A DNA stretch of 53,795 nucleotides, from assembly GCA_016280855.1 (NCBI GenBank), contig JAEEHP010000033.1, positions 1 to 53,795 on the forward strand, written 5' to 3'. The notes under the pieces were generated by a model. That model was not told the DNA's origin. It ran no database searches and saw only the letters and a program-made list of their open reading frames with translations. Positions 1 to 53,795 of this stretch are shown piece by piece (position 1 is the stretch's first letter; every line of letters begins with the position of its first letter). A program made the translations under genes and the position numbers. Source of the stretch: Bacteroidaceae bacterium. GTDB taxonomy: Bacteria > Bacteroidota > Bacteroidia > Bacteroidales > Bacteroidaceae.

Positions 1-57
1 ACTTTTGCGCCCGAGCTTTTGGCCAAAGCGTGAAACTTAAAACTTGAAATTTTAAAC

Positions 58-294
58 ATGAAACATGGACCTATGAATCGGGCATTTAATTTGATGCGTC
101 GGTCGGTGGTGGATCATGCCCTGATCGACAAAGAGAAGCTGTCTGGCAGCTATACGTATCTGCCAGTTCCAGCACTCAGTCAACAGCTGAACCTGACCTT
201 TTCGACCAAATCGCCGCCGACTTGGGCGTTAGCCCCTCCCCTTGGCCCCCTATATAAGGGGGGCCCTAGGGGGGGCTATGGCCCTAACCTTTGA
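58..294 (+). pseudogene. Short unrecognised ORF at the window edge, possible gene remnant
   Basis: A 78-codon ORF starts at 58 (or at the ATG at 73) just after ACTTTTG at 1-7, which looks like the end of a -7 promoter box cut by the window edge. The first part (MNRAFNLMRRSVVDHALIDK) looks protein-like. The second part reads into a GC-rich palindrome (230-278) and becomes Pro/Gly-rich. In another frame the stretch around 189-234 reads DLFDQIAADLGVSP before a stop at 255-257, so the original gene may be frameshifted and truncated here. I do not recognise a family. It could also be non-coding. Confidence 0.2.
230..278. repeat. GC-rich nested palindrome
   Basis: An outer inverted repeat TAGCCCC (230-236) / GGGGCTA (272-278) encloses an inner stem GGCCCCC (244-250) / GGGGGCC (259-265) around TATATAAG. 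It resembles in style the structured element at 53084-53237. It may be a REP-like or terminator-like structure; its function is unknown. Confidence 0.5.
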
Positions 295-337
295 CGAGAG
301 CAAACCTGCTCTTTCACACAAATGAATTGTTCTGAAA

Positions 338-828
338 CAAAAACAGGAAAAACCCCGCTTGTGATGGCTGAGCTCTTTGAGCTATCGTTCTGCACTTCCG
401 GTCTTGCGCCTAAGAGCAAGCTCTTGCACAGCCCAAAAGTACAGTACGGTTTCATCCTGAAACGCAGCCATCACAGCGGCAAAAACACCGTTTCGCTACG
501 CTTCACTGAAAAAGCTGCGCACAGTAATCAAAACATAAACATCGTATTGGTTAACTTCATCAAGGCGTTTGATAGAATAACTCATAGGACGTTTTTTATA
601 GAAACGAGCTACATGGATGGATTATTGTCAATAGGAAGAGTTTTTCAGCGCGAAGCGCGGTGTTTTTGCCGCTGTGATGGCTGGGTTTCAGACCGTCGTC
701 TGAAACTGGTGCGATGGCGGAGTGACCGTAAAAGCTCGCTTTTAAACGGGCATCGCCGTCCATCACACCAAATCAGGCGTCGCAGACGACAGATTCAGCC
801 ATCACAAGCGGAGTTTTTTATGTTTTTG
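338..828. repeat. Nested inverted-repeat element (two inverted pairs), non-coding
   Basis: The outer inverted repeat is 34 bp (338-371 against 795-828, 31 of 34 positions matching). The inner one is also 34 bp (457-490 against 658-691, one mismatch). All four arms carry the core GTGATGGCTG: plus orientation at 361 and 674, minus orientation at 465-474 and 796-805. Smaller perfect hairpins lie between them, for example GTTTCAGAC / GTCTGAAAC at 685-706 and AAGAGC / GCTCTT at 412-425. A 189-codon ORF (322-891) runs through it, but it consists of the palindromes and overlaps the next gene, so I treat the element as non-coding. It could be a MITE-like element or a structured RNA. This accounts for the gene-free stretch upstream of 864. 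Confidence 0.6.
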
Positions 829-863
829 TCTAAATCTTTAAATTACAACGGAAAGGAACGATT

Positions 864-1082
864 ATGGAAGAGTTCAAGATACGCGCAATGAGTAAGGCGG
901 AGCTGGCAATGGCCTACGCTCCGGAGCTGACCACGGCGGGGGCCGTGAACAGGCTGATGCAGTGGATATACCACAACCCTGAGCTCAGCGAGGACCTGCG
1001 GCGCACGGGCTACCGCAAGACGCAGAAACTGTTCACCTCGCTGCAGGTGCGAACGATCGTCAGCTACCTGGGTGAGCCGTGA
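864..1082 (+). CDS. DUF4248 family protein
   Basis: A 72-residue protein that I recognise as the DUF4248 family of Bacteroidetes from its pattern: MEEFKIRAMSKAELA at the start, AVNRLMQWI in the middle, then LRRTGYRKTQKLFT and a terminal VSYLGEP. Its function is unknown. The predicted fold is a few helices with basic residues, which would suit DNA binding, but that is inference. Members of this family are often found near accessory or mobile regions, which fits the palindrome-rich surroundings. The start at 864 is the only Met before the conserved N-terminus and is preceded by an A-rich stretch. No partner gene is in the window; the next gene is convergent. Confidence 0.75.
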   Translation: MEEFKIRAMSKAELAMAYAPELTTAGAVNRLMQWIYHNPELSEDLRRTGYRKTQKLFTSLQVRTIVSYLGEP

Positions 1083-1172
1083 GGAAGGGAAACGAAAATC
1101 ACGAATCACATGGAAACGCGATAGAACGTGATGATGCGCAATGATGCCCAGGATTCGGGGGCTGCAATGCCA

Positions 1173-1180
1173 TACCTTTG
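1173..1180 (+). promoter_or_regulatory. -7 promoter element TACCTTTG
   Basis: It matches the Bacteroidetes -7 consensus TAnnTTTG, followed by the GC-containing stretch typical of these promoters. No good TTG lies 20 bp upstream. The only thing downstream on this strand is a 20-codon ORF at 1228-1290. Confidence 0.35.
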
Positions 1181-1227
1181 CACTCGCAAACCAAAAGGTC
1201 CGCCATGTAACATCTAAATCATTCATC

Positions 1228-1290
1228 ATGCAACAGTACACAATCAGGAAAGATCGACCGCCTCCGGCAGAGAAAAGCCTCAAGGGTTAA
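1228..1290 (+). pseudogene. 20-codon ORF behind a promoter, cut by a palindromic repeat
   Basis: This begins ATG at 1228, reads MQQYTIRKDRPPPAEKSLKG and stops inside the palindromic repeat that starts near 1282. With a -7 box at 1173 it looks like the first codons of a gene whose remainder was replaced by the repeat, or a leader peptide. No family can be assigned from 20 residues. Confidence 0.2.
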
Positions 1291-1370
1291 GCCAAAAACC
1301 CTCAAGGGTTTACGGCAAAAGCTATAAGGCTTTCGGGCAAAACCCTTAGGGTTTGAAGGGAACGAAGACG
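1282..1370. repeat. AAACCCTNAGGGTTT palindromic repeat, left copy
   Basis: It contains the palindromes AAACCCTCAAGGGTTT (1296-1311) and AAACCCTTAGGGTTT (1340-1354), spaced by segments rich in AAGGCTTT and CGGC. A related element lies in inverse orientation at 53574-53650. The gap 1083-1429 otherwise holds only the possible promoter and the micro-ORF described above. Confidence 0.55.
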
Positions 1371-1429
1371 ACGATTGTTAGGGATTCCTAATATTGGTTT
1401 ACATCCATTCTTGTGCGCTGGTATGGTGC

Positions 1430-2803
1430 TCAGCGCAGCTGGTTGATGAAGATGAGGGTAATGGCGATGGGGGCTACCCAGCGGATGAGGAAGAAGAAGG
1501 AGACGAAGAGCCAGCGGGGAAAGCGTATCTGGTGGTGGTTCGTCAGCTCGTCGATGACCGCTGCACGCGGCAGGCGCCAACCCACAAAGATGCTCAGCAC
1601 GATGCCGCTCAGGGGCATGATCCATAGGGCGGTGACACTGTCGAAGGCGTCGAAGAAGCCGAGGCCGAAGAAGGGACGGAAATCACGCAGGGGGCCGAAC
1701 GACAACGAGCATAATACCGCCAGAGTGACGGACACGGCGGTCATGATGGCCGCGGAACGGCGCCGTGAGGCACCGTGGCGATCGACGAAGAATGCCGTGA
1801 CTTCCTCGTGCATGGAGATGGAACTGGTGAGCGCCGCCAGCACCAGCAGCAGGTAGAACATCAGCGAGAAGAGGTACCCCACAACGGGCGCGCCGCCAAA
1901 GAGCGAGCTGAAGATGTTGGGCAGCGTGACGAAGACGAGGCTGGGACCGGCATCCGGCGACACGCCCTGCACGGAGAACACGGCGGGGAAGATGATGAAA
2001 CCGCTGAGGATGGCCACCATCGTGTCGATGCCCACGACGTTGGCCGACGTCTTCAGGAGGTTCACGTCGCCCTTGAAATAGCTGGCATAGGTGGCGAGAC
2101 AGCCGATGGCTACGGAAAGGGAGAAGAAGGCCTGCCCCAGGGCGGAGAGCACCACGTCGGAGGTGATCTTCGAGAAATCGGGCTTGACGAGGAACGCCAC
2201 GCCGTCGGCCGCTCCGGGCATGGTCAGCGAACCGACAGCCAGCAAGAGCATGAGCACGGCGAGCACGGGCATGAGGACCTTGGACACGCGTTCGATGCCG
2301 CTTTCCACACCGCGGACGATGATGAGGTGGGTGATGAGCAGGAAGAGCACGGCATAGAAGAGGGGCTCCCGCGTCGAGGAGGAGAAGGCGGCGAAATAGG
2401 CGGACGTGTCGAGCGGGGACTGGGGGTCGATGAATGTGAAACGCCCCGTGATGGCATCGACGGTGTATTTGAGGATCCACCCGGCCACGACGCTGTAGTA
2501 GGAGAGGATGAGGGTTACGCACGCCATGCCGGCATAACCGGCGAAGCGCCAGGGCTCGCGGGGCGCCAAACGTTCGTAGGCCGAAGCGATGTCCGTGTGG
2601 GTGCGACGGCCGATGATGAACTCGGCGGTCATCATCGGTACGCCGAGGAAAATGACGCAGGCGAGATAGACGATGATGAAGGCTGCGCCGCCATTTTGAC
2701 CGGTTTCAACGGGAAAACGCCAGATGTTGCCCAGCCCCACGGAGCTGCCTGCCGTGGCCAGGACGATGCCGACTTTCGATGCAAAATTGCCGCGCGATTC
2801 CAT
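1430..2803 (-). CDS. Sodium-dependent transporter, NSS family (second tandem copy)
   Basis: A 457-residue inner-membrane protein of the neurotransmitter:sodium symporter (SNF/LeuT) family, probably importing an amino acid or related amine with Na+. TM1 carries the family signature ASSVGLGNIWRFP-like segment (GSSVGLGNIWRFP near residue 20), which forms part of the Na+ and substrate sites. The unwound TM6 region is seen as SVAIGCLATYASYF. About 11 hydrophobic segments are present, the number usual for bacterial NSS proteins. It lies 28 bp downstream of a paralogue with the same motifs and is probably cotranscribed with it. Substrate cannot be told from sequence. The start MESRGNFASK aligns with the paralogue's MEKRSNFSSK. 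Confidence 0.9.
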   Translation of the reverse strand: MESRGNFASKVGIVLATAGSSVGLGNIWRFPVETGQNGGAAFIIVYLACVIFLGVPMMTAEFIIGRRTHTDIASAYERLAPREPWRFAGYAGMACVTLILSYYSVVAGWILKYTVDAITGRFTFIDPQSPLDTSAYFAAFSSSTREPLFYAVLFLLITHLIIVRGVESGIERVSKVLMPVLAVLMLLLAVGSLTMPGAADGVAFLVKPDFSKITSDVVLSALGQAFFSLSVAIGCLATYASYFKGDVNLLKTSANVVGIDTMVAILSGFIIFPAVFSVQGVSPDAGPSLVFVTLPNIFSSLFGGAPVVGYLFSLMFYLLLVLAALTSSISMHEEVTAFFVDRHGASRRRSAAIMTAVSVTLAVLCSLSFGPLRDFRPFFGLGFFDAFDSVTALWIMPLSGIVLSIFVGWRLPRAAVIDELTNHHQIRFPRWLFVSFFFLIRWVAPIAITLIFINQLR

Positions 2804-2831
2804 GATGACGACTTGCTTGGTGGTTGATGAA

Positions 2832-4190
2832 TCAGAAGACGCCCAACTCGTTCAGGAAGATGAGGACGATGGCCAGGGGTGCTACCCAGCGGATGAGGAA
2901 GATATAGACGGGGAAGATCCAGGAGCGGAGGGTGCCGCGGTTGGTCACCTCGTCGCGGACCAGCTGCCTGTCGAGCTTCCAGCCCGCGAAGAGGGCGATG
3001 ATGAAGCCGCCGACGGGAAGGAAGATCTTGGCCGACACGAAGTCGAAGAAATCGAAGAAGGTCATGCCGAACAGGAAGCGCACGTCCTTGAGCGGTCCGA
3101 AGCTCAGGGCGCAAAAGGTGCCGACGAGGATGCACGAGAGGGTGACGAGGCGCGTTGCCGTGCGGCGCGAGAGGTTGAAGCGTTCGAGGAGGAACGCCGT
3201 GACGGGCTCGTGGATCGACATCATGCTCGTCAGCGCTGCCAGCAACAGTAGCAGATAGAACATCACGGCGAACAGCCAGCCGATGAGTGGCACGTGCTCG
3301 AAAGCCATCTGAAACACGTTGGGCAAGGTGATGAACACGAGGCCGGGGCCGGCATCGGGTGCTACTTCGGGCACGGAGAACACGGCGGGGAAGATGATGA
3401 AACCGCCGAGAATGGCCACTGTCGTATCGATGAGTGCCACGCTGCCTGCCGTCTTCATCAGCTTGGCGTCGTCGGTGAAATAACTGGCATAGGTGCACAG
3501 GCAGCCCATGGCTATGCTCAGCGAGAAGAAGGCCTGTCCCATGGCGGAAAGCACCACGCCGGAGGTGATCTTCGAGAAATCGGGTTTCAGCAGGAAGCGC
3601 AAGCCCTCCTCGCTGCCGGGCATCGAGAACGAGCAGACGACCAACACGGCGATGATCAGCAGCAACAGCGGCATCATCAGCTTGGAATAGCGCTCGATGC
3701 CGTCCTGCACGCCGCGGATAATGACCAGATGGCACAGTAGCATCACCGCGATCATATATACGATGGGCATCCAGGGGTTGGAGGTGAACGCCACGAAGTA
3801 AGCCGACGAGTCGGAGAGCGTCGTCACCTGGTCGGCAACGGACGACACCAGGTATTTCAGCGTCCAGCCCGAAACGACGCTGTAGTAGCAGAGGATGAAC
3901 CACGAGGTGAAGACGCCCAAGTAGCCTTGCAGCACCCACCACGAGCCGGGGGCCAGCTCGCGATAAGCGTCGGCCGTGTTCTTGTGGGTGTGGCGGCCGA
4001 TGACAAACTCCGACACCATCAGCGGCAAGCCCAGGACAACGACGCAGGCTATATATATAAGGATAAACGCTGCGCCGCCGTTAGTGCCCACCTCGGTGGG
4101 GAAACGCCAGATGTTGCCCAGTCCCACGGCAGAGCCTGCCGAGACCAGTATGATGCCTAATTTACTGCTGAAATTCGATCTTTTTTCCAT
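2832..4190 (-). CDS. Sodium-dependent transporter, NSS family (first tandem copy)
   Basis: A 452-residue paralogue of the downstream transporter with the same architecture: TM1 signature GSAVGLGNIWRFP, TM6 segment SIAMGCLCTYASYF and about 11 membrane spans. It presumably is a Na+-coupled amino-acid importer. The open frame extends upstream to 4388, but I place the start at 4190 (MEKRSNFSSK). That start matches the paralogue, and the upstream residues are not family-like and overlap the divergent gene. A -7 box TAATTTTG (minus strand, 4206-4199) lies 8 bp before this start, so the leader is extremely short or absent. The two paralogues probably form a two-gene operon. Confidence 0.9.
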   Translation of the reverse strand: MEKRSNFSSKLGIILVSAGSAVGLGNIWRFPTEVGTNGGAAFILIYIACVVVLGLPLMVSEFVIGRHTHKNTADAYRELAPGSWWVLQGYLGVFTSWFILCYYSVVSGWTLKYLVSSVADQVTTLSDSSAYFVAFTSNPWMPIVYMIAVMLLCHLVIIRGVQDGIERYSKLMMPLLLLIIAVLVVCSFSMPGSEEGLRFLLKPDFSKITSGVVLSAMGQAFFSLSIAMGCLCTYASYFTDDAKLMKTAGSVALIDTTVAILGGFIIFPAVFSVPEVAPDAGPGLVFITLPNVFQMAFEHVPLIGWLFAVMFYLLLLLAALTSMMSIHEPVTAFLLERFNLSRRTATRLVTLSCILVGTFCALSFGPLKDVRFLFGMTFFDFFDFVSAKIFLPVGGFIIALFAGWKLDRQLVRDEVTNRGTLRSWIFPVYIFLIRWVAPLAIVLIFLNELGVF

Positions 4191-4198
4191 CTCGGCGG

Positions 4199-4206
4199 CA
4201 AAATTA
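4199..4206 (-). promoter_or_regulatory. -7 element for the NSS transporter operon
   Basis: CAAAATTA on the plus strand reads TAATTTTG on the coding strand, matching TAnnTTTG, 8 bp upstream of the ATG at 4190. It sits back to back with the opposite-facing TACTTTTG at 4220-4227. Confidence 0.4.
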
Positions 4207-4219
4207 CAAATAAAAGTTG

Positions 4220-4227
4220 TACTTTTG
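4220..4227 (+). promoter_or_regulatory. -7 element for the VanZ-like gene
   Basis: TACTTTTG followed by CC fits the Bacteroidetes -7 consensus. The expected start site falls about 20 bp before the ATG at 4255. No clear -33 TTG is present. Confidence 0.5.
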
Positions 4228-4254
4228 CCACAAATTATCAATAAAATAACAGGA

Positions 4255-4635
4255 ATGCTTACGAATTTAATGAAAAGGTACCCGCTGAGTCTTCTCGTGA
4301 CCGTAATTATCGTCGTGTTGTCGCTGGCGCCTATCGGTCGTGTGGAATTTGCCGAGGACGTTCCTCTGGCCGACAAATGGACACACATGGTGATGTACGG
4401 CTTCCTCGCGTTGGTCGTGTGGTGGGAGACGGTCCGCCGTGGTCCCCGTCCCTCGTGGTCTTATCTGTTGGTCGTCGGTCTGCTGCTGCCCATCGCTCTC
4501 GGCGGTATTCTTGAAATCCTGCAGTCCACGCTGACGACCTACCGCAGCGGCGAGTGGCTGGACTTCGTCGCTGATGCGCTCGGCGCGCTCGTCGGCAGCG
4601 GGCTGGGGCTGCTCTTCCTGTTCTTTACGAGATGA
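4255..4635 (+). CDS. VanZ-like family membrane protein
   Basis: A 126-residue protein with about four hydrophobic segments, of the VanZ-like family. The first span is followed by the conserved DKWTHMVMYGFLALVVWWE stretch (polar DK, then HM.MYG). A later stretch ILEILQ...R.GEWLDFVADALGALVG carries the conserved E, R and D residues of the family. Its function is unknown in Bacteroidetes; the name comes from the teicoplanin-resistance accessory VanZ, and most homologues have no role in resistance. The start is placed after the promoter (4255; 4270 is an alternative). The frame is open further upstream, but that part is antisense to the transporter. Its last 11 bp overlap the convergent glsB gene tail to tail. 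Confidence 0.8.
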   Translation: MLTNLMKRYPLSLLVTVIIVVLSLAPIGRVEFAEDVPLADKWTHMVMYGFLALVVWWETVRRGPRPSWSYLLVVGLLLPIALGGILEILQSTLTTYRSGEWLDFVADALGALVGSGLGLLFLFFTR

Positions 4636-5608
4636 CGGGGTTGGCTCCGCTGGTGGGCGCTATGGCTTCGGGATGTTCGCGTGCAAAGCTGTCGATGTGT
4701 CGTATGCGTTTCTCGTTGAGGATCTCGTCCACGGCAATCAGTATGCCCGTTTCTTCGACGTCGCCGAAGCCGTAGTTGATGGCGGTTCCGAACATCCTCA
4801 TCGTTGGTGAAAGGCCCATGTAGGCGTTCACCAAGGGAGGTATGTTGTAGCCTCGATTGCGCACTTCGCGGTTGAGGATCCGGTAGTCGGCCTTGAAGTC
4901 GGATTCGCAGAACAGGCGTGCCAATTCGTCGGGGTCAGCTTCAATAACCAACGGTTTCATCGGGATAATGAGCTTGTCGGGGTCGCCGAAGTGCTTGCGC
5001 AGGAAGAAGAGGATCATGTCGCGTGCGCGGCGGTCGTAACTCGGGTACATGGTCATCTTGCCGAAGAGATAGCGCACGTTGGGCTTGACGACGGTGAGGG
5101 CTCCGAGGCCGTCCCACAGGTTGTCGAGGGCGAAGAGGGCTTTGCTTCCGGCGCGGGTGCTTTGGTATTCCAGGGTGACCCAGCTGCGCCCCAGCTCGAT
5201 GGTGTAGGGCAGGTAGTCGCGGATGAACCGTTCCGAGAAATGGAACATGTGTGAGGTGGCGAGGATGGGTTGCCCTTGAGCGTCGAAACGTGTCTCGGGG
5301 CCTAAGAGATAGCGGTAGCCTCCGAGGATGGCCTGCGCCTCGGGATCCCATACGATGAGCTGCTTGTAGGGGTTCTCCATCGTGTCGAACTCGTCGAGGT
5401 CGAGGGGCTTGCCGGTGCCGCCGCCTGCGGCGCGGAAGGCTATTTCGCGCAGGCGGCCAATCTCGCGAAGCACGTTGGGCGAGTCCTGCCACGTGACGAT
5501 ATAGATCTCATTGTCAGACTTATTGGTGAACCGCAGCCGCTTGTCTTCTGTGAGTTCACTCTTGAGGAGCTCAATGGGAACGGGAGCTATGATAGGTGAG
5601 ACGTCCAT
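4625..5608 (-). CDS. glsB: Glycine N-acyltransferase GlsB (glycine-lipid synthesis)
   Basis: A 327-residue GNAT-fold acyltransferase of the OlsB/hemolysin-like family. In Bacteroides, GlsB transfers a 3-hydroxy fatty acid from acyl-ACP to glycine, giving an N-acyl glycine (commendamide) that GlsA then O-acylates to a glycine lipid. Supporting features are the N-terminal segment with VLREIGRLREIAFR, the acceptor region DLDEFD.MENPYKQLIVWD, the core ILGGYRYL and the ELGRSWV motif. The neighbour upstream is the matching O-acyltransferase, separated by a heptad-repeat array. Substrate (glycine rather than ornithine) is inferred from order-level knowledge of the pair. Confidence 0.85.
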   Translation of the reverse strand: MDVSPIIAPVPIELLKSELTEDKRLRFTNKSDNEIYIVTWQDSPNVLREIGRLREIAFRAAGGGTGKPLDLDEFDTMENPYKQLIVWDPEAQAILGGYRYLLGPETRFDAQGQPILATSHMFHFSERFIRDYLPYTIELGRSWVTLEYQSTRAGSKALFALDNLWDGLGALTVVKPNVRYLFGKMTMYPSYDRRARDMILFFLRKHFGDPDKLIIPMKPLVIEADPDELARLFCESDFKADYRILNREVRNRGYNIPPLVNAYMGLSPTMRMFGTAINYGFGDVEETGILIAVDEILNEKRIRHIDSFAREHPEAIAPTSGANPVIS

Positions 5609-5631
5609 GAATGATCCTTTGTATATTTATT

Positions 5632-5675
5632 AACTTTCAACTTTCAACTCTCAACTTTCAACTTTCAACTTTCAA
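5632..5675. repeat. Heptad array (AACTTTC/AACTCTC units)
   Basis: About six tandem 7-bp units fill the gap between glsA and glsB. The array begins immediately after the glsA stop codon (complement of CTA at 5676-5678). Confidence 0.85.
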
Positions 5676-6485
5676 CTACAGTTTATACACCTCGTCCTGC
5701 ACCCATTGTGCCCATTCGGCGGGTCGCCGGCTGTTGTCGAAGGTCTGGTAGGGGATGGGTTGGCCGAAGCGCACTGTATAGTGGCGCCCGCGTGAACGGT
5801 ACATCTCGTCGGGCAGGAAAAGCATGGCGAAGTTGAACTTGATGCCGAGGCGTTTGCACCATTTGGCGACGCGGTAGAAGCGCGGCGAATTTTCGCCGAT
5901 GAAATGTACGGGAACGACGTCGCGCCGACTCTCGACGCTGCGCTGCACGAAGGCTTTGCCCCACGGGAGGTCGTGTATCTGTCCGTCGATGAGGCGCGAA
6001 CAGATGCCGGCGGGGAACATGATGATGTGGTTGTCGCTGTGGAAGGCCTCGTCGATCTGTTGGGGCAGGTCGCGCGACTGTGCACCGAATTTATTGATGC
6101 CGATGCACAAGGGCGCGAGGCCTTTGAGGTTCATGAGCAGTTCGCGGACGAGGTATTTGACATGTCCGTCATAGGCTTTGCCGATGATGGCGCCGAGGGT
6201 TACGCCGTCGATGGCGCCCAGGGGATGGTTGCTCACGAAGGTGGCGGGCCGCCCGTCGGCGGGCAGGTTCTCCAGTCCTTCCACGGAGATTGTGACGCCA
6301 ACTTTCTCGATGACGCCTTCGCAGAAGTCAACGCCGGTGCGACCTTCAATAAGATAGCTGTTGATGAAATCCAGATGGATGAAACGTTCGAGCCATCGGA
6401 TGACGAAACGGGGGATGAAGCGCGCCTTGGAACCCGCAGCAGAGCGCACAATCTTGTCGAGGTCTATGGTAGCTGACGGATCCAT
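5676..6485 (-). CDS. glsA: Lyso-glycine-lipid O-acyltransferase GlsA (PlsC-type)
   Basis: A 269-residue PlsC-family acyltransferase. It shows the NHPLGAID motif (residues 86-93; spacing H-x5-D rather than the more usual H-x4-D) and FPAG at 157-160 in place of FPEG. In Bacteroides, GlsA adds a second acyl chain to the hydroxyl of the N-acyl glycine made by GlsB, producing the membrane glycine lipids needed for stress tolerance and gut colonisation. It is followed by glsB and preceded, with a 1-bp gap, by a small secreted-protein gene, so all three probably share the promoter at 6911-6942. Confidence 0.85.
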   Translation of the reverse strand: MDPSATIDLDKIVRSAAGSKARFIPRFVIRWLERFIHLDFINSYLIEGRTGVDFCEGVIEKVGVTISVEGLENLPADGRPATFVSNHPLGAIDGVTLGAIIGKAYDGHVKYLVRELLMNLKGLAPLCIGINKFGAQSRDLPQQIDEAFHSDNHIIMFPAGICSRLIDGQIHDLPWGKAFVQRSVESRRDVVPVHFIGENSPRFYRVAKWCKRLGIKFNFAMLFLPDEMYRSRGRHYTVRFGQPIPYQTFDNSRRPAEWAQWVQDEVYKL

Positions 6486-6486
6486 G

Positions 6487-6891
6487 TCAGTTGATTGTAA
6501 ACTTCTTGTTGTTAATGATGTAGGATCCTCGCGGCAGCCCGCTGAGCCAATTGGTTCCCTTGCTGAGGCGGAACGAGGAGTAGAGCGCGCCGGAAGAGGT
6601 GTAGATGGGCAGGAGCTGATTGTAGCGGCTGGTCACGCAAAGGTTGCGTCCCTGCTGACGGATCTCGACGGGTTGAGGTGACGTCATCATGCGATGGCGG
6701 AAGTCGGGAAACTCACCTTGGGCATGGGACTGAACAGTCGCTGCGGGGCTGCGATGCAGGCTGTCGCGGCGCTGGACATCCTGCACGGGAACGGCACTGA
6801 CCGCCAAGGTTCCTGCGCAGAGGAAGGCAGCCCATACAATACGTAACCGCGTACTGTGCTTGTCGTCGTGGAATAGTCTGAGCATAGTCAA
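6487..6891 (-). CDS. Small secreted protein ending in a sorting-domain-like module
   Basis: A 134-residue protein of no recognised family. Residues about 15-34 are hydrophobic (RIVWAAFLCAGTLAVSAV) and look like a signal peptide. A polar, low-complexity linker follows. The last ~65 residues (VEIRQQGRNLCV..., GALYSS, LPRGSYIINNKKFTIN) resemble the C-terminal beta-strand module seen on type IX-secreted Bacteroidetes proteins, here almost without a passenger domain. Its stop is 1 bp before the glsA start, so the two are probably cotranscribed, but a link to glycine-lipid synthesis is only suggested by position. The start could also be at 6885 (MLRLF). Confidence 0.6.
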   Translation of the reverse strand: MTMLRLFHDDKHSTRLRIVWAAFLCAGTLAVSAVPVQDVQRRDSLHRSPAATVQSHAQGEFPDFRHRMMTSPQPVEIRQQGRNLCVTSRYNQLLPIYTSSGALYSSFRLSKGTNWLSGLPRGSYIINNKKFTIN

Positions 6892-6910
6892 ATTTTTGCC
6901 TATTTGGGTA

Positions 6911-6942
6911 CAAAGGTAGTAATTCTCTTTGGCAGAGCCAAA
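6911..6942 (-). promoter_or_regulatory. Promoter with overlapping palindrome, upstream of the glsA-glsB group
   Basis: On the minus strand TTTG (6942-6939), exactly 20 bp, then TACCTTTG (6918-6911): a perfect Bacteroidetes -33/-7 promoter. The palindrome TTTGGC-AGA-GCCAAA (6928-6942) covers the -33 element and could be an operator. Confidence 0.7.
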
Positions 6943-7101
6943 TTTTTTGGCGAAAAATGATGCGTGAAGACGTTATTTCGTGTATCGGGCTCGTGAAAGC
7001 CTCTTTTAAGACTGCTTAAACGTTAAAGTAAAACTTTAACTCATAAGATGGCTCTATTTCAGCATTTTATTACTTTTTTGAAAAATATTTTTGAATATCT
7101 C

Positions 7102-7132
7102 TTGCGTGGTTCAAAGATTCTATGTACTTTTG
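7102..7132 (+). promoter_or_regulatory. Promoter of the dcw cluster
   Basis: TTG (7102-7104), 20 bp, TACTTTTG (7125-7132): a full match to the Bacteroidetes consensus. The rsmH start codon follows only 4 bp after the -7 box, so the transcript is probably leaderless or nearly so. Confidence 0.7.
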
Positions 7133-7136
7133 TGGC

Positions 7137-8075
7137 ATGAATCCCTGCGAATACCACGTTCCTGTGCTTTTGGAACCATCTGTAGATGGTTTAAACATTT
7201 GTCCAAGTGGCACTTATGTGGATGTTACCCTCGGCGGAGGTGGACACAGTCGCGAGATTCTGCGTCGCATAGGTCCCGAGGGCCGTCTGTTCAGCTTCGA
7301 CCAGGATGGTGATGCCATCGCCCGTGCTCAGGGCTACTTGGCTGATCATCCTTCGCCGCAATGGACGTTGGTGCAGTCCAATTTCCGCTACTTGAAGAAC
7401 TGGATGCGCTACTACGGTGTGGAGAGCCTCGATGGCGTGCTGGCCGACTTAGGCGTGTCGAGCCATCATTTCGACGAAGCCGACCGCGGCTTCAGCTTCC
7501 GAACGGATGCGCCTCTGGACATGAGGATGAACCAGCAGGCGCGGCAGACGGCCGCAGACGTAGTGAACAGCTATAGCGCCGGCGAACTGACTTCGGTGTT
7601 CCGCCTCTACGGCGAACTGAGGCAGGCCTCGCGACTGGCTGATGCCATCGTTAAAGCCCGCAGTCGACAGGAGCTGCGCTCGACAGGCGAGCTGGCCGAA
7701 CTGCTGACCCCGTTGCTGGGGCGCGACCGCGAGAAAAAGGACTTGGCACGAGCCTTTCAGGCTTTGCGCATCGAGGTGAACCACGAGATGGACGCCCTGC
7801 GCGATATGCTGATGGCAGCAACGGAGTTGCTGCGACCTGGAGGGCGCCTCGTGGTCATTGCCTATCACTCGCTCGAGGACCGCATGGTCAAGAACCTCAT
7901 GCGAGCCGGTAACATCGAAGGCGAAGTCGTGCAGGACATTTACGGTAGGACGGAATCGACGCTCAGGGCCGTAGGAAAACCCATAGCACCGACCGATGAG
8001 GAGCTGGCGGCTAACCCGAGAAGCCGGAGCGCAAGGTTGAGGATTGCGGAGCGAACGGAAACGACGGAAGGGTAG
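7137..8075 (+). CDS. rsmH: 16S rRNA (cytosine(1402)-N(4))-methyltransferase RsmH
   Basis: A 312-residue SAM-dependent methyltransferase (formerly MraW) that N4-methylates C1402 in the 30S P site. The SAM motif DVTLGGGGHSREIL is near the N-terminus, followed by GVLADLGVSSHHFD, PLDMRMN, the FQALRIEVNHE block and a terminal VVIAYHSLEDR motif. The ATG at 7122 in the same frame lies inside the -7 promoter box, so I choose 7137 (MNPCEYHVPVLL), which matches the family N-terminus. It opens the dcw cluster. The usual preceding gene mraZ is not present; upstream lies a divergent gene. Confidence 0.93.
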   Translation: MNPCEYHVPVLLEPSVDGLNICPSGTYVDVTLGGGGHSREILRRIGPEGRLFSFDQDGDAIARAQGYLADHPSPQWTLVQSNFRYLKNWMRYYGVESLDGVLADLGVSSHHFDEADRGFSFRTDAPLDMRMNQQARQTAADVVNSYSAGELTSVFRLYGELRQASRLADAIVKARSRQELRSTGELAELLTPLLGRDREKKDLARAFQALRIEVNHEMDALRDMLMAATELLRPGGRLVVIAYHSLEDRMVKNLMRAGNIEGEVVQDIYGRTESTLRAVGKPIAPTDEELAANPRSRSARLRIAERTETTEG

Positions 8076-8170
8076 AAGTGCTACTTTTTTTAGAATTAAA
8101 GGATACGAGGTGATAGAAATCGGAGTAGAAAAGCCTCGTTGAGTATATATATATAATAGGTAATAGTGAA

Positions 8171-8740
8171 ATGAGCAAGAAACGTAGTGCATTAGAAGGT
8201 GCTGACCCCTTGGGTGGGCAGGAAGCCGTCACCACTGATGATGTCCCTTTCGAGATCGAGGACATCGTGGTCGAAGAGCCCTCGGAAGTGCTCCCTGAGG
8301 AATCAGAGGATGCCGACGCCGAGGAATCCGTGGACGATGATATCCCTGTGGCTGTCGTGAAGGATAACGACCGTCGGGAACGCCGTTCGACCTGGCGTAT
8401 GCTCTCGTCGGAGGATTTTCCGCAGCTGTCGTTGCGCGAGATCCTCGGTGGCGATTACCTCATCGGCAGCTTCCTCCGCCGCAACATCCTCTTCATCCTG
8501 GTGCTGGTGGGCTTAGCTATTCTCTATATCTCCAACCGCTATGCGGCGCAACAGGAAATCATCGAGCACGAGGAACTGCGTAAAGAGCTGACGGAAAAAA
8601 AGAACTATGCGCTCACACAGTATGCGGAGCTGACGATGAACAGCCGCCAAAGCAGCATAGAGAACCGCCTGAAGGGTTTCGGCGATAGCCTGCTGACCGC
8701 GCCGAAGGAGCCCCCGTTCATCATCAGGGTGAAGGAGTAG
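8171..8740 (+). CDS. ftsL: FtsL-like cell-division protein
   Basis: A 189-residue bitopic membrane protein in the ftsL position between rsmH and ftsI. Residues 1-90 are cytoplasmic and very acidic (many Glu/Asp). A single membrane span lies at about 104-122 (NILFILVLVGLAILYIS). A periplasmic coiled coil with Glu/Lys heptads follows (EIIEHEELRKELTEKK). FtsL joins FtsQ and other partners to form the subcomplex that activates FtsW-FtsI at the septum. The extended acidic N-terminus is usual for Bacteroidetes FtsL-like proteins. The call rests on topology and context rather than strong sequence identity. Confidence 0.8.
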   Translation: MSKKRSALEGADPLGGQEAVTTDDVPFEIEDIVVEEPSEVLPEESEDADAEESVDDDIPVAVVKDNDRRERRSTWRMLSSEDFPQLSLREILGGDYLIGSFLRRNILFILVLVGLAILYISNRYAAQQEIIEHEELRKELTEKKNYALTQYAELTMNSRQSSIENRLKGFGDSLLTAPKEPPFIIRVKE

Positions 8741-8743
8741 GGG

Positions 8744-8860
8744 GAGTTGAAAGTTGAGAGTTGAAAGTTCTTCGCAAGCGAAGCGACCAAAGGTCGAGCG
8801 GAGAGTTGAAAGTTGAAAGTTGAAAGTTGAAAATTGAGAGTTGAAAGTTGAAAAGTTGAG
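8744..8860. repeat. Heptad array (GTTGAAA/GTTGAGA units) with hairpin insert
   Basis: The array begins 3 bp after the ftsL stop. An insert at about 8770-8802 holds two palindromes, CTTCGCAAGCGAAG (8770-8783) and CGACC-AAA-GGTCG (8784-8796). The same composite occurs in opposite orientation after murE (12445-12536). Confidence 0.85.
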
Positions 8861-8886
8861 CATTCAAATATAGAAAATAAGGAGTC

Positions 8887-10974
8887 ATGGTATTCGATAG
8901 CAAACGTATAATTCCCCGTTATTTATTCGTCATCATAGTGATGACGCTTGCCGGCGTAGCCATTATCGGCAAGGCAGCTTATGAGATGTTGGTGAACGAC
9001 AGCTACTGGGAAACCGTTCGGAAACGCATGGCTTCGCAGCAGAAGGATATTCCTGCCGTGCGTGGTAATATCTATTCTGCGGACGGACAGCTGCTGGTCG
9101 GATCAATGCCCATCTATACGCTGTATGTCGATCTTGTGGCCATTGACCGCAATGACAGCGTGGCGGAACGGAAACGTCGTGAATGGCGCGACACTACGTT
9201 CGTTCAAGAACTGGATAGCCTGTGCATTGGCTTGAACCAGCTATTCCCCAAGAAGAGTGTCAGCGAGTATAAAGACCTCTTGACACGCGCCTACCGCAAT
9301 GCTAAAACGCTCGAGAGCTCCACAAAAAAGTGCCAGCGGACATTTGTGTTAGCCCGCGACGCCTCGTATATTCAGTATCGTGAGTTCCTGAAACTGCCTT
9401 TTGTCCGCGCCGGTCGCAACAAATCTGGTATGTACGGCGAAGAGATTCCGCAGCGCCAGAAGCCTTATGGCAACATGGCACGGCGAACGCTGGGTGATCT
9501 GGTGCGCTCTTGCGACTCGGCGATGAACGGACTGGAGCTGGCTTACGACAGTATCCTGCGGGGAACTAATGGCAAGCGCCATCGCGAGAAGGTGCGCCGA
9601 GTGTGGATGGATAAGACCGACGTGGAACCCATCAACGGCCTCGACGTGATCTCGACCATCGACGTTGGCATGCAGGATGCGGCCGAGAAGATTCTCGTGC
9701 GCAAGCTGCATGAGGTGAATGGCGAAGTGGGCGTCGTCGTGCTCATGGAAGTGGCAACGGGCGACGTTAAAGCCATCGTCAATATGACCCGCCTCGGGGA
9801 GCCTGGTTACTATTTCTATGCGGAGGTGAAAAACAATGCCATCACTGACTTATGGGAGCCCGGCTCGACCTTCAAGACGGCCTCGATGATGGTGGCGCTC
9901 GAGGATGGCGTCATCACGCGTAAGGATTCTGTGAATGTGGGCAACGGCGTGTACATGATGCATGGCCGTCCGATGAAGGATCACAATTGGCGCAAAGGCG
10001 GTTACGGCCGTTATATCACGGTTGACGAATGTCTGATGTTCTCGTCGAACGTGGGGGTGAGCCGTATCATCGATGAGCACTATCATCAGCATCCCGAGAA
10101 ATATGTCGATGGCTTGTATCGCGAGGGCGTGGGTGTGCCTTTCTCCTTGCCTTTCAAAGGGCAGGGCTTCCCGAGAGTGCGCCGTCCCAAGCCCGACGGC
10201 AGCAACTGGAGCAAGACGGCGCTGCCGTGGATGAGCATCGGCTACGAAACGCAGATACCTCCCATCTACACGTTGACCTTCTACAACGCCATCGCGAACA
10301 ACGGCCGAATGGTAAAGCCGCGTTTCGTGCGCGAAATTCAGAAGGACGGCCAGACGCTCATGACCTTCCCCGTGGAGGTGGTGAAGGAACGCATCTGCAA
10401 GCCGAGCACGTTGAAGGATATCCACGCTATCCTGGAGCGTGTGGTCAATGACAAGACGGGGCTTGGCAAGAAAGCCGGATGCAAGCAGTTCAAGGTCTGT
10501 GGTAAGACAGGTACGGCTCAGGTGGCCGACGAACATGGCAGCTACCACGGCTCGCCCGCCCGTTACATGGTCAGTTTCTGTGGGTTCTATCCCTCGGAAG
10601 CGCCTAAATACAGCTGCATCGTATGTATCAAGAAGAGCGGCCTGCCGGCATCCGGAGGCGGACAGTGCGGACCGGTGTTCTCGGAGCTGGCGCAGTACGT
10701 GATGGCCAAGGGTGTCTATCGTAACGCTGAAGAAGCTGCCGACAGTACGTCGGTGTTAGAAAGACCTGAACCTGCGGCAATGCCTGAAATAGAAGACGGG
10801 ATCGTACCTAATTTAAAAGGATTAGGCGCGCGCGAGGCGGTCAGCATCGCCGAAAAGCAAGGACTGAACGTGAAGCTGCACGGACAAGGACGCGTGGCCG
10901 GGCAGAATATTCCGGCAGGTGCCAAGGCTGTTAAGGGTCAGACGATAACGTTGGAGTTAAGAACCGAAAAATAA
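8887..10974 (+). CDS. ftsI: Septal peptidoglycan transpeptidase FtsI (PBP3), with PASTA domain
   Basis: A 695-residue class B penicillin-binding protein that cross-links septal peptidoglycan together with FtsW. An N-terminal membrane anchor (about 10-30) is followed by a pedestal domain and the transpeptidase domain. Catalytic motifs are visible: STFK with nucleophile Ser327, SSN at 386-388 and KTG at 540-542. A single PASTA domain lies at about 636-692 ([15 protein letters not shown] to the end), as in SpoVD-type and Bacteroidetes FtsI proteins. It lies 7 bp upstream of murE. The leader contains a heptad-repeat array. Confidence 0.95.
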
Positions 10975-10981
10975 TATATAT

Positions 10982-12439
10982 ATGAAACTATCAGATCTCA
11001 TTCAAGTCATTAAGCCTACGGAGGTGATAGGCTCAACGGATGTCGAAATAGCAGACATCGCCACTGACTCGCGCCAGGTGAAGCCCGGCCATCTCTTCAT
11101 CGCCGTACCCGGAACGCAGGTGGACGGTCATCAGTATATCCCCAAGGCCATCGAGCAGGGCGCTGTGGCTGTGGCGTGCCAGTCGCTACCCGAGGTACGT
11201 CCTGAGGGTGTGACCTTCATCGTCGTTGCCGACAGCGAAGGCGCCGTAGGACTTTTGGCGCACCGCTTTTGCGGCGAACCTACAGAAAAGCTCGATTTGA
11301 TCGGTGTAACCGGAACTAACGGAAAGACGACCATCGCCACCTTATTATATAAGATGTTTCGCCGTTTCGGTTACAAATGCGGCCTCGTGAGCACGGTTTG
11401 CAACTACGTCGATGATGAGGCCGTGCCGACGGATCATACGACGCCCGACCCAATCACGCTGAACCGCCTGCTCGGCCGGATGGCGGATGCCGGGTGTAAA
11501 TACGCTTTCATGGAGGTGAGCTCCCACAGCGTCGTACAGCGTCGTATCGGCGGTCTGCGCTTCAAGGGAGGCATTTTCACCAACCTCACGCGCGACCATT
11601 TGGATTATCATAAGACGTTCGAGGCTTACCGCGATGCCAAGAAGGGTTTCTTTGACCTCCTGCCTAAGGACGCTTTTGCGGTGGTCAATGCCGACGACAA
11701 GAATGGTCTGTTCATGGTCCAGAACACGAAGGCTACGGTGAAGACCTACAGCCTCCGTGGCGTGGCAGATTTCCATGCCCGCATCCTTGAAGAAGGTTTT
11801 GACGGCATGAACCTGAATATCTGCGGTCGTGAGATTTTCGCCCAATTCATCGGGCGTTTCAATGTGTCGAACCTCCTGGCGGTGTATGGCGCTGCCGTCT
11901 GTATGGGCAAGCAGCCCGAGGACGTCCTTGTTGCCCTGAGCGCCCTTCGTCCTGTCAATGGCCGCTTCGAGACCATCCGTTCGCACGAAGGAGTGACGGC
12001 CATCGTGGACTACGCCCACACGCCCGATGCACTTGACAATGTGCTTTCGACGATCAACGAGATCCTGAAGAAGCCCGGCCAATGCATCACCGTCTGTGGA
12101 GCCGGCGGCAATCGCGACAAGGGCAAACGTCCGCTGATGGCGCAGAGTGCTGTGCGCGCTTCCGACCGCGTCATCATCACGTCGGACAACCCCCGTTTTG
12201 AGGAGCCGCAAGCCATTATCGACGATATGCTCGCAGGGGTTACCTCAGCGGAGGACAAGCGCAAGGTCATCAGCATCGTGGATCGTCGCGAGGCCATCCG
12301 CACGGCATGCATGATGGCACAGCCCGGCGACGTGATCCTCATTGCCGGCAAAGGACACGAAGACTATCAGGAAGTGAAAGGCGTCAAGCATCATTTCGAT
12401 GACCACGAAGTCGTCCGCGAAGCCTTTGGCCTTGAATAA
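10982..12439 (+). CDS. murE: UDP-MurNAc-L-alanyl-D-glutamate--meso-diaminopimelate ligase MurE
   Basis: A 485-residue cytoplasmic Mur ligase adding the third stem-peptide residue. The ATP loop [14 protein letters not shown] is clear, with the central-domain block [16 protein letters not shown] and the [11 protein letters not shown] region. The DNPR motif ([10 protein letters not shown]) marks enzymes that add meso-diaminopimelate rather than lysine, so the peptidoglycan is probably of the DAP type. It starts 7 bp after ftsI. murF, which often follows, is not in the cluster. Confidence 0.95.
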
Positions 12440-12444
12440 TAAAA

Positions 12445-12536
12445 ACTTTCAACTCTCCGCTCGACCTCAGGTCGCTTGACCCTTCAAGAACTTTCAACTT
12501 TCAACTCTCAACTTTCAACTTTCAACTCTCAACTCG
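12445..12536. repeat. Heptad array (AACTTTC/AACTCTC units) with hairpin insert
   Basis: The array begins 6 bp after the murE stop. The insert around 12457-12489 contains CGACCT-C-AGGTCG (12462-12474) and is, in reverse complement, a close relative of the insert at 8770-8802. It ends 8 bp before mraY. Confidence 0.85.
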
Positions 12537-12543
12537 TCACCTC

Positions 12544-13806
12544 ATGTTATACTACCTCTTCAGATACCTCGGTGAGTTTGGAATTCCCGGCTCCCACATG
12601 TGGAGTTATATCTCCTTCCGCGCTTTGCTGACGCTGGTGCTTTCGCTGATGATCTCAGCGTGGTTCGGCGAGTGGTTCATCAAATGGATGAAACGCCGCA
12701 ACTATAGCGAGGAGCAGCGTGATGCCAGCATTGATCCTTATGGCGTCGAGAAAAAGGGCGTCCCCTCGATGGGTGGCATTATCATCATTGTGGCCACTGT
12801 TGTCCCAGCCTTGCTCTTCGGTCGTCTGCGTAATATCTATATGTTATTGATGCTTGGAACGACTTTGTGGCTCGGAATGCTCGGTTTCATCGACGATATG
12901 ACCAAGATGAAGAAGAACAAGGACGGCATCAAACCTGCCGTGAAATTGATTGGTCAGGCCGTACTGGGTTTGGTCGTGGGCCTCGTGCTTTGGCTCAGTC
13001 CAGATGCCGTCATCCGCGAGAACATCTCAATCGAGCGTCAGGATGGCACTGAGATTGTACACAAAAGTCAGCCAGTCAAGAGCACGCTGACGACGATTCC
13101 CTTCGTCAAGAACAATAACCTCAGTTACACGGAGGCTTGTTCGTGGTTCGGCGATTACAAGTCCGCTGCAGGCTGGGGCTTGTTCGTGTTGGTGACCATC
13201 TTCATCGTCATGGCTGTTTCGAACGGAGCCAACCTGAACGATGGCATGGACGGGATGTGTGCCGGCAACTCTGCCATCATGTGTTTTGCCTTGGCCATCC
13301 TGGCTTATGTGTCGTCGCACACGCAATTTGCGGCTTACCTCAATATCATGTATGTCCCAGGTTCAGAGGAGCTGGTGGTTTTCCTGATGGCTTTCGTTGG
13401 TGCGCTCATCGGTTTCCTGTGGTACAACGCTTATCCGGCTCAGGTGTTCATGGGCGACACGGGTTCGTTGGCCATCGGCGGTATTATCGCAGTGACGGCC
13501 ATCATCATCCACAAGGAATTGCTGTTGCCGCTGATTTGCTTTGTGTTCCTCATGGAGAGCCTCAGTGTGATCCTGCAGACCAACTATGCACGCTACGGTA
13601 ACAAGCGCGGCCTGAAACTTCGTTTCTTCAAACGTGCTCCTCTGCATGACACGTTCCGTGTGAAGCCCGGCCAGTTGCCGTCGGACTTCCGTGTGCTCAT
13701 CAACTGGCCTAAGGGCAGCTGGTTGGAGTCGAAGATCACGACACGTTTCTGGATTATTACGATTATGATGTGCGCTCTTGCCATCGTTACATTAAAGATC
13801 AGATAA
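12544..13806 (+). CDS. mraY: Phospho-MurNAc-pentapeptide transferase MraY
   Basis: A 420-residue polytopic membrane enzyme that transfers phospho-MurNAc-pentapeptide to undecaprenyl phosphate, making lipid I. It has about ten spans and the Asp motifs FIDDMTKMKK, NLNDGMDGM and VFMGDTGSLAIGG. The cytoplasmic motif that is HHH in enterobacteria reads APLHDTF here and is followed by an insertion before the last span. To my knowledge a variant HD-type motif and an insertion are normal in Bacteroidales. A further insertion (about residues 160-210) between spans also lengthens it beyond the ~360 residues of E. coli MraY. murD starts 1 bp after its stop. Confidence 0.93.
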   Translation: MLYYLFRYLGEFGIPGSHMWSYISFRALLTLVLSLMISAWFGEWFIKWMKRRNYSEEQRDASIDPYGVEKKGVPSMGGIIIIVATVVPALLFGRLRNIYMLLMLGTTLWLGMLGFIDDMTKMKKNKDGIKPAVKLIGQAVLGLVVGLVLWLSPDAVIRENISIERQDGTEIVHKSQPVKSTLTTIPFVKNNNLSYTEACSWFGDYKSAAGWGLFVLVTIFIVMAVSNGANLNDGMDGMCAGNSAIMCFALAILAYVSSHTQFAAYLNIMYVPGSEELVVFLMAFVGALIGFLWYNAYPAQVFMGDTGSLAIGGIIAVTAIIIHKELLLPLICFVFLMESLSVILQTNYARYGNKRGLKLRFFKRAPLHDTFRVKPGQLPSDFRVLINWPKGSWLESKITTRFWIITIMMCALAIVTLKIR

Positions 13807-13807
13807 G

Positions 13808-15139
13808 ATGAAAAGAATGGTTATCTTAGGCGCTGCCGAGAGTGGCGTAGGCGCTGCGGTGTTGGCGCAGAAAAAAGGTTTTGATGTCTTCGTCACTGAT
13901 ATGGGGAAGATAAAGCCTCACTACCAGCAAATGCTCGATGAACACGGCATTTCTTGGGAGGAAGGCCGTCATACGGAGGCGCTGGTGTTGAATGCTGACG
14001 AGATTGTAAAGAGCCCCGGTATCCCTGACACGGCGCCCATGGTGGAAAAGGTGAAAGCTGCCGGAATCCCGATCATCAGCGAGATTGAGTTTGCCGGTCG
14101 CTATACCGATTCGCAGATGATCTGTATCACGGGCTCCAACGGCAAGACGACCACGACGAGCTTGATCTATCATATCTTCAAGAAAGCCGGCTACGATGTC
14201 GGGCTCGCCGGCAATATAGGACGGAGTCTGGCACTGCAAGTCGCTGAGGATCCGCACGAATACTATGTCATTGAGCTGTCGAGCTTCCAGCTGGACAATA
14301 TGTATGACTTCCGAGCCAACATCGCCGTGCTGCTGAATATCACGCCAGACCATCTCGACCGTTACCACAATTCGATGCAGGAATACACCGATTCGAAGAT
14401 GCGAATCCTGCAGAATCAGACCAAGGATGATGCTTTCGTGTTCTGGAACGACGACCCTGTCATTCGTCGCGAGTTGGAGAAGTACCACATCGAGAGCCGG
14501 ATGTGTCCGTTCAGCATCCTGGAGAAAGAAGGTATGATCGGTTATATCTCAGACGGCGAATACGTCATCGAGCGTCCCACGCCCTTCAATATGGAACAGG
14601 AGGATTTGGCGCTGACGGGTAAGCATAATCTGTACAATTCCTTAGCTGCCGGCATCGCAGCCGACTTGAGCGGTATCTCCAACGAGGTCATTCGCGAAAG
14701 CCTGAGCGATTTCGAAGGCGTGGAGCACCGCCTGGAATTTGTGTGCAAGGTACATGGCGTCACGTTCATCAACGATTCCAAGGCCACCAATGTTGATGCC
14801 TGTTGGTATGCGTTGGAAAGCATGACGCAGCCTACGATCCTCATCATCGGCGGTTTGGACAAAGGCAACGACTACAACCAGATCAAGGATCTCGTGCTGC
14901 AGAAGTGTAAAGGCCTCGTCTATCTTGGCGTTGACAACCGAAAGCTTCACGAGTTCTTCGACCCGTTGGGGCTGCCTGTAACCGAAACCCACTCGATGAA
15001 GGACTGCGTCGAGGCCTGCTACAAGATGGCTTCTCCCGGCGATACGATCCTTCTGTCGCCGTGCTGCGCCAGCTTCGACCTCTTCAAGAATATGGAAGAT
15101 CGCGGCGAGCAATTCAAGAGCCTCGCAAGGTCTTTGTAA
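13808..15139 (+). CDS. murD: UDP-MurNAc-L-alanine--D-glutamate ligase MurD
   Basis: A 443-residue cytoplasmic Mur ligase adding D-Glu to UDP-MurNAc-L-Ala. The Rossmann-like N-terminus (MVILGAAESGVGAAVLAQ) binds the UDP substrate. The ATP loop reads ITGSNGKTTTTSLIYH; the central domain has ELSSFQLDN and ITPDHLDRY; the C-terminal domain has FINDSKATNVDA and SPCCASFDLF. It is almost contiguous with mraY (1-bp gap), indicating cotranscription. The reverse frames show no competing gene. Confidence 0.95.
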   Translation: MKRMVILGAAESGVGAAVLAQKKGFDVFVTDMGKIKPHYQQMLDEHGISWEEGRHTEALVLNADEIVKSPGIPDTAPMVEKVKAAGIPIISEIEFAGRYTDSQMICITGSNGKTTTTSLIYHIFKKAGYDVGLAGNIGRSLALQVAEDPHEYYVIELSSFQLDNMYDFRANIAVLLNITPDHLDRYHNSMQEYTDSKMRILQNQTKDDAFVFWNDDPVIRRELEKYHIESRMCPFSILEKEGMIGYISDGEYVIERPTPFNMEQEDLALTGKHNLYNSLAAGIAADLSGISNEVIRESLSDFEGVEHRLEFVCKVHGVTFINDSKATNVDACWYALESMTQPTILIIGGLDKGNDYNQIKDLVLQKCKGLVYLGVDNRKLHEFFDPLGLPVTETHSMKDCVEACYKMASPGDTILLSPCCASFDLFKNMEDRGEQFKSLARSL

Positions 15140-15197
15140 TACAATCAAGTGTGTTTTTCAACGCTGTTATAAGTAAGATTCAACATCACGAAGCCCC

Positions 15198-16388
15198 ATG
15201 ACAATACGTAACAAAGCCGTCGATATCGGTCGTCTCTTTGAAGGCGACAAAGTCATTTGGATGATTCTGTTCTTCCTCTGCATTATTTCTGTGCTCGAAG
15301 TGTACAGCGCATCGAGTAATATGACCTTTGAGAGAGGCTCGTATTGGAGCCCAGTGCTGATGCACGGCCTGTACCTGCTTGTGGGCGTCGGTGTGGCCTG
15401 GGTTGTCCATCGCATCCCTTATCGCTATTTCAGCTGGATTGTCGTCATCGGTCCAGTATTGAGCGTTCTTCTACTTATAGCAGCTATGCTCACCAAAGGC
15501 ACCAACGGTGCTGCGCGTTGGCTGAGCATTGCCGGTGTGTCGTTTCAGCCATCTGAGATTGCCAAGGGTTCGCTGATTGTTGTCGTGGCGTGGCTGCTCA
15601 GCGTGCTTCGCGACGAAAAGGGTGCGACCACCTCTGCCTTTAAATGGATTATGGTCATAACGCTTGTCATCTGCAGCCTCATCGTTACCGAGAACCTCTC
15701 GACGGCCGCCTTTACCTTCATCGTCGTTTTGCTCATGATGTTTGTCGGCAATGTTCCTTGGAAGCAGTTGAGCGCGTTGATCGGATTAATCGTTATCGGC
15801 GGCGCTCTCGGTTATTCCGTGCTGCGCTTCACCCCGGAACCCACGTTGGAGAAAGCGAGTGAACTGCCGGGCTTGAAACGTCTCACCACCTGGGCGCACC
15901 GTGTGCGTAATCACACAGAGATGCCCGCCGACCCGCTGCAGTACGACTTGAACACGAATCCCCAAATCACGCAAGCTCACGTGGCTATTGCCACGAGCGG
16001 TATCATAGGTTGTGGTCCCGGTAACTCGGAGGTGCGCGACTTCCTGCCTCAGGCCTATTCCGATTTTATCTATGCCATCATCATCGAAGAGCTGGGCTTG
16101 CTCGGCGGTTTGTTTGTGTTGCTGCTATACATCGCCCTGTTGTATCGAGCGGCTCGTATTTCCAGTCGTTGCGATAAGAATTTCCCTGCCTTCCTCATTA
16201 TGGGGCTCTCGCTGCTGATCGTCACGCAGGCATTGATCAACATGATGGTTGCGGTGGGGCTTTTCCCCGTCACGGGTCAGCCTTTACCGTTGGTCAGCCG
16301 CGGTGGTTCGTCGATCATGGTGAACTGTGCTTACATCGGAATGATCCTCTCCGTGAGCCGTTATGCGGAGGTCAGTCAAGAAAAATAG
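15198..16388 (+). CDS. ftsW: Septal peptidoglycan polymerase FtsW (SEDS family)
   Basis: A 396-residue SEDS glycosyltransferase that polymerises lipid II at the septum with FtsI. It has about ten membrane spans. Family motifs are FQPSEIAKGSLIV, the periplasmic-loop segment with the conserved QAYSDFIYAIIIEELG, and the terminal TGQPLPLVSRGGSS. The long periplasmic loop between these last two sites carries the catalytic Asp region of the family (YSDF). It lies between murD and murG. A new promoter probably begins after its stop. Confidence 0.94.
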   Translation: MTIRNKAVDIGRLFEGDKVIWMILFFLCIISVLEVYSASSNMTFERGSYWSPVLMHGLYLLVGVGVAWVVHRIPYRYFSWIVVIGPVLSVLLLIAAMLTKGTNGAARWLSIAGVSFQPSEIAKGSLIVVVAWLLSVLRDEKGATTSAFKWIMVITLVICSLIVTENLSTAAFTFIVVLLMMFVGNVPWKQLSALIGLIVIGGALGYSVLRFTPEPTLEKASELPGLKRLTTWAHRVRNHTEMPADPLQYDLNTNPQITQAHVAIATSGIIGCGPGNSEVRDFLPQAYSDFIYAIIIEELGLLGGLFVLLLYIALLYRAARISSRCDKNFPAFLIMGLSLLIVTQALINMMVAVGLFPVTGQPLPLVSRGGSSIMVNCAYIGMILSVSRYAEVSQEK

Positions 16389-16442
16389 GTGTTGAAATGC
16401 AAAAAAATCACCTCAAAGCATTCTGCATAAGATAATTATTAG

Positions 16443-16450
16443 TATATTTG
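16443..16450 (+). promoter_or_regulatory. Internal -7 element before murG
   Basis: TATATTTG followed by CACGC matches TAnnTTTG, 20 bp before the murG ATG. The gap after ftsW is AT-rich. No clear -33 TTG at the right distance, so this is a possible internal promoter of the dcw cluster. Confidence 0.5.
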
Positions 16451-16470
16451 CACGCAATTTAAGCAAGATA

Positions 16471-17580
16471 ATGAAACAACCATTAAAAGTCGTTATCAGT
16501 GGCGGTGGCACAGGAGGTCACATTTTCCCTGCGTTGAGCATCGCCAACGCCCTGAAATCCCTGCAGCCCGACGCGGAGATTCTGTTTGTCGGTGCCGAGG
16601 GAAGGATGGAGATGCAGCGCGTACCGGCTGCCGGCTATGAGATCAAGGGCCTGCCTATCGCTGGCTTCGACCGTCAGCATCTGCTGAAGAATATATCCCT
16701 GCCCTTTAAGATTTGGAAGAGCAAACGGATGGTACGTCGGATCCTAAAGGATTTCGCGCCTCATGTAGCCGTTGGCGTGGGTGGCTATGCCAGCTTCCCC
16801 ACGCTGTCAGCAGCTGCAGACATGGGCATCCCCTGCCTCATTCAGGAACAGAACTCCTTTGCCGGCAAAACCAATAAGGTGCTGGGTAAGAAAGCCAAGA
16901 AAATCTGTGTGGCATACGAGGGCATGGAACGTTTCTTCCCCAAGAAGAAGATAATGCTCACTGGTAACCCAGTGCGTCAACAGCTGACCGAGTGCAAGCT
17001 CTCGCGGGCTGAAGCCATAGAGAAACTGGGCTTTGATCCCGTACGTCCCGTCGTCCTGATTATCGGCGGCAGTCTCGGTGCCCGCACGATCAACGAAAGC
17101 GTGCTGGGCTGTCTTGAACTCATTGCGGAAAGCAAGGTGCAATTTGTCTGGCAAACAGGCGGCTACTATTTCGAGGACATCAAGAAAGTCCTTTCCGGGA
17201 AAGGCTGTCCCGATAACCTGAAAGTCACGGATTTCATCAACCGTATGGACGAAGCCTATCGTGCTGCCGACCTGGTCATCAGCCGTGCCGGCGCGAGCAG
17301 CATCTCAGAACTGTGCCTCCTGGGCAAGCCGTCGATTCTCGTGCCCTCGCCCAATGTGGCCGAAGACCATCAGACGCACAATGCCATGGCGCTTGTCCGC
17401 CGTGATGCAGCACTCATCGTGCGTGATGCTGAAGCACAAGAGCAACTGCTGCCCTTGGCCATCACCACGGCCAAAGACGATGCCACCTTGCATCGTTTGT
17501 CGGAGAATGCCCGCGCCATGGGCTTGCCCGATTCCGCGCGCATCATTGCCGAGGAAGTCATCAAATTATCGGAAAAGTAA
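16471..17580 (+). CDS. murG: UDP-GlcNAc--MurNAc-pentapeptide-lipid I GlcNAc-transferase MurG
   Basis: A 369-residue GT28 enzyme converting lipid I to lipid II at the inner face of the membrane. The N-terminal glycine loop ISGGGTGGHIFPALSIANAL binds the lipid-linked acceptor. The C-terminal half has GGSLGARTINE and RAGASSISELCLLGKPSILVP, followed by EDHQTHNA, which bind the UDP-sugar. The start at 16471 is the first ATG after the promoter-like box. murC follows within 15 bp. Confidence 0.95.
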   Translation: MKQPLKVVISGGGTGGHIFPALSIANALKSLQPDAEILFVGAEGRMEMQRVPAAGYEIKGLPIAGFDRQHLLKNISLPFKIWKSKRMVRRILKDFAPHVAVGVGGYASFPTLSAAADMGIPCLIQEQNSFAGKTNKVLGKKAKKICVAYEGMERFFPKKKIMLTGNPVRQQLTECKLSRAEAIEKLGFDPVRPVVLIIGGSLGARTINESVLGCLELIAESKVQFVWQTGGYYFEDIKKVLSGKGCPDNLKVTDFINRMDEAYRAADLVISRAGASSISELCLLGKPSILVPSPNVAEDHQTHNAMALVRRDAALIVRDAEAQEQLLPLAITTAKDDATLHRLSENARAMGLPDSARIIAEEVIKLSEK

Positions 17581-17594
17581 AGTTGCCAAACGTC

Positions 17595-18971
17595 ATGAAC
17601 TATCAATCGGTATATTTCATTGGAATCGGAGGTATTGGAATGAGCGCTATTGCCCGCTATTATCTGCAACGCGGTCTTGCTGTCGGCGGTTATGACAAGA
17701 CACCGACCCCGTTGACCCGTGACCTCGAGCGCGAGGGCGCCTTGATTCACTATGTTGACGACGTGCACGCGATTCCTTCGGCCTTTCTCGATGAGACTTC
17801 GACGCTTGTGGTTTATACACCTGCTGTTCCAGCGGAACACACGGAATTACAGCATTTCCTTTCTCATCACTTCGATGTCCAAAAGCGTGCGCAGGTGCTG
17901 GGCTCGCTCACTCGCAGCCATCGCGGCCTTTGCGTCGCCGGCACTCACGGCAAGACGACCACGTCGAGTATGACGGCTCATCTGCTGCATCAGAGTCATG
18001 TCGATTGCAATGCTTTCCTGGGCGGTATCACCAAGAACTACGGCACGAACTATATATTGGCGCCCGAGAGCGATTATGTTGTCATCGAGGCCGATGAGTT
18101 CGACCGTTCCTTCCATTGGCTGGCTCCCTTTGCCACGGTCATCACGGCCACTGATCCCGATCACTTGGATATCTACGGCACCGTGGATGCCTACCTCGAG
18201 AGCTTCCGCCATTATACGGAGCTGATTCAGCCCGGCGGTTATCTCATTATCCACGAAGGCTTGAAGATGAAGCCCAATCCCGTTGCGGGCGTTACGACCT
18301 ACACCTACAATCGCACAAGCGGCGACTTCCATGCCGAGAACCTGCGCATTGGCGATGGCGAAATCATTTTCGACTTCATTTCTCCGATTGAATCCATCAA
18401 AGACATCAGCCTCGGTGTGCCTGTCGGCATCAATATCGAGAACGGCATCGCAGCGATGGCTTTGGCACAGCTTGCAGGACTCACGCCTGATGAGATACGC
18501 ACCGGTATGGCATCATTCCGTGGTGTTGACCGCCGCTTTGACTTCCATGTGAAGACGCCTTCGAGGGCCTACTTGAGCGACTACGCTCATCACCCCGAAG
18601 AGATCCGACAGAGTATCCAAAGTATTCGCGAGGTGTACCCCGGCCGACGTATCGTAGGTATCTTCCAACCTCACCTCTACACCCGTACCCGCGATTTCTA
18701 TCGCGAGTTTGCGGATGCCCTTTCGCTGCTCGATGAAGTCATCCTTACAGAGATATATCCAGCCCGCGAGCTACCTATCGAGGGCATTACGAGCCAGATC
18801 ATCATCGATCACCTGCGTCCCGGTGTCCCTCATCGCCTCATTCGCAAGGCCGACGTGCTTGATGTCGTGCGCTCAACGGACTTCGATGTGCTCATCACGC
18901 TCGGCGCCGGCGACCTTGATAACTACGCCGGTCAGATAGCCGAGATTGTAGAGGAAAAAGTAAAACGTTAA
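17595..18971 (+). CDS. murC: UDP-MurNAc--L-alanine ligase MurC
   Basis: A 458-residue Mur ligase adding the first peptide residue (L-Ala). The N-terminal dinucleotide-like motif FIGIGGIGMSAIARYY is at the start, followed by the ATP loop VAGTHGKTTTSSMTAHLL, the central EADEFDRSFHWL and the C-terminal YAHHPEEIRQSI and FQPHLYTRTRDF. The frame also opens with a TTG at 17583, but ATG at 17595 (MNYQSVYFIG) fits the family and follows the murG stop by 14 bp. Unlike in many Proteobacteria, no ddl gene follows. Confidence 0.95.
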   Translation: MNYQSVYFIGIGGIGMSAIARYYLQRGLAVGGYDKTPTPLTRDLEREGALIHYVDDVHAIPSAFLDETSTLVVYTPAVPAEHTELQHFLSHHFDVQKRAQVLGSLTRSHRGLCVAGTHGKTTTSSMTAHLLHQSHVDCNAFLGGITKNYGTNYILAPESDYVVIEADEFDRSFHWLAPFATVITATDPDHLDIYGTVDAYLESFRHYTELIQPGGYLIIHEGLKMKPNPVAGVTTYTYNRTSGDFHAENLRIGDGEIIFDFISPIESIKDISLGVPVGINIENGIAAMALAQLAGLTPDEIRTGMASFRGVDRRFDFHVKTPSRAYLSDYAHHPEEIRQSIQSIREVYPGRRIVGIFQPHLYTRTRDFYREFADALSLLDEVILTEIYPARELPIEGITSQIIIDHLRPGVPHRLIRKADVLDVVRSTDFDVLITLGAGDLDNYAGQIAEIVEEKVKR

Positions 18972-18986
18972 TAGGGAAATCAGTAT

Positions 18987-19730
18987 ATGCGTCCAGTGTT
19001 CAAGACTTTTATTAAGGTAGCGATCCTTCTCGGCGTCTTGGCGTATTTCATCTTCGCCCTGACGACAATCAACCGCCCCGATGAGGAGCAGGTCTGCAAG
19101 GGTCTGGACATTGTCGTGGATGATCAGCAGCAGACCGGGTTCATCGGCGAGAACGAAATCAGGGAACTGTTGGTGAAGAAAAAGCTGTTCCCCGAAGGCA
19201 AAGCCCTGAAGGACGTCGATTTGGCTCAGCTCGAGTCTGTGCTTGTTGCCAGTCCATATATCGAACAGGCTTTGTGCTTCACGACTGCCGAGGGTAATGT
19301 GACGCTACAGGTGACGCCCCGTGTGCCTATCATGCACGTCCTCAGTGCTGCTGGCGAAGATTTCTATATCGACGACCATGGCGGAACGATGCCTCGCGGG
19401 CATCATGTCATCGATCTCATCGTCATGACGGGGAATGTTAAAGCCTCAACAGCAGGCCCTCTCTATTCTCCTCTGGCCAAAACCATCACGTCAGACCCCT
19501 ATTGGTGTGACAAGATCGAAGAAATACACGTTGACGCCAACGGTGAGATATCACTCACGCCGCGTGTGGGCGATCATATCATCCTGTTGGGTGATACTTC
19601 CAACATCAGTGATAAGCTGAATAGAATGCGTATCTTCCAGACAGAAGGTCTTGATAAAGCCGGATGGAATCGTTACAAGACGATAAGCCTGAAGTATGAC
19701 AACCAAGTGATAGCCACGAAGAAAGATTAG
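18987..19730 (+). CDS. ftsQ: Cell-division protein FtsQ
   Basis: A 247-residue bitopic protein in the usual position between murC and ftsA. A short cytoplasmic N-terminus is followed by one membrane span at about 8-28 (FIKVAILLGVLAYFIFAL) and a periplasmic part. The segment FIGENEIRELLVKKKLFPEG is a POTRA-like region and LESVLVASPYIEQA fits the FtsQ/DivIB core. FtsQ scaffolds the FtsQLB-type activator of septal synthesis. Sequence identity in this family is low, so the call leans partly on context. Confidence 0.88.
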   Translation: MRPVFKTFIKVAILLGVLAYFIFALTTINRPDEEQVCKGLDIVVDDQQQTGFIGENEIRELLVKKKLFPEGKALKDVDLAQLESVLVASPYIEQALCFTTAEGNVTLQVTPRVPIMHVLSAAGEDFYIDDHGGTMPRGHHVIDLIVMTGNVKASTAGPLYSPLAKTITSDPYWCDKIEEIHVDANGEISLTPRVGDHIILLGDTSNISDKLNRMRIFQTEGLDKAGWNRYKTISLKYDNQVIATKKD

Positions 19731-19781
19731 ATATCATAGCGCATAAGATACAGAAAATATAAACATCAAATAGATAAGAAT

Positions 19782-21209
19782 ATGGCAGACGAAAAGAAAG
19801 TCGAGAAGAATATCGTAGCTATAGAGCTCGGGTCTTCGGCCGTGCGGGCCATCCTCGGACAAAAACGTGCCGATGGTAGCTTGCAAATACTTGGATTTGA
19901 AAAGGAGAGTGCTCCGGACAGCATCCATAAAGGTGTTGTTTATAACGTCGATAAGACGATTCAAGCTATTGTCGCCGTCATCAAACGTCTCGAAGAACGG
20001 CAGAAAGTCTATGTCAATAAAGTCTATGTCGGAGTTACCGGTCAGTCGCTTCGCAGCGTTGGTAACACGGTCATGCGTCAGTTTGACGAGAAGGTAACCA
20101 TCAGCGATGAAATCGTGGAAAGTCTCAAGCATGAGAACACCAGTCAGGACTATCCCGACTGCGAAATCATCGATTGTGTCGTTCAGGAATATCGCATCGG
20201 CAATCATCTCACCAACAGTCCTCGAGGCGTCATTGCAGATCGCATCGAAGGCTTCTACAAGAACATCATTGCTCGCAAGAGCCTCGAGGAAGGCATCTCA
20301 CGATGCTTCCAGGGCGCAAAGCTCGAGATTGCCGGTATCTTCATCGCTCCTCTCCGTCTGGCCGATTATCTTCTGACCGAGCAGGAGAAGCGTGCCGGCT
20401 GTGCACTCATTGATTTCGGCGCTGAAACGACGACCGTGGCGGTTTACGAAAAAGACATCCTGCGTCATCTCGCTGTCATTCCATTGGGTGGTAATAACAT
20501 CACTAATGACATCGCTTCGATTCTTCACATCGAGCACGTCGAGGCTGAGAGTTTGAAGCGCACCTATGGCTCGGCATACACCGAGGAGAGCGAGGAACGC
20601 GAGAACCGCCTCATCGAGATCAGCAATAATCGTCAGACCGACGAGAAGCGACTTCAGGCAATTGTCGAGGCTCGCCAACAGGAAATCCTCGCCAACGTAT
20701 GGGAACAAATTAAGGACTACACTGACCGCCTTATCTCAGGACTCATCTTCACGGGCGGCGCTGCCAATATGCCCCAGTTGGAATCGGCCTTTGTCAAGTA
20801 CCACAACTACAAGAACATCAAGACGCGTCAGTTGCCCACCTCGCCCGAGTTCACGACCGTACACAAACTTGACCCTCAGACTAATAACTTTGCCACTCTC
20901 GTGGCGTTGCTCAAGCGTGGCGACGAGGAGTGCACCAGCGAACGTCCTTCCGAGCTCGATCTCTTCGACTCGAAGGAGCGCGAGACGCCCACTTTTGAAG
21001 AGAAAACACCCGTCGATGGCGACGGTTCGGTCAAAACTTACCGCTCCCACACGTCGGATACCACCGAAGATGGATCGCAGTCCTCAATGGAGGAAGGTCA
21101 GCCGACGGAAGAAGAGCAAGCACCGGAATCTAAGCCTAAGCGTCCCAGCGCATTGGCGCGCGTGGGAAGATGGTTCCGTGAAGCCGCAGGAAAACTCGTA
21201 GAAGAATAA
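19782..21209 (+). CDS. ftsA: Cell-division protein FtsA
   Basis: A 475-residue actin-like ATPase that tethers FtsZ to the membrane. The phosphate-1 motif VAIELGSSAVRAILG is near the N-terminus, the 1C domain follows (QSLRSVGNTVMRQFDEKV), and the phosphate-2 and adenosine motifs read CALIDFGAETTTVAVY and ISGLIFTGGAANMP. A long acidic, Ser/Glu-rich spacer (about 385-455) leads to a C-terminal amphipathic helix (ALARVGRWFREAAGKL), the likely membrane-targeting sequence. The spacer is longer than in E. coli FtsA (420 residues). It lies 25 bp upstream of ftsZ. Confidence 0.95.
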   Translation: MADEKKVEKNIVAIELGSSAVRAILGQKRADGSLQILGFEKESAPDSIHKGVVYNVDKTIQAIVAVIKRLEERQKVYVNKVYVGVTGQSLRSVGNTVMRQFDEKVTISDEIVESLKHENTSQDYPDCEIIDCVVQEYRIGNHLTNSPRGVIADRIEGFYKNIIARKSLEEGISRCFQGAKLEIAGIFIAPLRLADYLLTEQEKRAGCALIDFGAETTTVAVYEKDILRHLAVIPLGGNNITNDIASILHIEHVEAESLKRTYGSAYTEESEERENRLIEISNNRQTDEKRLQAIVEARQQEILANVWEQIKDYTDRLISGLIFTGGAANMPQLESAFVKYHNYKNIKTRQLPTSPEFTTVHKLDPQTNNFATLVALLKRGDEECTSERPSELDLFDSKERETPTFEEKTPVDGDGSVKTYRSHTSDTTEDGSQSSMEEGQPTEEEQAPESKPKRPSALARVGRWFREAAGKLVEE

Positions 21210-21234
21210 GAAACCCTTCAAAATCCCAACCCAC

Positions 21235-22578
21235 ATGCCAGATAATTATAACGAACCTACAGGTATTCAGTTTAACCTCAAGGTAAACAATCCCAGCATC
21301 ATTAAAGTCGTCGGCGTAGGTGGCGGAGGCGGAAATGCCGTCACACATATGTTCAGCGAAGGCATTCACGATGTCACTTACGTGCTGTGCAATACCGACA
21401 ATAAAGCACTCACCGACTCTCCTGTTCCCAACAAGTTGCAAATGGGCGAGGGCTTAGGTGCAGGCAACCGTCCCGAGGTGGGCCGCAAGGCTGCCCTCGA
21501 CTCCTTGCCTCAGATACGCGAACTCTTTACCGATGGAACGCGTATGGCTTTCATCACAGCCGGTATGGGAGGCGGCACAGGCACTGGTGCTGCACCTATT
21601 GTGGCACAATGTGCACGTGAGATGGAGATCCTCACCGTGGGTATTGTGACCATTCCTTTCCGTTTCGAGGGTCATAAGAAGATTGACCAGGCGCTCGATG
21701 GCGTGGAGGAGATGGCCAAGCACGTCGATGCCCTCCTCGTCATCAACAACGAGCGCTTGCGCGAGATTTATCCTGAGCTCACCGTGCTCAACGGCTTTGC
21801 TAAGGCCGACGACACGCTCAGCATCGCTGCCAAGAGTATCGCTGAGATCATCACTATGCGCGGACTCATCAACCTCGACTTCCAGGATGTCAAGACGGTG
21901 CTCAAGGATGGTGGCGTTGCCATCATGTCCACAGGCTACGGCGAAGGCGATGGGCGCGTCACAAAGGCTTTCCAGGAAGCCCTCCACAGTCCGCTGCTCA
22001 ATAACAACGATATCTTTAATTCGAAGAAGGTTCTCTTCTATATCACCTTCAGCCGCAACAACGATAACGAAGAACTCACGATGGAGGAGATGAACGAGGT
22101 CGATGAGTTCATGGGCAAATTCAACCAGGAAACGGTGGAGGTCAAATGGGGGCTCGGCACCGATGATGCCCTTGGCAAGAAGGTCAAGATCACTTTGCTC
22201 GCTTCTGGCTTTGGCCTTCAGAATGTTCCAGGCCTTGAGCAAAACCGTACAGACCGTTCGGAACGTCTGACGCGCGAACAGGAAGAAGAACAGCGACGTC
22301 TCGAGGAGGAAAAGGAAAATGCCGACGACCGCCGACGTATTTATTATGCCGACGACCAGAAGCGGCCGCAGAAGCCTCGCCGTCATCTCTTCATCTTTTC
22401 GCCTTCCGACCTCGACAACGATGATGTCATCTCCATGGTTGAATCAACGCCTACCGTCGATCGAAAGAAAGATGATCTCAAACGTATTCTTGAGAAATCC
22501 AATCCTCAGGTGACGCCCGAGGAAGGAGCAACGGAAACCGGCGAAACAGACACACCTGCTTTTACGATAACTTTCTGA
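21235..22578 (+). CDS. ftsZ: Cell-division GTPase FtsZ
   Basis: A 447-residue tubulin-like GTPase that forms the Z ring. N-terminal VVGVGGGGGNAVTHMF, the tubulin signature GMGGGTGTGAAPIVA and the T7-type NLDFQDVKTVL segment are present. The GTPase core ends near residue 320. A C-terminal Glu/Arg-rich linker (about 335-430) and the terminal DTPAFTITF follow. It ends the division part of the cluster; a strong new promoter precedes the next gene, greA. Confidence 0.96.
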   Translation: MPDNYNEPTGIQFNLKVNNPSIIKVVGVGGGGGNAVTHMFSEGIHDVTYVLCNTDNKALTDSPVPNKLQMGEGLGAGNRPEVGRKAALDSLPQIRELFTDGTRMAFITAGMGGGTGTGAAPIVAQCAREMEILTVGIVTIPFRFEGHKKIDQALDGVEEMAKHVDALLVINNERLREIYPELTVLNGFAKADDTLSIAAKSIAEIITMRGLINLDFQDVKTVLKDGGVAIMSTGYGEGDGRVTKAFQEALHSPLLNNNDIFNSKKVLFYITFSRNNDNEELTMEEMNEVDEFMGKFNQETVEVKWGLGTDDALGKKVKITLLASGFGLQNVPGLEQNRTDRSERLTREQEEEQRRLEEEKENADDRRRIYYADDQKRPQKPRRHLFIFSPSDLDNDDVISMVESTPTVDRKKDDLKRILEKSNPQVTPEEGATETGETDTPAFTITF

Positions 22579-22622
22579 AAAGCTCAAATCATCCCCTTTT
22601 GAGTGTTTTTTCGACGCTTTTG

Positions 22623-22654
22623 TTTGGTTGATTCGAAAAAAGCACGTATCTTTG
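22623..22654 (+). promoter_or_regulatory. greA promoter and hairpin leader
   Basis: TTTG (22623-22626), exactly 20 bp, TATCTTTG (22647-22654): a full consensus promoter. The ~90-nt leader contains a stem-loop AAAGAG (22675-22680) / CTCTTT (near 22700) with an inner CCGT/ACGG pairing, which could tune expression. Confidence 0.75.
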
Positions 22655-22752
22655 TCGCCGCAAAAGACAAATCGAAAGAGTTCCGTCCAAGCACGGGGCT
22701 CTTTTCCCTTTGTCTCGCCTTACGTGAGAATAATTAACTAAAGATATCAAAA

Positions 22753-23223
22753 ATGGCTTACATGACTCAAAAGGGCTACGACAAACTTGTAGCCGAACTC
22801 CATCAGCTCGAAGCTGTGGAACGCCCTAAGGCATCAGCGGCGATTGCTGAGGCTCGCGACAAAGGCGATCTCAGTGAGAACTCAGAGTATGATGCAGCGA
22901 AGGAGCATCAGGCGATGCTCGAGATGAAGATTACACAACTCAAGGCTATCATCGGTGATGCCAAGATCATTGACACTAGCAAGCTGACAGCTGATACCGT
23001 GCAGATCCTCAGCCGTGTGCAGCTGAAGAATGTCAAGAATGGAGCGACGATGGCTTACACCATTGTCAGCGAAACGGAAGCTAACCTTCGCGAAGGTAAG
23101 ATCAGCGTCAAGACGCCTATCGCGCAGGGATTGCTGGGCAAGAAAGTCGGCGACATCGTTGAGATTAAAGTGCCGCAAGGCTTAATCAATCTTGAGATCC
23201 TGGGCATTAGCTTCGAGGAATAA
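22753..23223 (+). CDS. greA: Transcription elongation factor GreA
   Basis: A 156-residue factor, essentially the usual length, that enters the secondary channel of RNA polymerase and stimulates cleavage of backtracked RNA. The N-terminal coiled coil carries the conserved tip ARDKGDLSENSEYDAAKE (acidic D and E residues). The C-terminal FKBP-like domain has YTIVSETEANLREGKIS and ends in GDIVEIKVPQG. It has its own promoter, so it may be expressed independently of the dcw genes. Confidence 0.95.
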   Translation: MAYMTQKGYDKLVAELHQLEAVERPKASAAIAEARDKGDLSENSEYDAAKEHQAMLEMKITQLKAIIGDAKIIDTSKLTADTVQILSRVQLKNVKNGATMAYTIVSETEANLREGKISVKTPIAQGLLGKKVGDIVEIKVPQGLINLEILGISFEE

Positions 23224-23303
23224 CTGCGATGTCGGATTCTCGGCGAAACGCCGAGCACCTAACCAGCGATTACTAATCTTTGATAACTGATTTCCTGGCT
23301 CTC

Positions 23304-23425
23304 ATCTCTCAACTCTCAACTTTAGCTTCGCTGACTTTCGTCACGACTCGGCAATTCAAGCAAGCTTGATTGCTCTCGCTGCTCCGAAAGTTCAACTCTC
23401 AACTCTCAACTCTCAACTTTCAACT
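23304..23425. repeat. Heptad array (AACTCTC/AACTTTC units) with palindromic insert
   Basis: Two heptad blocks flank an insert (about 23325-23390) containing the palindrome-like TTCAAGC-AA-GCTTGAT. The array runs up to the HIT-family start codon. Confidence 0.8.
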
Positions 23426-23428
23426 CCC

Positions 23429-23824
23429 ATGTCCATATTCTCTAAGATAGCGGCAGGCGAAATACCCAGCTATTGCTGCGCCTCCAACGATGAGTTCTAT
23501 GCTTTCCTCGACATCAATCCTCTTGTCAAGGGCCACACGCTTGTTATTCCCCGCCGCGAGGTCGATTATATCTACGATCTTACCGACGATGAGTTGGCAC
23601 GTCTTCATGTGTTTGCAGCACATGTGGCTCGCGCCATTAAGGAAGTGATTCCCTGCGTGAAGGTTGGTGAAGCGGTGCTCGGCCTTGAAGTACCTCACGC
23701 TCACATCCATCTTATTCCTATGCAGAGTGAACGCGATATGCTTTTCTCCAACCCCAAGCTGCAGCTCAGTGGCGAGGAGATGCAAAGCATCGCTGATGCC
23801 ATACGTGCAAAAGTGACGGATTGA
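23429..23824 (+). CDS. HIT-family protein (histidine triad nucleotide hydrolase/transferase)
   Basis: A 131-residue HIT protein. It starts SIFSKIAAGEIPSY, typical of the HinT branch, and carries the triad VPHAHIHLIP (His-x-His-x-His) near residue 95. Such proteins cleave nucleoside phosphoramidates or dinucleotides; the cellular substrate is unknown. The frame is open upstream to 23366, but those codons are heptad repeats (LSTLNSQLST), so I start at 23429. It is convergent with dprA, 27 bp away. Confidence 0.9.
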   Translation: MSIFSKIAAGEIPSYCCASNDEFYAFLDINPLVKGHTLVIPRREVDYIYDLTDDELARLHVFAAHVARAIKEVIPCVKVGEAVLGLEVPHAHIHLIPMQSERDMLFSNPKLQLSGEEMQSIADAIRAKVTD

Positions 23825-23851
23825 TTTTTATCGATATACCCGCCGCGAAGA

Positions 23852-24970
23852 CTATCGCCCGATCAAGTGGTATCGCGGTCCCGGCATAACCTTGATAATG
23901 CCCTTCATCTCCAACGTGAGGATGAGGGGCGTTATTTTGAATACGGGCTGCCCTAAAGCTTGGCTTAATTCGGGCAGGGGCAGGTCGGTGTCGGCTGCGG
24001 CAAGTGCATCGACAATCGCTTGCTCTTCTGGCTGCAGGTCCGGGAACAATTGGGCCTGGGCATCTTCAGGGGATGGTGTGATGGCGATTCCAAGGTCGGT
24101 CAGCAAGTCAGAGGCATTGGTGATAAGTGTTGCTGCATTGCGTCGGATGAGCAGGTTACACCCCTCGGAATTAATGTCCGTTGGGCGGCCGGGGAAGGTG
24201 AAAACATCGCGATGGTAGTCAGCGGCTAAGCGAGCTGTGTTGAGCGAACCGCCGCGTACGGGACTCTCGACCACGACAACGGCGTCAGCCGTGCCCGCTA
24301 CGATGCGGTTGCGTTGCAGAAAGTTGAGGCGGTCGATGGGCGTATGGCTCATGAACTCCGTCATCAGCCCGCCGTGTTGTAGCATTTCGATGGCCGTGCT
24401 ACGATGGCTGCGCGGATAGATCTCATCCAAGCCGTGAGCGAGAATACCCACCGTGGGCAGCGATGCGCCAAGAGCAGCACGATGAGCTGCAACGTCAATA
24501 CCATAGGCCAGGCCGCTGATGATGAGCGCCCCGGGTATATGCTCTGAGATACCTTTCACAAGTTGGGTCGTAAGGTCGCGCCCGCGTTCGGTGCAACGTC
24601 GAGTGCCAACGATACTGATGACGTGCTTGGCGTTGAAGTCAGCATGGCCTAAGGTATAAAGCACAAGTGGGGCATCTTCACATTCACGCAAGCGGGCTGG
24701 ATAATGGTCATCGGTGCGTGTAAGGATTTGTATTTTATGGCGTGCGGCATAGTCGAGCTCGTTTTCACATTGCTGCTTAAAGCGCTCCATTGTAGCCACC
24801 GTTTCAGCCAGTCGTGGGGAGAGGTGTTCGAAGCTGTGGCTTATGTCGTGACGGTTTTCATACACGGCAGTAGCACTTCCCATCGCCTCGATAAGGGTAC
24901 GTTGGTGGCTGGACTGATGGCGCAGCGCCAAGGTCAACTCCATCGTATAAAGAAGTTCCTGATCGGTCAT
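23852..24970 (-). CDS. dprA: DNA-processing protein DprA
   Basis: A 372-residue DprA/Smf protein that loads RecA on incoming single-stranded DNA during transformation. The Rossmann-like domain has SIVGTRRCTERG, IISGLAYGIDVAAHRAAL and the block FLQRNRIVAGTADAVVVVES followed by RGGSLNTARLA. A C-terminal winged-helix domain (about 300-370) ends LEMKGIIKVMPGPRY. Its ATG overlaps the Nudix stop codon (ATGA), implying translational coupling. No other competence genes are in the window. Confidence 0.94.
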   Translation of the reverse strand: MTDQELLYTMELTLALRHQSSHQRTLIEAMGSATAVYENRHDISHSFEHLSPRLAETVATMERFKQQCENELDYAARHKIQILTRTDDHYPARLRECEDAPLVLYTLGHADFNAKHVISIVGTRRCTERGRDLTTQLVKGISEHIPGALIISGLAYGIDVAAHRAALGASLPTVGILAHGLDEIYPRSHRSTAIEMLQHGGLMTEFMSHTPIDRLNFLQRNRIVAGTADAVVVVESPVRGGSLNTARLAADYHRDVFTFPGRPTDINSEGCNLLIRRNAATLITNASDLLTDLGIAITPSPEDAQAQLFPDLQPEEQAIVDALAAADTDLPLPELSQALGQPVFKITPLILTLEMKGIIKVMPGPRYHLIGR

Positions 24971-25497
24971 ACCTGTTGCAATAATCGTTCTATGCCACGC
25001 CGTATGCTGAGCAGTCCGAAGTCTGCTGGGTTGATGTCTTCAGGGCGCAGCCAGAGGATCTCACCGGCATCATCGTCTGCGTGAGCGTGTTCGAACCGAC
25101 TGACGTGGCAGCGGTAAAACATATCAATCGTATGCACGAGAAACCCCGAGTATTCGTATTGGTTCGGTATCGAAAATAGAAACTCTACGCGGTCCACGTC
25201 CAAGCCTGTCTCTTCCTTCACCTCGCGCACGACACCCTGTTCGCTGGTCTCGAACATATCCGAGAAACCGCCAGGTAGATCCAGCGTGCCTTTCGCCGGT
25301 TCCTTGGCGCGTCGTACGCAAAGCCATTCGCCACGAGGATTCTCAATCAACGCCACTGTAGCTGCCGAGGGATTGAAGTAATAGGTAAACCCGCACGCCT
25401 CGCAATGCTTAGACTTGGCGTTATGTTCGACAAAGTGAGGTGAGCCGCACTTGGGACAGAACCGGAACTGTGATAGCGGATGAATCGGAGCGTTCAT
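24967..25497 (-). CDS. NUDIX hydrolase with N-terminal zinc ribbon
   Basis: A 176-residue protein. Residues about 12-37 form a zinc ribbon (CPKCG ... CEACG), and the Nudix box GGFSDMFETSEQGVVREVKE followed by ETGL fits GX5EX7REUXEEXGU. The zinc ribbon is reminiscent of NudC-type NADH pyrophosphatases, but the protein is shorter and the substrate is uncertain. Start at 25497 (MNAPIHPLSQ): its ATG overlaps the stop of the upstream peptidase as ATGA, and its own stop overlaps the dprA start the same way. Confidence 0.88.
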   Translation of the reverse strand: MNAPIHPLSQFRFCPKCGSPHFVEHNAKSKHCEACGFTYYFNPSAATVALIENPRGEWLCVRRAKEPAKGTLDLPGGFSDMFETSEQGVVREVKEETGLDVDRVEFLFSIPNQYEYSGFLVHTIDMFYRCHVSRFEHAHADDDAGEILWLRPEDINPADFGLLSIRRGIERLLQQV

Positions 25498-27773
25498 TTG
25501 TTCATGATTTCGTTGACGAGATGATCTGCTTTTCCCCATTTCTCCATGAGCCACAGCACGAAGCGGATATCGACGCCGATGCATCGCGTGAGCGAGCTGT
25601 CGAAGCTGATGTCGGACGAGAGGGCATCCCAATTGCCGTCGAAGGCCAGGCCGATGAGCTCGCCCTTGCCGTTGAACATCGGGCTACCGCTGTTGCCTCC
25701 CGTGATGTCATTGGTGGTGAGGAAGCAGAGGGGTAGCTGGCGCGTCTTGGGATCGGCATAACGACCGTAGTCGCCGCTTTTCAGCAGGGCGAGGATGTCG
25801 GCTTGCATGGCGTAGTCGGGGTTGTCGCCGTGTTTCTCAATCTTCTCGATGAGCGATGGCATGGTCGTCAGGAATTCGTGATGAGTGCCCGAATTGGTGT
25901 AATCGCTGACGATGCCGAAGCTCATGCGCTGTGTGAAGTTAGCATCCGAATAGTGCGGTTCGTCCATCTCCATCTCGAGCACAGCCTGCGTGAGCAGATT
26001 CTCGTTGTAGGCGATGATGGGTGCTGTTTCCTTGAAGGGTTTGTTGAGCTGGGCTGTCGCCATACGGGTTACATTGTAGGCGATGACATCGGCGGGATCT
26101 TTGTAGAGCTGAGCCTTGTCGGGCACGGAGTCGGTGCTTATCTTCGCTGCCAGTTCGGGGTCGGAAAGGTTGACGACAGGCACTCGCTGGCGGCGCAGGT
26201 CATTCCATTTTTCCGCTGACGTGAGGCGCGACTGCGCAAACACATCGTGAGCATAGCGCTTATAGTCGTTGTGGTATTTCCGCTTAATGGTTTTGTAGAA
26301 GGCTGGCAGATAGCGGCTCTTCACCTGCTGGGCGTAGTTCTCTAATAATACGGCCATCACTTCTTCATCGACCCGCGGGTCATAATCCTTATAGAGCGCT
26401 TGCATCTGTTCGTTGATGCTTTGGCGTCTGGCTTCCGACGTTCTGGCGTTGAAATACTCGATGGCGAGATTCGTGAGTCCAACGAGTTCTATGCCCCGGA
26501 GGAAGGTTTCGTTGACGAAGCCCTGGGCATAGCGCGCATCGTGCCGAGCCTTATAGGCTTTCTTCAATGACGGAAACATCGTATTGAAACGCTTCTTGAG
26601 GGCAGGATCGGCGCTGTACCATCGGCGTATGTCCTGTTCTTTTTTCTCCTTTTCATCGATGATTTCGAGTCGTTGTACGGCTTCGTTCATGCCTTGCGAG
26701 TTCTTCCAGTAGTTCGATGAGCTGGCGTATTTTGAGGCATATTTAATCCCCACGGCGCGGTCGGCGCGCATCCATCGGTTCCACACTTCCTGCTTCTTGC
26801 CGCGCACTTGAATCATAGGAATATTCGTCACGTTGACACGCTCATTGATGCCGTAGCTCGAGAGGTAACGGCTGGTGCTGCCAGGATAACCTATCGTCAT
26901 GCAGTAGGAGCCTTGGTCGAAACCGTCGATGCTCACTTTAGCCCAACGCTTAGGATGCAGCGGCACATTCGTCTCGCTGTACTCGGCAGGACGACCGAGC
27001 GAGTCGGCATAGATGCGGAAAACGCTGAAGTCTGCCGTCTGGCGCGGCCACATCCAGTTGTCGGTGTCGCCGCCGAATTTGCCGAGCGACTGCGGCACGG
27101 TGAACACGAGGCGCACGTCGGAGTACTGCTTGTAATAATTAAGGTAATAGACCGATCCGCCGTAGAAGGCTTTGCAGTCGCAAACGACACCTTCCTCGCC
27201 TCGGTCGTCGGCTTCAGCCTCGGCACGTCCGGCGATGCCCCAGAGAATGCCGCGGATATAGTCGTTATAGAGCTGTGCCTTCTGCTTGTCTTTGAGGCTC
27301 TTGCCTCGGCTGGCATAGATGCTGTCGAGTTCGTGGTTCACTTGGCTTGTGACATCCACTGTGCGCTGCCATATCTTCACAAAGATGCCCTTGGCGGGGC
27401 GTTCTTCTGCATAGTTGCGAGCTACGAAACCGTTGCCAAGGATATCGTCCTCGGGCGTCGAGAGCTGTTGGATGGCGCGGAAGCCGCAGTGGTGATTGGT
27501 GAACAGCAGCCCATCGGACGATACGATGACGCCTGAACAGTAATCTGAGAAATCGACCACACAGTCCTTGAGGCTCATGCCATCCTCGCCATAGAGCTGT
27601 TCGTCAGTGAGTTGGAGACCTAACTGACGTGCCGCCGCCATGGCTTTCGGGTCGCTCTTGCCCAGCAGCCACATGCCTTCGTCGGCCTTGGCCTCACCAG
27701 CGCCTCTCCATAAGGCGAGGGGAGTAGCCAAGAGGCCAAACAATAGTAACTTCTTTAATGTCTGTCTTTTCAT
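25494..27773 (-). CDS. S46 family dipeptidyl-peptidase, DPP7-like
   Basis: A 759-residue exported serine peptidase that removes dipeptides from peptide N-termini in the periplasm. A signal peptide covers about the first 30 residues. The chymotrypsin-like halves show LLFTNHHCGF (catalytic His at 94/95) and GGNSGSP (catalytic Ser695). The residue 18 positions after the Ser, which is Arg in acid-specific DPP11 and Gly in DPP7, is Gly713 here. I therefore infer preference for hydrophobic P1 residues. A C-terminal segment VDIRFVLWLMEKWG matches the family. Such enzymes feed amino-acid fermentation in oral and gut Bacteroidales. Confidence 0.92.
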   Translation of the reverse strand: MKRQTLKKLLLFGLLATPLALWRGAGEAKADEGMWLLGKSDPKAMAAARQLGLQLTDEQLYGEDGMSLKDCVVDFSDYCSGVIVSSDGLLFTNHHCGFRAIQQLSTPEDDILGNGFVARNYAEERPAKGIFVKIWQRTVDVTSQVNHELDSIYASRGKSLKDKQKAQLYNDYIRGILWGIAGRAEAEADDRGEEGVVCDCKAFYGGSVYYLNYYKQYSDVRLVFTVPQSLGKFGGDTDNWMWPRQTADFSVFRIYADSLGRPAEYSETNVPLHPKRWAKVSIDGFDQGSYCMTIGYPGSTSRYLSSYGINERVNVTNIPMIQVRGKKQEVWNRWMRADRAVGIKYASKYASSSNYWKNSQGMNEAVQRLEIIDEKEKKEQDIRRWYSADPALKKRFNTMFPSLKKAYKARHDARYAQGFVNETFLRGIELVGLTNLAIEYFNARTSEARRQSINEQMQALYKDYDPRVDEEVMAVLLENYAQQVKSRYLPAFYKTIKRKYHNDYKRYAHDVFAQSRLTSAEKWNDLRRQRVPVVNLSDPELAAKISTDSVPDKAQLYKDPADVIAYNVTRMATAQLNKPFKETAPIIAYNENLLTQAVLEMEMDEPHYSDANFTQRMSFGIVSDYTNSGTHHEFLTTMPSLIEKIEKHGDNPDYAMQADILALLKSGDYGRYADPKTRQLPLCFLTTNDITGGNSGSPMFNGKGELIGLAFDGNWDALSSDISFDSSLTRCIGVDIRFVLWLMEKWGKADHLVNEIMNK

Positions 27774-27821
27774 TATATCTTATAGTCTATATTGTTTTCT
27801 ATTATCTTTATCTGTAACTCT

Positions 27822-27856
27822 TATTTTTCACTTTTCACTTTTCATTTTTCACTTTC
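27822..27856. repeat. Heptad array (TTTTCAC units)
   Basis: About five 7-bp units between the flippase and peptidase genes. The flippase stop codon (complement of TCA at 27849-27851) lies inside the array. A 20-bp stretch here is identical to one at 40093-40112. Confidence 0.85.
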
Positions 27857-29291
27857 TAAAGTATTTCCCCACGACGGGCAGGGATTTAAGCGGCAAGTCC
27901 TTCTTCTCGATGTACGCCAAGAAGATGATGATGAGAACCGTATTGAGGAGGACCTGAGCCCACGTAGGCAGGGAAGCTGTCAGCTGCATCAAGCCGAAGA
28001 GCACGGCCGTGAGCACGACGTATATCGCGATGTCCTTCATCGGATAGTCAATAGGATTCTTGATCTGGCCTACGATGTAGCTCAACACCATCGCCGTACC
28101 ATAGCCGGCGACGCCGCCCCAGGCGCAAGCCCAGTAGCCGTACTTAGGAATAAACAGGATATTCACAGCCACCAGTACGGCACAGCCGATGAACGAGAAC
28201 ACGGCGCCGTAGATGGTCTTGTCGATGAGTTTGTACCAGAACGACAGGTTGAAATAGACGCCCATCATGATTTCTGCTACCATGACGATAGGCACTACGC
28301 CCAGACCTTCGCGATAGTCCGAGCCGATGATGTATTGCAGCACAGGCATATAACCTACGACGGCGAGGAAGGCCAGTAGCGTGAACACGAGGAAGAATTT
28401 CATCGCCTCGGCGTAGTACTCGCGGCTGTCGGCATCCTTGGCCTTGGCAAACACGATAGGCTCGTAGGCGTAGCGGAAGGCTTGCGTAATCATCGCCATG
28501 ATCATCGCTATCTTCACGCAACCGCCGTAAACGCCCAGCTCCACGTTGGCTTGCTCTGCATCGGGATAGACCTTCGGGAACAGAATCTTGTCGGCTACCT
28601 GATTCAGAATGCCGGCTACGCCCAGGATGAGCATCGGCCAAGAGTACGAGAGCATCCGGCGTAGCAGTGAGCCGTCGAAATGCCAACGGATTTTGAACAG
28701 GTTAGGAATGAACAGCAGCGTGATGAAACCCGTGCATACGAGATTGATGAAGAACACGTAGAACACCGACGTCTTGTGCAGCACTACGAAATACAACAGG
28801 TTCAACCCGATGTTCAGGAAGATGAACAGCAGCTTTAATGTGGCGAAGCGGAGGGGACGTTTCTGGAAACGCAGGTACGAGAAGGGTAGTGCCTGCAGGG
28901 CGTCCATCGCCACCACGGCACCCATCATCAGCAGGTATTCGTGATGATTGCCATAGCCCAAATAGTCGGCAATGGGCGTGATGAAACCGAAGAGCAGCGC
29001 TACGAAGAGTGCCGTCAGCGAACCTACCAAGGCAAATGCCGTAGAGAATACCGTATCGGGGCGTTCGCGTTCGTCATTGGCGAAGCGGAACAGCGTCGTC
29101 TCCATGCCGAAAGTCAGGATTACCAGGATCAATGCCGTGTAGGCATAGAGGTTCGTGCTCACACCGTAATCCCCCGACTCTTTTGGCATATAATGGGTGT
29201 AGAGCGGTACCAACAGGTAATTAAGAAAGCGTCCTACGATGCTACTTAGGCCGTAGATGGCAGTGTCCTTCGCCAGAGATTGTAAGCGCAT
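27849..29291 (-). CDS. Polysaccharide flippase, Wzx-like (MOP superfamily)
   Basis: A 480-residue inner-membrane protein with 12-14 predicted spans. It belongs to the oligosaccharide flippase group that moves undecaprenyl-linked repeat units across the membrane. The N-terminal stretch DTAIYGLSSIVGRFLNYLLV followed by PLYTHYM is characteristic of this group in Bacteroidetes, where single copies occur outside polysaccharide clusters. No glycosyltransferase genes are adjacent, so its substrate is unknown. Its stop codon lies inside a heptad array. Confidence 0.88.
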   Translation of the reverse strand: MRLQSLAKDTAIYGLSSIVGRFLNYLLVPLYTHYMPKESGDYGVSTNLYAYTALILVILTFGMETTLFRFANDERERPDTVFSTAFALVGSLTALFVALLFGFITPIADYLGYGNHHEYLLMMGAVVAMDALQALPFSYLRFQKRPLRFATLKLLFIFLNIGLNLLYFVVLHKTSVFYVFFINLVCTGFITLLFIPNLFKIRWHFDGSLLRRMLSYSWPMLILGVAGILNQVADKILFPKVYPDAEQANVELGVYGGCVKIAMIMAMITQAFRYAYEPIVFAKAKDADSREYYAEAMKFFLVFTLLAFLAVVGYMPVLQYIIGSDYREGLGVVPIVMVAEIMMGVYFNLSFWYKLIDKTIYGAVFSFIGCAVLVAVNILFIPKYGYWACAWGGVAGYGTAMVLSYIVGQIKNPIDYPMKDIAIYVVLTAVLFGLMQLTASLPTWAQVLLNTVLIIIFLAYIEKKDLPLKSLPVVGKYFRK

Positions 29292-29349
29292 AGGTGGTTT
29301 ATTCGTTTAGGCGATGCGATGATCGTGTGTTTGAATGACAGATACGGGG

Positions 29350-32300
29350 TTATTTGACGAAGATCTTATGGGCTTTGCCGTCGGGCGAAACGATGATATT
29401 CATGCCGCGGTGCAGCGAGGGTTGGCGTATGCCGAGCGCGTTGAAGATGATGCCGTTGCCCTTCTTCCATTGTCCATCATTGATTCGTTCAGCGAAGATG
29501 CCATCGGTCAGAACGGTGTTGATGCGACATTCGAGGAGCAGGAATTCATCGAAGCCCGTGCCGTTATTGACGAAGCTGATGACGTAGTCGCCCTCGGCGG
29601 TGATCTCGAAGGGCAGCTCGTAGGTCTTTGCCGAGGAGAGGTTGGCAGCTGTGTTGCCGTCGGCATTGGGCGTGGCGTTATAAACGGGCGACTGTGCTAT
29701 GATGGCATCGGCGTTTCCGAGGATACGGGCACGGTACTTGGGCGTTCCTTTCCATGCGGCGCAGGCAAAGGTGAGCTTGTAGGAGCCAGGTACGAGGTGC
29801 AGCTTGTAGGCACTCTGTCGACCGTATTCAGCGCTGACGACGCGCCAGTAGAGTCCCTTGCCCTGGTAGCCCGTGAAGCCTGTCATGACGCGCGAACCGC
29901 CACCGGCACCGAACGTGTTGGGGTATTCGTGGATATCGTTGTCGCCTTGCACGACGCGCCAGCCTTCGGGGATAGCACCGCCTAGTACATTCGTGTAGTC
30001 GAGGGCGTAAACGGCCGTCATGTCAGTAAAGACTGGGACGATGGTGACATTGTCGTCGGGCATCGTGAAGGAGTTGTCTTCGCCGATAGTGATATTTCCG
30101 CGTTCGACAACCCATCCCGTGAGCGCATAACCTTCCTCGGGTTCTACGGTGAGGTGAACGACAGTGCCCTCGGAAGCCTCGGTGACGTCTGCTGTGGCAC
30201 GGCCGTGATCTGCATCGCGAATCGTGACGGCGAAGGTCTCGACGTCGGCTCCTACAGGCGTGTATGTAATCTGGTCGATGTACATATTTATGGACTTGTT
30301 ATTGGTGATGGTCAGCGTGTTGTCGCCTTCGTTGAGTGTTGCGCTGACCACAGCCTTACGCCATTCATTCTTTTCCACTTTGTCGATATCTACGTTTGTT
30401 CGCACACCATTCACTTCGACCCTCATGGTGCTGGACTTTGAGGTGTTGGAGTAGCGGATGGCTATCTCGTAGTCGCCTCCCTGCTGTAGCTTCAGCTGGT
30501 GGCGAAGGGCGCCAGCCGAGTTAGTGCCCATGTCCATGAATCCGTTGCCGGCGTGTCCGAAAACGTCTGGGTACCAATTGTAAGGATCGAGCACGCAGCT
30601 CTTGACGCTTTTGTAGTCCATGTCTTCTGCCTCGATGACGATCTCGCCGAAGAAAGGCTCAGGTTGTTTGGGCAGTTCGAGTGCTGCGTCTGGCAGGTAG
30701 TCTGCTAGGCGTTCTTCGCCGGCACCAGAGCAATTAATGGTAACATCGACAGGTCCCATGTGCTTGACGTTGAGCGTATAGAGAGCATTCTCTGCATCCC
30801 ACTCAGCCGTAGCCGAGGCGGGCGAGCTGAGGCGCTTAGTGAGCGTGAACGAAGGCTCGGAGGTAGCGCCCTTGATGATGAGTTGGTCAACAACCTGAGT
30901 GACGGTGTCTGTGCGGAAATTGTTGAGGTAGAAGTCGATATGGTCAGCGTATTCGCGGATGAGACCGCTGCTGAGCTTGCCGTATGTGAGGTAGAGGCTG
31001 TCGCACGTGTTGTACTGGCATGGAATCTGTGCTGAAGCCGTAATCTTCTTGTTCAAATACGTGTAAGGCGTGTAGGTGACGAGCTGGTTGCGATAGCGGT
31101 TGACGTAGAGGTCGCCTGTTGAAACCTCGGGGTATTGCTCGTTGAAATCCTTCAGCTTGCGCGAGAGGCTGCCCCAACGCGAGGTGCGAGCCGACTTCTT
31201 GACCTGCACGGGTATTGACTTGGCCAGGTCATCATAGAGTTCTAAGGCCACGGGAATGGTTCCGTAGCGCCCGGTCTTCTTGAAGTAGCAGAAGTTATCC
31301 ATCCACTGGCCATTGCCCCGGTTGAAGGGATCATCCTGCTTGTAGATGTTATCGTAGAGGTCGCCCCAGGCTGCATATTTGTCCTCGTCGTTGCCTGAAG
31401 TAACGTTGTTCACCACTACAATCTTTGTTTTTCCCACCACTTCCTCACGGGTAGGTATATATAGTGCGCCGTCGATGATCTTCTCGAACATGTCGAGCCA
31501 AGCCTTGTTGAAACCTGGATAGGTGGTCCAGTTGCGGCGTGAGTAGCCGTTGACCGTGGTCTTGTCGGTTTCCTTGAAGTCCTCAGTCCAGATGAGTTCG
31601 GGCCCGTCCCAGACGGCACCGCCGTTGACGGCCGTCTGTTCCATGACAGTTCCTATGCCGGCGGAGATGGGGTATTTCTTGCCATGACCTTCGCCAAGGA
31701 TGGCGTCAAGAGCACCGTTCCAACCGCAGTTGTCGTAGCGCACGCCATAGTTCTTGGCCAAACCTGAGATGAACGGCGAGAAAGTGACGCTCTCGTTGTT
31801 GTAGAAGCACGACGAAGTGGTGTACTTGTACAGCCACAGGATGGCTTCGGGGTATTGGCGGCAGGCATTGAGAAGGTCGCGGTTACGCTTCATCATGCCG
31901 ACGGGATTCAGGGGGTGCGACCAGATATTGCCGCAGAACGATATCGTGAGGAAACCGCCGTACTGGTGAGACATTTCGACGAGCTTGGCGAAGAGGGCGA
32001 TGCGCGACGTTTGCGTACTCGAACTGCGGTCGCCGGCCTCGTCGAAGCCCCAGAACTGCTCGGCGTAGTTCCAACCGAGGAAGTTGGGATAGCGTTTGAA
32101 GAAATATTCAAACGTCTCAAGGTCGTTGTCCTGAATGTGCGTGTGGCCGCCGCTGGCAGGCTGGCACGTGAACCACAAGCCGTTCAGCTGGCAAACGGAA
32201 GCCCACGACTTATAGGTGCGCACGGCATTTTGCGGCATTTTATAGACATTTCTATCCTTGTCGTACTGGCAGGAGAGCGACAGGTTCATGCACACGTAGG

Positions 32301-32481
32301 GCTTTACCTTGTCGGGAATCAGATCGATGATTTTCTGAGGGTCGGCTTTGTTCCAGACGTCAACGTGGACGAGCCACAAAGGGTGTTGAGCGTCGATGGG
32401 GCGGCGTTCTTGCGCAGAAACATGAATGGCTGCAAAGACCAAAATGGCAAAGAAAAGGATTCGTGAGCGTGATAGTTTCAT
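29350..32481 (-). CDS. Secreted glycoside hydrolase family 98 enzyme, multidomain
   Basis: A 1043-residue exported protein with a signal peptide (RILFFAILVFAAIHVSA) and a GH98 catalytic module at about 25-330. I recognise it from HPLWLVHVDVWN.ADPQKIID, QPASGGHTHI and LGWNYAEQFWGFDE. GH98 enzymes are endo-acting glycosidases on blood-group-type galactosides or complex xylans; which applies here is not clear. A GH98-associated C-terminal domain follows, then a CBM6/35-like module (about 615-740), an InlB-B-type repeat (about 745-815, ending in MPDDNVTIVPVF) and a final beta-domain. The terminus IIVSPDGKAHKIFVK resembles a sorting signal. The start at 32481 is chosen for the signal peptide; the frame is open upstream. 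Confidence 0.88.
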   Translation of the reverse strand: MKLSRSRILFFAILVFAAIHVSAQERRPIDAQHPLWLVHVDVWNKADPQKIIDLIPDKVKPYVCMNLSLSCQYDKDRNVYKMPQNAVRTYKSWASVCQLNGLWFTCQPASGGHTHIQDNDLETFEYFFKRYPNFLGWNYAEQFWGFDEAGDRSSSTQTSRIALFAKLVEMSHQYGGFLTISFCGNIWSHPLNPVGMMKRNRDLLNACRQYPEAILWLYKYTTSSCFYNNESVTFSPFISGLAKNYGVRYDNCGWNGALDAILGEGHGKKYPISAGIGTVMEQTAVNGGAVWDGPELIWTEDFKETDKTTVNGYSRRNWTTYPGFNKAWLDMFEKIIDGALYIPTREEVVGKTKIVVVNNVTSGNDEDKYAAWGDLYDNIYKQDDPFNRGNGQWMDNFCYFKKTGRYGTIPVALELYDDLAKSIPVQVKKSARTSRWGSLSRKLKDFNEQYPEVSTGDLYVNRYRNQLVTYTPYTYLNKKITASAQIPCQYNTCDSLYLTYGKLSSGLIREYADHIDFYLNNFRTDTVTQVVDQLIIKGATSEPSFTLTKRLSSPASATAEWDAENALYTLNVKHMGPVDVTINCSGAGEERLADYLPDAALELPKQPEPFFGEIVIEAEDMDYKSVKSCVLDPYNWYPDVFGHAGNGFMDMGTNSAGALRHQLKLQQGGDYEIAIRYSNTSKSSTMRVEVNGVRTNVDIDKVEKNEWRKAVVSATLNEGDNTLTITNNKSINMYIDQITYTPVGADVETFAVTIRDADHGRATADVTEASEGTVVHLTVEPEEGYALTGWVVERGNITIGEDNSFTMPDDNVTIVPVFTDMTAVYALDYTNVLGGAIPEGWRVVQGDNDIHEYPNTFGAGGGSRVMTGFTGYQGKGLYWRVVSAEYGRQSAYKLHLVPGSYKLTFACAAWKGTPKYRARILGNADAIIAQSPVYNATPNADGNTAANLSSAKTYELPFEITAEGDYVISFVNNGTGFDEFLLLECRINTVLTDGIFAERINDGQWKKGNGIIFNALGIRQPSLHRGMNIIVSPDGKAHKIFVK

Positions 32482-32515
32482 TATCGTTGTGCGTAATATT
32501 TGATGATTTTCGGCA

Positions 32516-32523
32516 CAAAGGTA
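32516..32523 (-). promoter_or_regulatory. -7 element before the GH98 gene
   Basis: CAAAGGTA on the plus strand reads TACCTTTG on the coding strand, about 35 bp upstream of the ATG. It separates the GH98 gene from the methyltransferase upstream. Confidence 0.6.
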
Positions 32524-32593
32524 ATGAAAACTCGCGTATGCGCGAAGAAAAGATGTATCAAAATGTATGAAAAGTTGTCTCATGCGTGCCGCG

Positions 32594-33799
32594 TCAGACT
32601 CTTTTCACTTTCACGAGACATCGCTGCCCATTGGCCAAGGTGGTGGCAATGAGATGGTTGCTGCCTCCTTCGCGTAAACGTAGCTGTTTTCGCAGCGCGC
32701 TGACGCTGAGCGGGAATCCTCGCACCGTGATGTCGGCTTCGATGATGTCAGCGAGAAATGGGCGCAGGGCTTTCTTCGAGAAGGAGGATATGTCAACGAC
32801 CTTCCATGCGCGGCCGGGAAAATCGGCGACGAGACTGTCGGAGGTGTAGAGATGTGCGTCCTGCGAAAGCTTCGCGACCCCGAAGCGATGGCAGAGCGTT
32901 TTGAAGGCTCCGGCTTTGAGAATGCTGGCGTGCGGTTCGTAGAGAAAAGCGCCGATGGAATCGGCGAAAATTGGTGCTGATGCGGCTTCTTCGCTGCGCG
33001 TGAACACGAAAACGTCCGAGGCGGGAAGGTTGACGCACGTGATGGTGGGATCCGTCGTTGCACCCTTCTCCGCTCCATCGTTGTGGGCTTCTGCATCGAG
33101 GACGAAGAGCAGCTCCTTACAATCGCCGCCGACGCTGACCACATGGACTTCAGCGACGCGATGCAGGGCGCGCAGGGCTGCGGCGATGTCGAGCATGGGC
33201 GAGAGCTTCACCAGAACATGGCGCGAGGCCTGACACAACGCATCTTGCATGGCGCAGACATCGGGGGTACAGTCCTCGATGAGAGCGACCTTGCGTCCGG
33301 CGGCATCACGGCGAGCGGGATCAATCATGATGAGGTCGGCGTCTGCGATGGTGGCAAGGGCTTCAGCAGCATCGCAACAGCGTACCTTGGCTTCCGGCAG
33401 GCCGAGCAGAGGCATATTGTGGCGAGCCAAAGCGCAGAGCTCGTCGTTGCGATCGACATAGACGGCTTGCTCGAAAAGCGGAGCCAGATGCGAGAAATCA
33501 ACGCCCAAGCCTGCTGTGAGATCCACGAACAGCGAACGTCCGCCGATCACGCGCTCAGCCACTTGTCGCTTGTACACGGCCGTGGCCTCGCTTGAACATT
33601 GTTCCATCGCCAGGCGAGGGGGAAAGCGCAGACCGTCAGCCGTTGCCCACGAAGGTAGCTTGTGGGCAGCCAGCTGACGGCCTTCAATCTGTGTGAGGGC
33701 TTCGCGAAGATTTACATCGGCAGGTACTGACTGCAGCGCCAGTTGCCGCACGTCGTCACGGGCGTGACAGCGGATGAAATCGAGCGTAGCCTGGTTCAA
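32594..33799 (-). CDS. THUMP-like class I SAM-dependent methyltransferase
   Basis: A 401-residue cytoplasmic protein of a conserved Bacteroidetes family with a Rossmann methyltransferase domain and a C-terminal THUMP-like domain. Motif I reads FVDLTAGLGVDFSHLA, followed by AVYVDRNDELC (motif II acidic residue), and MIDPARRDA stands at the position of the catalytic D/NPPY-type motif. The last ~75 residues (VVDISSFSKKALRPFL onward) form the THUMP-like part. An RNA or protein target is likely, but the actual substrate is unknown. It starts 10 bp downstream of the TlpA-like gene and is probably cotranscribed. Confidence 0.82.
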   Translation of the reverse strand: MNQATLDFIRCHARDDVRQLALQSVPADVNLREALTQIEGRQLAAHKLPSWATADGLRFPPRLAMEQCSSEATAVYKRQVAERVIGGRSLFVDLTAGLGVDFSHLAPLFEQAVYVDRNDELCALARHNMPLLGLPEAKVRCCDAAEALATIADADLIMIDPARRDAAGRKVALIEDCTPDVCAMQDALCQASRHVLVKLSPMLDIAAALRALHRVAEVHVVSVGGDCKELLFVLDAEAHNDGAEKGATTDPTITCVNLPASDVFVFTRSEEAASAPIFADSIGAFLYEPHASILKAGAFKTLCHRFGVAKLSQDAHLYTSDSLVADFPGRAWKVVDISSFSKKALRPFLADIIEADITVRGFPLSVSALRKQLRLREGGSNHLIATTLANGQRCLVKVKRV

Positions 33800-33809
33800 A
33801 GCGTTGTGT

Positions 33810-34919
33810 TTACTTCAGGAGTTCTTCAACCTTCTTGGACAGTTCCTCGCCACGAACGTCGCGAGCAACAATCTTGCCGTCCTTGACGAGCACGGTGGCA
33901 GGAATAGCGCGTACGCCATAGGTGGCAGCACCTTCGCACTCCCAACCCTTGAGGTCGGAGATCTGAGGCCAAGCCATGCCGAGCTCCTTGATAGCATCCT
34001 TCCAAGCAGTCTCGTCCTGGTCGAGGCTTACACCGATGATGTCGAAGCCCTGAGCGTGGAACTTGTCGTAGGCTGCCTTCACGTTGGGCATCTCCTGACG
34101 GCAGGGACCGCACCAGCTTGCCCAAAAGTCAATCATGAGTACCTTGGCACCAGCTGCTACTTCACTCACGCTGAGCGTCTTGCCCTCAGGCGTGTTGGCG
34201 GTGATATCCTTCAGGGGCTGTCCGACAGCCGTCTGTGCCTTGATGTCGTACACCTCCTTGAGCTGTTTCACCCTTTCGTTCGTCAGTTCAGCAGGCACGG
34301 CAGCGAGGAGCTCCGACACCTTGGCATCCTCGAGGAGGCTGGCATACTGGGTGAGGTAGGTGACGCCTGCGATGTTGCCGACGTTCTTCTCGATGAACTC
34401 GGTGTAAGCGGCAATCATCTTGGTTTGCACTTCGTTGAGCGCCTTTTCGGCTTCAGCCTTAGCCTCGTCGGTAGCTTGAGGATCCTGGAGCGGACCATAG
34501 GCTTTCTCGGCTTTCTTGTTCATCTCGAACTCCAGTTTGCCCAGTTCGGTCATGGCGTCGTTGGCGGGCGTGCCGCTGACTTCTGCGATGGTGTTCTCGG
34601 CGGTGTCGAGCTTCACCGTGATTTCGGCATTCTCGAGTGCGATCTGTGTGGCGATGGAGACGTCGGGATTGGCATTGGACTTCCAGATGACGTAGCGCAT
34701 GGCAGCGCTATCTTGAACGCCCGTGAACACGAACTTGCCGTTCTTGACGAGTGCCGTCTCGAGCGTGTCCACGTCAAACATGCCGCGCACTTCGGCCAGG
34801 ATGACCGTGTCGCCGTCCTCAGCGCCAGTGGCTGTACCCGTTACTTTGTAGCCTTCGGTTTGGCAGGCTGCTACGCACAGCATCACGGCCAGCGCAGCGA
34901 GAGAAAAAAGCTTTTTCAT
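33810..34919 (-). CDS. TlpA-like thioredoxin lipoprotein with DUF4369 domain
   Basis: A 369-residue exported protein. The start at 34919 gives a lipoprotein signal (MKKLFSLAALAVMLCVAAC) with lipidated Cys19; an ATG at 34946 is in frame but lies before the signal. A DUF4369-type N-terminal domain (about 25-120) is followed by a helical spacer and a C-terminal TlpA/AhpC-TSA thioredoxin fold (about 235-369). The latter has MIDFWASWCGPCRQEMPN with the CGPC redox pair and ends in KDGKIVARDVRGEEL. Proteins of this kind act as membrane-anchored periplasmic disulfide reductases; the partner is unknown. Confidence 0.9.
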   Translation of the reverse strand: MKKLFSLAALAVMLCVAACQTEGYKVTGTATGAEDGDTVILAEVRGMFDVDTLETALVKNGKFVFTGVQDSAAMRYVIWKSNANPDVSIATQIALENAEITVKLDTAENTIAEVSGTPANDAMTELGKLEFEMNKKAEKAYGPLQDPQATDEAKAEAEKALNEVQTKMIAAYTEFIEKNVGNIAGVTYLTQYASLLEDAKVSELLAAVPAELTNERVKQLKEVYDIKAQTAVGQPLKDITANTPEGKTLSVSEVAAGAKVLMIDFWASWCGPCRQEMPNVKAAYDKFHAQGFDIIGVSLDQDETAWKDAIKELGMAWPQISDLKGWECEGAATYGVRAIPATVLVKDGKIVARDVRGEELSKKVEELLK

Positions 34920-34969
34920 TTCAAAACAGTTTTGAGGGTTGAACATTTATCTTTTTCGTTATTACTAAG

Positions 34970-35026
34970 ATTCTTCATTCTTCATTCATCACTCTTCATT
35001 CTTCATTCCTCATTCCTCATTCTTCA
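34970..35026. repeat. Heptad array (ATTCTTC/ATTCCTC/ATTCATC units)
   Basis: About eight 7-bp units. The last codons and stop of ybeY (35010-35012) are inside the array, so the terminal KNEE of YbeY is written by the repeat. Confidence 0.85.
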
Positions 35027-35435
35027 ACCTCGCCAGCGCCTTGTCCTCCGCTGCTTCCATGATCTCGCGCTCGCCAGGGCCTTTGTCGTTGAGGCCGCAG
35101 AGGTGAAGGATACCGTGGATGATCACGCGGTGCAGTTCCTGCTCGTAGGCGACGCCGAGACCTTCGGCATTGCTGCGCACTGTGTCGAGGCTGATGAACA
35201 GGTCGCCGGCGATCACGCGCGGCGAGTTGCTGTTGTCGAAGGTGATGATGTCGGTGTAGTAGTCGTGTTGGAGGAATTGGCGGTTCACGCGCAGGATCTC
35301 CTCGTCATCGACGAAGATGTAGGCGATGTCGCCTGTGCGGCGGCCGTAGGAGGCAGCTACGGCGGCTACCCACGAGGTGATGAGCTGCGTGTCGATGGCT
35401 GGCATCGCGACGTTGATGGTGTTGAACGTAATCAT
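35010..35435 (-). CDS. ybeY: Endoribonuclease YbeY (rRNA maturation)
   Basis: A 141-residue YbeY-family zinc RNase involved in 16S rRNA 3'-end processing and ribosome quality control. The conserved DDEEILRVNRQFL, TDIITFDN and IAGDLFIS blocks are present. The metal motif reads HGILHLCGLND, where the E. coli protein has H-x3-H-x5-H; the third His is replaced by Asp here, a substitution I believe is common in Bacteroidales. The frame is open upstream into sufD; I start at 35435 (MITFNTINVA), where ATG overlaps the sufD stop as TAATG. The C-terminal tail is encoded by a heptad array. Confidence 0.9.
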   Translation of the reverse strand: MITFNTINVAMPAIDTQLITSWVAAVAASYGRRTGDIAYIFVDDEEILRVNRQFLQHDYYTDIITFDNSNSPRVIAGDLFISLDTVRSNAEGLGVAYEQELHRVIIHGILHLCGLNDKGPGEREIMEAAEDKALARLKNEE

Positions 35436-36610
35436 TATTTGCAGAGTCGGCAGTCCTCGCAGCTGCGGAAGCGTTTCTCCACCATGGCGGAGAGGCGGTG
35501 CTGCAGCGCTTCGAGGGGTATTTCGTTGATGACTTCGCTGGCAAAGGCCTGCTTGAGCAGCATACGGGCTTCGGCTTCGCTGATGCCTCGCTGGCGTAGG
35601 TAGAACAGGGCTTCGTCGTTGAGCTGTCCCACGGTGGAGCCGTGCGAGCATTTGACGTCGTCAGCGTATATCTCAAGCATGGGTTGCGTCCACATGCGTG
35701 CTTCGTCGGTGCATACGAGATTGGCATTGCGCTCCTCGGAGTCGGTTTGCTGCGCCTGTTCGCGCACGAGCACACGTCCCGCAAAAGCGCCGGAGGCCTG
35801 CTGATCGATGACGTATTTGTACAGCTCGCGGCTGCGGCAACCGGGGGCTTGATGGTCGATGAGCGTGTTGTTGTCCACGTGTTGCGTGCCGTTTGCGATG
35901 GCGCAGCCTAAGAGTGTCGCTTCAGCGCCCTGTCCTATGAGCTGCACGTCGGTCTGGTTGCGGCTCAGGCCGGAGGCGAGGGTGAAGACGGTATGGGCCA
36001 GTCGGCCGCCCTCTGCCACTTGTGCGTAAAGCTGATGGATGCGATGGCAGCGCTCGTGGGTGTTCTCGATGTCGTAGATCTCCACTTGTGCGTTCTTGCC
36101 CACGAAGACCTCCGTGACCTGTGTGGTGAGGAAATCCTGTCCTTCGTCGGCTCTCTCGCCGAGGATCACCTGCACGCGCGCCTCCTCTTCTGCCACGATG
36201 AGCAGGCGGCGGTTCTGCATCAGGGGTGCTGTGGCGCGCAACGTGTGGGTCACCTGCAACGGGTTGTCCCTGGTTTCTCGCGCGGGTACATATATTATTA
36301 GGAGCTCCTGAGCAAGCATGGTGTTGAGGGCGGTGATGGCGTCGGCGTTGACATCGGCCAGCGTGCCATAGTGCGCGCCGCAACGCTCCACGTCGGCAGG
36401 CACCGCAGGCGTTCCCAACAGGTTGAGGCCGTAGTTGGGCGCGAACATGCGGGCCACGTCGGTGTATTTGTATCGCTCGACCTTCTGCGAGGGGAATCCC
36501 AGGCGCGCAAAGGCGGCTGCCGCCTCGTCGCGACGGGCGTTCAGCAGGGCGATCGAGTGGCTGTCGATCAACTCGCGCTGGGCGTGGAAGAGATCCAAGT
36601 ACTGATTCAT
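35435..36610 (-). CDS. sufD: Fe-S cluster assembly protein SufD
   Basis: A 391-residue right-handed beta-helix protein of the SufBCD scaffold that builds Fe-S clusters. The N-terminal helical part has KVERYKYTDV, and the C-terminal block KCSHGSTVGQLNDEALFYLR is the SufB/D signature. The protein ends in a Cys-rich tail (CEDCRLC). Its ATG overlaps the sufC stop by ATGA. The sequence lacks the longer N-terminal region of SufB and matches SufD. Confidence 0.92.
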   Translation of the reverse strand: MNQYLDLFHAQRELIDSHSIALLNARRDEAAAAFARLGFPSQKVERYKYTDVARMFAPNYGLNLLGTPAVPADVERCGAHYGTLADVNADAITALNTMLAQELLIIYVPARETRDNPLQVTHTLRATAPLMQNRRLLIVAEEEARVQVILGERADEGQDFLTTQVTEVFVGKNAQVEIYDIENTHERCHRIHQLYAQVAEGGRLAHTVFTLASGLSRNQTDVQLIGQGAEATLLGCAIANGTQHVDNNTLIDHQAPGCRSRELYKYVIDQQASGAFAGRVLVREQAQQTDSEERNANLVCTDEARMWTQPMLEIYADDVKCSHGSTVGQLNDEALFYLRQRGISEAEARMLLKQAFASEVINEIPLEALQHRLSAMVEKRFRSCEDCRLCK

Positions 36611-37353
36611 GCTTGTTCCTTTAACCAGTCGAAACCGCGTTGCTCGATGTCCATGGCCAGCTCCGGACCGCCTGTCTTGACGATGCGCCCGTCGATGAGC
36701 ACGTGTACCACATCGGGCTTCAGGTAGTCCAGCAGACGCTGGTAGTGGGTGATGACGATGGCTGCCGTCTCGGGCGTGCGCAGGCGGTTGAAGCCTTCGG
36801 CCACGATGCGCAAGGCATCGACGTCGAGGCCGGAGTCCGTCTCGTCGAGGATGCTCAGCGTAGGCTCCAGCATAGCCATCTGGAAGATCTCGTTGCGTTT
36901 CTTCTCGCCGCCGCTAAAGCCTTCGTTCACCGAGCGGCTCGTCAGCTTGTTGTCCAGTTCCACGATCTTGCGTTTCTCGCGCATCAGCTTGAGGAACGCT
37001 GCGGCATCAAGCGGTTCCAAGCCTTGATATTTACGTTTGGCGTTCAGCGCAGCGCGCATGAAGTTGACCATCGACACGCCGGGGATCTCCACGGGTTGCT
37101 GAAACGAGAGGAACAGACCCTCGTGCGAACGCTCGTCGGGCGTCATCGCCAGCAGATCCTTGCCGTTGAAGGTCACCGTGCCTTCCGTAACCGTGTACGC
37201 AGGATGACCGACGAGCACGTTGGACAGCGTGGACTTGCCGGCGCCGTTCAGACCCATCAGCGCGTGTATCTCGCCGGCTTTGACGACGAGATCAATGCCC
37301 TTCAGGATCTCCTTGCCACCCACGGTGGCGTGCAAATTCTTTATCTCAAGCAT
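36607..37353 (-). CDS. sufC: Fe-S cluster assembly ATPase SufC
   Basis: A 248-residue ABC-type ATPase that drives conformational change of SufB-SufD. It shows Walker A GLNGAGKST, the signature FSGGEKKRNE, and Walker B LSILDETDSGLD with DE rather than the more usual variants of transport ATPases. It is the first gene of the minus-strand group, and sufB, which normally precedes it in Bacteroidetes, is absent: upstream is the divergent pyrE. Confidence 0.95.
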   Translation of the reverse strand: MLEIKNLHATVGGKEILKGIDLVVKAGEIHALMGLNGAGKSTLSNVLVGHPAYTVTEGTVTFNGKDLLAMTPDERSHEGLFLSFQQPVEIPGVSMVNFMRAALNAKRKYQGLEPLDAAAFLKLMREKRKIVELDNKLTSRSVNEGFSGGEKKRNEIFQMAMLEPTLSILDETDSGLDVDALRIVAEGFNRLRTPETAAIVITHYQRLLDYLKPDVVHVLIDGRIVKTGGPELAMDIEQRGFDWLKEQA

Positions 37354-37376
37354 AGTTCATTCTTGCAATTCGGCTG

Positions 37377-37384
37377 CAAAGATA
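37377..37384 (-). promoter_or_regulatory. -7 element before sufC
   Basis: CAAAGATA on the plus strand reads TATCTTTG on the coding strand, 24 bp before the sufC start. Its presence argues that the sufC-sufD-ybeY transcript really begins at sufC. Confidence 0.6.
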
Positions 37385-37470
37385 CGACTTGTTTGGCGTT
37401 GTTGAAGCCTTCATCAGGTTAAAACCTGTTAAACGTTGTCTAAGCGGCGGCGATTACCCCAAAAATGTAC

Positions 37471-37478
37471 TACCTTTG
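37471..37478 (+). promoter_or_regulatory. -7 element before pyrE
   Basis: TACCTTTG followed by CACCCG, 30 bp before the pyrE start, divergent from the sufC promoter. No clear -33 TTG. Confidence 0.6.
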
Positions 37479-37508
37479 CACCCGAAATAAGGTAAAAGTG
37501 TAAAACCT

Positions 37509-38144
37509 ATGAAAACGCTTGAGAAAATATTTGCAGGCAAACTGCTGAAAGTGAAAGCCATCAAATTGCAACCCACCAACCCCTTCACGTGGGCTAGCGG
37601 ATGGAAGTCGCCATTCTATTGCGACAATCGCAAGACGTTGTCCTATCCCGAACTGCGCACCTTTGTCAAGACAGAGACGGCGCGCATCATCATGGAACGC
37701 TTCCCCGAAGTCGAAGCCATTGCCGGCGTGGCAACGGGTGCCATACCTCAAGGCGCACTCGTGGCTGATGTCCTCGCACTGCCCTTCGTGTACGTCCGCT
37801 CGAAACCCAAAGACCACGGTCTCGAGAACCTCATCGAAGGCGAGCTGCGACCGGGCATGAAAGTGGTTGTCGTCGAAGACCTCATCTCCACGGGAGGCAG
37901 CAGCCTTAAAGCCGTGGAGGCCATTCGCAACAACGCCTGTGACGTCATAGGCATGGTCGCGGCTTACACCTACGGCTTTGACGTCGCGCGCAAAGCCTTC
38001 CAGGATGCCGGCGTAGAGCTCATCACACTCACCAACTACGAAGCCGTCGTAGCCGAAGCGCTTGCCACAGGGTATATTAGGGAAACGGACGTCGAAACGC
38101 TCAATCAATGGCGACGCGACCCCGCACATTGGGGAACGGTGTAG
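37509..38144 (+). CDS. pyrE: Orotate phosphoribosyltransferase
   Basis: A 211-residue enzyme of de novo pyrimidine synthesis converting orotate and PRPP to OMP. The PRPP-binding loop VVVVEDLISTGGSS is clear, with the N-terminal FTWASGWKSPFYCDNR block that contacts orotate and GVATGAIPQGALVAD. The next enzyme, PyrF, is not adjacent. Its stop codon TAG runs directly into a heptad array. Confidence 0.95.
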   Translation: MKTLEKIFAGKLLKVKAIKLQPTNPFTWASGWKSPFYCDNRKTLSYPELRTFVKTETARIIMERFPEVEAIAGVATGAIPQGALVADVLALPFVYVRSKPKDHGLENLIEGELRPGMKVVVVEDLISTGGSSLKAVEAIRNNACDVIGMVAAYTYGFDVARKAFQDAGVELITLTNYEAVVAEALATGYIRETDVETLNQWRRDPAHWGTV

Positions 38145-38192
38145 AGATGAGAGATTAAAGATTAGAGATGAGAGATTAAAGATAAAAGATTT
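38144..38192. repeat. Heptad array (AGATTAA/AGATGAG units)
   Basis: About six 7-bp units start at the last base of the pyrE stop codon and end about 10 bp before the SRPBCC gene. Confidence 0.8.
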
Positions 38193-38200
38193 TATAAAGG

Positions 38201-38683
38201 ATGACAAAATTTGAAAGTACAGTAAAACAAATACACTCACCGCAAGCAGCGGTTTACAAGAAACTCTCCGACCTCAACAACCTGGTCACCATCCAGCAGC
38301 GCGCTTCCGATCCCGCTTTCGTCGAGCAGCTGCGTGCTTCAGGACAGGTGCCGGAGGACAAGATCTCCCAGATTCAGGAGGCGCTGCAACGCCTCGTGAT
38401 CACCACCGATGCCATCACCTATCCGGGCTCACCCGTAGGTGACGTCACGCTGCGCATCGTCGAGCGCGACGAGCCCAAGTGCGTCAAGTTCGAGGTGCAG
38501 GGTGCGCCCATCCAGGGCAACCTGTGGATTCAGGTCCTTCCCACTTCCACCTACGAGAGCAAGCTCAGATGCACAATCGGTGCTGAGCTCAATTTCCTGA
38601 TGAAACAGGTGGCTAAGAAACCGTTGCAGGAGGGCGTGGAGAAGCTGGCCGACATGCTCGCAATGATTCCCTATGGCTACTAA
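38201..38683 (+). CDS. SRPBCC (START-like) family protein
   Basis: A 160-residue soluble protein of a conserved Bacteroidetes family with a START/Bet v1-like fold, as suggested by the strand-rich centre (GDVTLRIVERDEPKCVKFE) and the long C-terminal helix (PLQEGVEKLADMLAMIP). Its ligand and role are unknown. Its last 11 bp overlap the argH start, so translation of the two is probably coupled. The neighbours pyrE and argH do not point to a particular substrate. Confidence 0.75.
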   Translation: MTKFESTVKQIHSPQAAVYKKLSDLNNLVTIQQRASDPAFVEQLRASGQVPEDKISQIQEALQRLVITTDAITYPGSPVGDVTLRIVERDEPKCVKFEVQGAPIQGNLWIQVLPTSTYESKLRCTIGAELNFLMKQVAKKPLQEGVEKLADMLAMIPYGY

Positions 38684-40013
38684 ACTCTGGCAAAAGAACA
38701 CCACCCCCACCGCTGAGATCGAACGATTCACCATCGGACGCGACCGCGAACTCGACCTGCTACTGGCCGAGAGCGATGTCGTAGGTTCCATGGCGCATAT
38801 CACCATGCTCGAGAGCATAGGCCTGCTCACGGCCGATGAGCTCACGACGCTCCTCGCCGCCCTGCGCGACATCCTCAGCGAGATACGCGACGGGCAGTTC
38901 ACCATCGAGGAAGGCGTCGAGGACGTTCATTCCGAGGTCGAACTGCTCCTTACGCGGCGCCTCGGCGACATTGGCAAGAAGATACACAGCGGACGCTCGC
39001 GCAACGATCAGGTGCTGCTCGACCTTAAGTTGTGGACACGCCAGCAACTGCGCGACATCGTGCAGCTCGTGAAGAATCTCTTTGACGAGCTTCAGAGGCA
39101 GAGCGAGCGCCACAAGGATGTGCTCATGCCGGGCTACACCCACCTGCAGGTCGCCATGCCTTCGAGCTTCGGACTCTGGTTCGGTGCCTATGCCGAGAGC
39201 CTCGCCGACGATATGCTCTTCCTGCAGGCGGCCTATCGCTTGGTCAACCGCAACCCCTTAGGCTCCGCGGCAGGCTACGGCTCATCGTTCCCCCTCAACC
39301 GTCAGATGACCACCGACTTACTGGGCTTCGACACCATGGACTATAACGTCGTCTATGCCCAGATGGGGCGCGGCAAGATGGAGCGCAATGTGGCTTTCGC
39401 CCTTGCCTCTGTGGCCGGCACCATAGCCAAGCTCGCCTTCGACGCCTGTCTGTTCAACTCCCAGAACTTCGCCTTCGTCAAGCTGCCTGCTGAATGCACC
39501 ACGGGTTCGAGCATCATGCCCCACAAGAAGAACCCCGACGTCTTCGAGCTCACCCGTGCCAAGTGCAACAAACTCCAGGCGCTGCCCCAGCAGGTGACGC
39601 TCATCATGAACAACCTGCCCAGCGGATACTTCCGCGACCTGCAGGTGCTCAAGGAGGTCTTCCTGCCAGCCTTCGAGGAACTCAAGGACTGCCTCACCAT
39701 GACCGCCTACATCATTCCACGTATCGAGGTCAACGAGCACATCCTCGATGACCCGCGCTACGACTTGATGTTCTCTGTCGAGGAAGTCAACCGCCTCGCA
39801 GCCAATGGCGTACCCTTCCGCGATGCCTACCGCAACGTCGGACTCGACATAGAAGCCGGTAAGTTCCAACCCGACAAACACGTCCATCACACCCACGAAG
39901 GATCCATTGGCAACCTCTGCAACGATCGCATTGCTGCCTTTATGCAACAGATCCTCGACGGTTTCGCCTTCGGGAAAGTGGACATAGCCCTGCAACGGTT
40001 GGTCAATGGATAA
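38673..40013 (+). CDS. argH: Argininosuccinate lyase
   Basis: A 446-residue enzyme of the fumarase/aspartase superfamily performing the last step of arginine synthesis, splitting argininosuccinate to arginine and fumarate. Conserved regions are HSGRSRNDQVLLD, the PGYTHLQVAMPSSFG block and the signature GSSIMPHKKNPD. It overlaps the SRPBCC gene by 11 bp; no other arg gene is near. Its final codons AAT GGA TAA form part of a heptad array (AATGGAT AATGGAC). Confidence 0.95.
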   Translation: MATKLWQKNTTPTAEIERFTIGRDRELDLLLAESDVVGSMAHITMLESIGLLTADELTTLLAALRDILSEIRDGQFTIEEGVEDVHSEVELLLTRRLGDIGKKIHSGRSRNDQVLLDLKLWTRQQLRDIVQLVKNLFDELQRQSERHKDVLMPGYTHLQVAMPSSFGLWFGAYAESLADDMLFLQAAYRLVNRNPLGSAAGYGSSFPLNRQMTTDLLGFDTMDYNVVYAQMGRGKMERNVAFALASVAGTIAKLAFDACLFNSQNFAFVKLPAECTTGSSIMPHKKNPDVFELTRAKCNKLQALPQQVTLIMNNLPSGYFRDLQVLKEVFLPAFEELKDCLTMTAYIIPRIEVNEHILDDPRYDLMFSVEEVNRLAANGVPFRDAYRNVGLDIEAGKFQPDKHVHHTHEGSIGNLCNDRIAAFMQQILDGFAFGKVDIALQRLVNG

Positions 40014-40037
40014 TGGACAATGAATAATGGACAAGGA
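40007..40037. repeat. Heptad array (AATGGAC/AATGGAT/AATGAAT units)
   Basis: About four 7-bp units beginning within the last two codons of argH and supplying its stop codon. An ATG at 40027 inside it is not used as the start of the next gene in this annotation. Confidence 0.75.
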
Positions 40038-40080
40038 AAAAGGTACAGATCGGTTCAAAGAGATGCTTATTACGTCAAGA

Positions 40081-40638
40081 ATGAAAGGTAAATCTTATTT
40101 TTCACTTTTCACTCTTTCACTTTTCACTTTCCTTCTCCTTTCCTGCTCCGACGCCGACAATACTTACTATCGTGGTGCCCGCGTGCGCTTCAGCTACAGC
40201 GCCACCAACACCGTGCCCGAGCTTAATGCCGCTTTGGGCAGCATGGGTGAGTTCTGTTCCATCCGCTGTGATGCCGTCAAATACATCTTCACTTCCCCGC
40301 GTTCGTCCACCTCTCGGCCGCTGACGGCTGTTGACACGCGCGTGAATCCAGCCCTCGGACTTAGCGGTCTCATAGTGGGTCTGCCCAATATTCCCGAGTT
40401 GGGCGCTGATGTGCCGCGTGTCGTGGCCTTCGATCTTGCCTGCCCCTGTTACGAGGACTTCAACACGACCCGCAACCTCCAGTTCGCCGGCAACGGACGT
40501 GCCGCATGCACACGCTGCGGACGCACCTACGATCTCAACAACCTCGGCATCGTTGTCGAGGGACCGGCAGGCCGCAGCCTCTATCGCTACCGGGCCACCT
40601 ACAACCAGTTCGGCAACACACTGTCCGTCAACAACTAA
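40081..40638 (+). CDS. Small Cys-rich lipoprotein of unknown function
   Basis: A 185-residue protein with a lipoprotein signal: a hydrophobic stretch of Phe/Leu/Ser/Thr followed by LLLSC, lipid Cys22. The mature part contains a CPC and a CTRC pair about 30 residues apart (LACPCYEDF ... AACTRCGRTYDLN). This resembles the metal-binding pairs of Rieske or zinc-ribbon folds, but the usual His residues are not seen, so function is open. I do not know a named family. The start at 40081 is preferred to 40027 because it begins the signal. Most of the signal-peptide codons come from a TTTTCAC heptad array. upp follows 21 bp later. Confidence 0.65.
   Translation: MKGKSYFSLFTLSLFTFLLLSCSDADNTYYRGARVRFSYSATNTVPELNAALGSMGEFCSIRCDAVKYIFTSPRSSTSRPLTAVDTRVNPALGLSGLIVGLPNIPELGADVPRVVAFDLACPCYEDFNTTRNLQFAGNGRAACTRCGRTYDLNNLGIVVEGPAGRSLYRYRATYNQFGNTLSVNN
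40093..40131. repeat. Heptad array (TTTTCAC units) inside a signal-peptide coding sequence
   Basis: The first 20 bp (40093-40112) are identical to 27819-27838 in an intergenic array. Here the repeat is translated as the Phe-Ser-Leu-Thr-rich hydrophobic core of the lipoprotein signal. Confidence 0.8.
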
Positions 40639-40659
40639 CACCTATAACCCCATACCGCT

Positions 40660-41316
40660 ATGAATGTCATCGATTTCAGCCAAAGCAACACCATCATCAA
40701 CCAGTACATGAGCGAGCTGCGCGATAAGAGTTTTCAGCGCAACCGCCATCTCTTCCGCACCAACATACAGCGTGTAGGCGAGATGATGGCCTTTGAACTC
40801 TCCAAGACGCTTACTTACAAACCCAAGACCGTGACCACGCCCCTCGGCACCCTCGACATCGCGCTGCCCAAGGACGACCTGCTCATCGCCACCGTCCTGC
40901 GTGCCGGCCTGCCTTTCCACGAAGGTTTCCTTCATGTCTTCGACCGCGCTGCCAGCGCCTTTGTCTCGGCCTATCGCATGTACACCAATCGCGAACACAC
41001 CGAGGTGGGAATCCACACCGAGTATATGGCTTCGCCCTCCTGCAAGGGCAAGACGCTCATCATCGTTGACCCCATGCTTGCCACCGGAGGATCCATGGCT
41101 GCTGCCTACGAGGCACTTGTCTCAACAGGGAAACCCGCTCAGGTGCATATCGCATGCGTCATCGCTACACCCGAGGGCATCGAAACCATCAAGGCCGTTC
41201 TGCCTGAGAACGCCACCATCTGGTGCGCCGCCATCGACCCCGGCATGAATGCCAACAAGTACATCGTTCCCGGATTCGGCGACTGTGGCGATCTATGCTA
41301 CGGCGAGAAACTCTGA
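40660..41316 (+). CDS. upp: Uracil phosphoribosyltransferase
   Basis: A 218-residue pyrimidine-salvage enzyme making UMP from uracil and PRPP. The PRPP loop LIIVDPMLATGGSM and the C-terminal uracil-binding segment GFGDCGDLCYG are clear. The N-terminus (DKSFQRNRHLFRTNIQRVGE) corresponds to the usual LMR-type start of Upp but is slightly divergent. With pyrE 3 kb upstream, the region has both de novo and salvage routes to UMP, although they need not be coregulated. Confidence 0.93.
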   Translation: MNVIDFSQSNTIINQYMSELRDKSFQRNRHLFRTNIQRVGEMMAFELSKTLTYKPKTVTTPLGTLDIALPKDDLLIATVLRAGLPFHEGFLHVFDRAASAFVSAYRMYTNREHTEVGIHTEYMASPSCKGKTLIIVDPMLATGGSMAAAYEALVSTGKPAQVHIACVIATPEGIETIKAVLPENATIWCAAIDPGMNANKYIVPGFGDCGDLCYGEKL

Positions 41317-41356
41317 CGCCGATTTTGAAACCGGTTCATAGTAAAGATATAGAATA

Positions 41357-43699
41357 ATGAAAAGACACCTTTTATTATTATGTCTGGCGCTGCTGGCATC
41401 TGCCGGTCTCTTTGCCAGCGAGTCGATCACGCTCTCCACGGGCGCTACGTTGGAAATCTTCCAGGCCGATGCCGCCAAGGCCAATGGCTGTGCCATCATC
41501 GCCTGTCCCGGCGGCGGTTATGCCTACCGTGCCGACGATAAGGAGGGCAGCAACTGGGCACCCTTCATGAACGAACGCGGCTACACCCTGGCCGTGCTCA
41601 AATACCGCTTGCCGGGCGGCAACCACGCTTGGCCCCTGGCTGACGGACGTGCCGCGATGAAATACCTGCGCGACAACGCTGCCACCCTGAACCTCGACCC
41701 CACACACGTCGGCGTGATGGGCTTCTCGGCCGGTGGTCATCTGGTCAGCACCATCGCTACGCACACCGAAGGCACTGAGCGCCCCGCCTTCCAGATCCTC
41801 TTCTATCCCGTCATCACGATGGAAGCCGGCAAGACGCACCAGGGTTCCATCGACGAGCTGCTGGGCTCCAACCCTTCCGACGCGTTGGTGCAGGAGTACA
41901 GCAATCAGCTCCACGTCGATGCCAACGCCCCCATGGCTTACATCACCTATTCCGACAACGATGGCACCGTGCCTCCCCTCACCAATGGCAAGGCTTACTA
42001 CGATGCCCTCGTGGCGAAGTCCGTTCCCGTCACGCTGAAGACTTATGCCACCGGCGGTCACGGATGGTCGCCTGGTGACAAGCTGGGTGAGACCCTCAAG
42101 GCCGAGATGCAGAACCATTTCTCCAGCTGGCTTGAGGAATTGGTGACCCGACTGGGTACGCCAACGATTCCTGAAGGCACGGTCATCACGAATGCCAGCA
42201 TCAACTTCTCCAATGCCATCGTCGAAGGCGTCGTCGAGGGCGAGACAAACGCGATGACAGTCGGCGCTGGTGAGATTTCCGACGGGTGGCTTAAGCTTTA
42301 CGACGGCTCGAGCACGGTCACCATACCTGTTGACCAGCGTGCCGGAACACGTGATGTCGTCACGGTGAGTTTCAAGATGGCTTGGGGCAACAAGAACAAT
42401 ATGGGTTCCGGTTTCCGTATCAAGGATTCAGGCGGCGCCGACATCGGCAGCTTCCGCTTTGCCCGTTGGGATGGAGCTGGTAATAACAGCAACACATTCG
42501 GCATAGATAACATATCTGCTTATATGGGAAGCCATTATGGCAATGCGCCCATCAGGGACAGATATACCCAGTTCGTCATAACGGTGGATTATGCCACGGG
42601 TAAGATCACCACGAATGTGTCTTGTACCAACCCCAGTGCAGGCAAGGTGTTTGAGGTAGCCCTTACCAATCAGAATCCTGTGGCATCAATAGAGTTCTAC
42701 GGTTATGGCGTAGGCGGCAACCAGGATCGGGCTTCCGTCATCGACGACGTGAAGGTAACCACCACCATTGGCGATTATTCTGCTACGCTCTATAACTACA
42801 CCATTAATTATAAGGCCGGCAATGATATCGTGAAGACGGTAACCGGCACGACCACCGCCGGCGACGAGGTCGCTGTAGATACCTATCTGTGGAAGGATGA
42901 CGTGAAGTACAAGAAGGCCGACGGCGAACCCGAGTCCTTGACGGTTCAGGCAGGTGACAACACGTTTGATGTCGCTGTCGTTGAGGCTCCTATGTATAGC
43001 TATAACGTGAAGTCTTCCGAGGGCTTTGTCTTGGTCAACGGCTCCTATTACGAACAGGAATCCGTGACGGTCGCCTACAAGGCTTTCTATCTCGACGGCA
43101 CAGACCTGTATGCCGTGGATAAGACGGGCGGACAGTATTGTACGACCTTCACCTTGGACACCGACAACAAAGAGGTCGTTCTCAACGCCGCAAAGAAGGC
43201 TGAAAATGTGTGTTACTATGCCGAGGGCGAGGACATCCCCGGCGCTACGGCTACGAATGCCGGCAACAATATGGTCATCCGCTCCTCCAATGCCCAATGT
43301 GCTTACGCTGCCACCGACCTGTCGCTCATCACCTTGCCCGCCGGCACCTACACGGCAACCATGGTGCTGTATGCCAACAACTCAGCAGGCCTCACGCTGA
43401 AGTTCAGGTATGACACCGAGTATGAAGAAACGTTCACGGGTGCCAGCAACTGGATGGAGCGGACGCATGACTTCACGCTGACCGCACCGACCGAGATCCA
43501 ATGGCTCGCCTCCGGCGATGCGAAGAATGGTCTCGACCTCATCTACATCTCCGGCATAGCTGATGAGCCCGATGGCATCGAAGCAGTGGACAATGGACAA
43601 ATGAACAAAGCCGAGATCTTCAACCTCGCTGGACTGCGTGTTCACAAGGCAGGAAAGGGCGTCTATATCGTCCGCGGTAAGAAGGTTCTGATTAAGTGA
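41357..43699 (+). CDS. Secreted alpha/beta-hydrolase (carbohydrate esterase-like) with accessory domains
   Basis: A 780-residue exported protein. Signal peptide 1-20. The hydrolase domain (about 22-265) has the oxyanion segment CPGGGYAYRAD, nucleophile motif GFSAGG (Ser124), a candidate Asp at 200-202 (YSDNDGTVP) and catalytic His235 (GGHGWSPGD), as in acetylxylan/feruloyl-type esterases of gut Bacteroidetes. A concanavalin-like domain (about 275-465), a strand-rich spacer and a CBM-like jelly roll (about 620-745, YAEGEDIPGA to WLASGDAKNG) follow. The C-terminus EIFNLAGLRVHKAGKGVYIV to the end resembles a type IX-like sorting signal. It probably deacylates plant or host glycans; the substrate is inferred. 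Confidence 0.85.
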   Translation: MKRHLLLLCLALLASAGLFASESITLSTGATLEIFQADAAKANGCAIIACPGGGYAYRADDKEGSNWAPFMNERGYTLAVLKYRLPGGNHAWPLADGRAAMKYLRDNAATLNLDPTHVGVMGFSAGGHLVSTIATHTEGTERPAFQILFYPVITMEAGKTHQGSIDELLGSNPSDALVQEYSNQLHVDANAPMAYITYSDNDGTVPPLTNGKAYYDALVAKSVPVTLKTYATGGHGWSPGDKLGETLKAEMQNHFSSWLEELVTRLGTPTIPEGTVITNASINFSNAIVEGVVEGETNAMTVGAGEISDGWLKLYDGSSTVTIPVDQRAGTRDVVTVSFKMAWGNKNNMGSGFRIKDSGGADIGSFRFARWDGAGNNSNTFGIDNISAYMGSHYGNAPIRDRYTQFVITVDYATGKITTNVSCTNPSAGKVFEVALTNQNPVASIEFYGYGVGGNQDRASVIDDVKVTTTIGDYSATLYNYTINYKAGNDIVKTVTGTTTAGDEVAVDTYLWKDDVKYKKADGEPESLTVQAGDNTFDVAVVEAPMYSYNVKSSEGFVLVNGSYYEQESVTVAYKAFYLDGTDLYAVDKTGGQYCTTFTLDTDNKEVVLNAAKKAENVCYYAEGEDIPGATATNAGNNMVIRSSNAQCAYAATDLSLITLPAGTYTATMVLYANNSAGLTLKFRYDTEYEETFTGASNWMERTHDFTLTAPTEIQWLASGDAKNGLDLIYISGIADEPDGIEAVDNGQMNKAEIFNLAGLRVHKAGKGVYIVRGKKVLIK

Positions 43700-43810
43700 A
43701 TGCAATGAAAGTTAACTTTCTAATTGCTGAACGTGAAGAACGTATCTAAGGTATTGGTAAAATAATACATGATTAGGACTAAAACCTAAAAAAGCTTTTC
43801 CACTGGTCAT

Positions 43811-43895
43811 CAATTCACAATTCATAATTCACAATTCATAATTCACAATTCATCATTCATCAATCATCGTTCATCATTCATCAATCATCAATCAT
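43811..43895. repeat. Heptad array (AATTCAC/AATTCAT, then CATTCATCAAT-type units)
   Basis: The longest array, of about 12 units. It lies in the 393-bp gap between the esterase and the giant secreted protein, about 110 bp after the esterase stop. The remainder of this gap holds the promoter and leader at 44009-44092. Confidence 0.8.
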
Positions 43896-44008
43896 TTTTT
43901 GTCCTCCAAGGATGATGAAATGTCTCAAAAGGGCTTATGTGAACGCATTATATTGCCCTTTTGTGCTTCTTTAACACTTCTTTTCCTTTAGAAACGAATT
44001 CTTTTCAG

Positions 44009-44092
44009 TACCTTTGCGCCCGCAAAGTGTGTGAATCACACTCATTCGACATCATTTTAACTCACTCTAATATTAACTAACAAACAAAACAA
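44009..44092 (+). promoter_or_regulatory. Promoter and dyad leader of giant secreted protein 1
   Basis: A -7 box TACCTTTG (44009-44016) is followed, after 9 bp, by the dyad AGTGTG-TGAAT-CACACT (44026-44042), which would lie at or just after the transcription start. The leader ends TTAACTAACAAACAAAACAA directly before the ATG. The layout and the final ~30 bp are shared with 49574-49655. The dyad could be an operator or an RNA stem-loop. Confidence 0.65.
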
Positions 44093-47000
44093 ATGAAGAA
44101 AATCAAACTCTTCTTGGCCGCTATGGCGGCAATGGTCACGATGGGTGTCAACGCTCAGTCGTGGACAGCTCCCACTCCGTCCTATTCGACAGAATGGGCG
44201 ACACCTACAGATGGGCAGACGTATTACATCTACAATGTTGGAGCAGGCACTTTCCTTGGTGGCGGTCGTAATTGGGGAACTCGTGTCATTTCAACCATCG
44301 ACAAGATTTGGGCAGAGGGTGATGCCACTATTGCCCCTGCAGCGAATGTAGATTATGCACTTCCATTCACTCTTAAGAAAAATGACGATGGCACTTGGTA
44401 TCTCATCCATAAAGGAACGAATAAAGCCAACAAGTACATGTTCTATGAGAATGGTAATACCGCATTCATAGATAATAACACAAGTCATGCAAATGCCAAA
44501 TGGAATATTGTCTCAGATGCAAATGGCTATCGTCTCGATATGCCTAACAAGTCCGGGATGTATTTTGGCGTTCATTCGACGAATCTTGTTTCTGCATCTT
44601 TAGCCTATACGTGGAGTGATTTCGGTGATACAGGTGCTGATAAATGGATTTATTGGCAGTTTGTTCCTGAAAGTGAAGTAAGTTCAATTAAGGCCTCCGC
44701 AGCTCTCTTTTTTGCAAGGCTTGCGCTTTATAACGAATTGGTTAAGGCCGAATCAGAAGGAGTCTCGACAGTAGATGCAAGTGCTGTTTATACAAATACC
44801 AATGCGACATCCACAGAACTCAATTCTGCTACAACCGCTCTGCGTCAGGCACGCATTGATTATAGAAGTAGTCTTGCTTCAGAAACCAATCCTCAAGATC
44901 TTACAGACCTGTTTGTTGTCAATCCAGATTTCTCCACATTTGATGCAACAGGATGGACCCGTACACAGACGAGTGTTGGTAACCAACAATTTGGTACAGG
45001 TGCTATGGAATCTTGGAACAACAATAACGTATCCGTTCTTCAGACTTTGACAAATCTTGCGAATGGCAAGTACCGCGTATCCTGCGATATGATTTCTGGT
45101 AATGATGGTAGGACAGCTTACGTTTATGCTAAGGGTATGACTGAGGTCAATGGTGAACACGTTAATGCCCAGTCTAGTGCAGGTGACTACAACACCATGT
45201 CCAATGAAGTGGCAGGCAAGACCATAAGTGCCTATCCGGTGATTGTTGGTGACCATACAATGACAATCGGTTTCAAGGATCCTTCTGGATGGGTCGTTGT
45301 GGATAATTTCAAAGTTATTTATTACGGTCCTGACCTCACTGCTCTGAAGGAAGCTCTTCAGGCTCAGATTGATGCCGTACCTGCTCTCGAAGGCACCACC
45401 ACCACGGCAGCATACAATGCAGCCAAAAACTATGCAGATGGAATTGATATGGATGCCCTGACAACGGAAGCTGCTATCTCCACGGCATCCACCGAACTGG
45501 CAACCCGCGTGAATGCTGCAACGGCACTTCAGGCCAGCTACTCTCGCTTCAAAGCTATCAAAAATGCCGCTTTGGCAATTTCTGCTGCTGTTGTAGTGCC
45601 CGATGTTGAGTCTGCTACCACAACTGCGGCCATTGATGCAGCCATCCCCACTCTCCGTGCTAACTTCCTCGCAGAACTTCCCAACGTTACAATACCCACA
45701 GATCCTGGTTACATCGATGTTACCGCCGTTATGGTGGACAATGCTGGCGTTCACACCAACACTGACTATTGGACAAAGGAAGGTACTCCCAACGGTGGTT
45801 ACAGCTTTGGTGTCTGCAACTATGGCGAGTGCGAGTTCTACAACTGCAACTTCAAGTTCTATCAGACCCTTGCTCTGACTCCTGGTACTTGGGAGTTCGG
45901 CGTTACCGGTTTCCACCGCGCTGGCAACCACAATACAAACTTCTATGCAGGCGTAGATAAAATCCTGATTCCTGGTGTAGAAAGCAGTGTTGTGAACAAC
46001 ATGGCTCAGGCTCAGACCTACTTCAACAACGGTAATGGCAAGGTTGCCCTGAAGTTCCTTATCGAGACTGCTGGCGATGTGGAGATAGGTATTGACAACA
46101 AGGATACCGAGACCGACAAATGGACCATCTTCCGCGACTTCACGCTGAAGTACTATGGTGCTCCTGATTATTCTGTCTATACAGCTCGTCTGGCTGAGCT
46201 TGCGAATGAAGCTGCCACTGTTGAGGGTACTGTTCCTGCTGCCGCTTATACTGCTTTGAATAATGTCGTTACAACGAACAACACGACACACGCTAACAAG
46301 GCAGAATACATCGCAGCGATTGAGGCCGTTGAGAATGCAATAGCAACAGCAAAAGCTTTACAGGGTGCTTACGCTGCTTACAAGTCTCTCAGCACTGCCG
46401 TTCAGGCTCTTTATGATGTAGCCAATTATGAGGAACTTACCACAGGGGCACACAACACTCTTGGCACAGCTCTTTCCGATGCTGCTACTGAAATAGAAAC
46501 CAAGACTACCGTTGTCGACATCAATGCCGTTGCCGAGACCTTGAGGGCTGCTGGTGCAACTTATGCCGGTGCTGCCAACCCCACTAATGGTGCTAAGTTT
46601 AATCTTACCTTCATGCTGACCAATCCCAACCTTGAAGGTCTGCCTACATGGACGGGAGCTACTGGTTGGTATACAGATCAACCGGATGGTAACAGTCAGG
46701 TGATGACCAACAATAATGCAACTTCTGAGGATGGTACAAAGACTGCATTCTATGAATATTGGATGAATCCTGCCAAGACGAACAATCTTTTTGCCCTCTA
46801 TCAGAAGGTGACTTTGGCCGAAGGAACTTACAATATGACTTGCTATGCCTTTGCACAGGATGATGGTACACATATTAATCACCCCAATGGCGTTTACTTC
46901 TTTGCTAATGATGTTCAGGGTTCTGCAGTGAACAATGCTAAGCTGAGCTTGCAGTCCATCGAATTTGTCAACGGCTCAACTCAGGAGGTGAAGATTGGTC

Positions 47001-47719
47001 TGAAGACAGTTACAGGCAATGAGAACTTCTGGATGGGTATCGGCTATGTCGAGCTCTACAAGGTTCCTGCTAAGGTCGTGACTATCGACGAGGCTGTTGA
47101 CTATGTAGCTGAGAGCGCTGCCGCTAAAGTTATCCTGAACCGCACTATTAAGGCTGATACTTGGAATACTTTCGTGGTTCCCTTCCAACTGAGTGAAGCT
47201 GAGCTGAAAGCTGCCTTTGGTGATGATGTTCAGGTTGCGGAGTTCAGCGATGGAGGTGAAAACGCCAACGCTGTTACGGTCAAATTCAATACGATGGCAA
47301 CTCCGGCTATCGCTCCTAACAAGCCCGTTCTGTTGAAGACTTCCACTGCAGGTACTTCTTATACCTTCGAGGGTCGTACCATTGCTGAAGGTGAAGCTAA
47401 GGTTGCAGGCACATACGTTGACTTCGTAGGTACCTATGCCGCTTCTACAACTGTTAAGGCTGGCGACTATTTCATCAGCGCAAACAAGCTCTACAAGAGC
47501 GAAGGCCGCACTACGCTTAAGGGCACCCGCGCTTACATCGACGCTAAGAACACATCTGCTGGTGTTAAGCTCTTCATCGACGACATCGAGACAGCCATCG
47601 AGGCTATCAACGGCGAAGGCGCTGAGGACGGCGTGATCTACAACATTGCCGGTCAGCGTGTGAACAAGGCTCAGAAGGGTATCTACATCCAGAACGGTAA
47701 GAAAGTACTCGTAAAATAA
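44093..47719 (+). CDS. Giant multidomain secreted protein 1
   Basis: A 1208-residue exported protein, no single named family. Signal peptide 1-21 (KLFLAAMAAMVTMGVNA). A ricin-like or beta-trefoil domain (about 28-195) is followed by helical FIVAR-like repeats (about 200-265, 415-560 and 705-845; for example ALKEALQAQIDAVPALEG) alternating with beta-sandwich domains (about 275-410, 565-700, 850-1010) that resemble carbohydrate-binding modules. A C-terminal module with TWNTFVVPFQL and APNKPVLLKT is shared with the protein at 49656. The end is IYNIAGQRVNKAQKGIYI and NGKKVLVK, probably a sorting signal. Likely a surface adhesin or glycan-binding protein. The A/T-richer codon use differs from the neighbouring housekeeping genes. 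Confidence 0.75.
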   Translation: MKKIKLFLAAMAAMVTMGVNAQSWTAPTPSYSTEWATPTDGQTYYIYNVGAGTFLGGGRNWGTRVISTIDKIWAEGDATIAPAANVDYALPFTLKKNDDGTWYLIHKGTNKANKYMFYENGNTAFIDNNTSHANAKWNIVSDANGYRLDMPNKSGMYFGVHSTNLVSASLAYTWSDFGDTGADKWIYWQFVPESEVSSIKASAALFFARLALYNELVKAESEGVSTVDASAVYTNTNATSTELNSATTALRQARIDYRSSLASETNPQDLTDLFVVNPDFSTFDATGWTRTQTSVGNQQFGTGAMESWNNNNVSVLQTLTNLANGKYRVSCDMISGNDGRTAYVYAKGMTEVNGEHVNAQSSAGDYNTMSNEVAGKTISAYPVIVGDHTMTIGFKDPSGWVVVDNFKVIYYGPDLTALKEALQAQIDAVPALEGTTTTAAYNAAKNYADGIDMDALTTEAAISTASTELATRVNAATALQASYSRFKAIKNAALAISAAVVVPDVESATTTAAIDAAIPTLRANFLAELPNVTIPTDPGYIDVTAVMVDNAGVHTNTDYWTKEGTPNGGYSFGVCNYGECEFYNCNFKFYQTLALTPGTWEFGVTGFHRAGNHNTNFYAGVDKILIPGVESSVVNNMAQAQTYFNNGNGKVALKFLIETAGDVEIGIDNKDTETDKWTIFRDFTLKYYGAPDYSVYTARLAELANEAATVEGTVPAAAYTALNNVVTTNNTTHANKAEYIAAIEAVENAIATAKALQGAYAAYKSLSTAVQALYDVANYEELTTGAHNTLGTALSDAATEIETKTTVVDINAVAETLRAAGATYAGAANPTNGAKFNLTFMLTNPNLEGLPTWTGATGWYTDQPDGNSQVMTNNNATSEDGTKTAFYEYWMNPAKTNNLFALYQKVTLAEGTYNMTCYAFAQDDGTHINHPNGVYFFANDVQGSAVNNAKLSLQSIEFVNGSTQEVKIGLKTVTGNENFWMGIGYVELYKVPAKVVTIDEAVDYVAESAAAKVILNRTIKADTWNTFVVPFQLSEAELKAAFGDDVQVAEFSDGGENANAVTVKFNTMATPAIAPNKPVLLKTSTAGTSYTFEGRTIAEGEAKVAGTYVDFVGTYAASTTVKAGDYFISANKLYKSEGRTTLKGTRAYIDAKNTSAGVKLFIDDIETAIEAINGEGAEDGVIYNIAGQRVNKAQKGIYIQNGKKVLVK

Positions 47720-47823
47720 TAATTAAGAAAAGTAGAAAATAAGAAAGGGTGGACGTCACCCGCTGATGAAGCCCTTTCATATTTTCTTATTCTCTAAATA
47801 TCTAAATCTCTAATTTTCAGAAT

Positions 47824-48003
47824 ATGAAAAAGACATATATTTCTCCCGTAATGGATGTGACCTACATGGTCGCCGAACAGATGATTGCCGCCAGCATCAC
47901 CAATATTGGTGGTAACTCCGGCATCGGAAAAGGTACAGGCGAAGTGCCTACTGATGCAGATGTTAAGGGCAACTTCTATGGCGAGACCATCTTCGACGAA
48001 TAA
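47824..48003 (+). CDS. Small MKKTYI-type peptide 1
   Basis: A 59-residue ORF: MKKTYISPVMDVTYMVAEQM, then IAAS and a Gly/Asn-rich stretch, ending FYGETIFDE. Short proteins with MKK-T/K-Y-x-x-P starts followed by a mildly hydrophobic segment and Ala-Ser are common and uncharacterised in Bacteroidales. The layout looks like a leader followed by a Gly-rich, acidic core, which would fit a precursor peptide, but there is no modification enzyme nearby. It lies 104 bp after giant secreted protein 1, and an identical arrangement occurs at 53247. A strong hairpin follows at 48043-48075. Confidence 0.7.
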   Translation: MKKTYISPVMDVTYMVAEQMIAASITNIGGNSGIGKGTGEVPTDADVKGNFYGETIFDE

Positions 48004-48042
48004 TCTATTCGCAGTCTGAACGACAGTAAACAGCAATACGAT

Positions 48043-48075
48043 GAGAGCCCCGTGCAGCACTTGCACGGGGCTCTC
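48043..48075. terminator. Strong hairpin terminator, bidirectional
   Basis: GAGAGCCCCGTGCA (48043-48056) pairs perfectly with TGCACGGGGCTCTC (48062-48075) around a 5-nt loop: a 14-bp stem between the small peptide gene and the convergent transposase gene. There is no long T-tract. Confidence 0.75.
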
Positions 48076-48089
48076 TGTGTGTGAGGGCT

Positions 48090-49457
48090 TCAACGCTCAG
48101 CCAGCAGGCGGCAGAGGGTGTTGAGCAGTTCGAAGATGCCCTTGTGGGGATGCTCTCCCTGCGGGCGGTCCGGCCATGGCGCGAGGAAGAGGAGCTGGCC
48201 GCGGCTTGTGGGCTGAAGCAGGGCTTCCGGCGGTGCCCACAGGTCGCTCATGGCTGAGGCCTGGGGACGTATGACGCGGTAGCCGGCATCGAGGGTGGCT
48301 TGCATCACCGCCTCCTCACCCTGGCTCACGGCGGGGGTGATGATGACGGCGCCTTCGCGTTCGCAGCGCTCCAGCAGCGATGCCTTCTCCTGTGCCAGGG
48401 CTCCCGGCGTGGTGCTGCGGGAGATGCGGACGGGTACCAAGGGGGCTTCGTCGAGCAGGAACGGGTTGCCCATCATCTTCATATATAGGGCGGCGCGGAG
48501 CTCGGCATGTGCTGCGGCGTGGATGCCGGGCAGCCACCAGGGAAAGGGCTGCCAGTCGTCGCCGCTGCAGTGCTGCTCCACGAGGAGCACGCCCCGCAGC
48601 TCTTGCATCACGCCCAAACGGCGTGCTTCGCGCTGCAGCCAGCGGGCTTGATCGATGGTCAGGGGGATGCGCAGCATCTGCTTGTTATAGAAGAGGTCGC
48701 GGTGCTGGCGTTTGATCCACCCGCGCCGCGGGTTGTCGCTGACGTAATGCAGCATGCGGGAGAGCTGGCCGCGGCCCATGAGGATCCGGTCGTTGTAGCC
48801 ATGAGCCCAGAGGGGCGGGACAAGGCACGGGGCGAGGGAGGGCGCGGAGGAGGTCGTGGAGGAGGTCGCGGAGGAGGTCGCAGAGGTGGTCGCGGACGAA
48901 CCGCGACCCACAGGACCCACGGAGGACGGGGTGGGGATGATGGGTGATGAGGACGGGGAGGGGATGATGGGTGATGAGGGGGAGGAGGTGGGCAGGGGTT
49001 CTTTGATGGCTGGGGGTTGTGTGATCGGCGGTTTGTCCGTCGAGCTCTCCTGCTGGCGTTGCTGCTGTGAGGGGCGTGAGCCCTGAACGCGGTGCGTGCC
49101 GCCGTAGCGGGCATCGAGCTCGCGGAGGTAGGCCACCGTGGTGCCGTACTTGAAGCCTTTCACGAGCACGCCGAGGTGCCGCTTCAGGGGCTTCTGCACC
49201 TGCACGACGACATGGATGTGGTCGGGCATGACCACGGCGCGCAGCACTGCCAGCCCCTCGGCATGCTGCGGCAGCTCGTGCAGCTGGCGTTCCACGGCCT
49301 GCCCTAAGGTCGTGAGCCTCACTATCGTCCGCCTATCGCCTTCCGTCTGCTCCAGATGTCCGAAGGGCGTTCCGCGCCGCTCAGCCACGAGGGTGATCAT
49401 GTAGATGCCGGGATCGCGGTAGTCGTGCCATAGGGCACGTTGGTGTTGGTCGTTCAT
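48090..49457 (-). CDS. REP-associated tyrosine transposase (RAYT) with linker insertion and extra C-terminal domain
   Basis: A 455-residue protein of the Y1/HUH transposase family. The N-terminus starts RDPGIYMITLVAERR and carries the metal motif VMPDHIHVVV (His80, His82) and the Tyr region GFKYGTTVAY (Tyr104 or 110). The core resumes after a Ser/Pro/Thr-rich linker (about 128-212) with PPLWAHGYNDRILM and LHYVSDNPRRGW. RAYTs normally have these parts contiguous in ~150-200 residues, so the linker is an insertion. Residues about 260-455 form an additional domain (AVIITPAVSQGEEAVMQATL, Rossmann-like) that I cannot name. The start at 49457 follows a -7 box at 49482-49489. Such single-copy transposases usually mobilise REP palindromes rather than themselves. 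Confidence 0.85.
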   Translation of the reverse strand: MNDQHQRALWHDYRDPGIYMITLVAERRGTPFGHLEQTEGDRRTIVRLTTLGQAVERQLHELPQHAEGLAVLRAVVMPDHIHVVVQVQKPLKRHLGVLVKGFKYGTTVAYLRELDARYGGTHRVQGSRPSQQQRQQESSTDKPPITQPPAIKEPLPTSSPSSPIIPSPSSSPIIPTPSSVGPVGRGSSATTSATSSATSSTTSSAPSLAPCLVPPLWAHGYNDRILMGRGQLSRMLHYVSDNPRRGWIKRQHRDLFYNKQMLRIPLTIDQARWLQREARRLGVMQELRGVLLVEQHCSGDDWQPFPWWLPGIHAAAHAELRAALYMKMMGNPFLLDEAPLVPVRISRSTTPGALAQEKASLLERCEREGAVIITPAVSQGEEAVMQATLDAGYRVIRPQASAMSDLWAPPEALLQPTSRGQLLFLAPWPDRPQGEHPHKGIFELLNTLCRLLAER

Positions 49458-49481
49458 CCTTTTTTCTTTCGTTTTGTTGTG

Positions 49482-49489
49482 CAAAGATA
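49482..49489 (-). promoter_or_regulatory. -7 element before the RAYT gene
   Basis: CAAAGATA on the plus strand reads TATCTTTG on the coding strand, 24 bp before the ATG at 49457. A TTTTG lies 22 bp further upstream. Confidence 0.55.
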
Positions 49490-49573
49490 CGATTTTTACC
49501 GCAATTCCTCACAAAAGTACGGTCTTTAACGAGAATTAACAACAAAAGAATTTAGTAGCCAAGATATTATCCG

Positions 49574-49655
49574 TATCTTTGCGCCTGCGTAGTGTGCATA
49601 TCACACTCAATCATAGATATATCGTTCACATAATATTAACTAACAAACAAAACAA
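49574..49655 (+). promoter_or_regulatory. Promoter and dyad leader of giant secreted protein 2
   Basis: TATCTTTG (49574-49581), then after 9 bp the dyad AGTGTG-CATAT-CACACT (49591-49607), and a leader ending in the same AATATTAACTAACAAACAAA run as the one before 44093. The arms of the dyad are identical between the two copies, but its 5-bp centre differs, which favours selection on the dyad. Confidence 0.65.
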
Positions 49656-52600
49656 ATGAAGAAACTCAAACTCTTCTTGGCCGCCGCACTCATGCTCTGC
49701 AGTGCTGGCGCATGGGCACAGACGGACGTGACGAGCACGTACCTGACGAACGCCGACTTCTCACAAGGTACACCCGTCACTGTTGGTGTGTGCACTTATG
49801 CCGCAGACAAAAGTAAGAATGGTACTGAATATGCAAATCTGGTGCCTGTCGATGGATGGACAGCGGTATCAAGCGCTGACGGTAAGGCCGGTGGCCTCTT
49901 TGCTATTGGCGGCGGTGCATGGCTCGGTGGATCTGGCTTTACCGCTCCCGCTACAGACTCCGATGGTAACACAGGTGTCAATGTTCTAGGTATCGTTACT
50001 TGCTGGGGTGCTTCCGTCCAGTACACCCAAAACTTGAAGTCTGCTCTTCCTGCTGGTACTTACACTCTCGTTTTGGCTGCCTATAATTCGGGCGCTGGTC
50101 AAAATGATGTTAACGCCAACTATATAGGCTTCGTTGAGGAAGGTGGCACGACTCATTATGCTACAACTAAAAAGTATAACTCCAACACTTGGAAATACGA
50201 ATTTATTACGTTCACTTTAAGCGCTGAAACCTCTGGGTATGTCTCATTGGGCTATAAGTCAACAAACACTGGTTCTGGCAACATGCCTCACCTCTTTATC
50301 TCTGGCCTCCAACTTTTCGACGGCGAAGTAGATGCTGCAGCTTACGAGGCTGCAAAAGAGGCCGCTCGCAATGCTAAAGAACTTGCTGCCAATAAAGAGA
50401 AACTCGCTGGCAGTTCACCAACCAATCCCTCTGCTGATCTGCTTGTCAATGGCAGCTTCGACACCGCAAACAGCGGTTGGACGCTGGACAATATGAAGTA
50501 TCAGGCGAACCAAGAGCGCCCCACTCGTTATGTTGAGCAATGGAACGGTAGTGCATTGAGTGGTAGCGGTTCTGCTTCTCAGACCGTCAAGAACATTCCT
50601 GCTGGAGCATACATCCTCACAGGTACAGTGAATGCCCAGCTTCAGAGCGATCAGTCTTTGGAAATCACTGGCACATCTATCCAAGTCAATAGTACCTCTG
50701 TGGTCACTAGTGGTGTTTGGAAAGACTACACCGTTAACTATGTCCTTGAGAATGATGGTGACATCAGTGTATCTTTTGGCTTCGATAACACCAATGCAAA
50801 CTGGGTGAGCGCGGATGGCTTCTCCCTCGTATACTTAGGCGAATACGTTGCCACGACTGGCATCACAGCTGATGACGTAGAAGTTGAACAAGCCAAAACA
50901 GTTGAAATCGGTGCTGCCATCGCTCCCGCCAATGCTTCTTATCCGACTCTGAGCTATGCTTCTGCCGACGAAAGCGTGGCTACTGTTGACGCCAACGGTG
51001 TAGTGACAGGCGTTGTTTCTGGTTCGACCACCATCACCATCACCTCTGCTGAGGCTACAAAGGTTATCAATGTTACTGTCACAGCCCCGACTTATGTACC
51101 CGAGAGCATTGAGCTGTCTCAGACTGCATTTGAGTTCGACAGCAAGAACTACACCGCTCAGCTCGTTGCCAGCGTGCTGCCCACAGCTGCCACGCAGAGC
51201 GTTGTGTTCACGACCTCGGATGCTTCAGTGGCTACCGTGGATGCCGAGGGTAATATCACAGGTGTTTCGACGGGTACTGCTATTATCACTGTCACCAGCA
51301 GCCTCGATGCTACAGTAAGCGCTACAGCTAACGTCACCGTCAGCTTCCCTGAATATGCTCCTGTAGCAACAACCATTGTTCTCAACGGGGCTGAAAAGAC
51401 CATCACGACCATCGGCGATAACCTCATCAAGAATGGTGCCTTTGAGTATCCCGATGCATACACTGGCTGGACTGTAGGAACAGGTGCCAAGATGGCAGCA
51501 GCTCAGTTCACTGTTGAAGAAGAGGGGGGTAACCACTACATCCAATCTGTTCTCCACAATGGTTCTAACTCCGCTGGTTCGCTGCGTCAGGCATGGCCCA
51601 TTGAAGCAGGTAAGAAATATGTCTTCGGCTTTAAGATCAAGAACGTTTCTGGCTCTCAAGTCAATAATAACGAATGGTTTCGTGTAAGCCTCTGCAACGC
51701 CAATCCTACGGCTGGTGACGGCACTATTGTTACACCTTATCCTTCTTATAATGGTGAATGGACAGATTATTCCGTTGTAGTTGATAACACCGAATCTACA
51801 TTCACCTTCGTTCAAGCACACTTCCGCTGGCTTGGTGAGAACGGTGAGCACACCGCATTCGATGATTTCTTCCTCAGTGAAATCACTGACATCACTACTG
51901 TCGGTAATGTTCAGTATGCTCTTGATGCTATTCCTACCGCAAACATCGGTGATGGCGTGTTCCAGTACAGTCAGGCTGACATTGATGCTACCGGCGCCAA
52001 TGCTCTTGTTGATGGCGTAGCTACCGTATCTGATGTTGAGGCTGCTTACAATGCATTGAAGGCTCTTAAGCTCAATGCTCCTGCCCCGACTCAGGCATAT
52101 AACCTTGTATTTAACTGCGAGGGTCACAGTGCAACAGGAAATGCTCTGACGTTGATTCCTAATCCTGCTCAGACTCAAGGCCTTTATGGATTGAAGTATC
52201 TTGCTCTGGCTAATACTAATCTAGCTCAGGCTTTCTATTTTGTCCACACAACAGGTAACAAGTATAAGATTTATGCTGTTGATGCAGAGGGTAATGACCG
52301 CTATATTACTACTCAGGCCGAGGGGTATGGAACCACTTGGTACGATGGTATTCGTACGATTGACGACGCCTCAAAGGCAATGGAAATAGAGATTCGTCCT
52401 AATGGCGAAGGTCTGTACCTACTCTGGAACACAGGTGCCAATAAGGCAATTGCCCATAATGGAAATGACAACAATGACATGTTTACAAATAACACTGCTA
52501 ATTTCCAGTTTGCAGAGACCACTAAGCCCTCTATCGCTATCAACACGACCGCTGCTGGTTGGGGCACCACCATCCTTCCCTTCGCAGTTGCTTCTCTTCC

Positions 52601-53081
52601 CTCTGGTGTTAAGGCTTACAGCGTGAGCGAGCTCAGTGGTAGTAGCCTTACCCTTGTTGAGGTCACAGAGCTCGAAGCCAACAAGCCTTACATCATCGAA
52701 GGTGCGTGGGATGAGACGCTGACAGGTGACGCTCAGGGTACAGCTCTCACATACACCGAGGGTCTGTTGACCGGTACCTATGTTGATTATACTACTGTCG
52801 GTGGCGAATATGTCATGCAGAAGCAGGGTGATAAGGTAGGCTTCTTCCAGGTTGGTACTGAAGATACTGATGCCAAGCCTGTCGTTCGTGCTAACCGCGC
52901 TTACCTGACCACCTCCTCTCCTGTTAAGGCCTTCTTCTTCGAAGATGCTGCCGATGCTATCAAGGGTGTGTTCGACGGCGTGGCAGCTGGTGAGATCTAT
53001 GATCTCGCAGGCCGCAAGGTTCAGAACATGCAGAAGGGCAATGTCTATATCGTCAATGGTAAGAAGGTAATTGTAAAATAA
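49656..53081 (+). CDS. Giant multidomain secreted protein 2
   Basis: A 1141-residue exported protein. Signal peptide 1-22 (KLFLAAALMLCSAGAWA). Beta-sandwich domains (about 25-225 and 255-400) are separated by an Ala/Lys-rich helix. Two BIG2 immunoglobulin-like domains follow (about 405-480 and 482-560; each with SADESVATVDANG or TSDASVATVDAEG and a VTGV/ITGV turn). A carbohydrate-binding-like domain (about 570-760), a FIVAR-like helix pair (765-825), a trefoil-like domain (830-960) and the C-terminal module shared with giant protein 1 (TTILPFAV, ANKPYIIEG, ANRAYLTT) come next. The end is IYDLAGRKVQNMQKG and VNGKKVIVK. Likely a surface protein exported by the same route as protein 1. Confidence 0.75.
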   Translation: MKKLKLFLAAALMLCSAGAWAQTDVTSTYLTNADFSQGTPVTVGVCTYAADKSKNGTEYANLVPVDGWTAVSSADGKAGGLFAIGGGAWLGGSGFTAPATDSDGNTGVNVLGIVTCWGASVQYTQNLKSALPAGTYTLVLAAYNSGAGQNDVNANYIGFVEEGGTTHYATTKKYNSNTWKYEFITFTLSAETSGYVSLGYKSTNTGSGNMPHLFISGLQLFDGEVDAAAYEAAKEAARNAKELAANKEKLAGSSPTNPSADLLVNGSFDTANSGWTLDNMKYQANQERPTRYVEQWNGSALSGSGSASQTVKNIPAGAYILTGTVNAQLQSDQSLEITGTSIQVNSTSVVTSGVWKDYTVNYVLENDGDISVSFGFDNTNANWVSADGFSLVYLGEYVATTGITADDVEVEQAKTVEIGAAIAPANASYPTLSYASADESVATVDANGVVTGVVSGSTTITITSAEATKVINVTVTAPTYVPESIELSQTAFEFDSKNYTAQLVASVLPTAATQSVVFTTSDASVATVDAEGNITGVSTGTAIITVTSSLDATVSATANVTVSFPEYAPVATTIVLNGAEKTITTIGDNLIKNGAFEYPDAYTGWTVGTGAKMAAAQFTVEEEGGNHYIQSVLHNGSNSAGSLRQAWPIEAGKKYVFGFKIKNVSGSQVNNNEWFRVSLCNANPTAGDGTIVTPYPSYNGEWTDYSVVVDNTESTFTFVQAHFRWLGENGEHTAFDDFFLSEITDITTVGNVQYALDAIPTANIGDGVFQYSQADIDATGANALVDGVATVSDVEAAYNALKALKLNAPAPTQAYNLVFNCEGHSATGNALTLIPNPAQTQGLYGLKYLALANTNLAQAFYFVHTTGNKYKIYAVDAEGNDRYITTQAEGYGTTWYDGIRTIDDASKAMEIEIRPNGEGLYLLWNTGANKAIAHNGNDNNDMFTNNTANFQFAETTKPSIAINTTAAGWGTTILPFAVASLPSGVKAYSVSELSGSSLTLVEVTELEANKPYIIEGAWDETLTGDAQGTALTYTEGLLTGTYVDYTTVGGEYVMQKQGDKVGFFQVGTEDTDAKPVVRANRAYLTTSSPVKAFFFEDAADAIKGVFDGVAAGEIYDLAGRKVQNMQKGNVYIVNGKKVIVK

Positions 53082-53083
53082 AG

Positions 53084-53237
53084 AGACCCACCCCGCCCAA
53101 AAGGGCACCCCTCCCATTAGGGAGGGGGCCTGCGGGCAGAGAACATCAATAGAGTAACAATTTAAATGATGACCCTATAAAAACCTCCAAGCGCCAGCCG
53201 CTCCCCTCCATCACGGGAGGGGCATGGGGGTGGGTCT
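53084..53237. repeat. GC-rich structured intergenic element
   Basis: The outer arms AGACCCACCCC (53084-53094) and GGGGTGGGTCT (53227-53237) enclose three smaller stems: GCCC/GGGC (53095-53106), CCCCTCCC/GGGAGGGG (53108-53127) and CCCCTCC/GGAGGGG (53203-53222). It separates giant protein 2 from small peptide 2. Candidates are a REP/MITE-like element or an attenuating RNA structure. Confidence 0.65.
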
Positions 53238-53246
53238 TTACAGAAT

Positions 53247-53432
53247 ATGAAAAAGACATATATAGCTCCAGAGCTCATGACGCAGCTCATTCAGACGGAA
53301 GGTCTCATCGCTCTCTCGCTGCAAACCGGCAAAGCCAACAGCAGCGACGCCTTGGTTAAGGGCAGCGGCGACTGGGATATCTTCGGCACCGACGAAGAGG
53401 AATCCTACTCCGATTCTCCCTTCGAGGACTAA
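53247..53432 (+). CDS. Small MKKTYI-type peptide 2
   Basis: A 61-residue ORF: MKKTYIAPELMTQLIQTEGL, then IALSLQTGK, a Ser/Gly/Asp-rich stretch and DSPFED. It shares the start (identical CAGAATATGAAAAAGACATA context), the position after a giant secreted protein and the leader/core layout with the peptide at 47824. After its TAA stop the same frame continues TLRLETIFD before another TAA at 53460-53462. ETIFD is the C-terminus of peptide 1, so this copy probably carries a premature stop. A very stable hairpin follows at 53484. Confidence 0.65.
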   Translation: MKKTYIAPELMTQLIQTEGLIALSLQTGKANSSDALVKGSGDWDIFGTDEEESYSDSPFED

Positions 53433-53483
53433 ACGTTGAGACTCGAGACCATCTTCGACTAAGAAAAAATATTTTTTAACGCA

Positions 53484-53531
53484 AAAAGACTACAGACTAC
53501 AGCGCGACCGTGCTGTAGTCTGTAGTCTTTT
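53484..53531 (+). terminator. Hairpin terminator with 20-bp stem and T-tract
   Basis: A perfect 20-bp stem (53484-53503 with 53512-53531) around an 8-nt loop, made of a tandem GACTACA unit on the left arm and its complement on the right, ending in TTTT. It lies 50 bp after the small peptide gene. Confidence 0.85.
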
Positions 53532-53573
53532 CTGAACAAAATATTTTTTTGTGGGCGGGGATACCCCCCTCTG

Positions 53574-53650
53574 AAACCCTTAAGGGTTTGGGCGTAAAGC
53601 CTTAAGGGTTTTCGGCAATTGTTATGAGGCTTTTTGCCGACAGCCTTGAG
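53574..53650. repeat. AAACCCTTAAGGGTTT palindromic repeat, right copy
   Basis: It contains AAACCCTTAAGGGTTT (53574-53589), AAAGCCTTAAGGGTTTT and GAGGCTTTTTGCCG. It aligns with the reverse complement of 1282-1370. I see no gene in the remaining 53651-53795; it ends at the window edge. Confidence 0.5.
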
Positions 53651-53795
53651 GTTGTGACTTTACCTGAAATAGGTACACACTTTGTTAGCTATGTTTACTG
53701 ATGTTGTGCACACTTGCTTTAATCTCTTCCTGAGGCAGTGCACATTCTCCTCAGTTGCTTCCTGCGCACTTGCACATTCGGCTTTCGGGCACAAA

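Follow-up and report, generated by a model that had tools for sequence, protein, structure and literature searches.

Period-7 tandem arrays of many different units, near stop codons and inside genes, in a rumen Bacteroidales genome and its relatives

The heptanucleotide repeats of Calothrix PCC 7601 are named STRR. Direct repeats of another heptamer, TAACTGA, occur in Beggiatoaceae, Cyanobacteria and some Bacteroidetes, and the sections of their description drawn on here (MacGregor 2015, PMC4679880) state that forward units create stops in three frames while reverse units lie inside ORFs, and that indels between two close Cyanothece strains come mostly in 7-nt steps. In the same sections, most sets of a Guaymas Beggiatoa are placed just upstream of starts, and the sets found in ORFs belong mostly to hypothetical proteins or lie near protein ends. 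The heptameric repeats GGGAATC of Xanthomonas and GGGGA(C/T)T of Nostoc are intergenic with a period of 7; according to the portions of PMC4692102 used here, they lie on average 28 nt from the 5' ORF, whatever its orientation, and 160 nt from the next, they vary in length and sequence between related species, and a polymerase-footprint slippage hypothesis is cited for them. Heptamer arrays, their overlap with stop codons and their presence in ORFs have already been published for other bacteria.

The DNA analyzed here is a stretch of 53,795 nt (the window; contig JAEEHP010000033.1 of assembly GCA_016280855.1), a single contig from a Bacteroidales MAG of the rumen. The original prediction had listed at least ten intergenic period-7 arrays with locus-specific units, seven of them at stop codons. 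All ten loci were recovered as period-7 arrays by TRF, and the sequence places a stop within the array or no more than 6 nt away at glsA, the ftsL-position gene, murE, the flippase gene, ybeY, pyrE and argH. An AACTTTC array (5632..5677, minus strand; purine strand GTTGAAA) abuts and overlaps the stop of glsA (5676-6485, minus strand; GlsA by NCBIfam). At three further loci GC-rich spacers, starting at 8770, 12458 and 23322, split the arrays into halves, and the first two spacers are copies of one hairpin module. On the plus strand, the first half of an AGTTGAA array (8745..8769) begins 4 nt past the stop of the ftsL-position gene (8171-8740), the two-hairpin module follows (8770..8800; model R1 8763-8807, 72.6 bits, flanking units included), and the second half (8804..8859) lies upstream of the ftsI-position ORF (8887). 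On the minus strand, the short first part of an AACTTTC array (12444..12457) lies 4 nt beyond the stop of murE (12437-12439), with the module at 12458..12488 (model R1 12451-12495, 65.8 bits) and the remaining array (12489..12534) ending 9 nt before the start of the mraY-position ORF (12544). Downstream of greA (GreA identified; stop 23223), a CTCTCAA array (23299..23321, minus strand) is separated from a TCAACTC array (23392..23426, minus strand) by a spacer without assigned strand (23322..23391) that is unlike the two-hairpin module and has a copy in L110:5036-5139 with 2 differences in 70 nt. The end of this second half lies not at a stop but 2 nt ahead of a HIT-family gene's start (23429).

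The remaining arrays are uninterrupted. A TTTTCAC array (27825..27855, minus strand) has the flippase stop (gene 27849-29291, minus strand) inside it, an ATTCTTC array (34970..35026, minus strand) reaches out of the gap into the ybeY 3' end (stop 35010-35012), an AGATTAA/AGAGATG array (38142..38191, plus strand) begins at the pyrE stop codon (38142-38144), and an AATGGAC/AATGGAT array (40000..40038, plus strand) encloses the argH stop (40011-40013). A mixed AATTCAC/AATCATC array showing a unit gradient (43807..43895, minus strand) lies 107 nt past the stop of 41357-43699. Contrary to the prediction, not every array is intergenic: the TTTTCAC array at 40099..40130 (plus strand) codes for the hydrophobic core of an apparent lipoprotein signal peptide, MKGKSYFSLFTLSLFTFLLLSC, in an ORF read from 40081 to 40638, and the ybeY array, which does hold the stop, lies partly within coding sequence (LKNEE, then the stop). 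The locus-specificity of the units likewise holds only in part, since AACTTTC is common to four window loci; (TTTCAAC)x3 is matched exactly at 65 places in the genome, in part overlapping.

To place these arrays in context, 586 kb of the 3.43-Mb genome was sampled as 41 stretches, with genes called by our own script and not by a standard caller. Twenty of the stretches were chosen for contigs holding (TTTCAAC)x3 and one further is the window itself; because of this selection, array density was taken from C1-C20 alone (14 arrays in 156 kb). The reversed (TTTCAAC)x3 pattern is void as a control because the unit reversed is its own rotation. In the sampled intergenic DNA, lag 7 ranked first among lags 3-24 (z = 23.7; 10 sets of dinucleotide shuffles) and 7 was the commonest repeat period. 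Raw intergenic TRF counts were 47 for period 7, 16 for period 14, 9 for period 21 and 1 for period 28, next to 17 for period 22, and periods 7, 14, 21 and 28 together made up 73 of the 151 arrays with a score of at least 40. Intergenic heptamers are over-represented relative to other periods, as is described for heptameric simple sequence repeats. In coding DNA the raw counts were 12 for period 7 and 8 for period 14, compared with 1, 2, 2 and 0 for periods 8, 10, 11 and 13; 12 further arrays of period 21 were left uncounted, as 21 is also a multiple of 3. A preferred 21-bp step was considered and rejected: among 33 intergenic arrays of at least 45 bp, lag 21 came out ahead of lag 14 in just 9 and behind it in 20 (4 ties). 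In the pooled intergenic DNA, lag 21 stood above lag 14. In sampled stretches from other families of the order, period 10 was no rarer than period 7 (6 of 23 and 5 of 23).

The original prediction had also called for a test of distance to stop codons. Run on same-strand gaps, it reveals an enrichment that is real and modest: 25 of 54 arrays of the window's genome have a stop at a distance of 6 nt or less (16.2 expected), as do 49 of 104 in other genomes (35.1 expected). No excess was seen on the start side of the same gaps (15 of 54, 16.3 expected; 36 of 104, 34.8 expected), and the arrays are biased toward the upstream gene, which is also a property of heptameric simple sequence repeats. The excess at stops would suit arrays that are under selection for some function at gene ends, such as three-frame stops, protection of mRNA 3' ends or transcription termination, and a TGA or TAA within a 7-nt unit does place stops in all three frames. 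In the window's genome the sense strand carries a stop in 22 of 30 arrays at 3' ends and in 6 of 25 at 5' ends (p 0.0004), and this bias is retained when all genomes are taken together (49 of 69 vs 37 of 71, p 0.025). The other genomes alone, however, display no such orientation bias (20 of 30 vs 24 of 33, p 0.78; G018 alone 7 of 9 vs 7 of 13, p 0.38), and three-frame stop function was rejected as a general rule.

Gap type and gene interiors speak against a gene-end role as well. Convergent gaps, which are bordered by two stops, held fewer arrays than same-strand gaps both in the window's genome (0.47 vs 1.84 per kb, p = 0.003) and in the other genomes pooled (0.38 vs 1.21 per kb, p = 0.03). 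The deficit was seen in our own sample, in G018 and in far loci; it was not seen in G016 (0.51 vs 0.36), in near loci (1.29 vs 1.27) or in a small unselected subset of our own sample (2 of 6 arrays convergent). Moreover, 23 of 102 arrays of our sample lie inside genes, a count to which several units rich in GC and a single weak ORF (score 11) contribute. Behind ybeY, whose orthologues were located by tblastn, lag 7 was significant in 9 of the best 30 species (0.6 expected) and not significant in the other 21, the majority of related species lacking an array at this place. In-gene arrays and the overall convergent deficit, with its exceptions, thus argue against the predicted mechanism tied to gene ends and against a termination role, and we regard a selected function at gene ends as improbable.

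Comparison with related species, based on 38 genomes for same-genus counts and on the best 30 loci per search, establishes that orthologous sites carry different units. In 20 related loci (L009-L028; 200 shuffles), which together hold 89 orthologous gaps, lag 7 reached significance in 18 gaps, lag 8 did so in 11, and the other lags of 4-12 in 0-4 (1.8 expected). At or across the ybeY stop lie arrays of GAATGAA in G000 and GGATTAA in G016, with ATTATGA-type repeats at the ybeY 3' end in G027 and G035, and the argH stop falls inside AATGGAC in G000 and inside GTTGAAA in G018. These different units at orthologous sites favor local duplication over a gene-end or termination mechanism. Downstream of argH, the signal peptide is array-encoded in 3 of the best 30 loci (one cut before the N-terminus), built from three units, TTTTCAC, CTTTCAA and ACATTTT.

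Housekeeping genes carry in-frame arrays too. Among the best 30 Fmt orthologues, 5 have a lag-7 window of 25 of 35 matches and none has such a window at other lags of 4-13; relative to PDB 4iqf, the added residues sit in the stretch separating the aligned N-terminal part from the aligned C-terminal part, and at a gap inside the latter. A second Fmt copy was not found in G000, the remaining match there, C63, spanning residues 84-167 (31%). For Tex, 1 of the 22 orthologues listed has an array, at an alignment gap versus PDB 2oce. The earlier argument that 7, not being a multiple of 3, marks the arrays as non-coding fails for these in-frame cases; because 7 is prime to 3, a stop-free array gives a seven-residue repeat in all three frames. 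In-frame insertion into unrelated protein genes is shared with RPE-like intragenic repeats; the palindromic character of such elements was not found, the arrays being direct repeats in which only a nested module forms hairpins. Metagenome binning might be suspected of having produced the arrays as assembly artefacts, given that the window's genome is in 287 contigs, that repeats break contigs and that the nearest named relatives are titled MAG or uncultured. Nevertheless, open frames run unbroken across the in-gene arrays listed, and separately assembled relatives carry arrays of different sequence at orthologous sites, making an artefact extremely unlikely.

The variation among units agrees with the local growth proposed originally: neighboring units are one step apart, unit types grade within an array, and deviations cluster at one unit position (55%, vs 37% by chance; 44 arrays of the window's genome). 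A restriction of changes within arrays to A/G was rejected (136 transitions vs 118 transversions). Purely local generation is nonetheless incomplete, as unit classes recur across genomes, with 201 same-class pairs compared with 45.5 for letter-shuffled units (AACTTTC and AACTCTC classes excluded). In total, 79 classes were distinguished among 242 arrays from 37 genomes; the unit TAACTGA was absent from the window units, from the listing for the window's genome and from the 30 commonest of the 79 classes. Because classes recur and the AACTTTC family is genome-wide and module-correlated, some arrays may have spread by copying.

AACTTTC-type arrays also hold the two-hairpin module, about 31 nt long and usually after AGTT, with covarying stems and local flanking repeats. 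A search by a structural rule that requires TT ahead of the module yielded 135 distinct modules (about 6 listed rows, likely chance, were kept in); the base at -4 is A in 103 of them and the base at -3 is G in 102. Words common to the left and right flank are longer (mean 5.57) than in permuted pairs (3.97; a mean as large came from 0 of 300 permutations), including at the 93 modules outside GAAAGTT-type contexts (4.96 vs 3.52). Unit length tracks the flank, judged by eye, at 8 nt (GACAAGTT) in G010, and among the 37 genomes G000-G036 those with more modules tend to have more arrays (Spearman 0.51, p 0.0013). All of this is compatible with a composite mobile repeat, in which the module enters on the 3' side of AGTT, the neighboring 6-11 nt being copied at its flank, and cycles of insertion and loss generate AACTTTC-type heptamers. 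Yet for most unit classes no module is seen alongside, 9 of 37 genomes have modules without exact (TTTCAAC)x3 and 3 of 37 the reverse, a tRNA 3'-end sequence (L161, L157) is among several places where the flanking repeat is missing, and a PF01797 search of seven module-rich genomes gave no transposase candidate; we consider this origin unlikely. A tentative extension, to which we attach equally limited credence, is that a nearly genus-restricted element (the module with an adjacent 7-8 nt copy, 3' of AGTT) seeds the arrays, which would then serve as a raw-material generator for proteins, repeatedly becoming signal peptides and housekeeping-enzyme loops.

The module could also be read as a REP element moved by a RAYT or IS200-type Y1 transposase, with the arrays as by-product. 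Like REPs, in the parts of PMC3733652 used here, the modules are short GC-rich hairpins beside a usual tetranucleotide, scattered between and within genes. RAYT-mobilised REPs have an unpaired GTAG or CGTC tag at one end; here AGTT precedes most modules, and CGTC was seen solely inside the second hairpin, in some copies. However, among seven module-rich genomes, PF01797 had no match in G000, G002, G016, G018 and G029 (MAGs, 76-92% complete, in which absence is not proof) and only borderline matches, in frames of 433-513 aa, in G003 and G010. A Y1 transposase was accordingly rejected as the module mover, and this reading is very unlikely. Rfam 15 gave no match above gathering score in the window, which contains two modules, and viral contigs searched with one module pattern gave none. 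The hand-written module structure was derived from the same ten sequences on which it was scored, and one of five measures, further pair types, was no higher than in shuffles (149 of 500). Model R1 covers array flanks and scored at most 150 candidates per genome; model R2 retained 4 base pairs and was run on 40 genomes with stricter filters and 48 candidates scored per genome, so its absences are not proof. The range of the module looks almost limited to the genus. Neither a name nor a transposase was found for this nested element, a second dispersed repeat whose stems covary.

Taken together, we think it reasonably probable that the arrays are products of size-preferred local duplication, kept where tolerated. 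Under this local duplication, the likely molecular step would be slippage of the polymerase, or re-copying, by 7 nt and less often 8 nt at a time; it would seed on many short sequences, and the units would then be re-copied with mutation. Products would survive where extra sequence is tolerated, namely same-strand gaps, 3' ends, protein loops or linkers and signal peptides, and at 3' ends the unit would often provide the stop codon. Given such persistence, stop proximity would be a footprint of tolerance and not of gene-end recognition. If this is true, one mutational process with a preferred 7-nt step shapes much intergenic sequence in a rumen bacterial group and also supplies in-frame protein segments, such as the signal-peptide core of one lipoprotein in three species from three units.

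The literature search turned up neither a case of homologous protein sites being invaded recurrently nor a description of the two-hairpin module. Judged by the sections of PMC4679880 drawn on here, the TAACTGA study concerned one unit, whereas 79 classes occur in 242 arrays here; the present arrays occupy internal sites of housekeeping enzymes, the same site in several species, and are not in excess near start codons (15 of 54 and 36 of 104, as expected). The Calothrix PCC 7601 repeats, as described in part of PMC4692102, are likewise tandem arrays of heptanucleotides. The Xanthomonas and Nostoc repeats, in the same portions of PMC4692102, share the period of 7, the intergenic location and the position nearer the upstream ORF; theirs are G-rich and quadruplex-capable, while ours have many units, mostly AT-rich, and also occur in genes. 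Finally, Rickettsia palindromic elements and intragenic REPs, as covered by the parts of PMC3733652 and PMC10969869 used, resemble the present arrays as short in-frame repeats in unrelated protein genes; those elements are palindromic, whereas the arrays described here are tandem heptamers of many units in which the nested modules form the hairpins.

TRF recovered period-7 arrays at all ten places named in the original prediction, and the flanking sequence bore out that seven of them have a stop codon in contact or at most about 6 nt away (glsA, the gene in ftsL position, murE, the flippase gene, ybeY, pyrE and argH). One of the ten, the array at 40099-40130, is not intergenic: it codes for the core of an apparent lipoprotein signal peptide. 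GlsA, GlsB, GreA, DprA, YbeY, PyrE, ArgH and RsmH were identified by NCBIfam, each with at least one model above cut-off, and the HIT-family name comes from matches below cut-off. The names flippase, ftsL, ftsI, MurE and MraY derive from gene order as read in the original prediction or by us, and Fmt and Tex were named from solved homologues. Neither a tRNA (ARAGORN) nor an Rfam family was detected in the window, which corresponds to contig 39 in an assembly of 3.43 Mb (287 contigs, 84.9% complete). Its best MurE relatives (best 80 of at least 593 loci) are rumen Bacteroidaceae/Prevotellaceae MAGs. The DNA examined comprised 586 kb of the window's own genome (G000), parts of two same-genus genomes (G018 and G016) and the 80 MurE loci, treated as near and far groups.

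Comparison with dinucleotide shuffles placed lag 7 first among lags 3-24 in the own intergenic DNA (250 gaps, 45.8 kb), with base matching 5.1 percentage points above expectation (z 23.7). Lag 7 also gave the largest excess in G018, G016 and the near loci; its z was surpassed by that of lag 21 in G018 and of lag 12 in G016, and in the far loci lag 22 stood above it by both measures. In gaps without a TRF array the lag-7 excess was small (0.0-1.0 points), indicating that the signal resides in discrete arrays. Among intergenic TRF arrays with a score of 40 or more, periods 7, 14, 21 and 28 made up 19/43 and 54/108 in two own samples, 26/56 in G018, 12/50 in G016, 16/37 in the near loci and 59/202 in the far loci. 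Raw period 7 alone accounted for 47 of 151 own arrays, 19 in G018, 8 in G016, 6 in the near and 34 in the far loci. In other families of the order (18 stretches, 248.6 kb) period 7 occurred in 5/23 arrays and period 10 in 6/23. A 22-bp unit, AAAACCCTCAAGGGTTTAAGGC, is present in four copies at window 1273-1359 (TRF), and lag 22 is likewise prominent between genes in relatives.

The explanation that we favour, and regard as fairly probable, is local duplication with a size preference of 7 (8) nt followed by retention through tolerance. DNA would be duplicated locally in preferred steps of 7, less often 8, nt, and the resulting arrays would be kept where they are tolerated. Comparison of 89 orthologous gaps (seven gene pairs, 20 loci) gave significant lag 7 in 18 and lag 8 in 11, with 1.8 expected, and the other lags of 4-12 in 0-4. 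The peak at 7, the shoulder at 8 and the many different units would be more readily explained by a physical step size than by an enzyme with sequence specificity. Behind ybeY, lag 7 was significant in 9 of 30 species, two of which (L239, L264) were unconvincing by eye; the array there is built of GAATGAA in G000, GGATTAA in G016 and ATTATGA-type units in G027 and G035. The argH stop similarly lies within an AATGGAC array in G000 and a GTTGAAA array in G018, and in G033 an AATTCAT array follows about 14 nt behind it. At any one site the majority of species lack an array, which speaks for repeated gain or loss.

The ORF behind argH illustrates the same behavior within a protein. Array 40099-40130 codes for the hydrophobic core of an apparent lipoprotein signal peptide, a reading based on the lipobox motif. 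The signal peptide (window 40081-40170; G018 L387; G015 L370) is encoded by the heptamer TTTTCAC in G000, CTTTCAA in G018 and ACATTTT in G015, and among the 30 loci compared, one of which is cut before the N-terminus, these 3 have an array-encoded signal peptide after argH.

The proposed enrichment at stop codons, measured against random positions in same-strand gaps, is present at about 1.4-1.5 fold in the own and the other genomes. In the own genome 25/54 arrays lie no more than 6 nt from the upstream stop (16.2 expected from random midpoints, p 0.003), as did 49/104 in all other genomes pooled (35.1 expected, p 0.003), namely 9/26 in G018 (7.0 expected), 5/6 in G016 (1.6), 7/14 in the near loci (5.5) and 28/58 in the far loci (20.9). 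No excess was found on the start side of these gaps (15/54 own, 16.3 expected; 36/104 others, 34.8 expected). The further suggestion, that arrays are generated by a process tied to gene ends, on the whole fits the convergent gaps poorly. These gaps are bounded by 3' ends on both sides yet hold few arrays overall: their density is 0.47 per kb in the own sample, where same-strand gaps reach 1.84 (p 0.003), and 0.38 in the other genomes, where same-strand gaps reach 1.21 (p 0.03), both p values being computed against all gap classes. The deficit is absent in G016 (0.51 convergent, 0.36 same-strand) and the near loci (1.29 and 1.27), and 2 of 6 arrays in a small unselected own subset (C1-C20) were convergent. 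Between divergent genes, arrays are dense in the own sample (1.44 per kb) and G016 (1.67) and sparse elsewhere (0.06-0.5). Placement may instead reflect that arrays are retained where they leave promoters, terminators and start sites undisturbed.

Arrays also occur inside genes; this applies to 23 of the 102 own arrays whose consensus is 7 nt long. Own coding DNA held 12 and 8 arrays of raw TRF periods 7 and 14 (two of those with period 7 extend across the end of a gene) against 1, 2, 2 and 0 of periods 8, 10, 11 and 13; the respective counts in G018 were 13 and 2 against 6, 1, 0 and 1, and G016 coding DNA contained no TRF array of period 7 or 14. The bearers include an AmpG-like transporter, Tex, Fmt, a GH97-like enzyme in both G000 and G018, and an asparagine-synthetase-like protein in G018, the three "-like" names being our own reading. 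Of the 23 in-gene units, 13 are stop-free on the coding strand alone and 3 on both strands; 7 carry a coding-strand stop, and in the MRDERLE-repeat peptides of the AmpG-like protein and Tex the in-frame copies avoid the stop of the unit. Fmt is longer than PDB 4iqf at two places: 38 residues take the place of 8 where the aligned N-terminal part gives way to the C-terminal one, and 63 take the place of 40 at a gap inside the C-terminal part. The sequences at these two insert places differ among genomes of the genus (NHQSSFINHHSSIIIHQSSI in G000, DNGQGTMDNGG in G003, MVNGQWSMDNGQWSMVNDQWSM in G015, IHNSQFTIHNE in G018). A lag-7 window (25/35 matches) was detected in 5 of 30 Fmt orthologues fetched, and in 3 at a stricter 27/35, with none of the 30 positive at other lags of 4-13. 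The Tex array, at an alignment gap against PDB 2oce, is confined to G000 among 22 orthologues listed. Fmt (L124:15918-17030, and L300 of G016) additionally carries a second kind of in-frame insert, SSLPLKGEGG...LSPFEGERGGGL, common to G000 and G016; it looks palindromic in DNA and has partial matches at other places in G003 and G018.

Unit types change gradually along arrays (for example GAGAGAT to GAGAGTT to GAGGGTT in L114), and a single unit position accounts for 55% of deviations (37% expected). Unit classes recur across genomes above letter-shuffled units (955 same-class pairs against 101; 201 against 45.5 without AACTTTC and AACTCTC), which establishes a preferred vocabulary, and purine/pyrimidine polarisation reaches 1.43 against 1.09 in the null. 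The sense strand bears the stop in 22/30 own arrays at 3' ends against 6/25 at 5' ends; this bias is unclear in G018 (7/9 against 7/13, p 0.38) and absent in the remaining genomes (20/30 against 24/33), with p 0.025 for all genomes pooled.

Two AACTTTC-type arrays (8745-8859 and 12444-12534) enclose between their halves a module of about 31 nt with two hairpins, and the arrays of this family could have spread together with it, a live alternative to which we give a low probability. In ten copies tested on a hand-written structure, 94.5% of cells were paired and 5 of 11 pairs had changed on both sides; of 500 shuffles, none matched the paired percentage or the covariation score, 1 matched the count of doubly changed pairs and 149 that of pair types. 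A model with array flanks matched at least once in 19 of 38 same-genus genomes (G000 82, G018 70, G003 54, G016 41, G029 35, G010 30, G002 29), and a core-only model matched in 2 of 149 genomes sampled from the order (49 in G000, one in a genome from the same family but a different genus). A structural rule requiring TT directly before the module collected 135 distinct modules; the two places before it are A in 103 and G in 102, making AGTT the usual left neighbor, and the left flank has local words in common with the right flank beyond what permuted pairs show. Seven modules among 34 contexts listed (of 38 matches) lie in called genes, one a weak ORF, and all seven are antisense in purine orientation. 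A Y1 transposase was rejected as mover, since PF01797 had no match in five of seven module-rich genomes and borderline ones in G003 and G010. A single pattern gave no module match in viral contigs.

The modules of L161 and L157 sit, with no flanking repeat, within what looks like another, incomplete copy of a tRNA 3' end (GGGTT / CAATTCCCTCC), which may mark where an integrated element ends. Two loci (window 23322-23391; L110:5036-5139) share a GC-rich spacer, located between arrays or next to them, that differs at 2 places in 70 nt and is unlike the two-hairpin module. At window 53487-53528, AGACTACAGACTACAG and CTGTAGTCTGTAGTCT form an inverted heptamer element with a spacer of about 10-12 nt, repeated in the genome with spacers of 18-20 nt (L105 ~735-753, L116 ~13699-13718, L120 ~8146-8164, L121 ~4281-4298); it may be a terminator or a small mobile repeat.

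In the literature searched, outside which most subscription journals lie, we found no report of the two-hairpin module, nor of heptamer arrays that recur in homologous loops or signal peptides of proteins. A polymerase-footprint reason for heptamers is an earlier proposal cited in PMC4692102, which also describes a bias of Xanthomonas GGGAATC heptamers toward the 5'-neighbouring ORF. Rickettsia palindromic elements, like REPs, are known to invade proteins in frame (PMC3733652; PMC10969869). TAACTGA heptamers have been described as forming arrays between genes, overlapping upstream stops and occurring in ORFs (PMC4679880).
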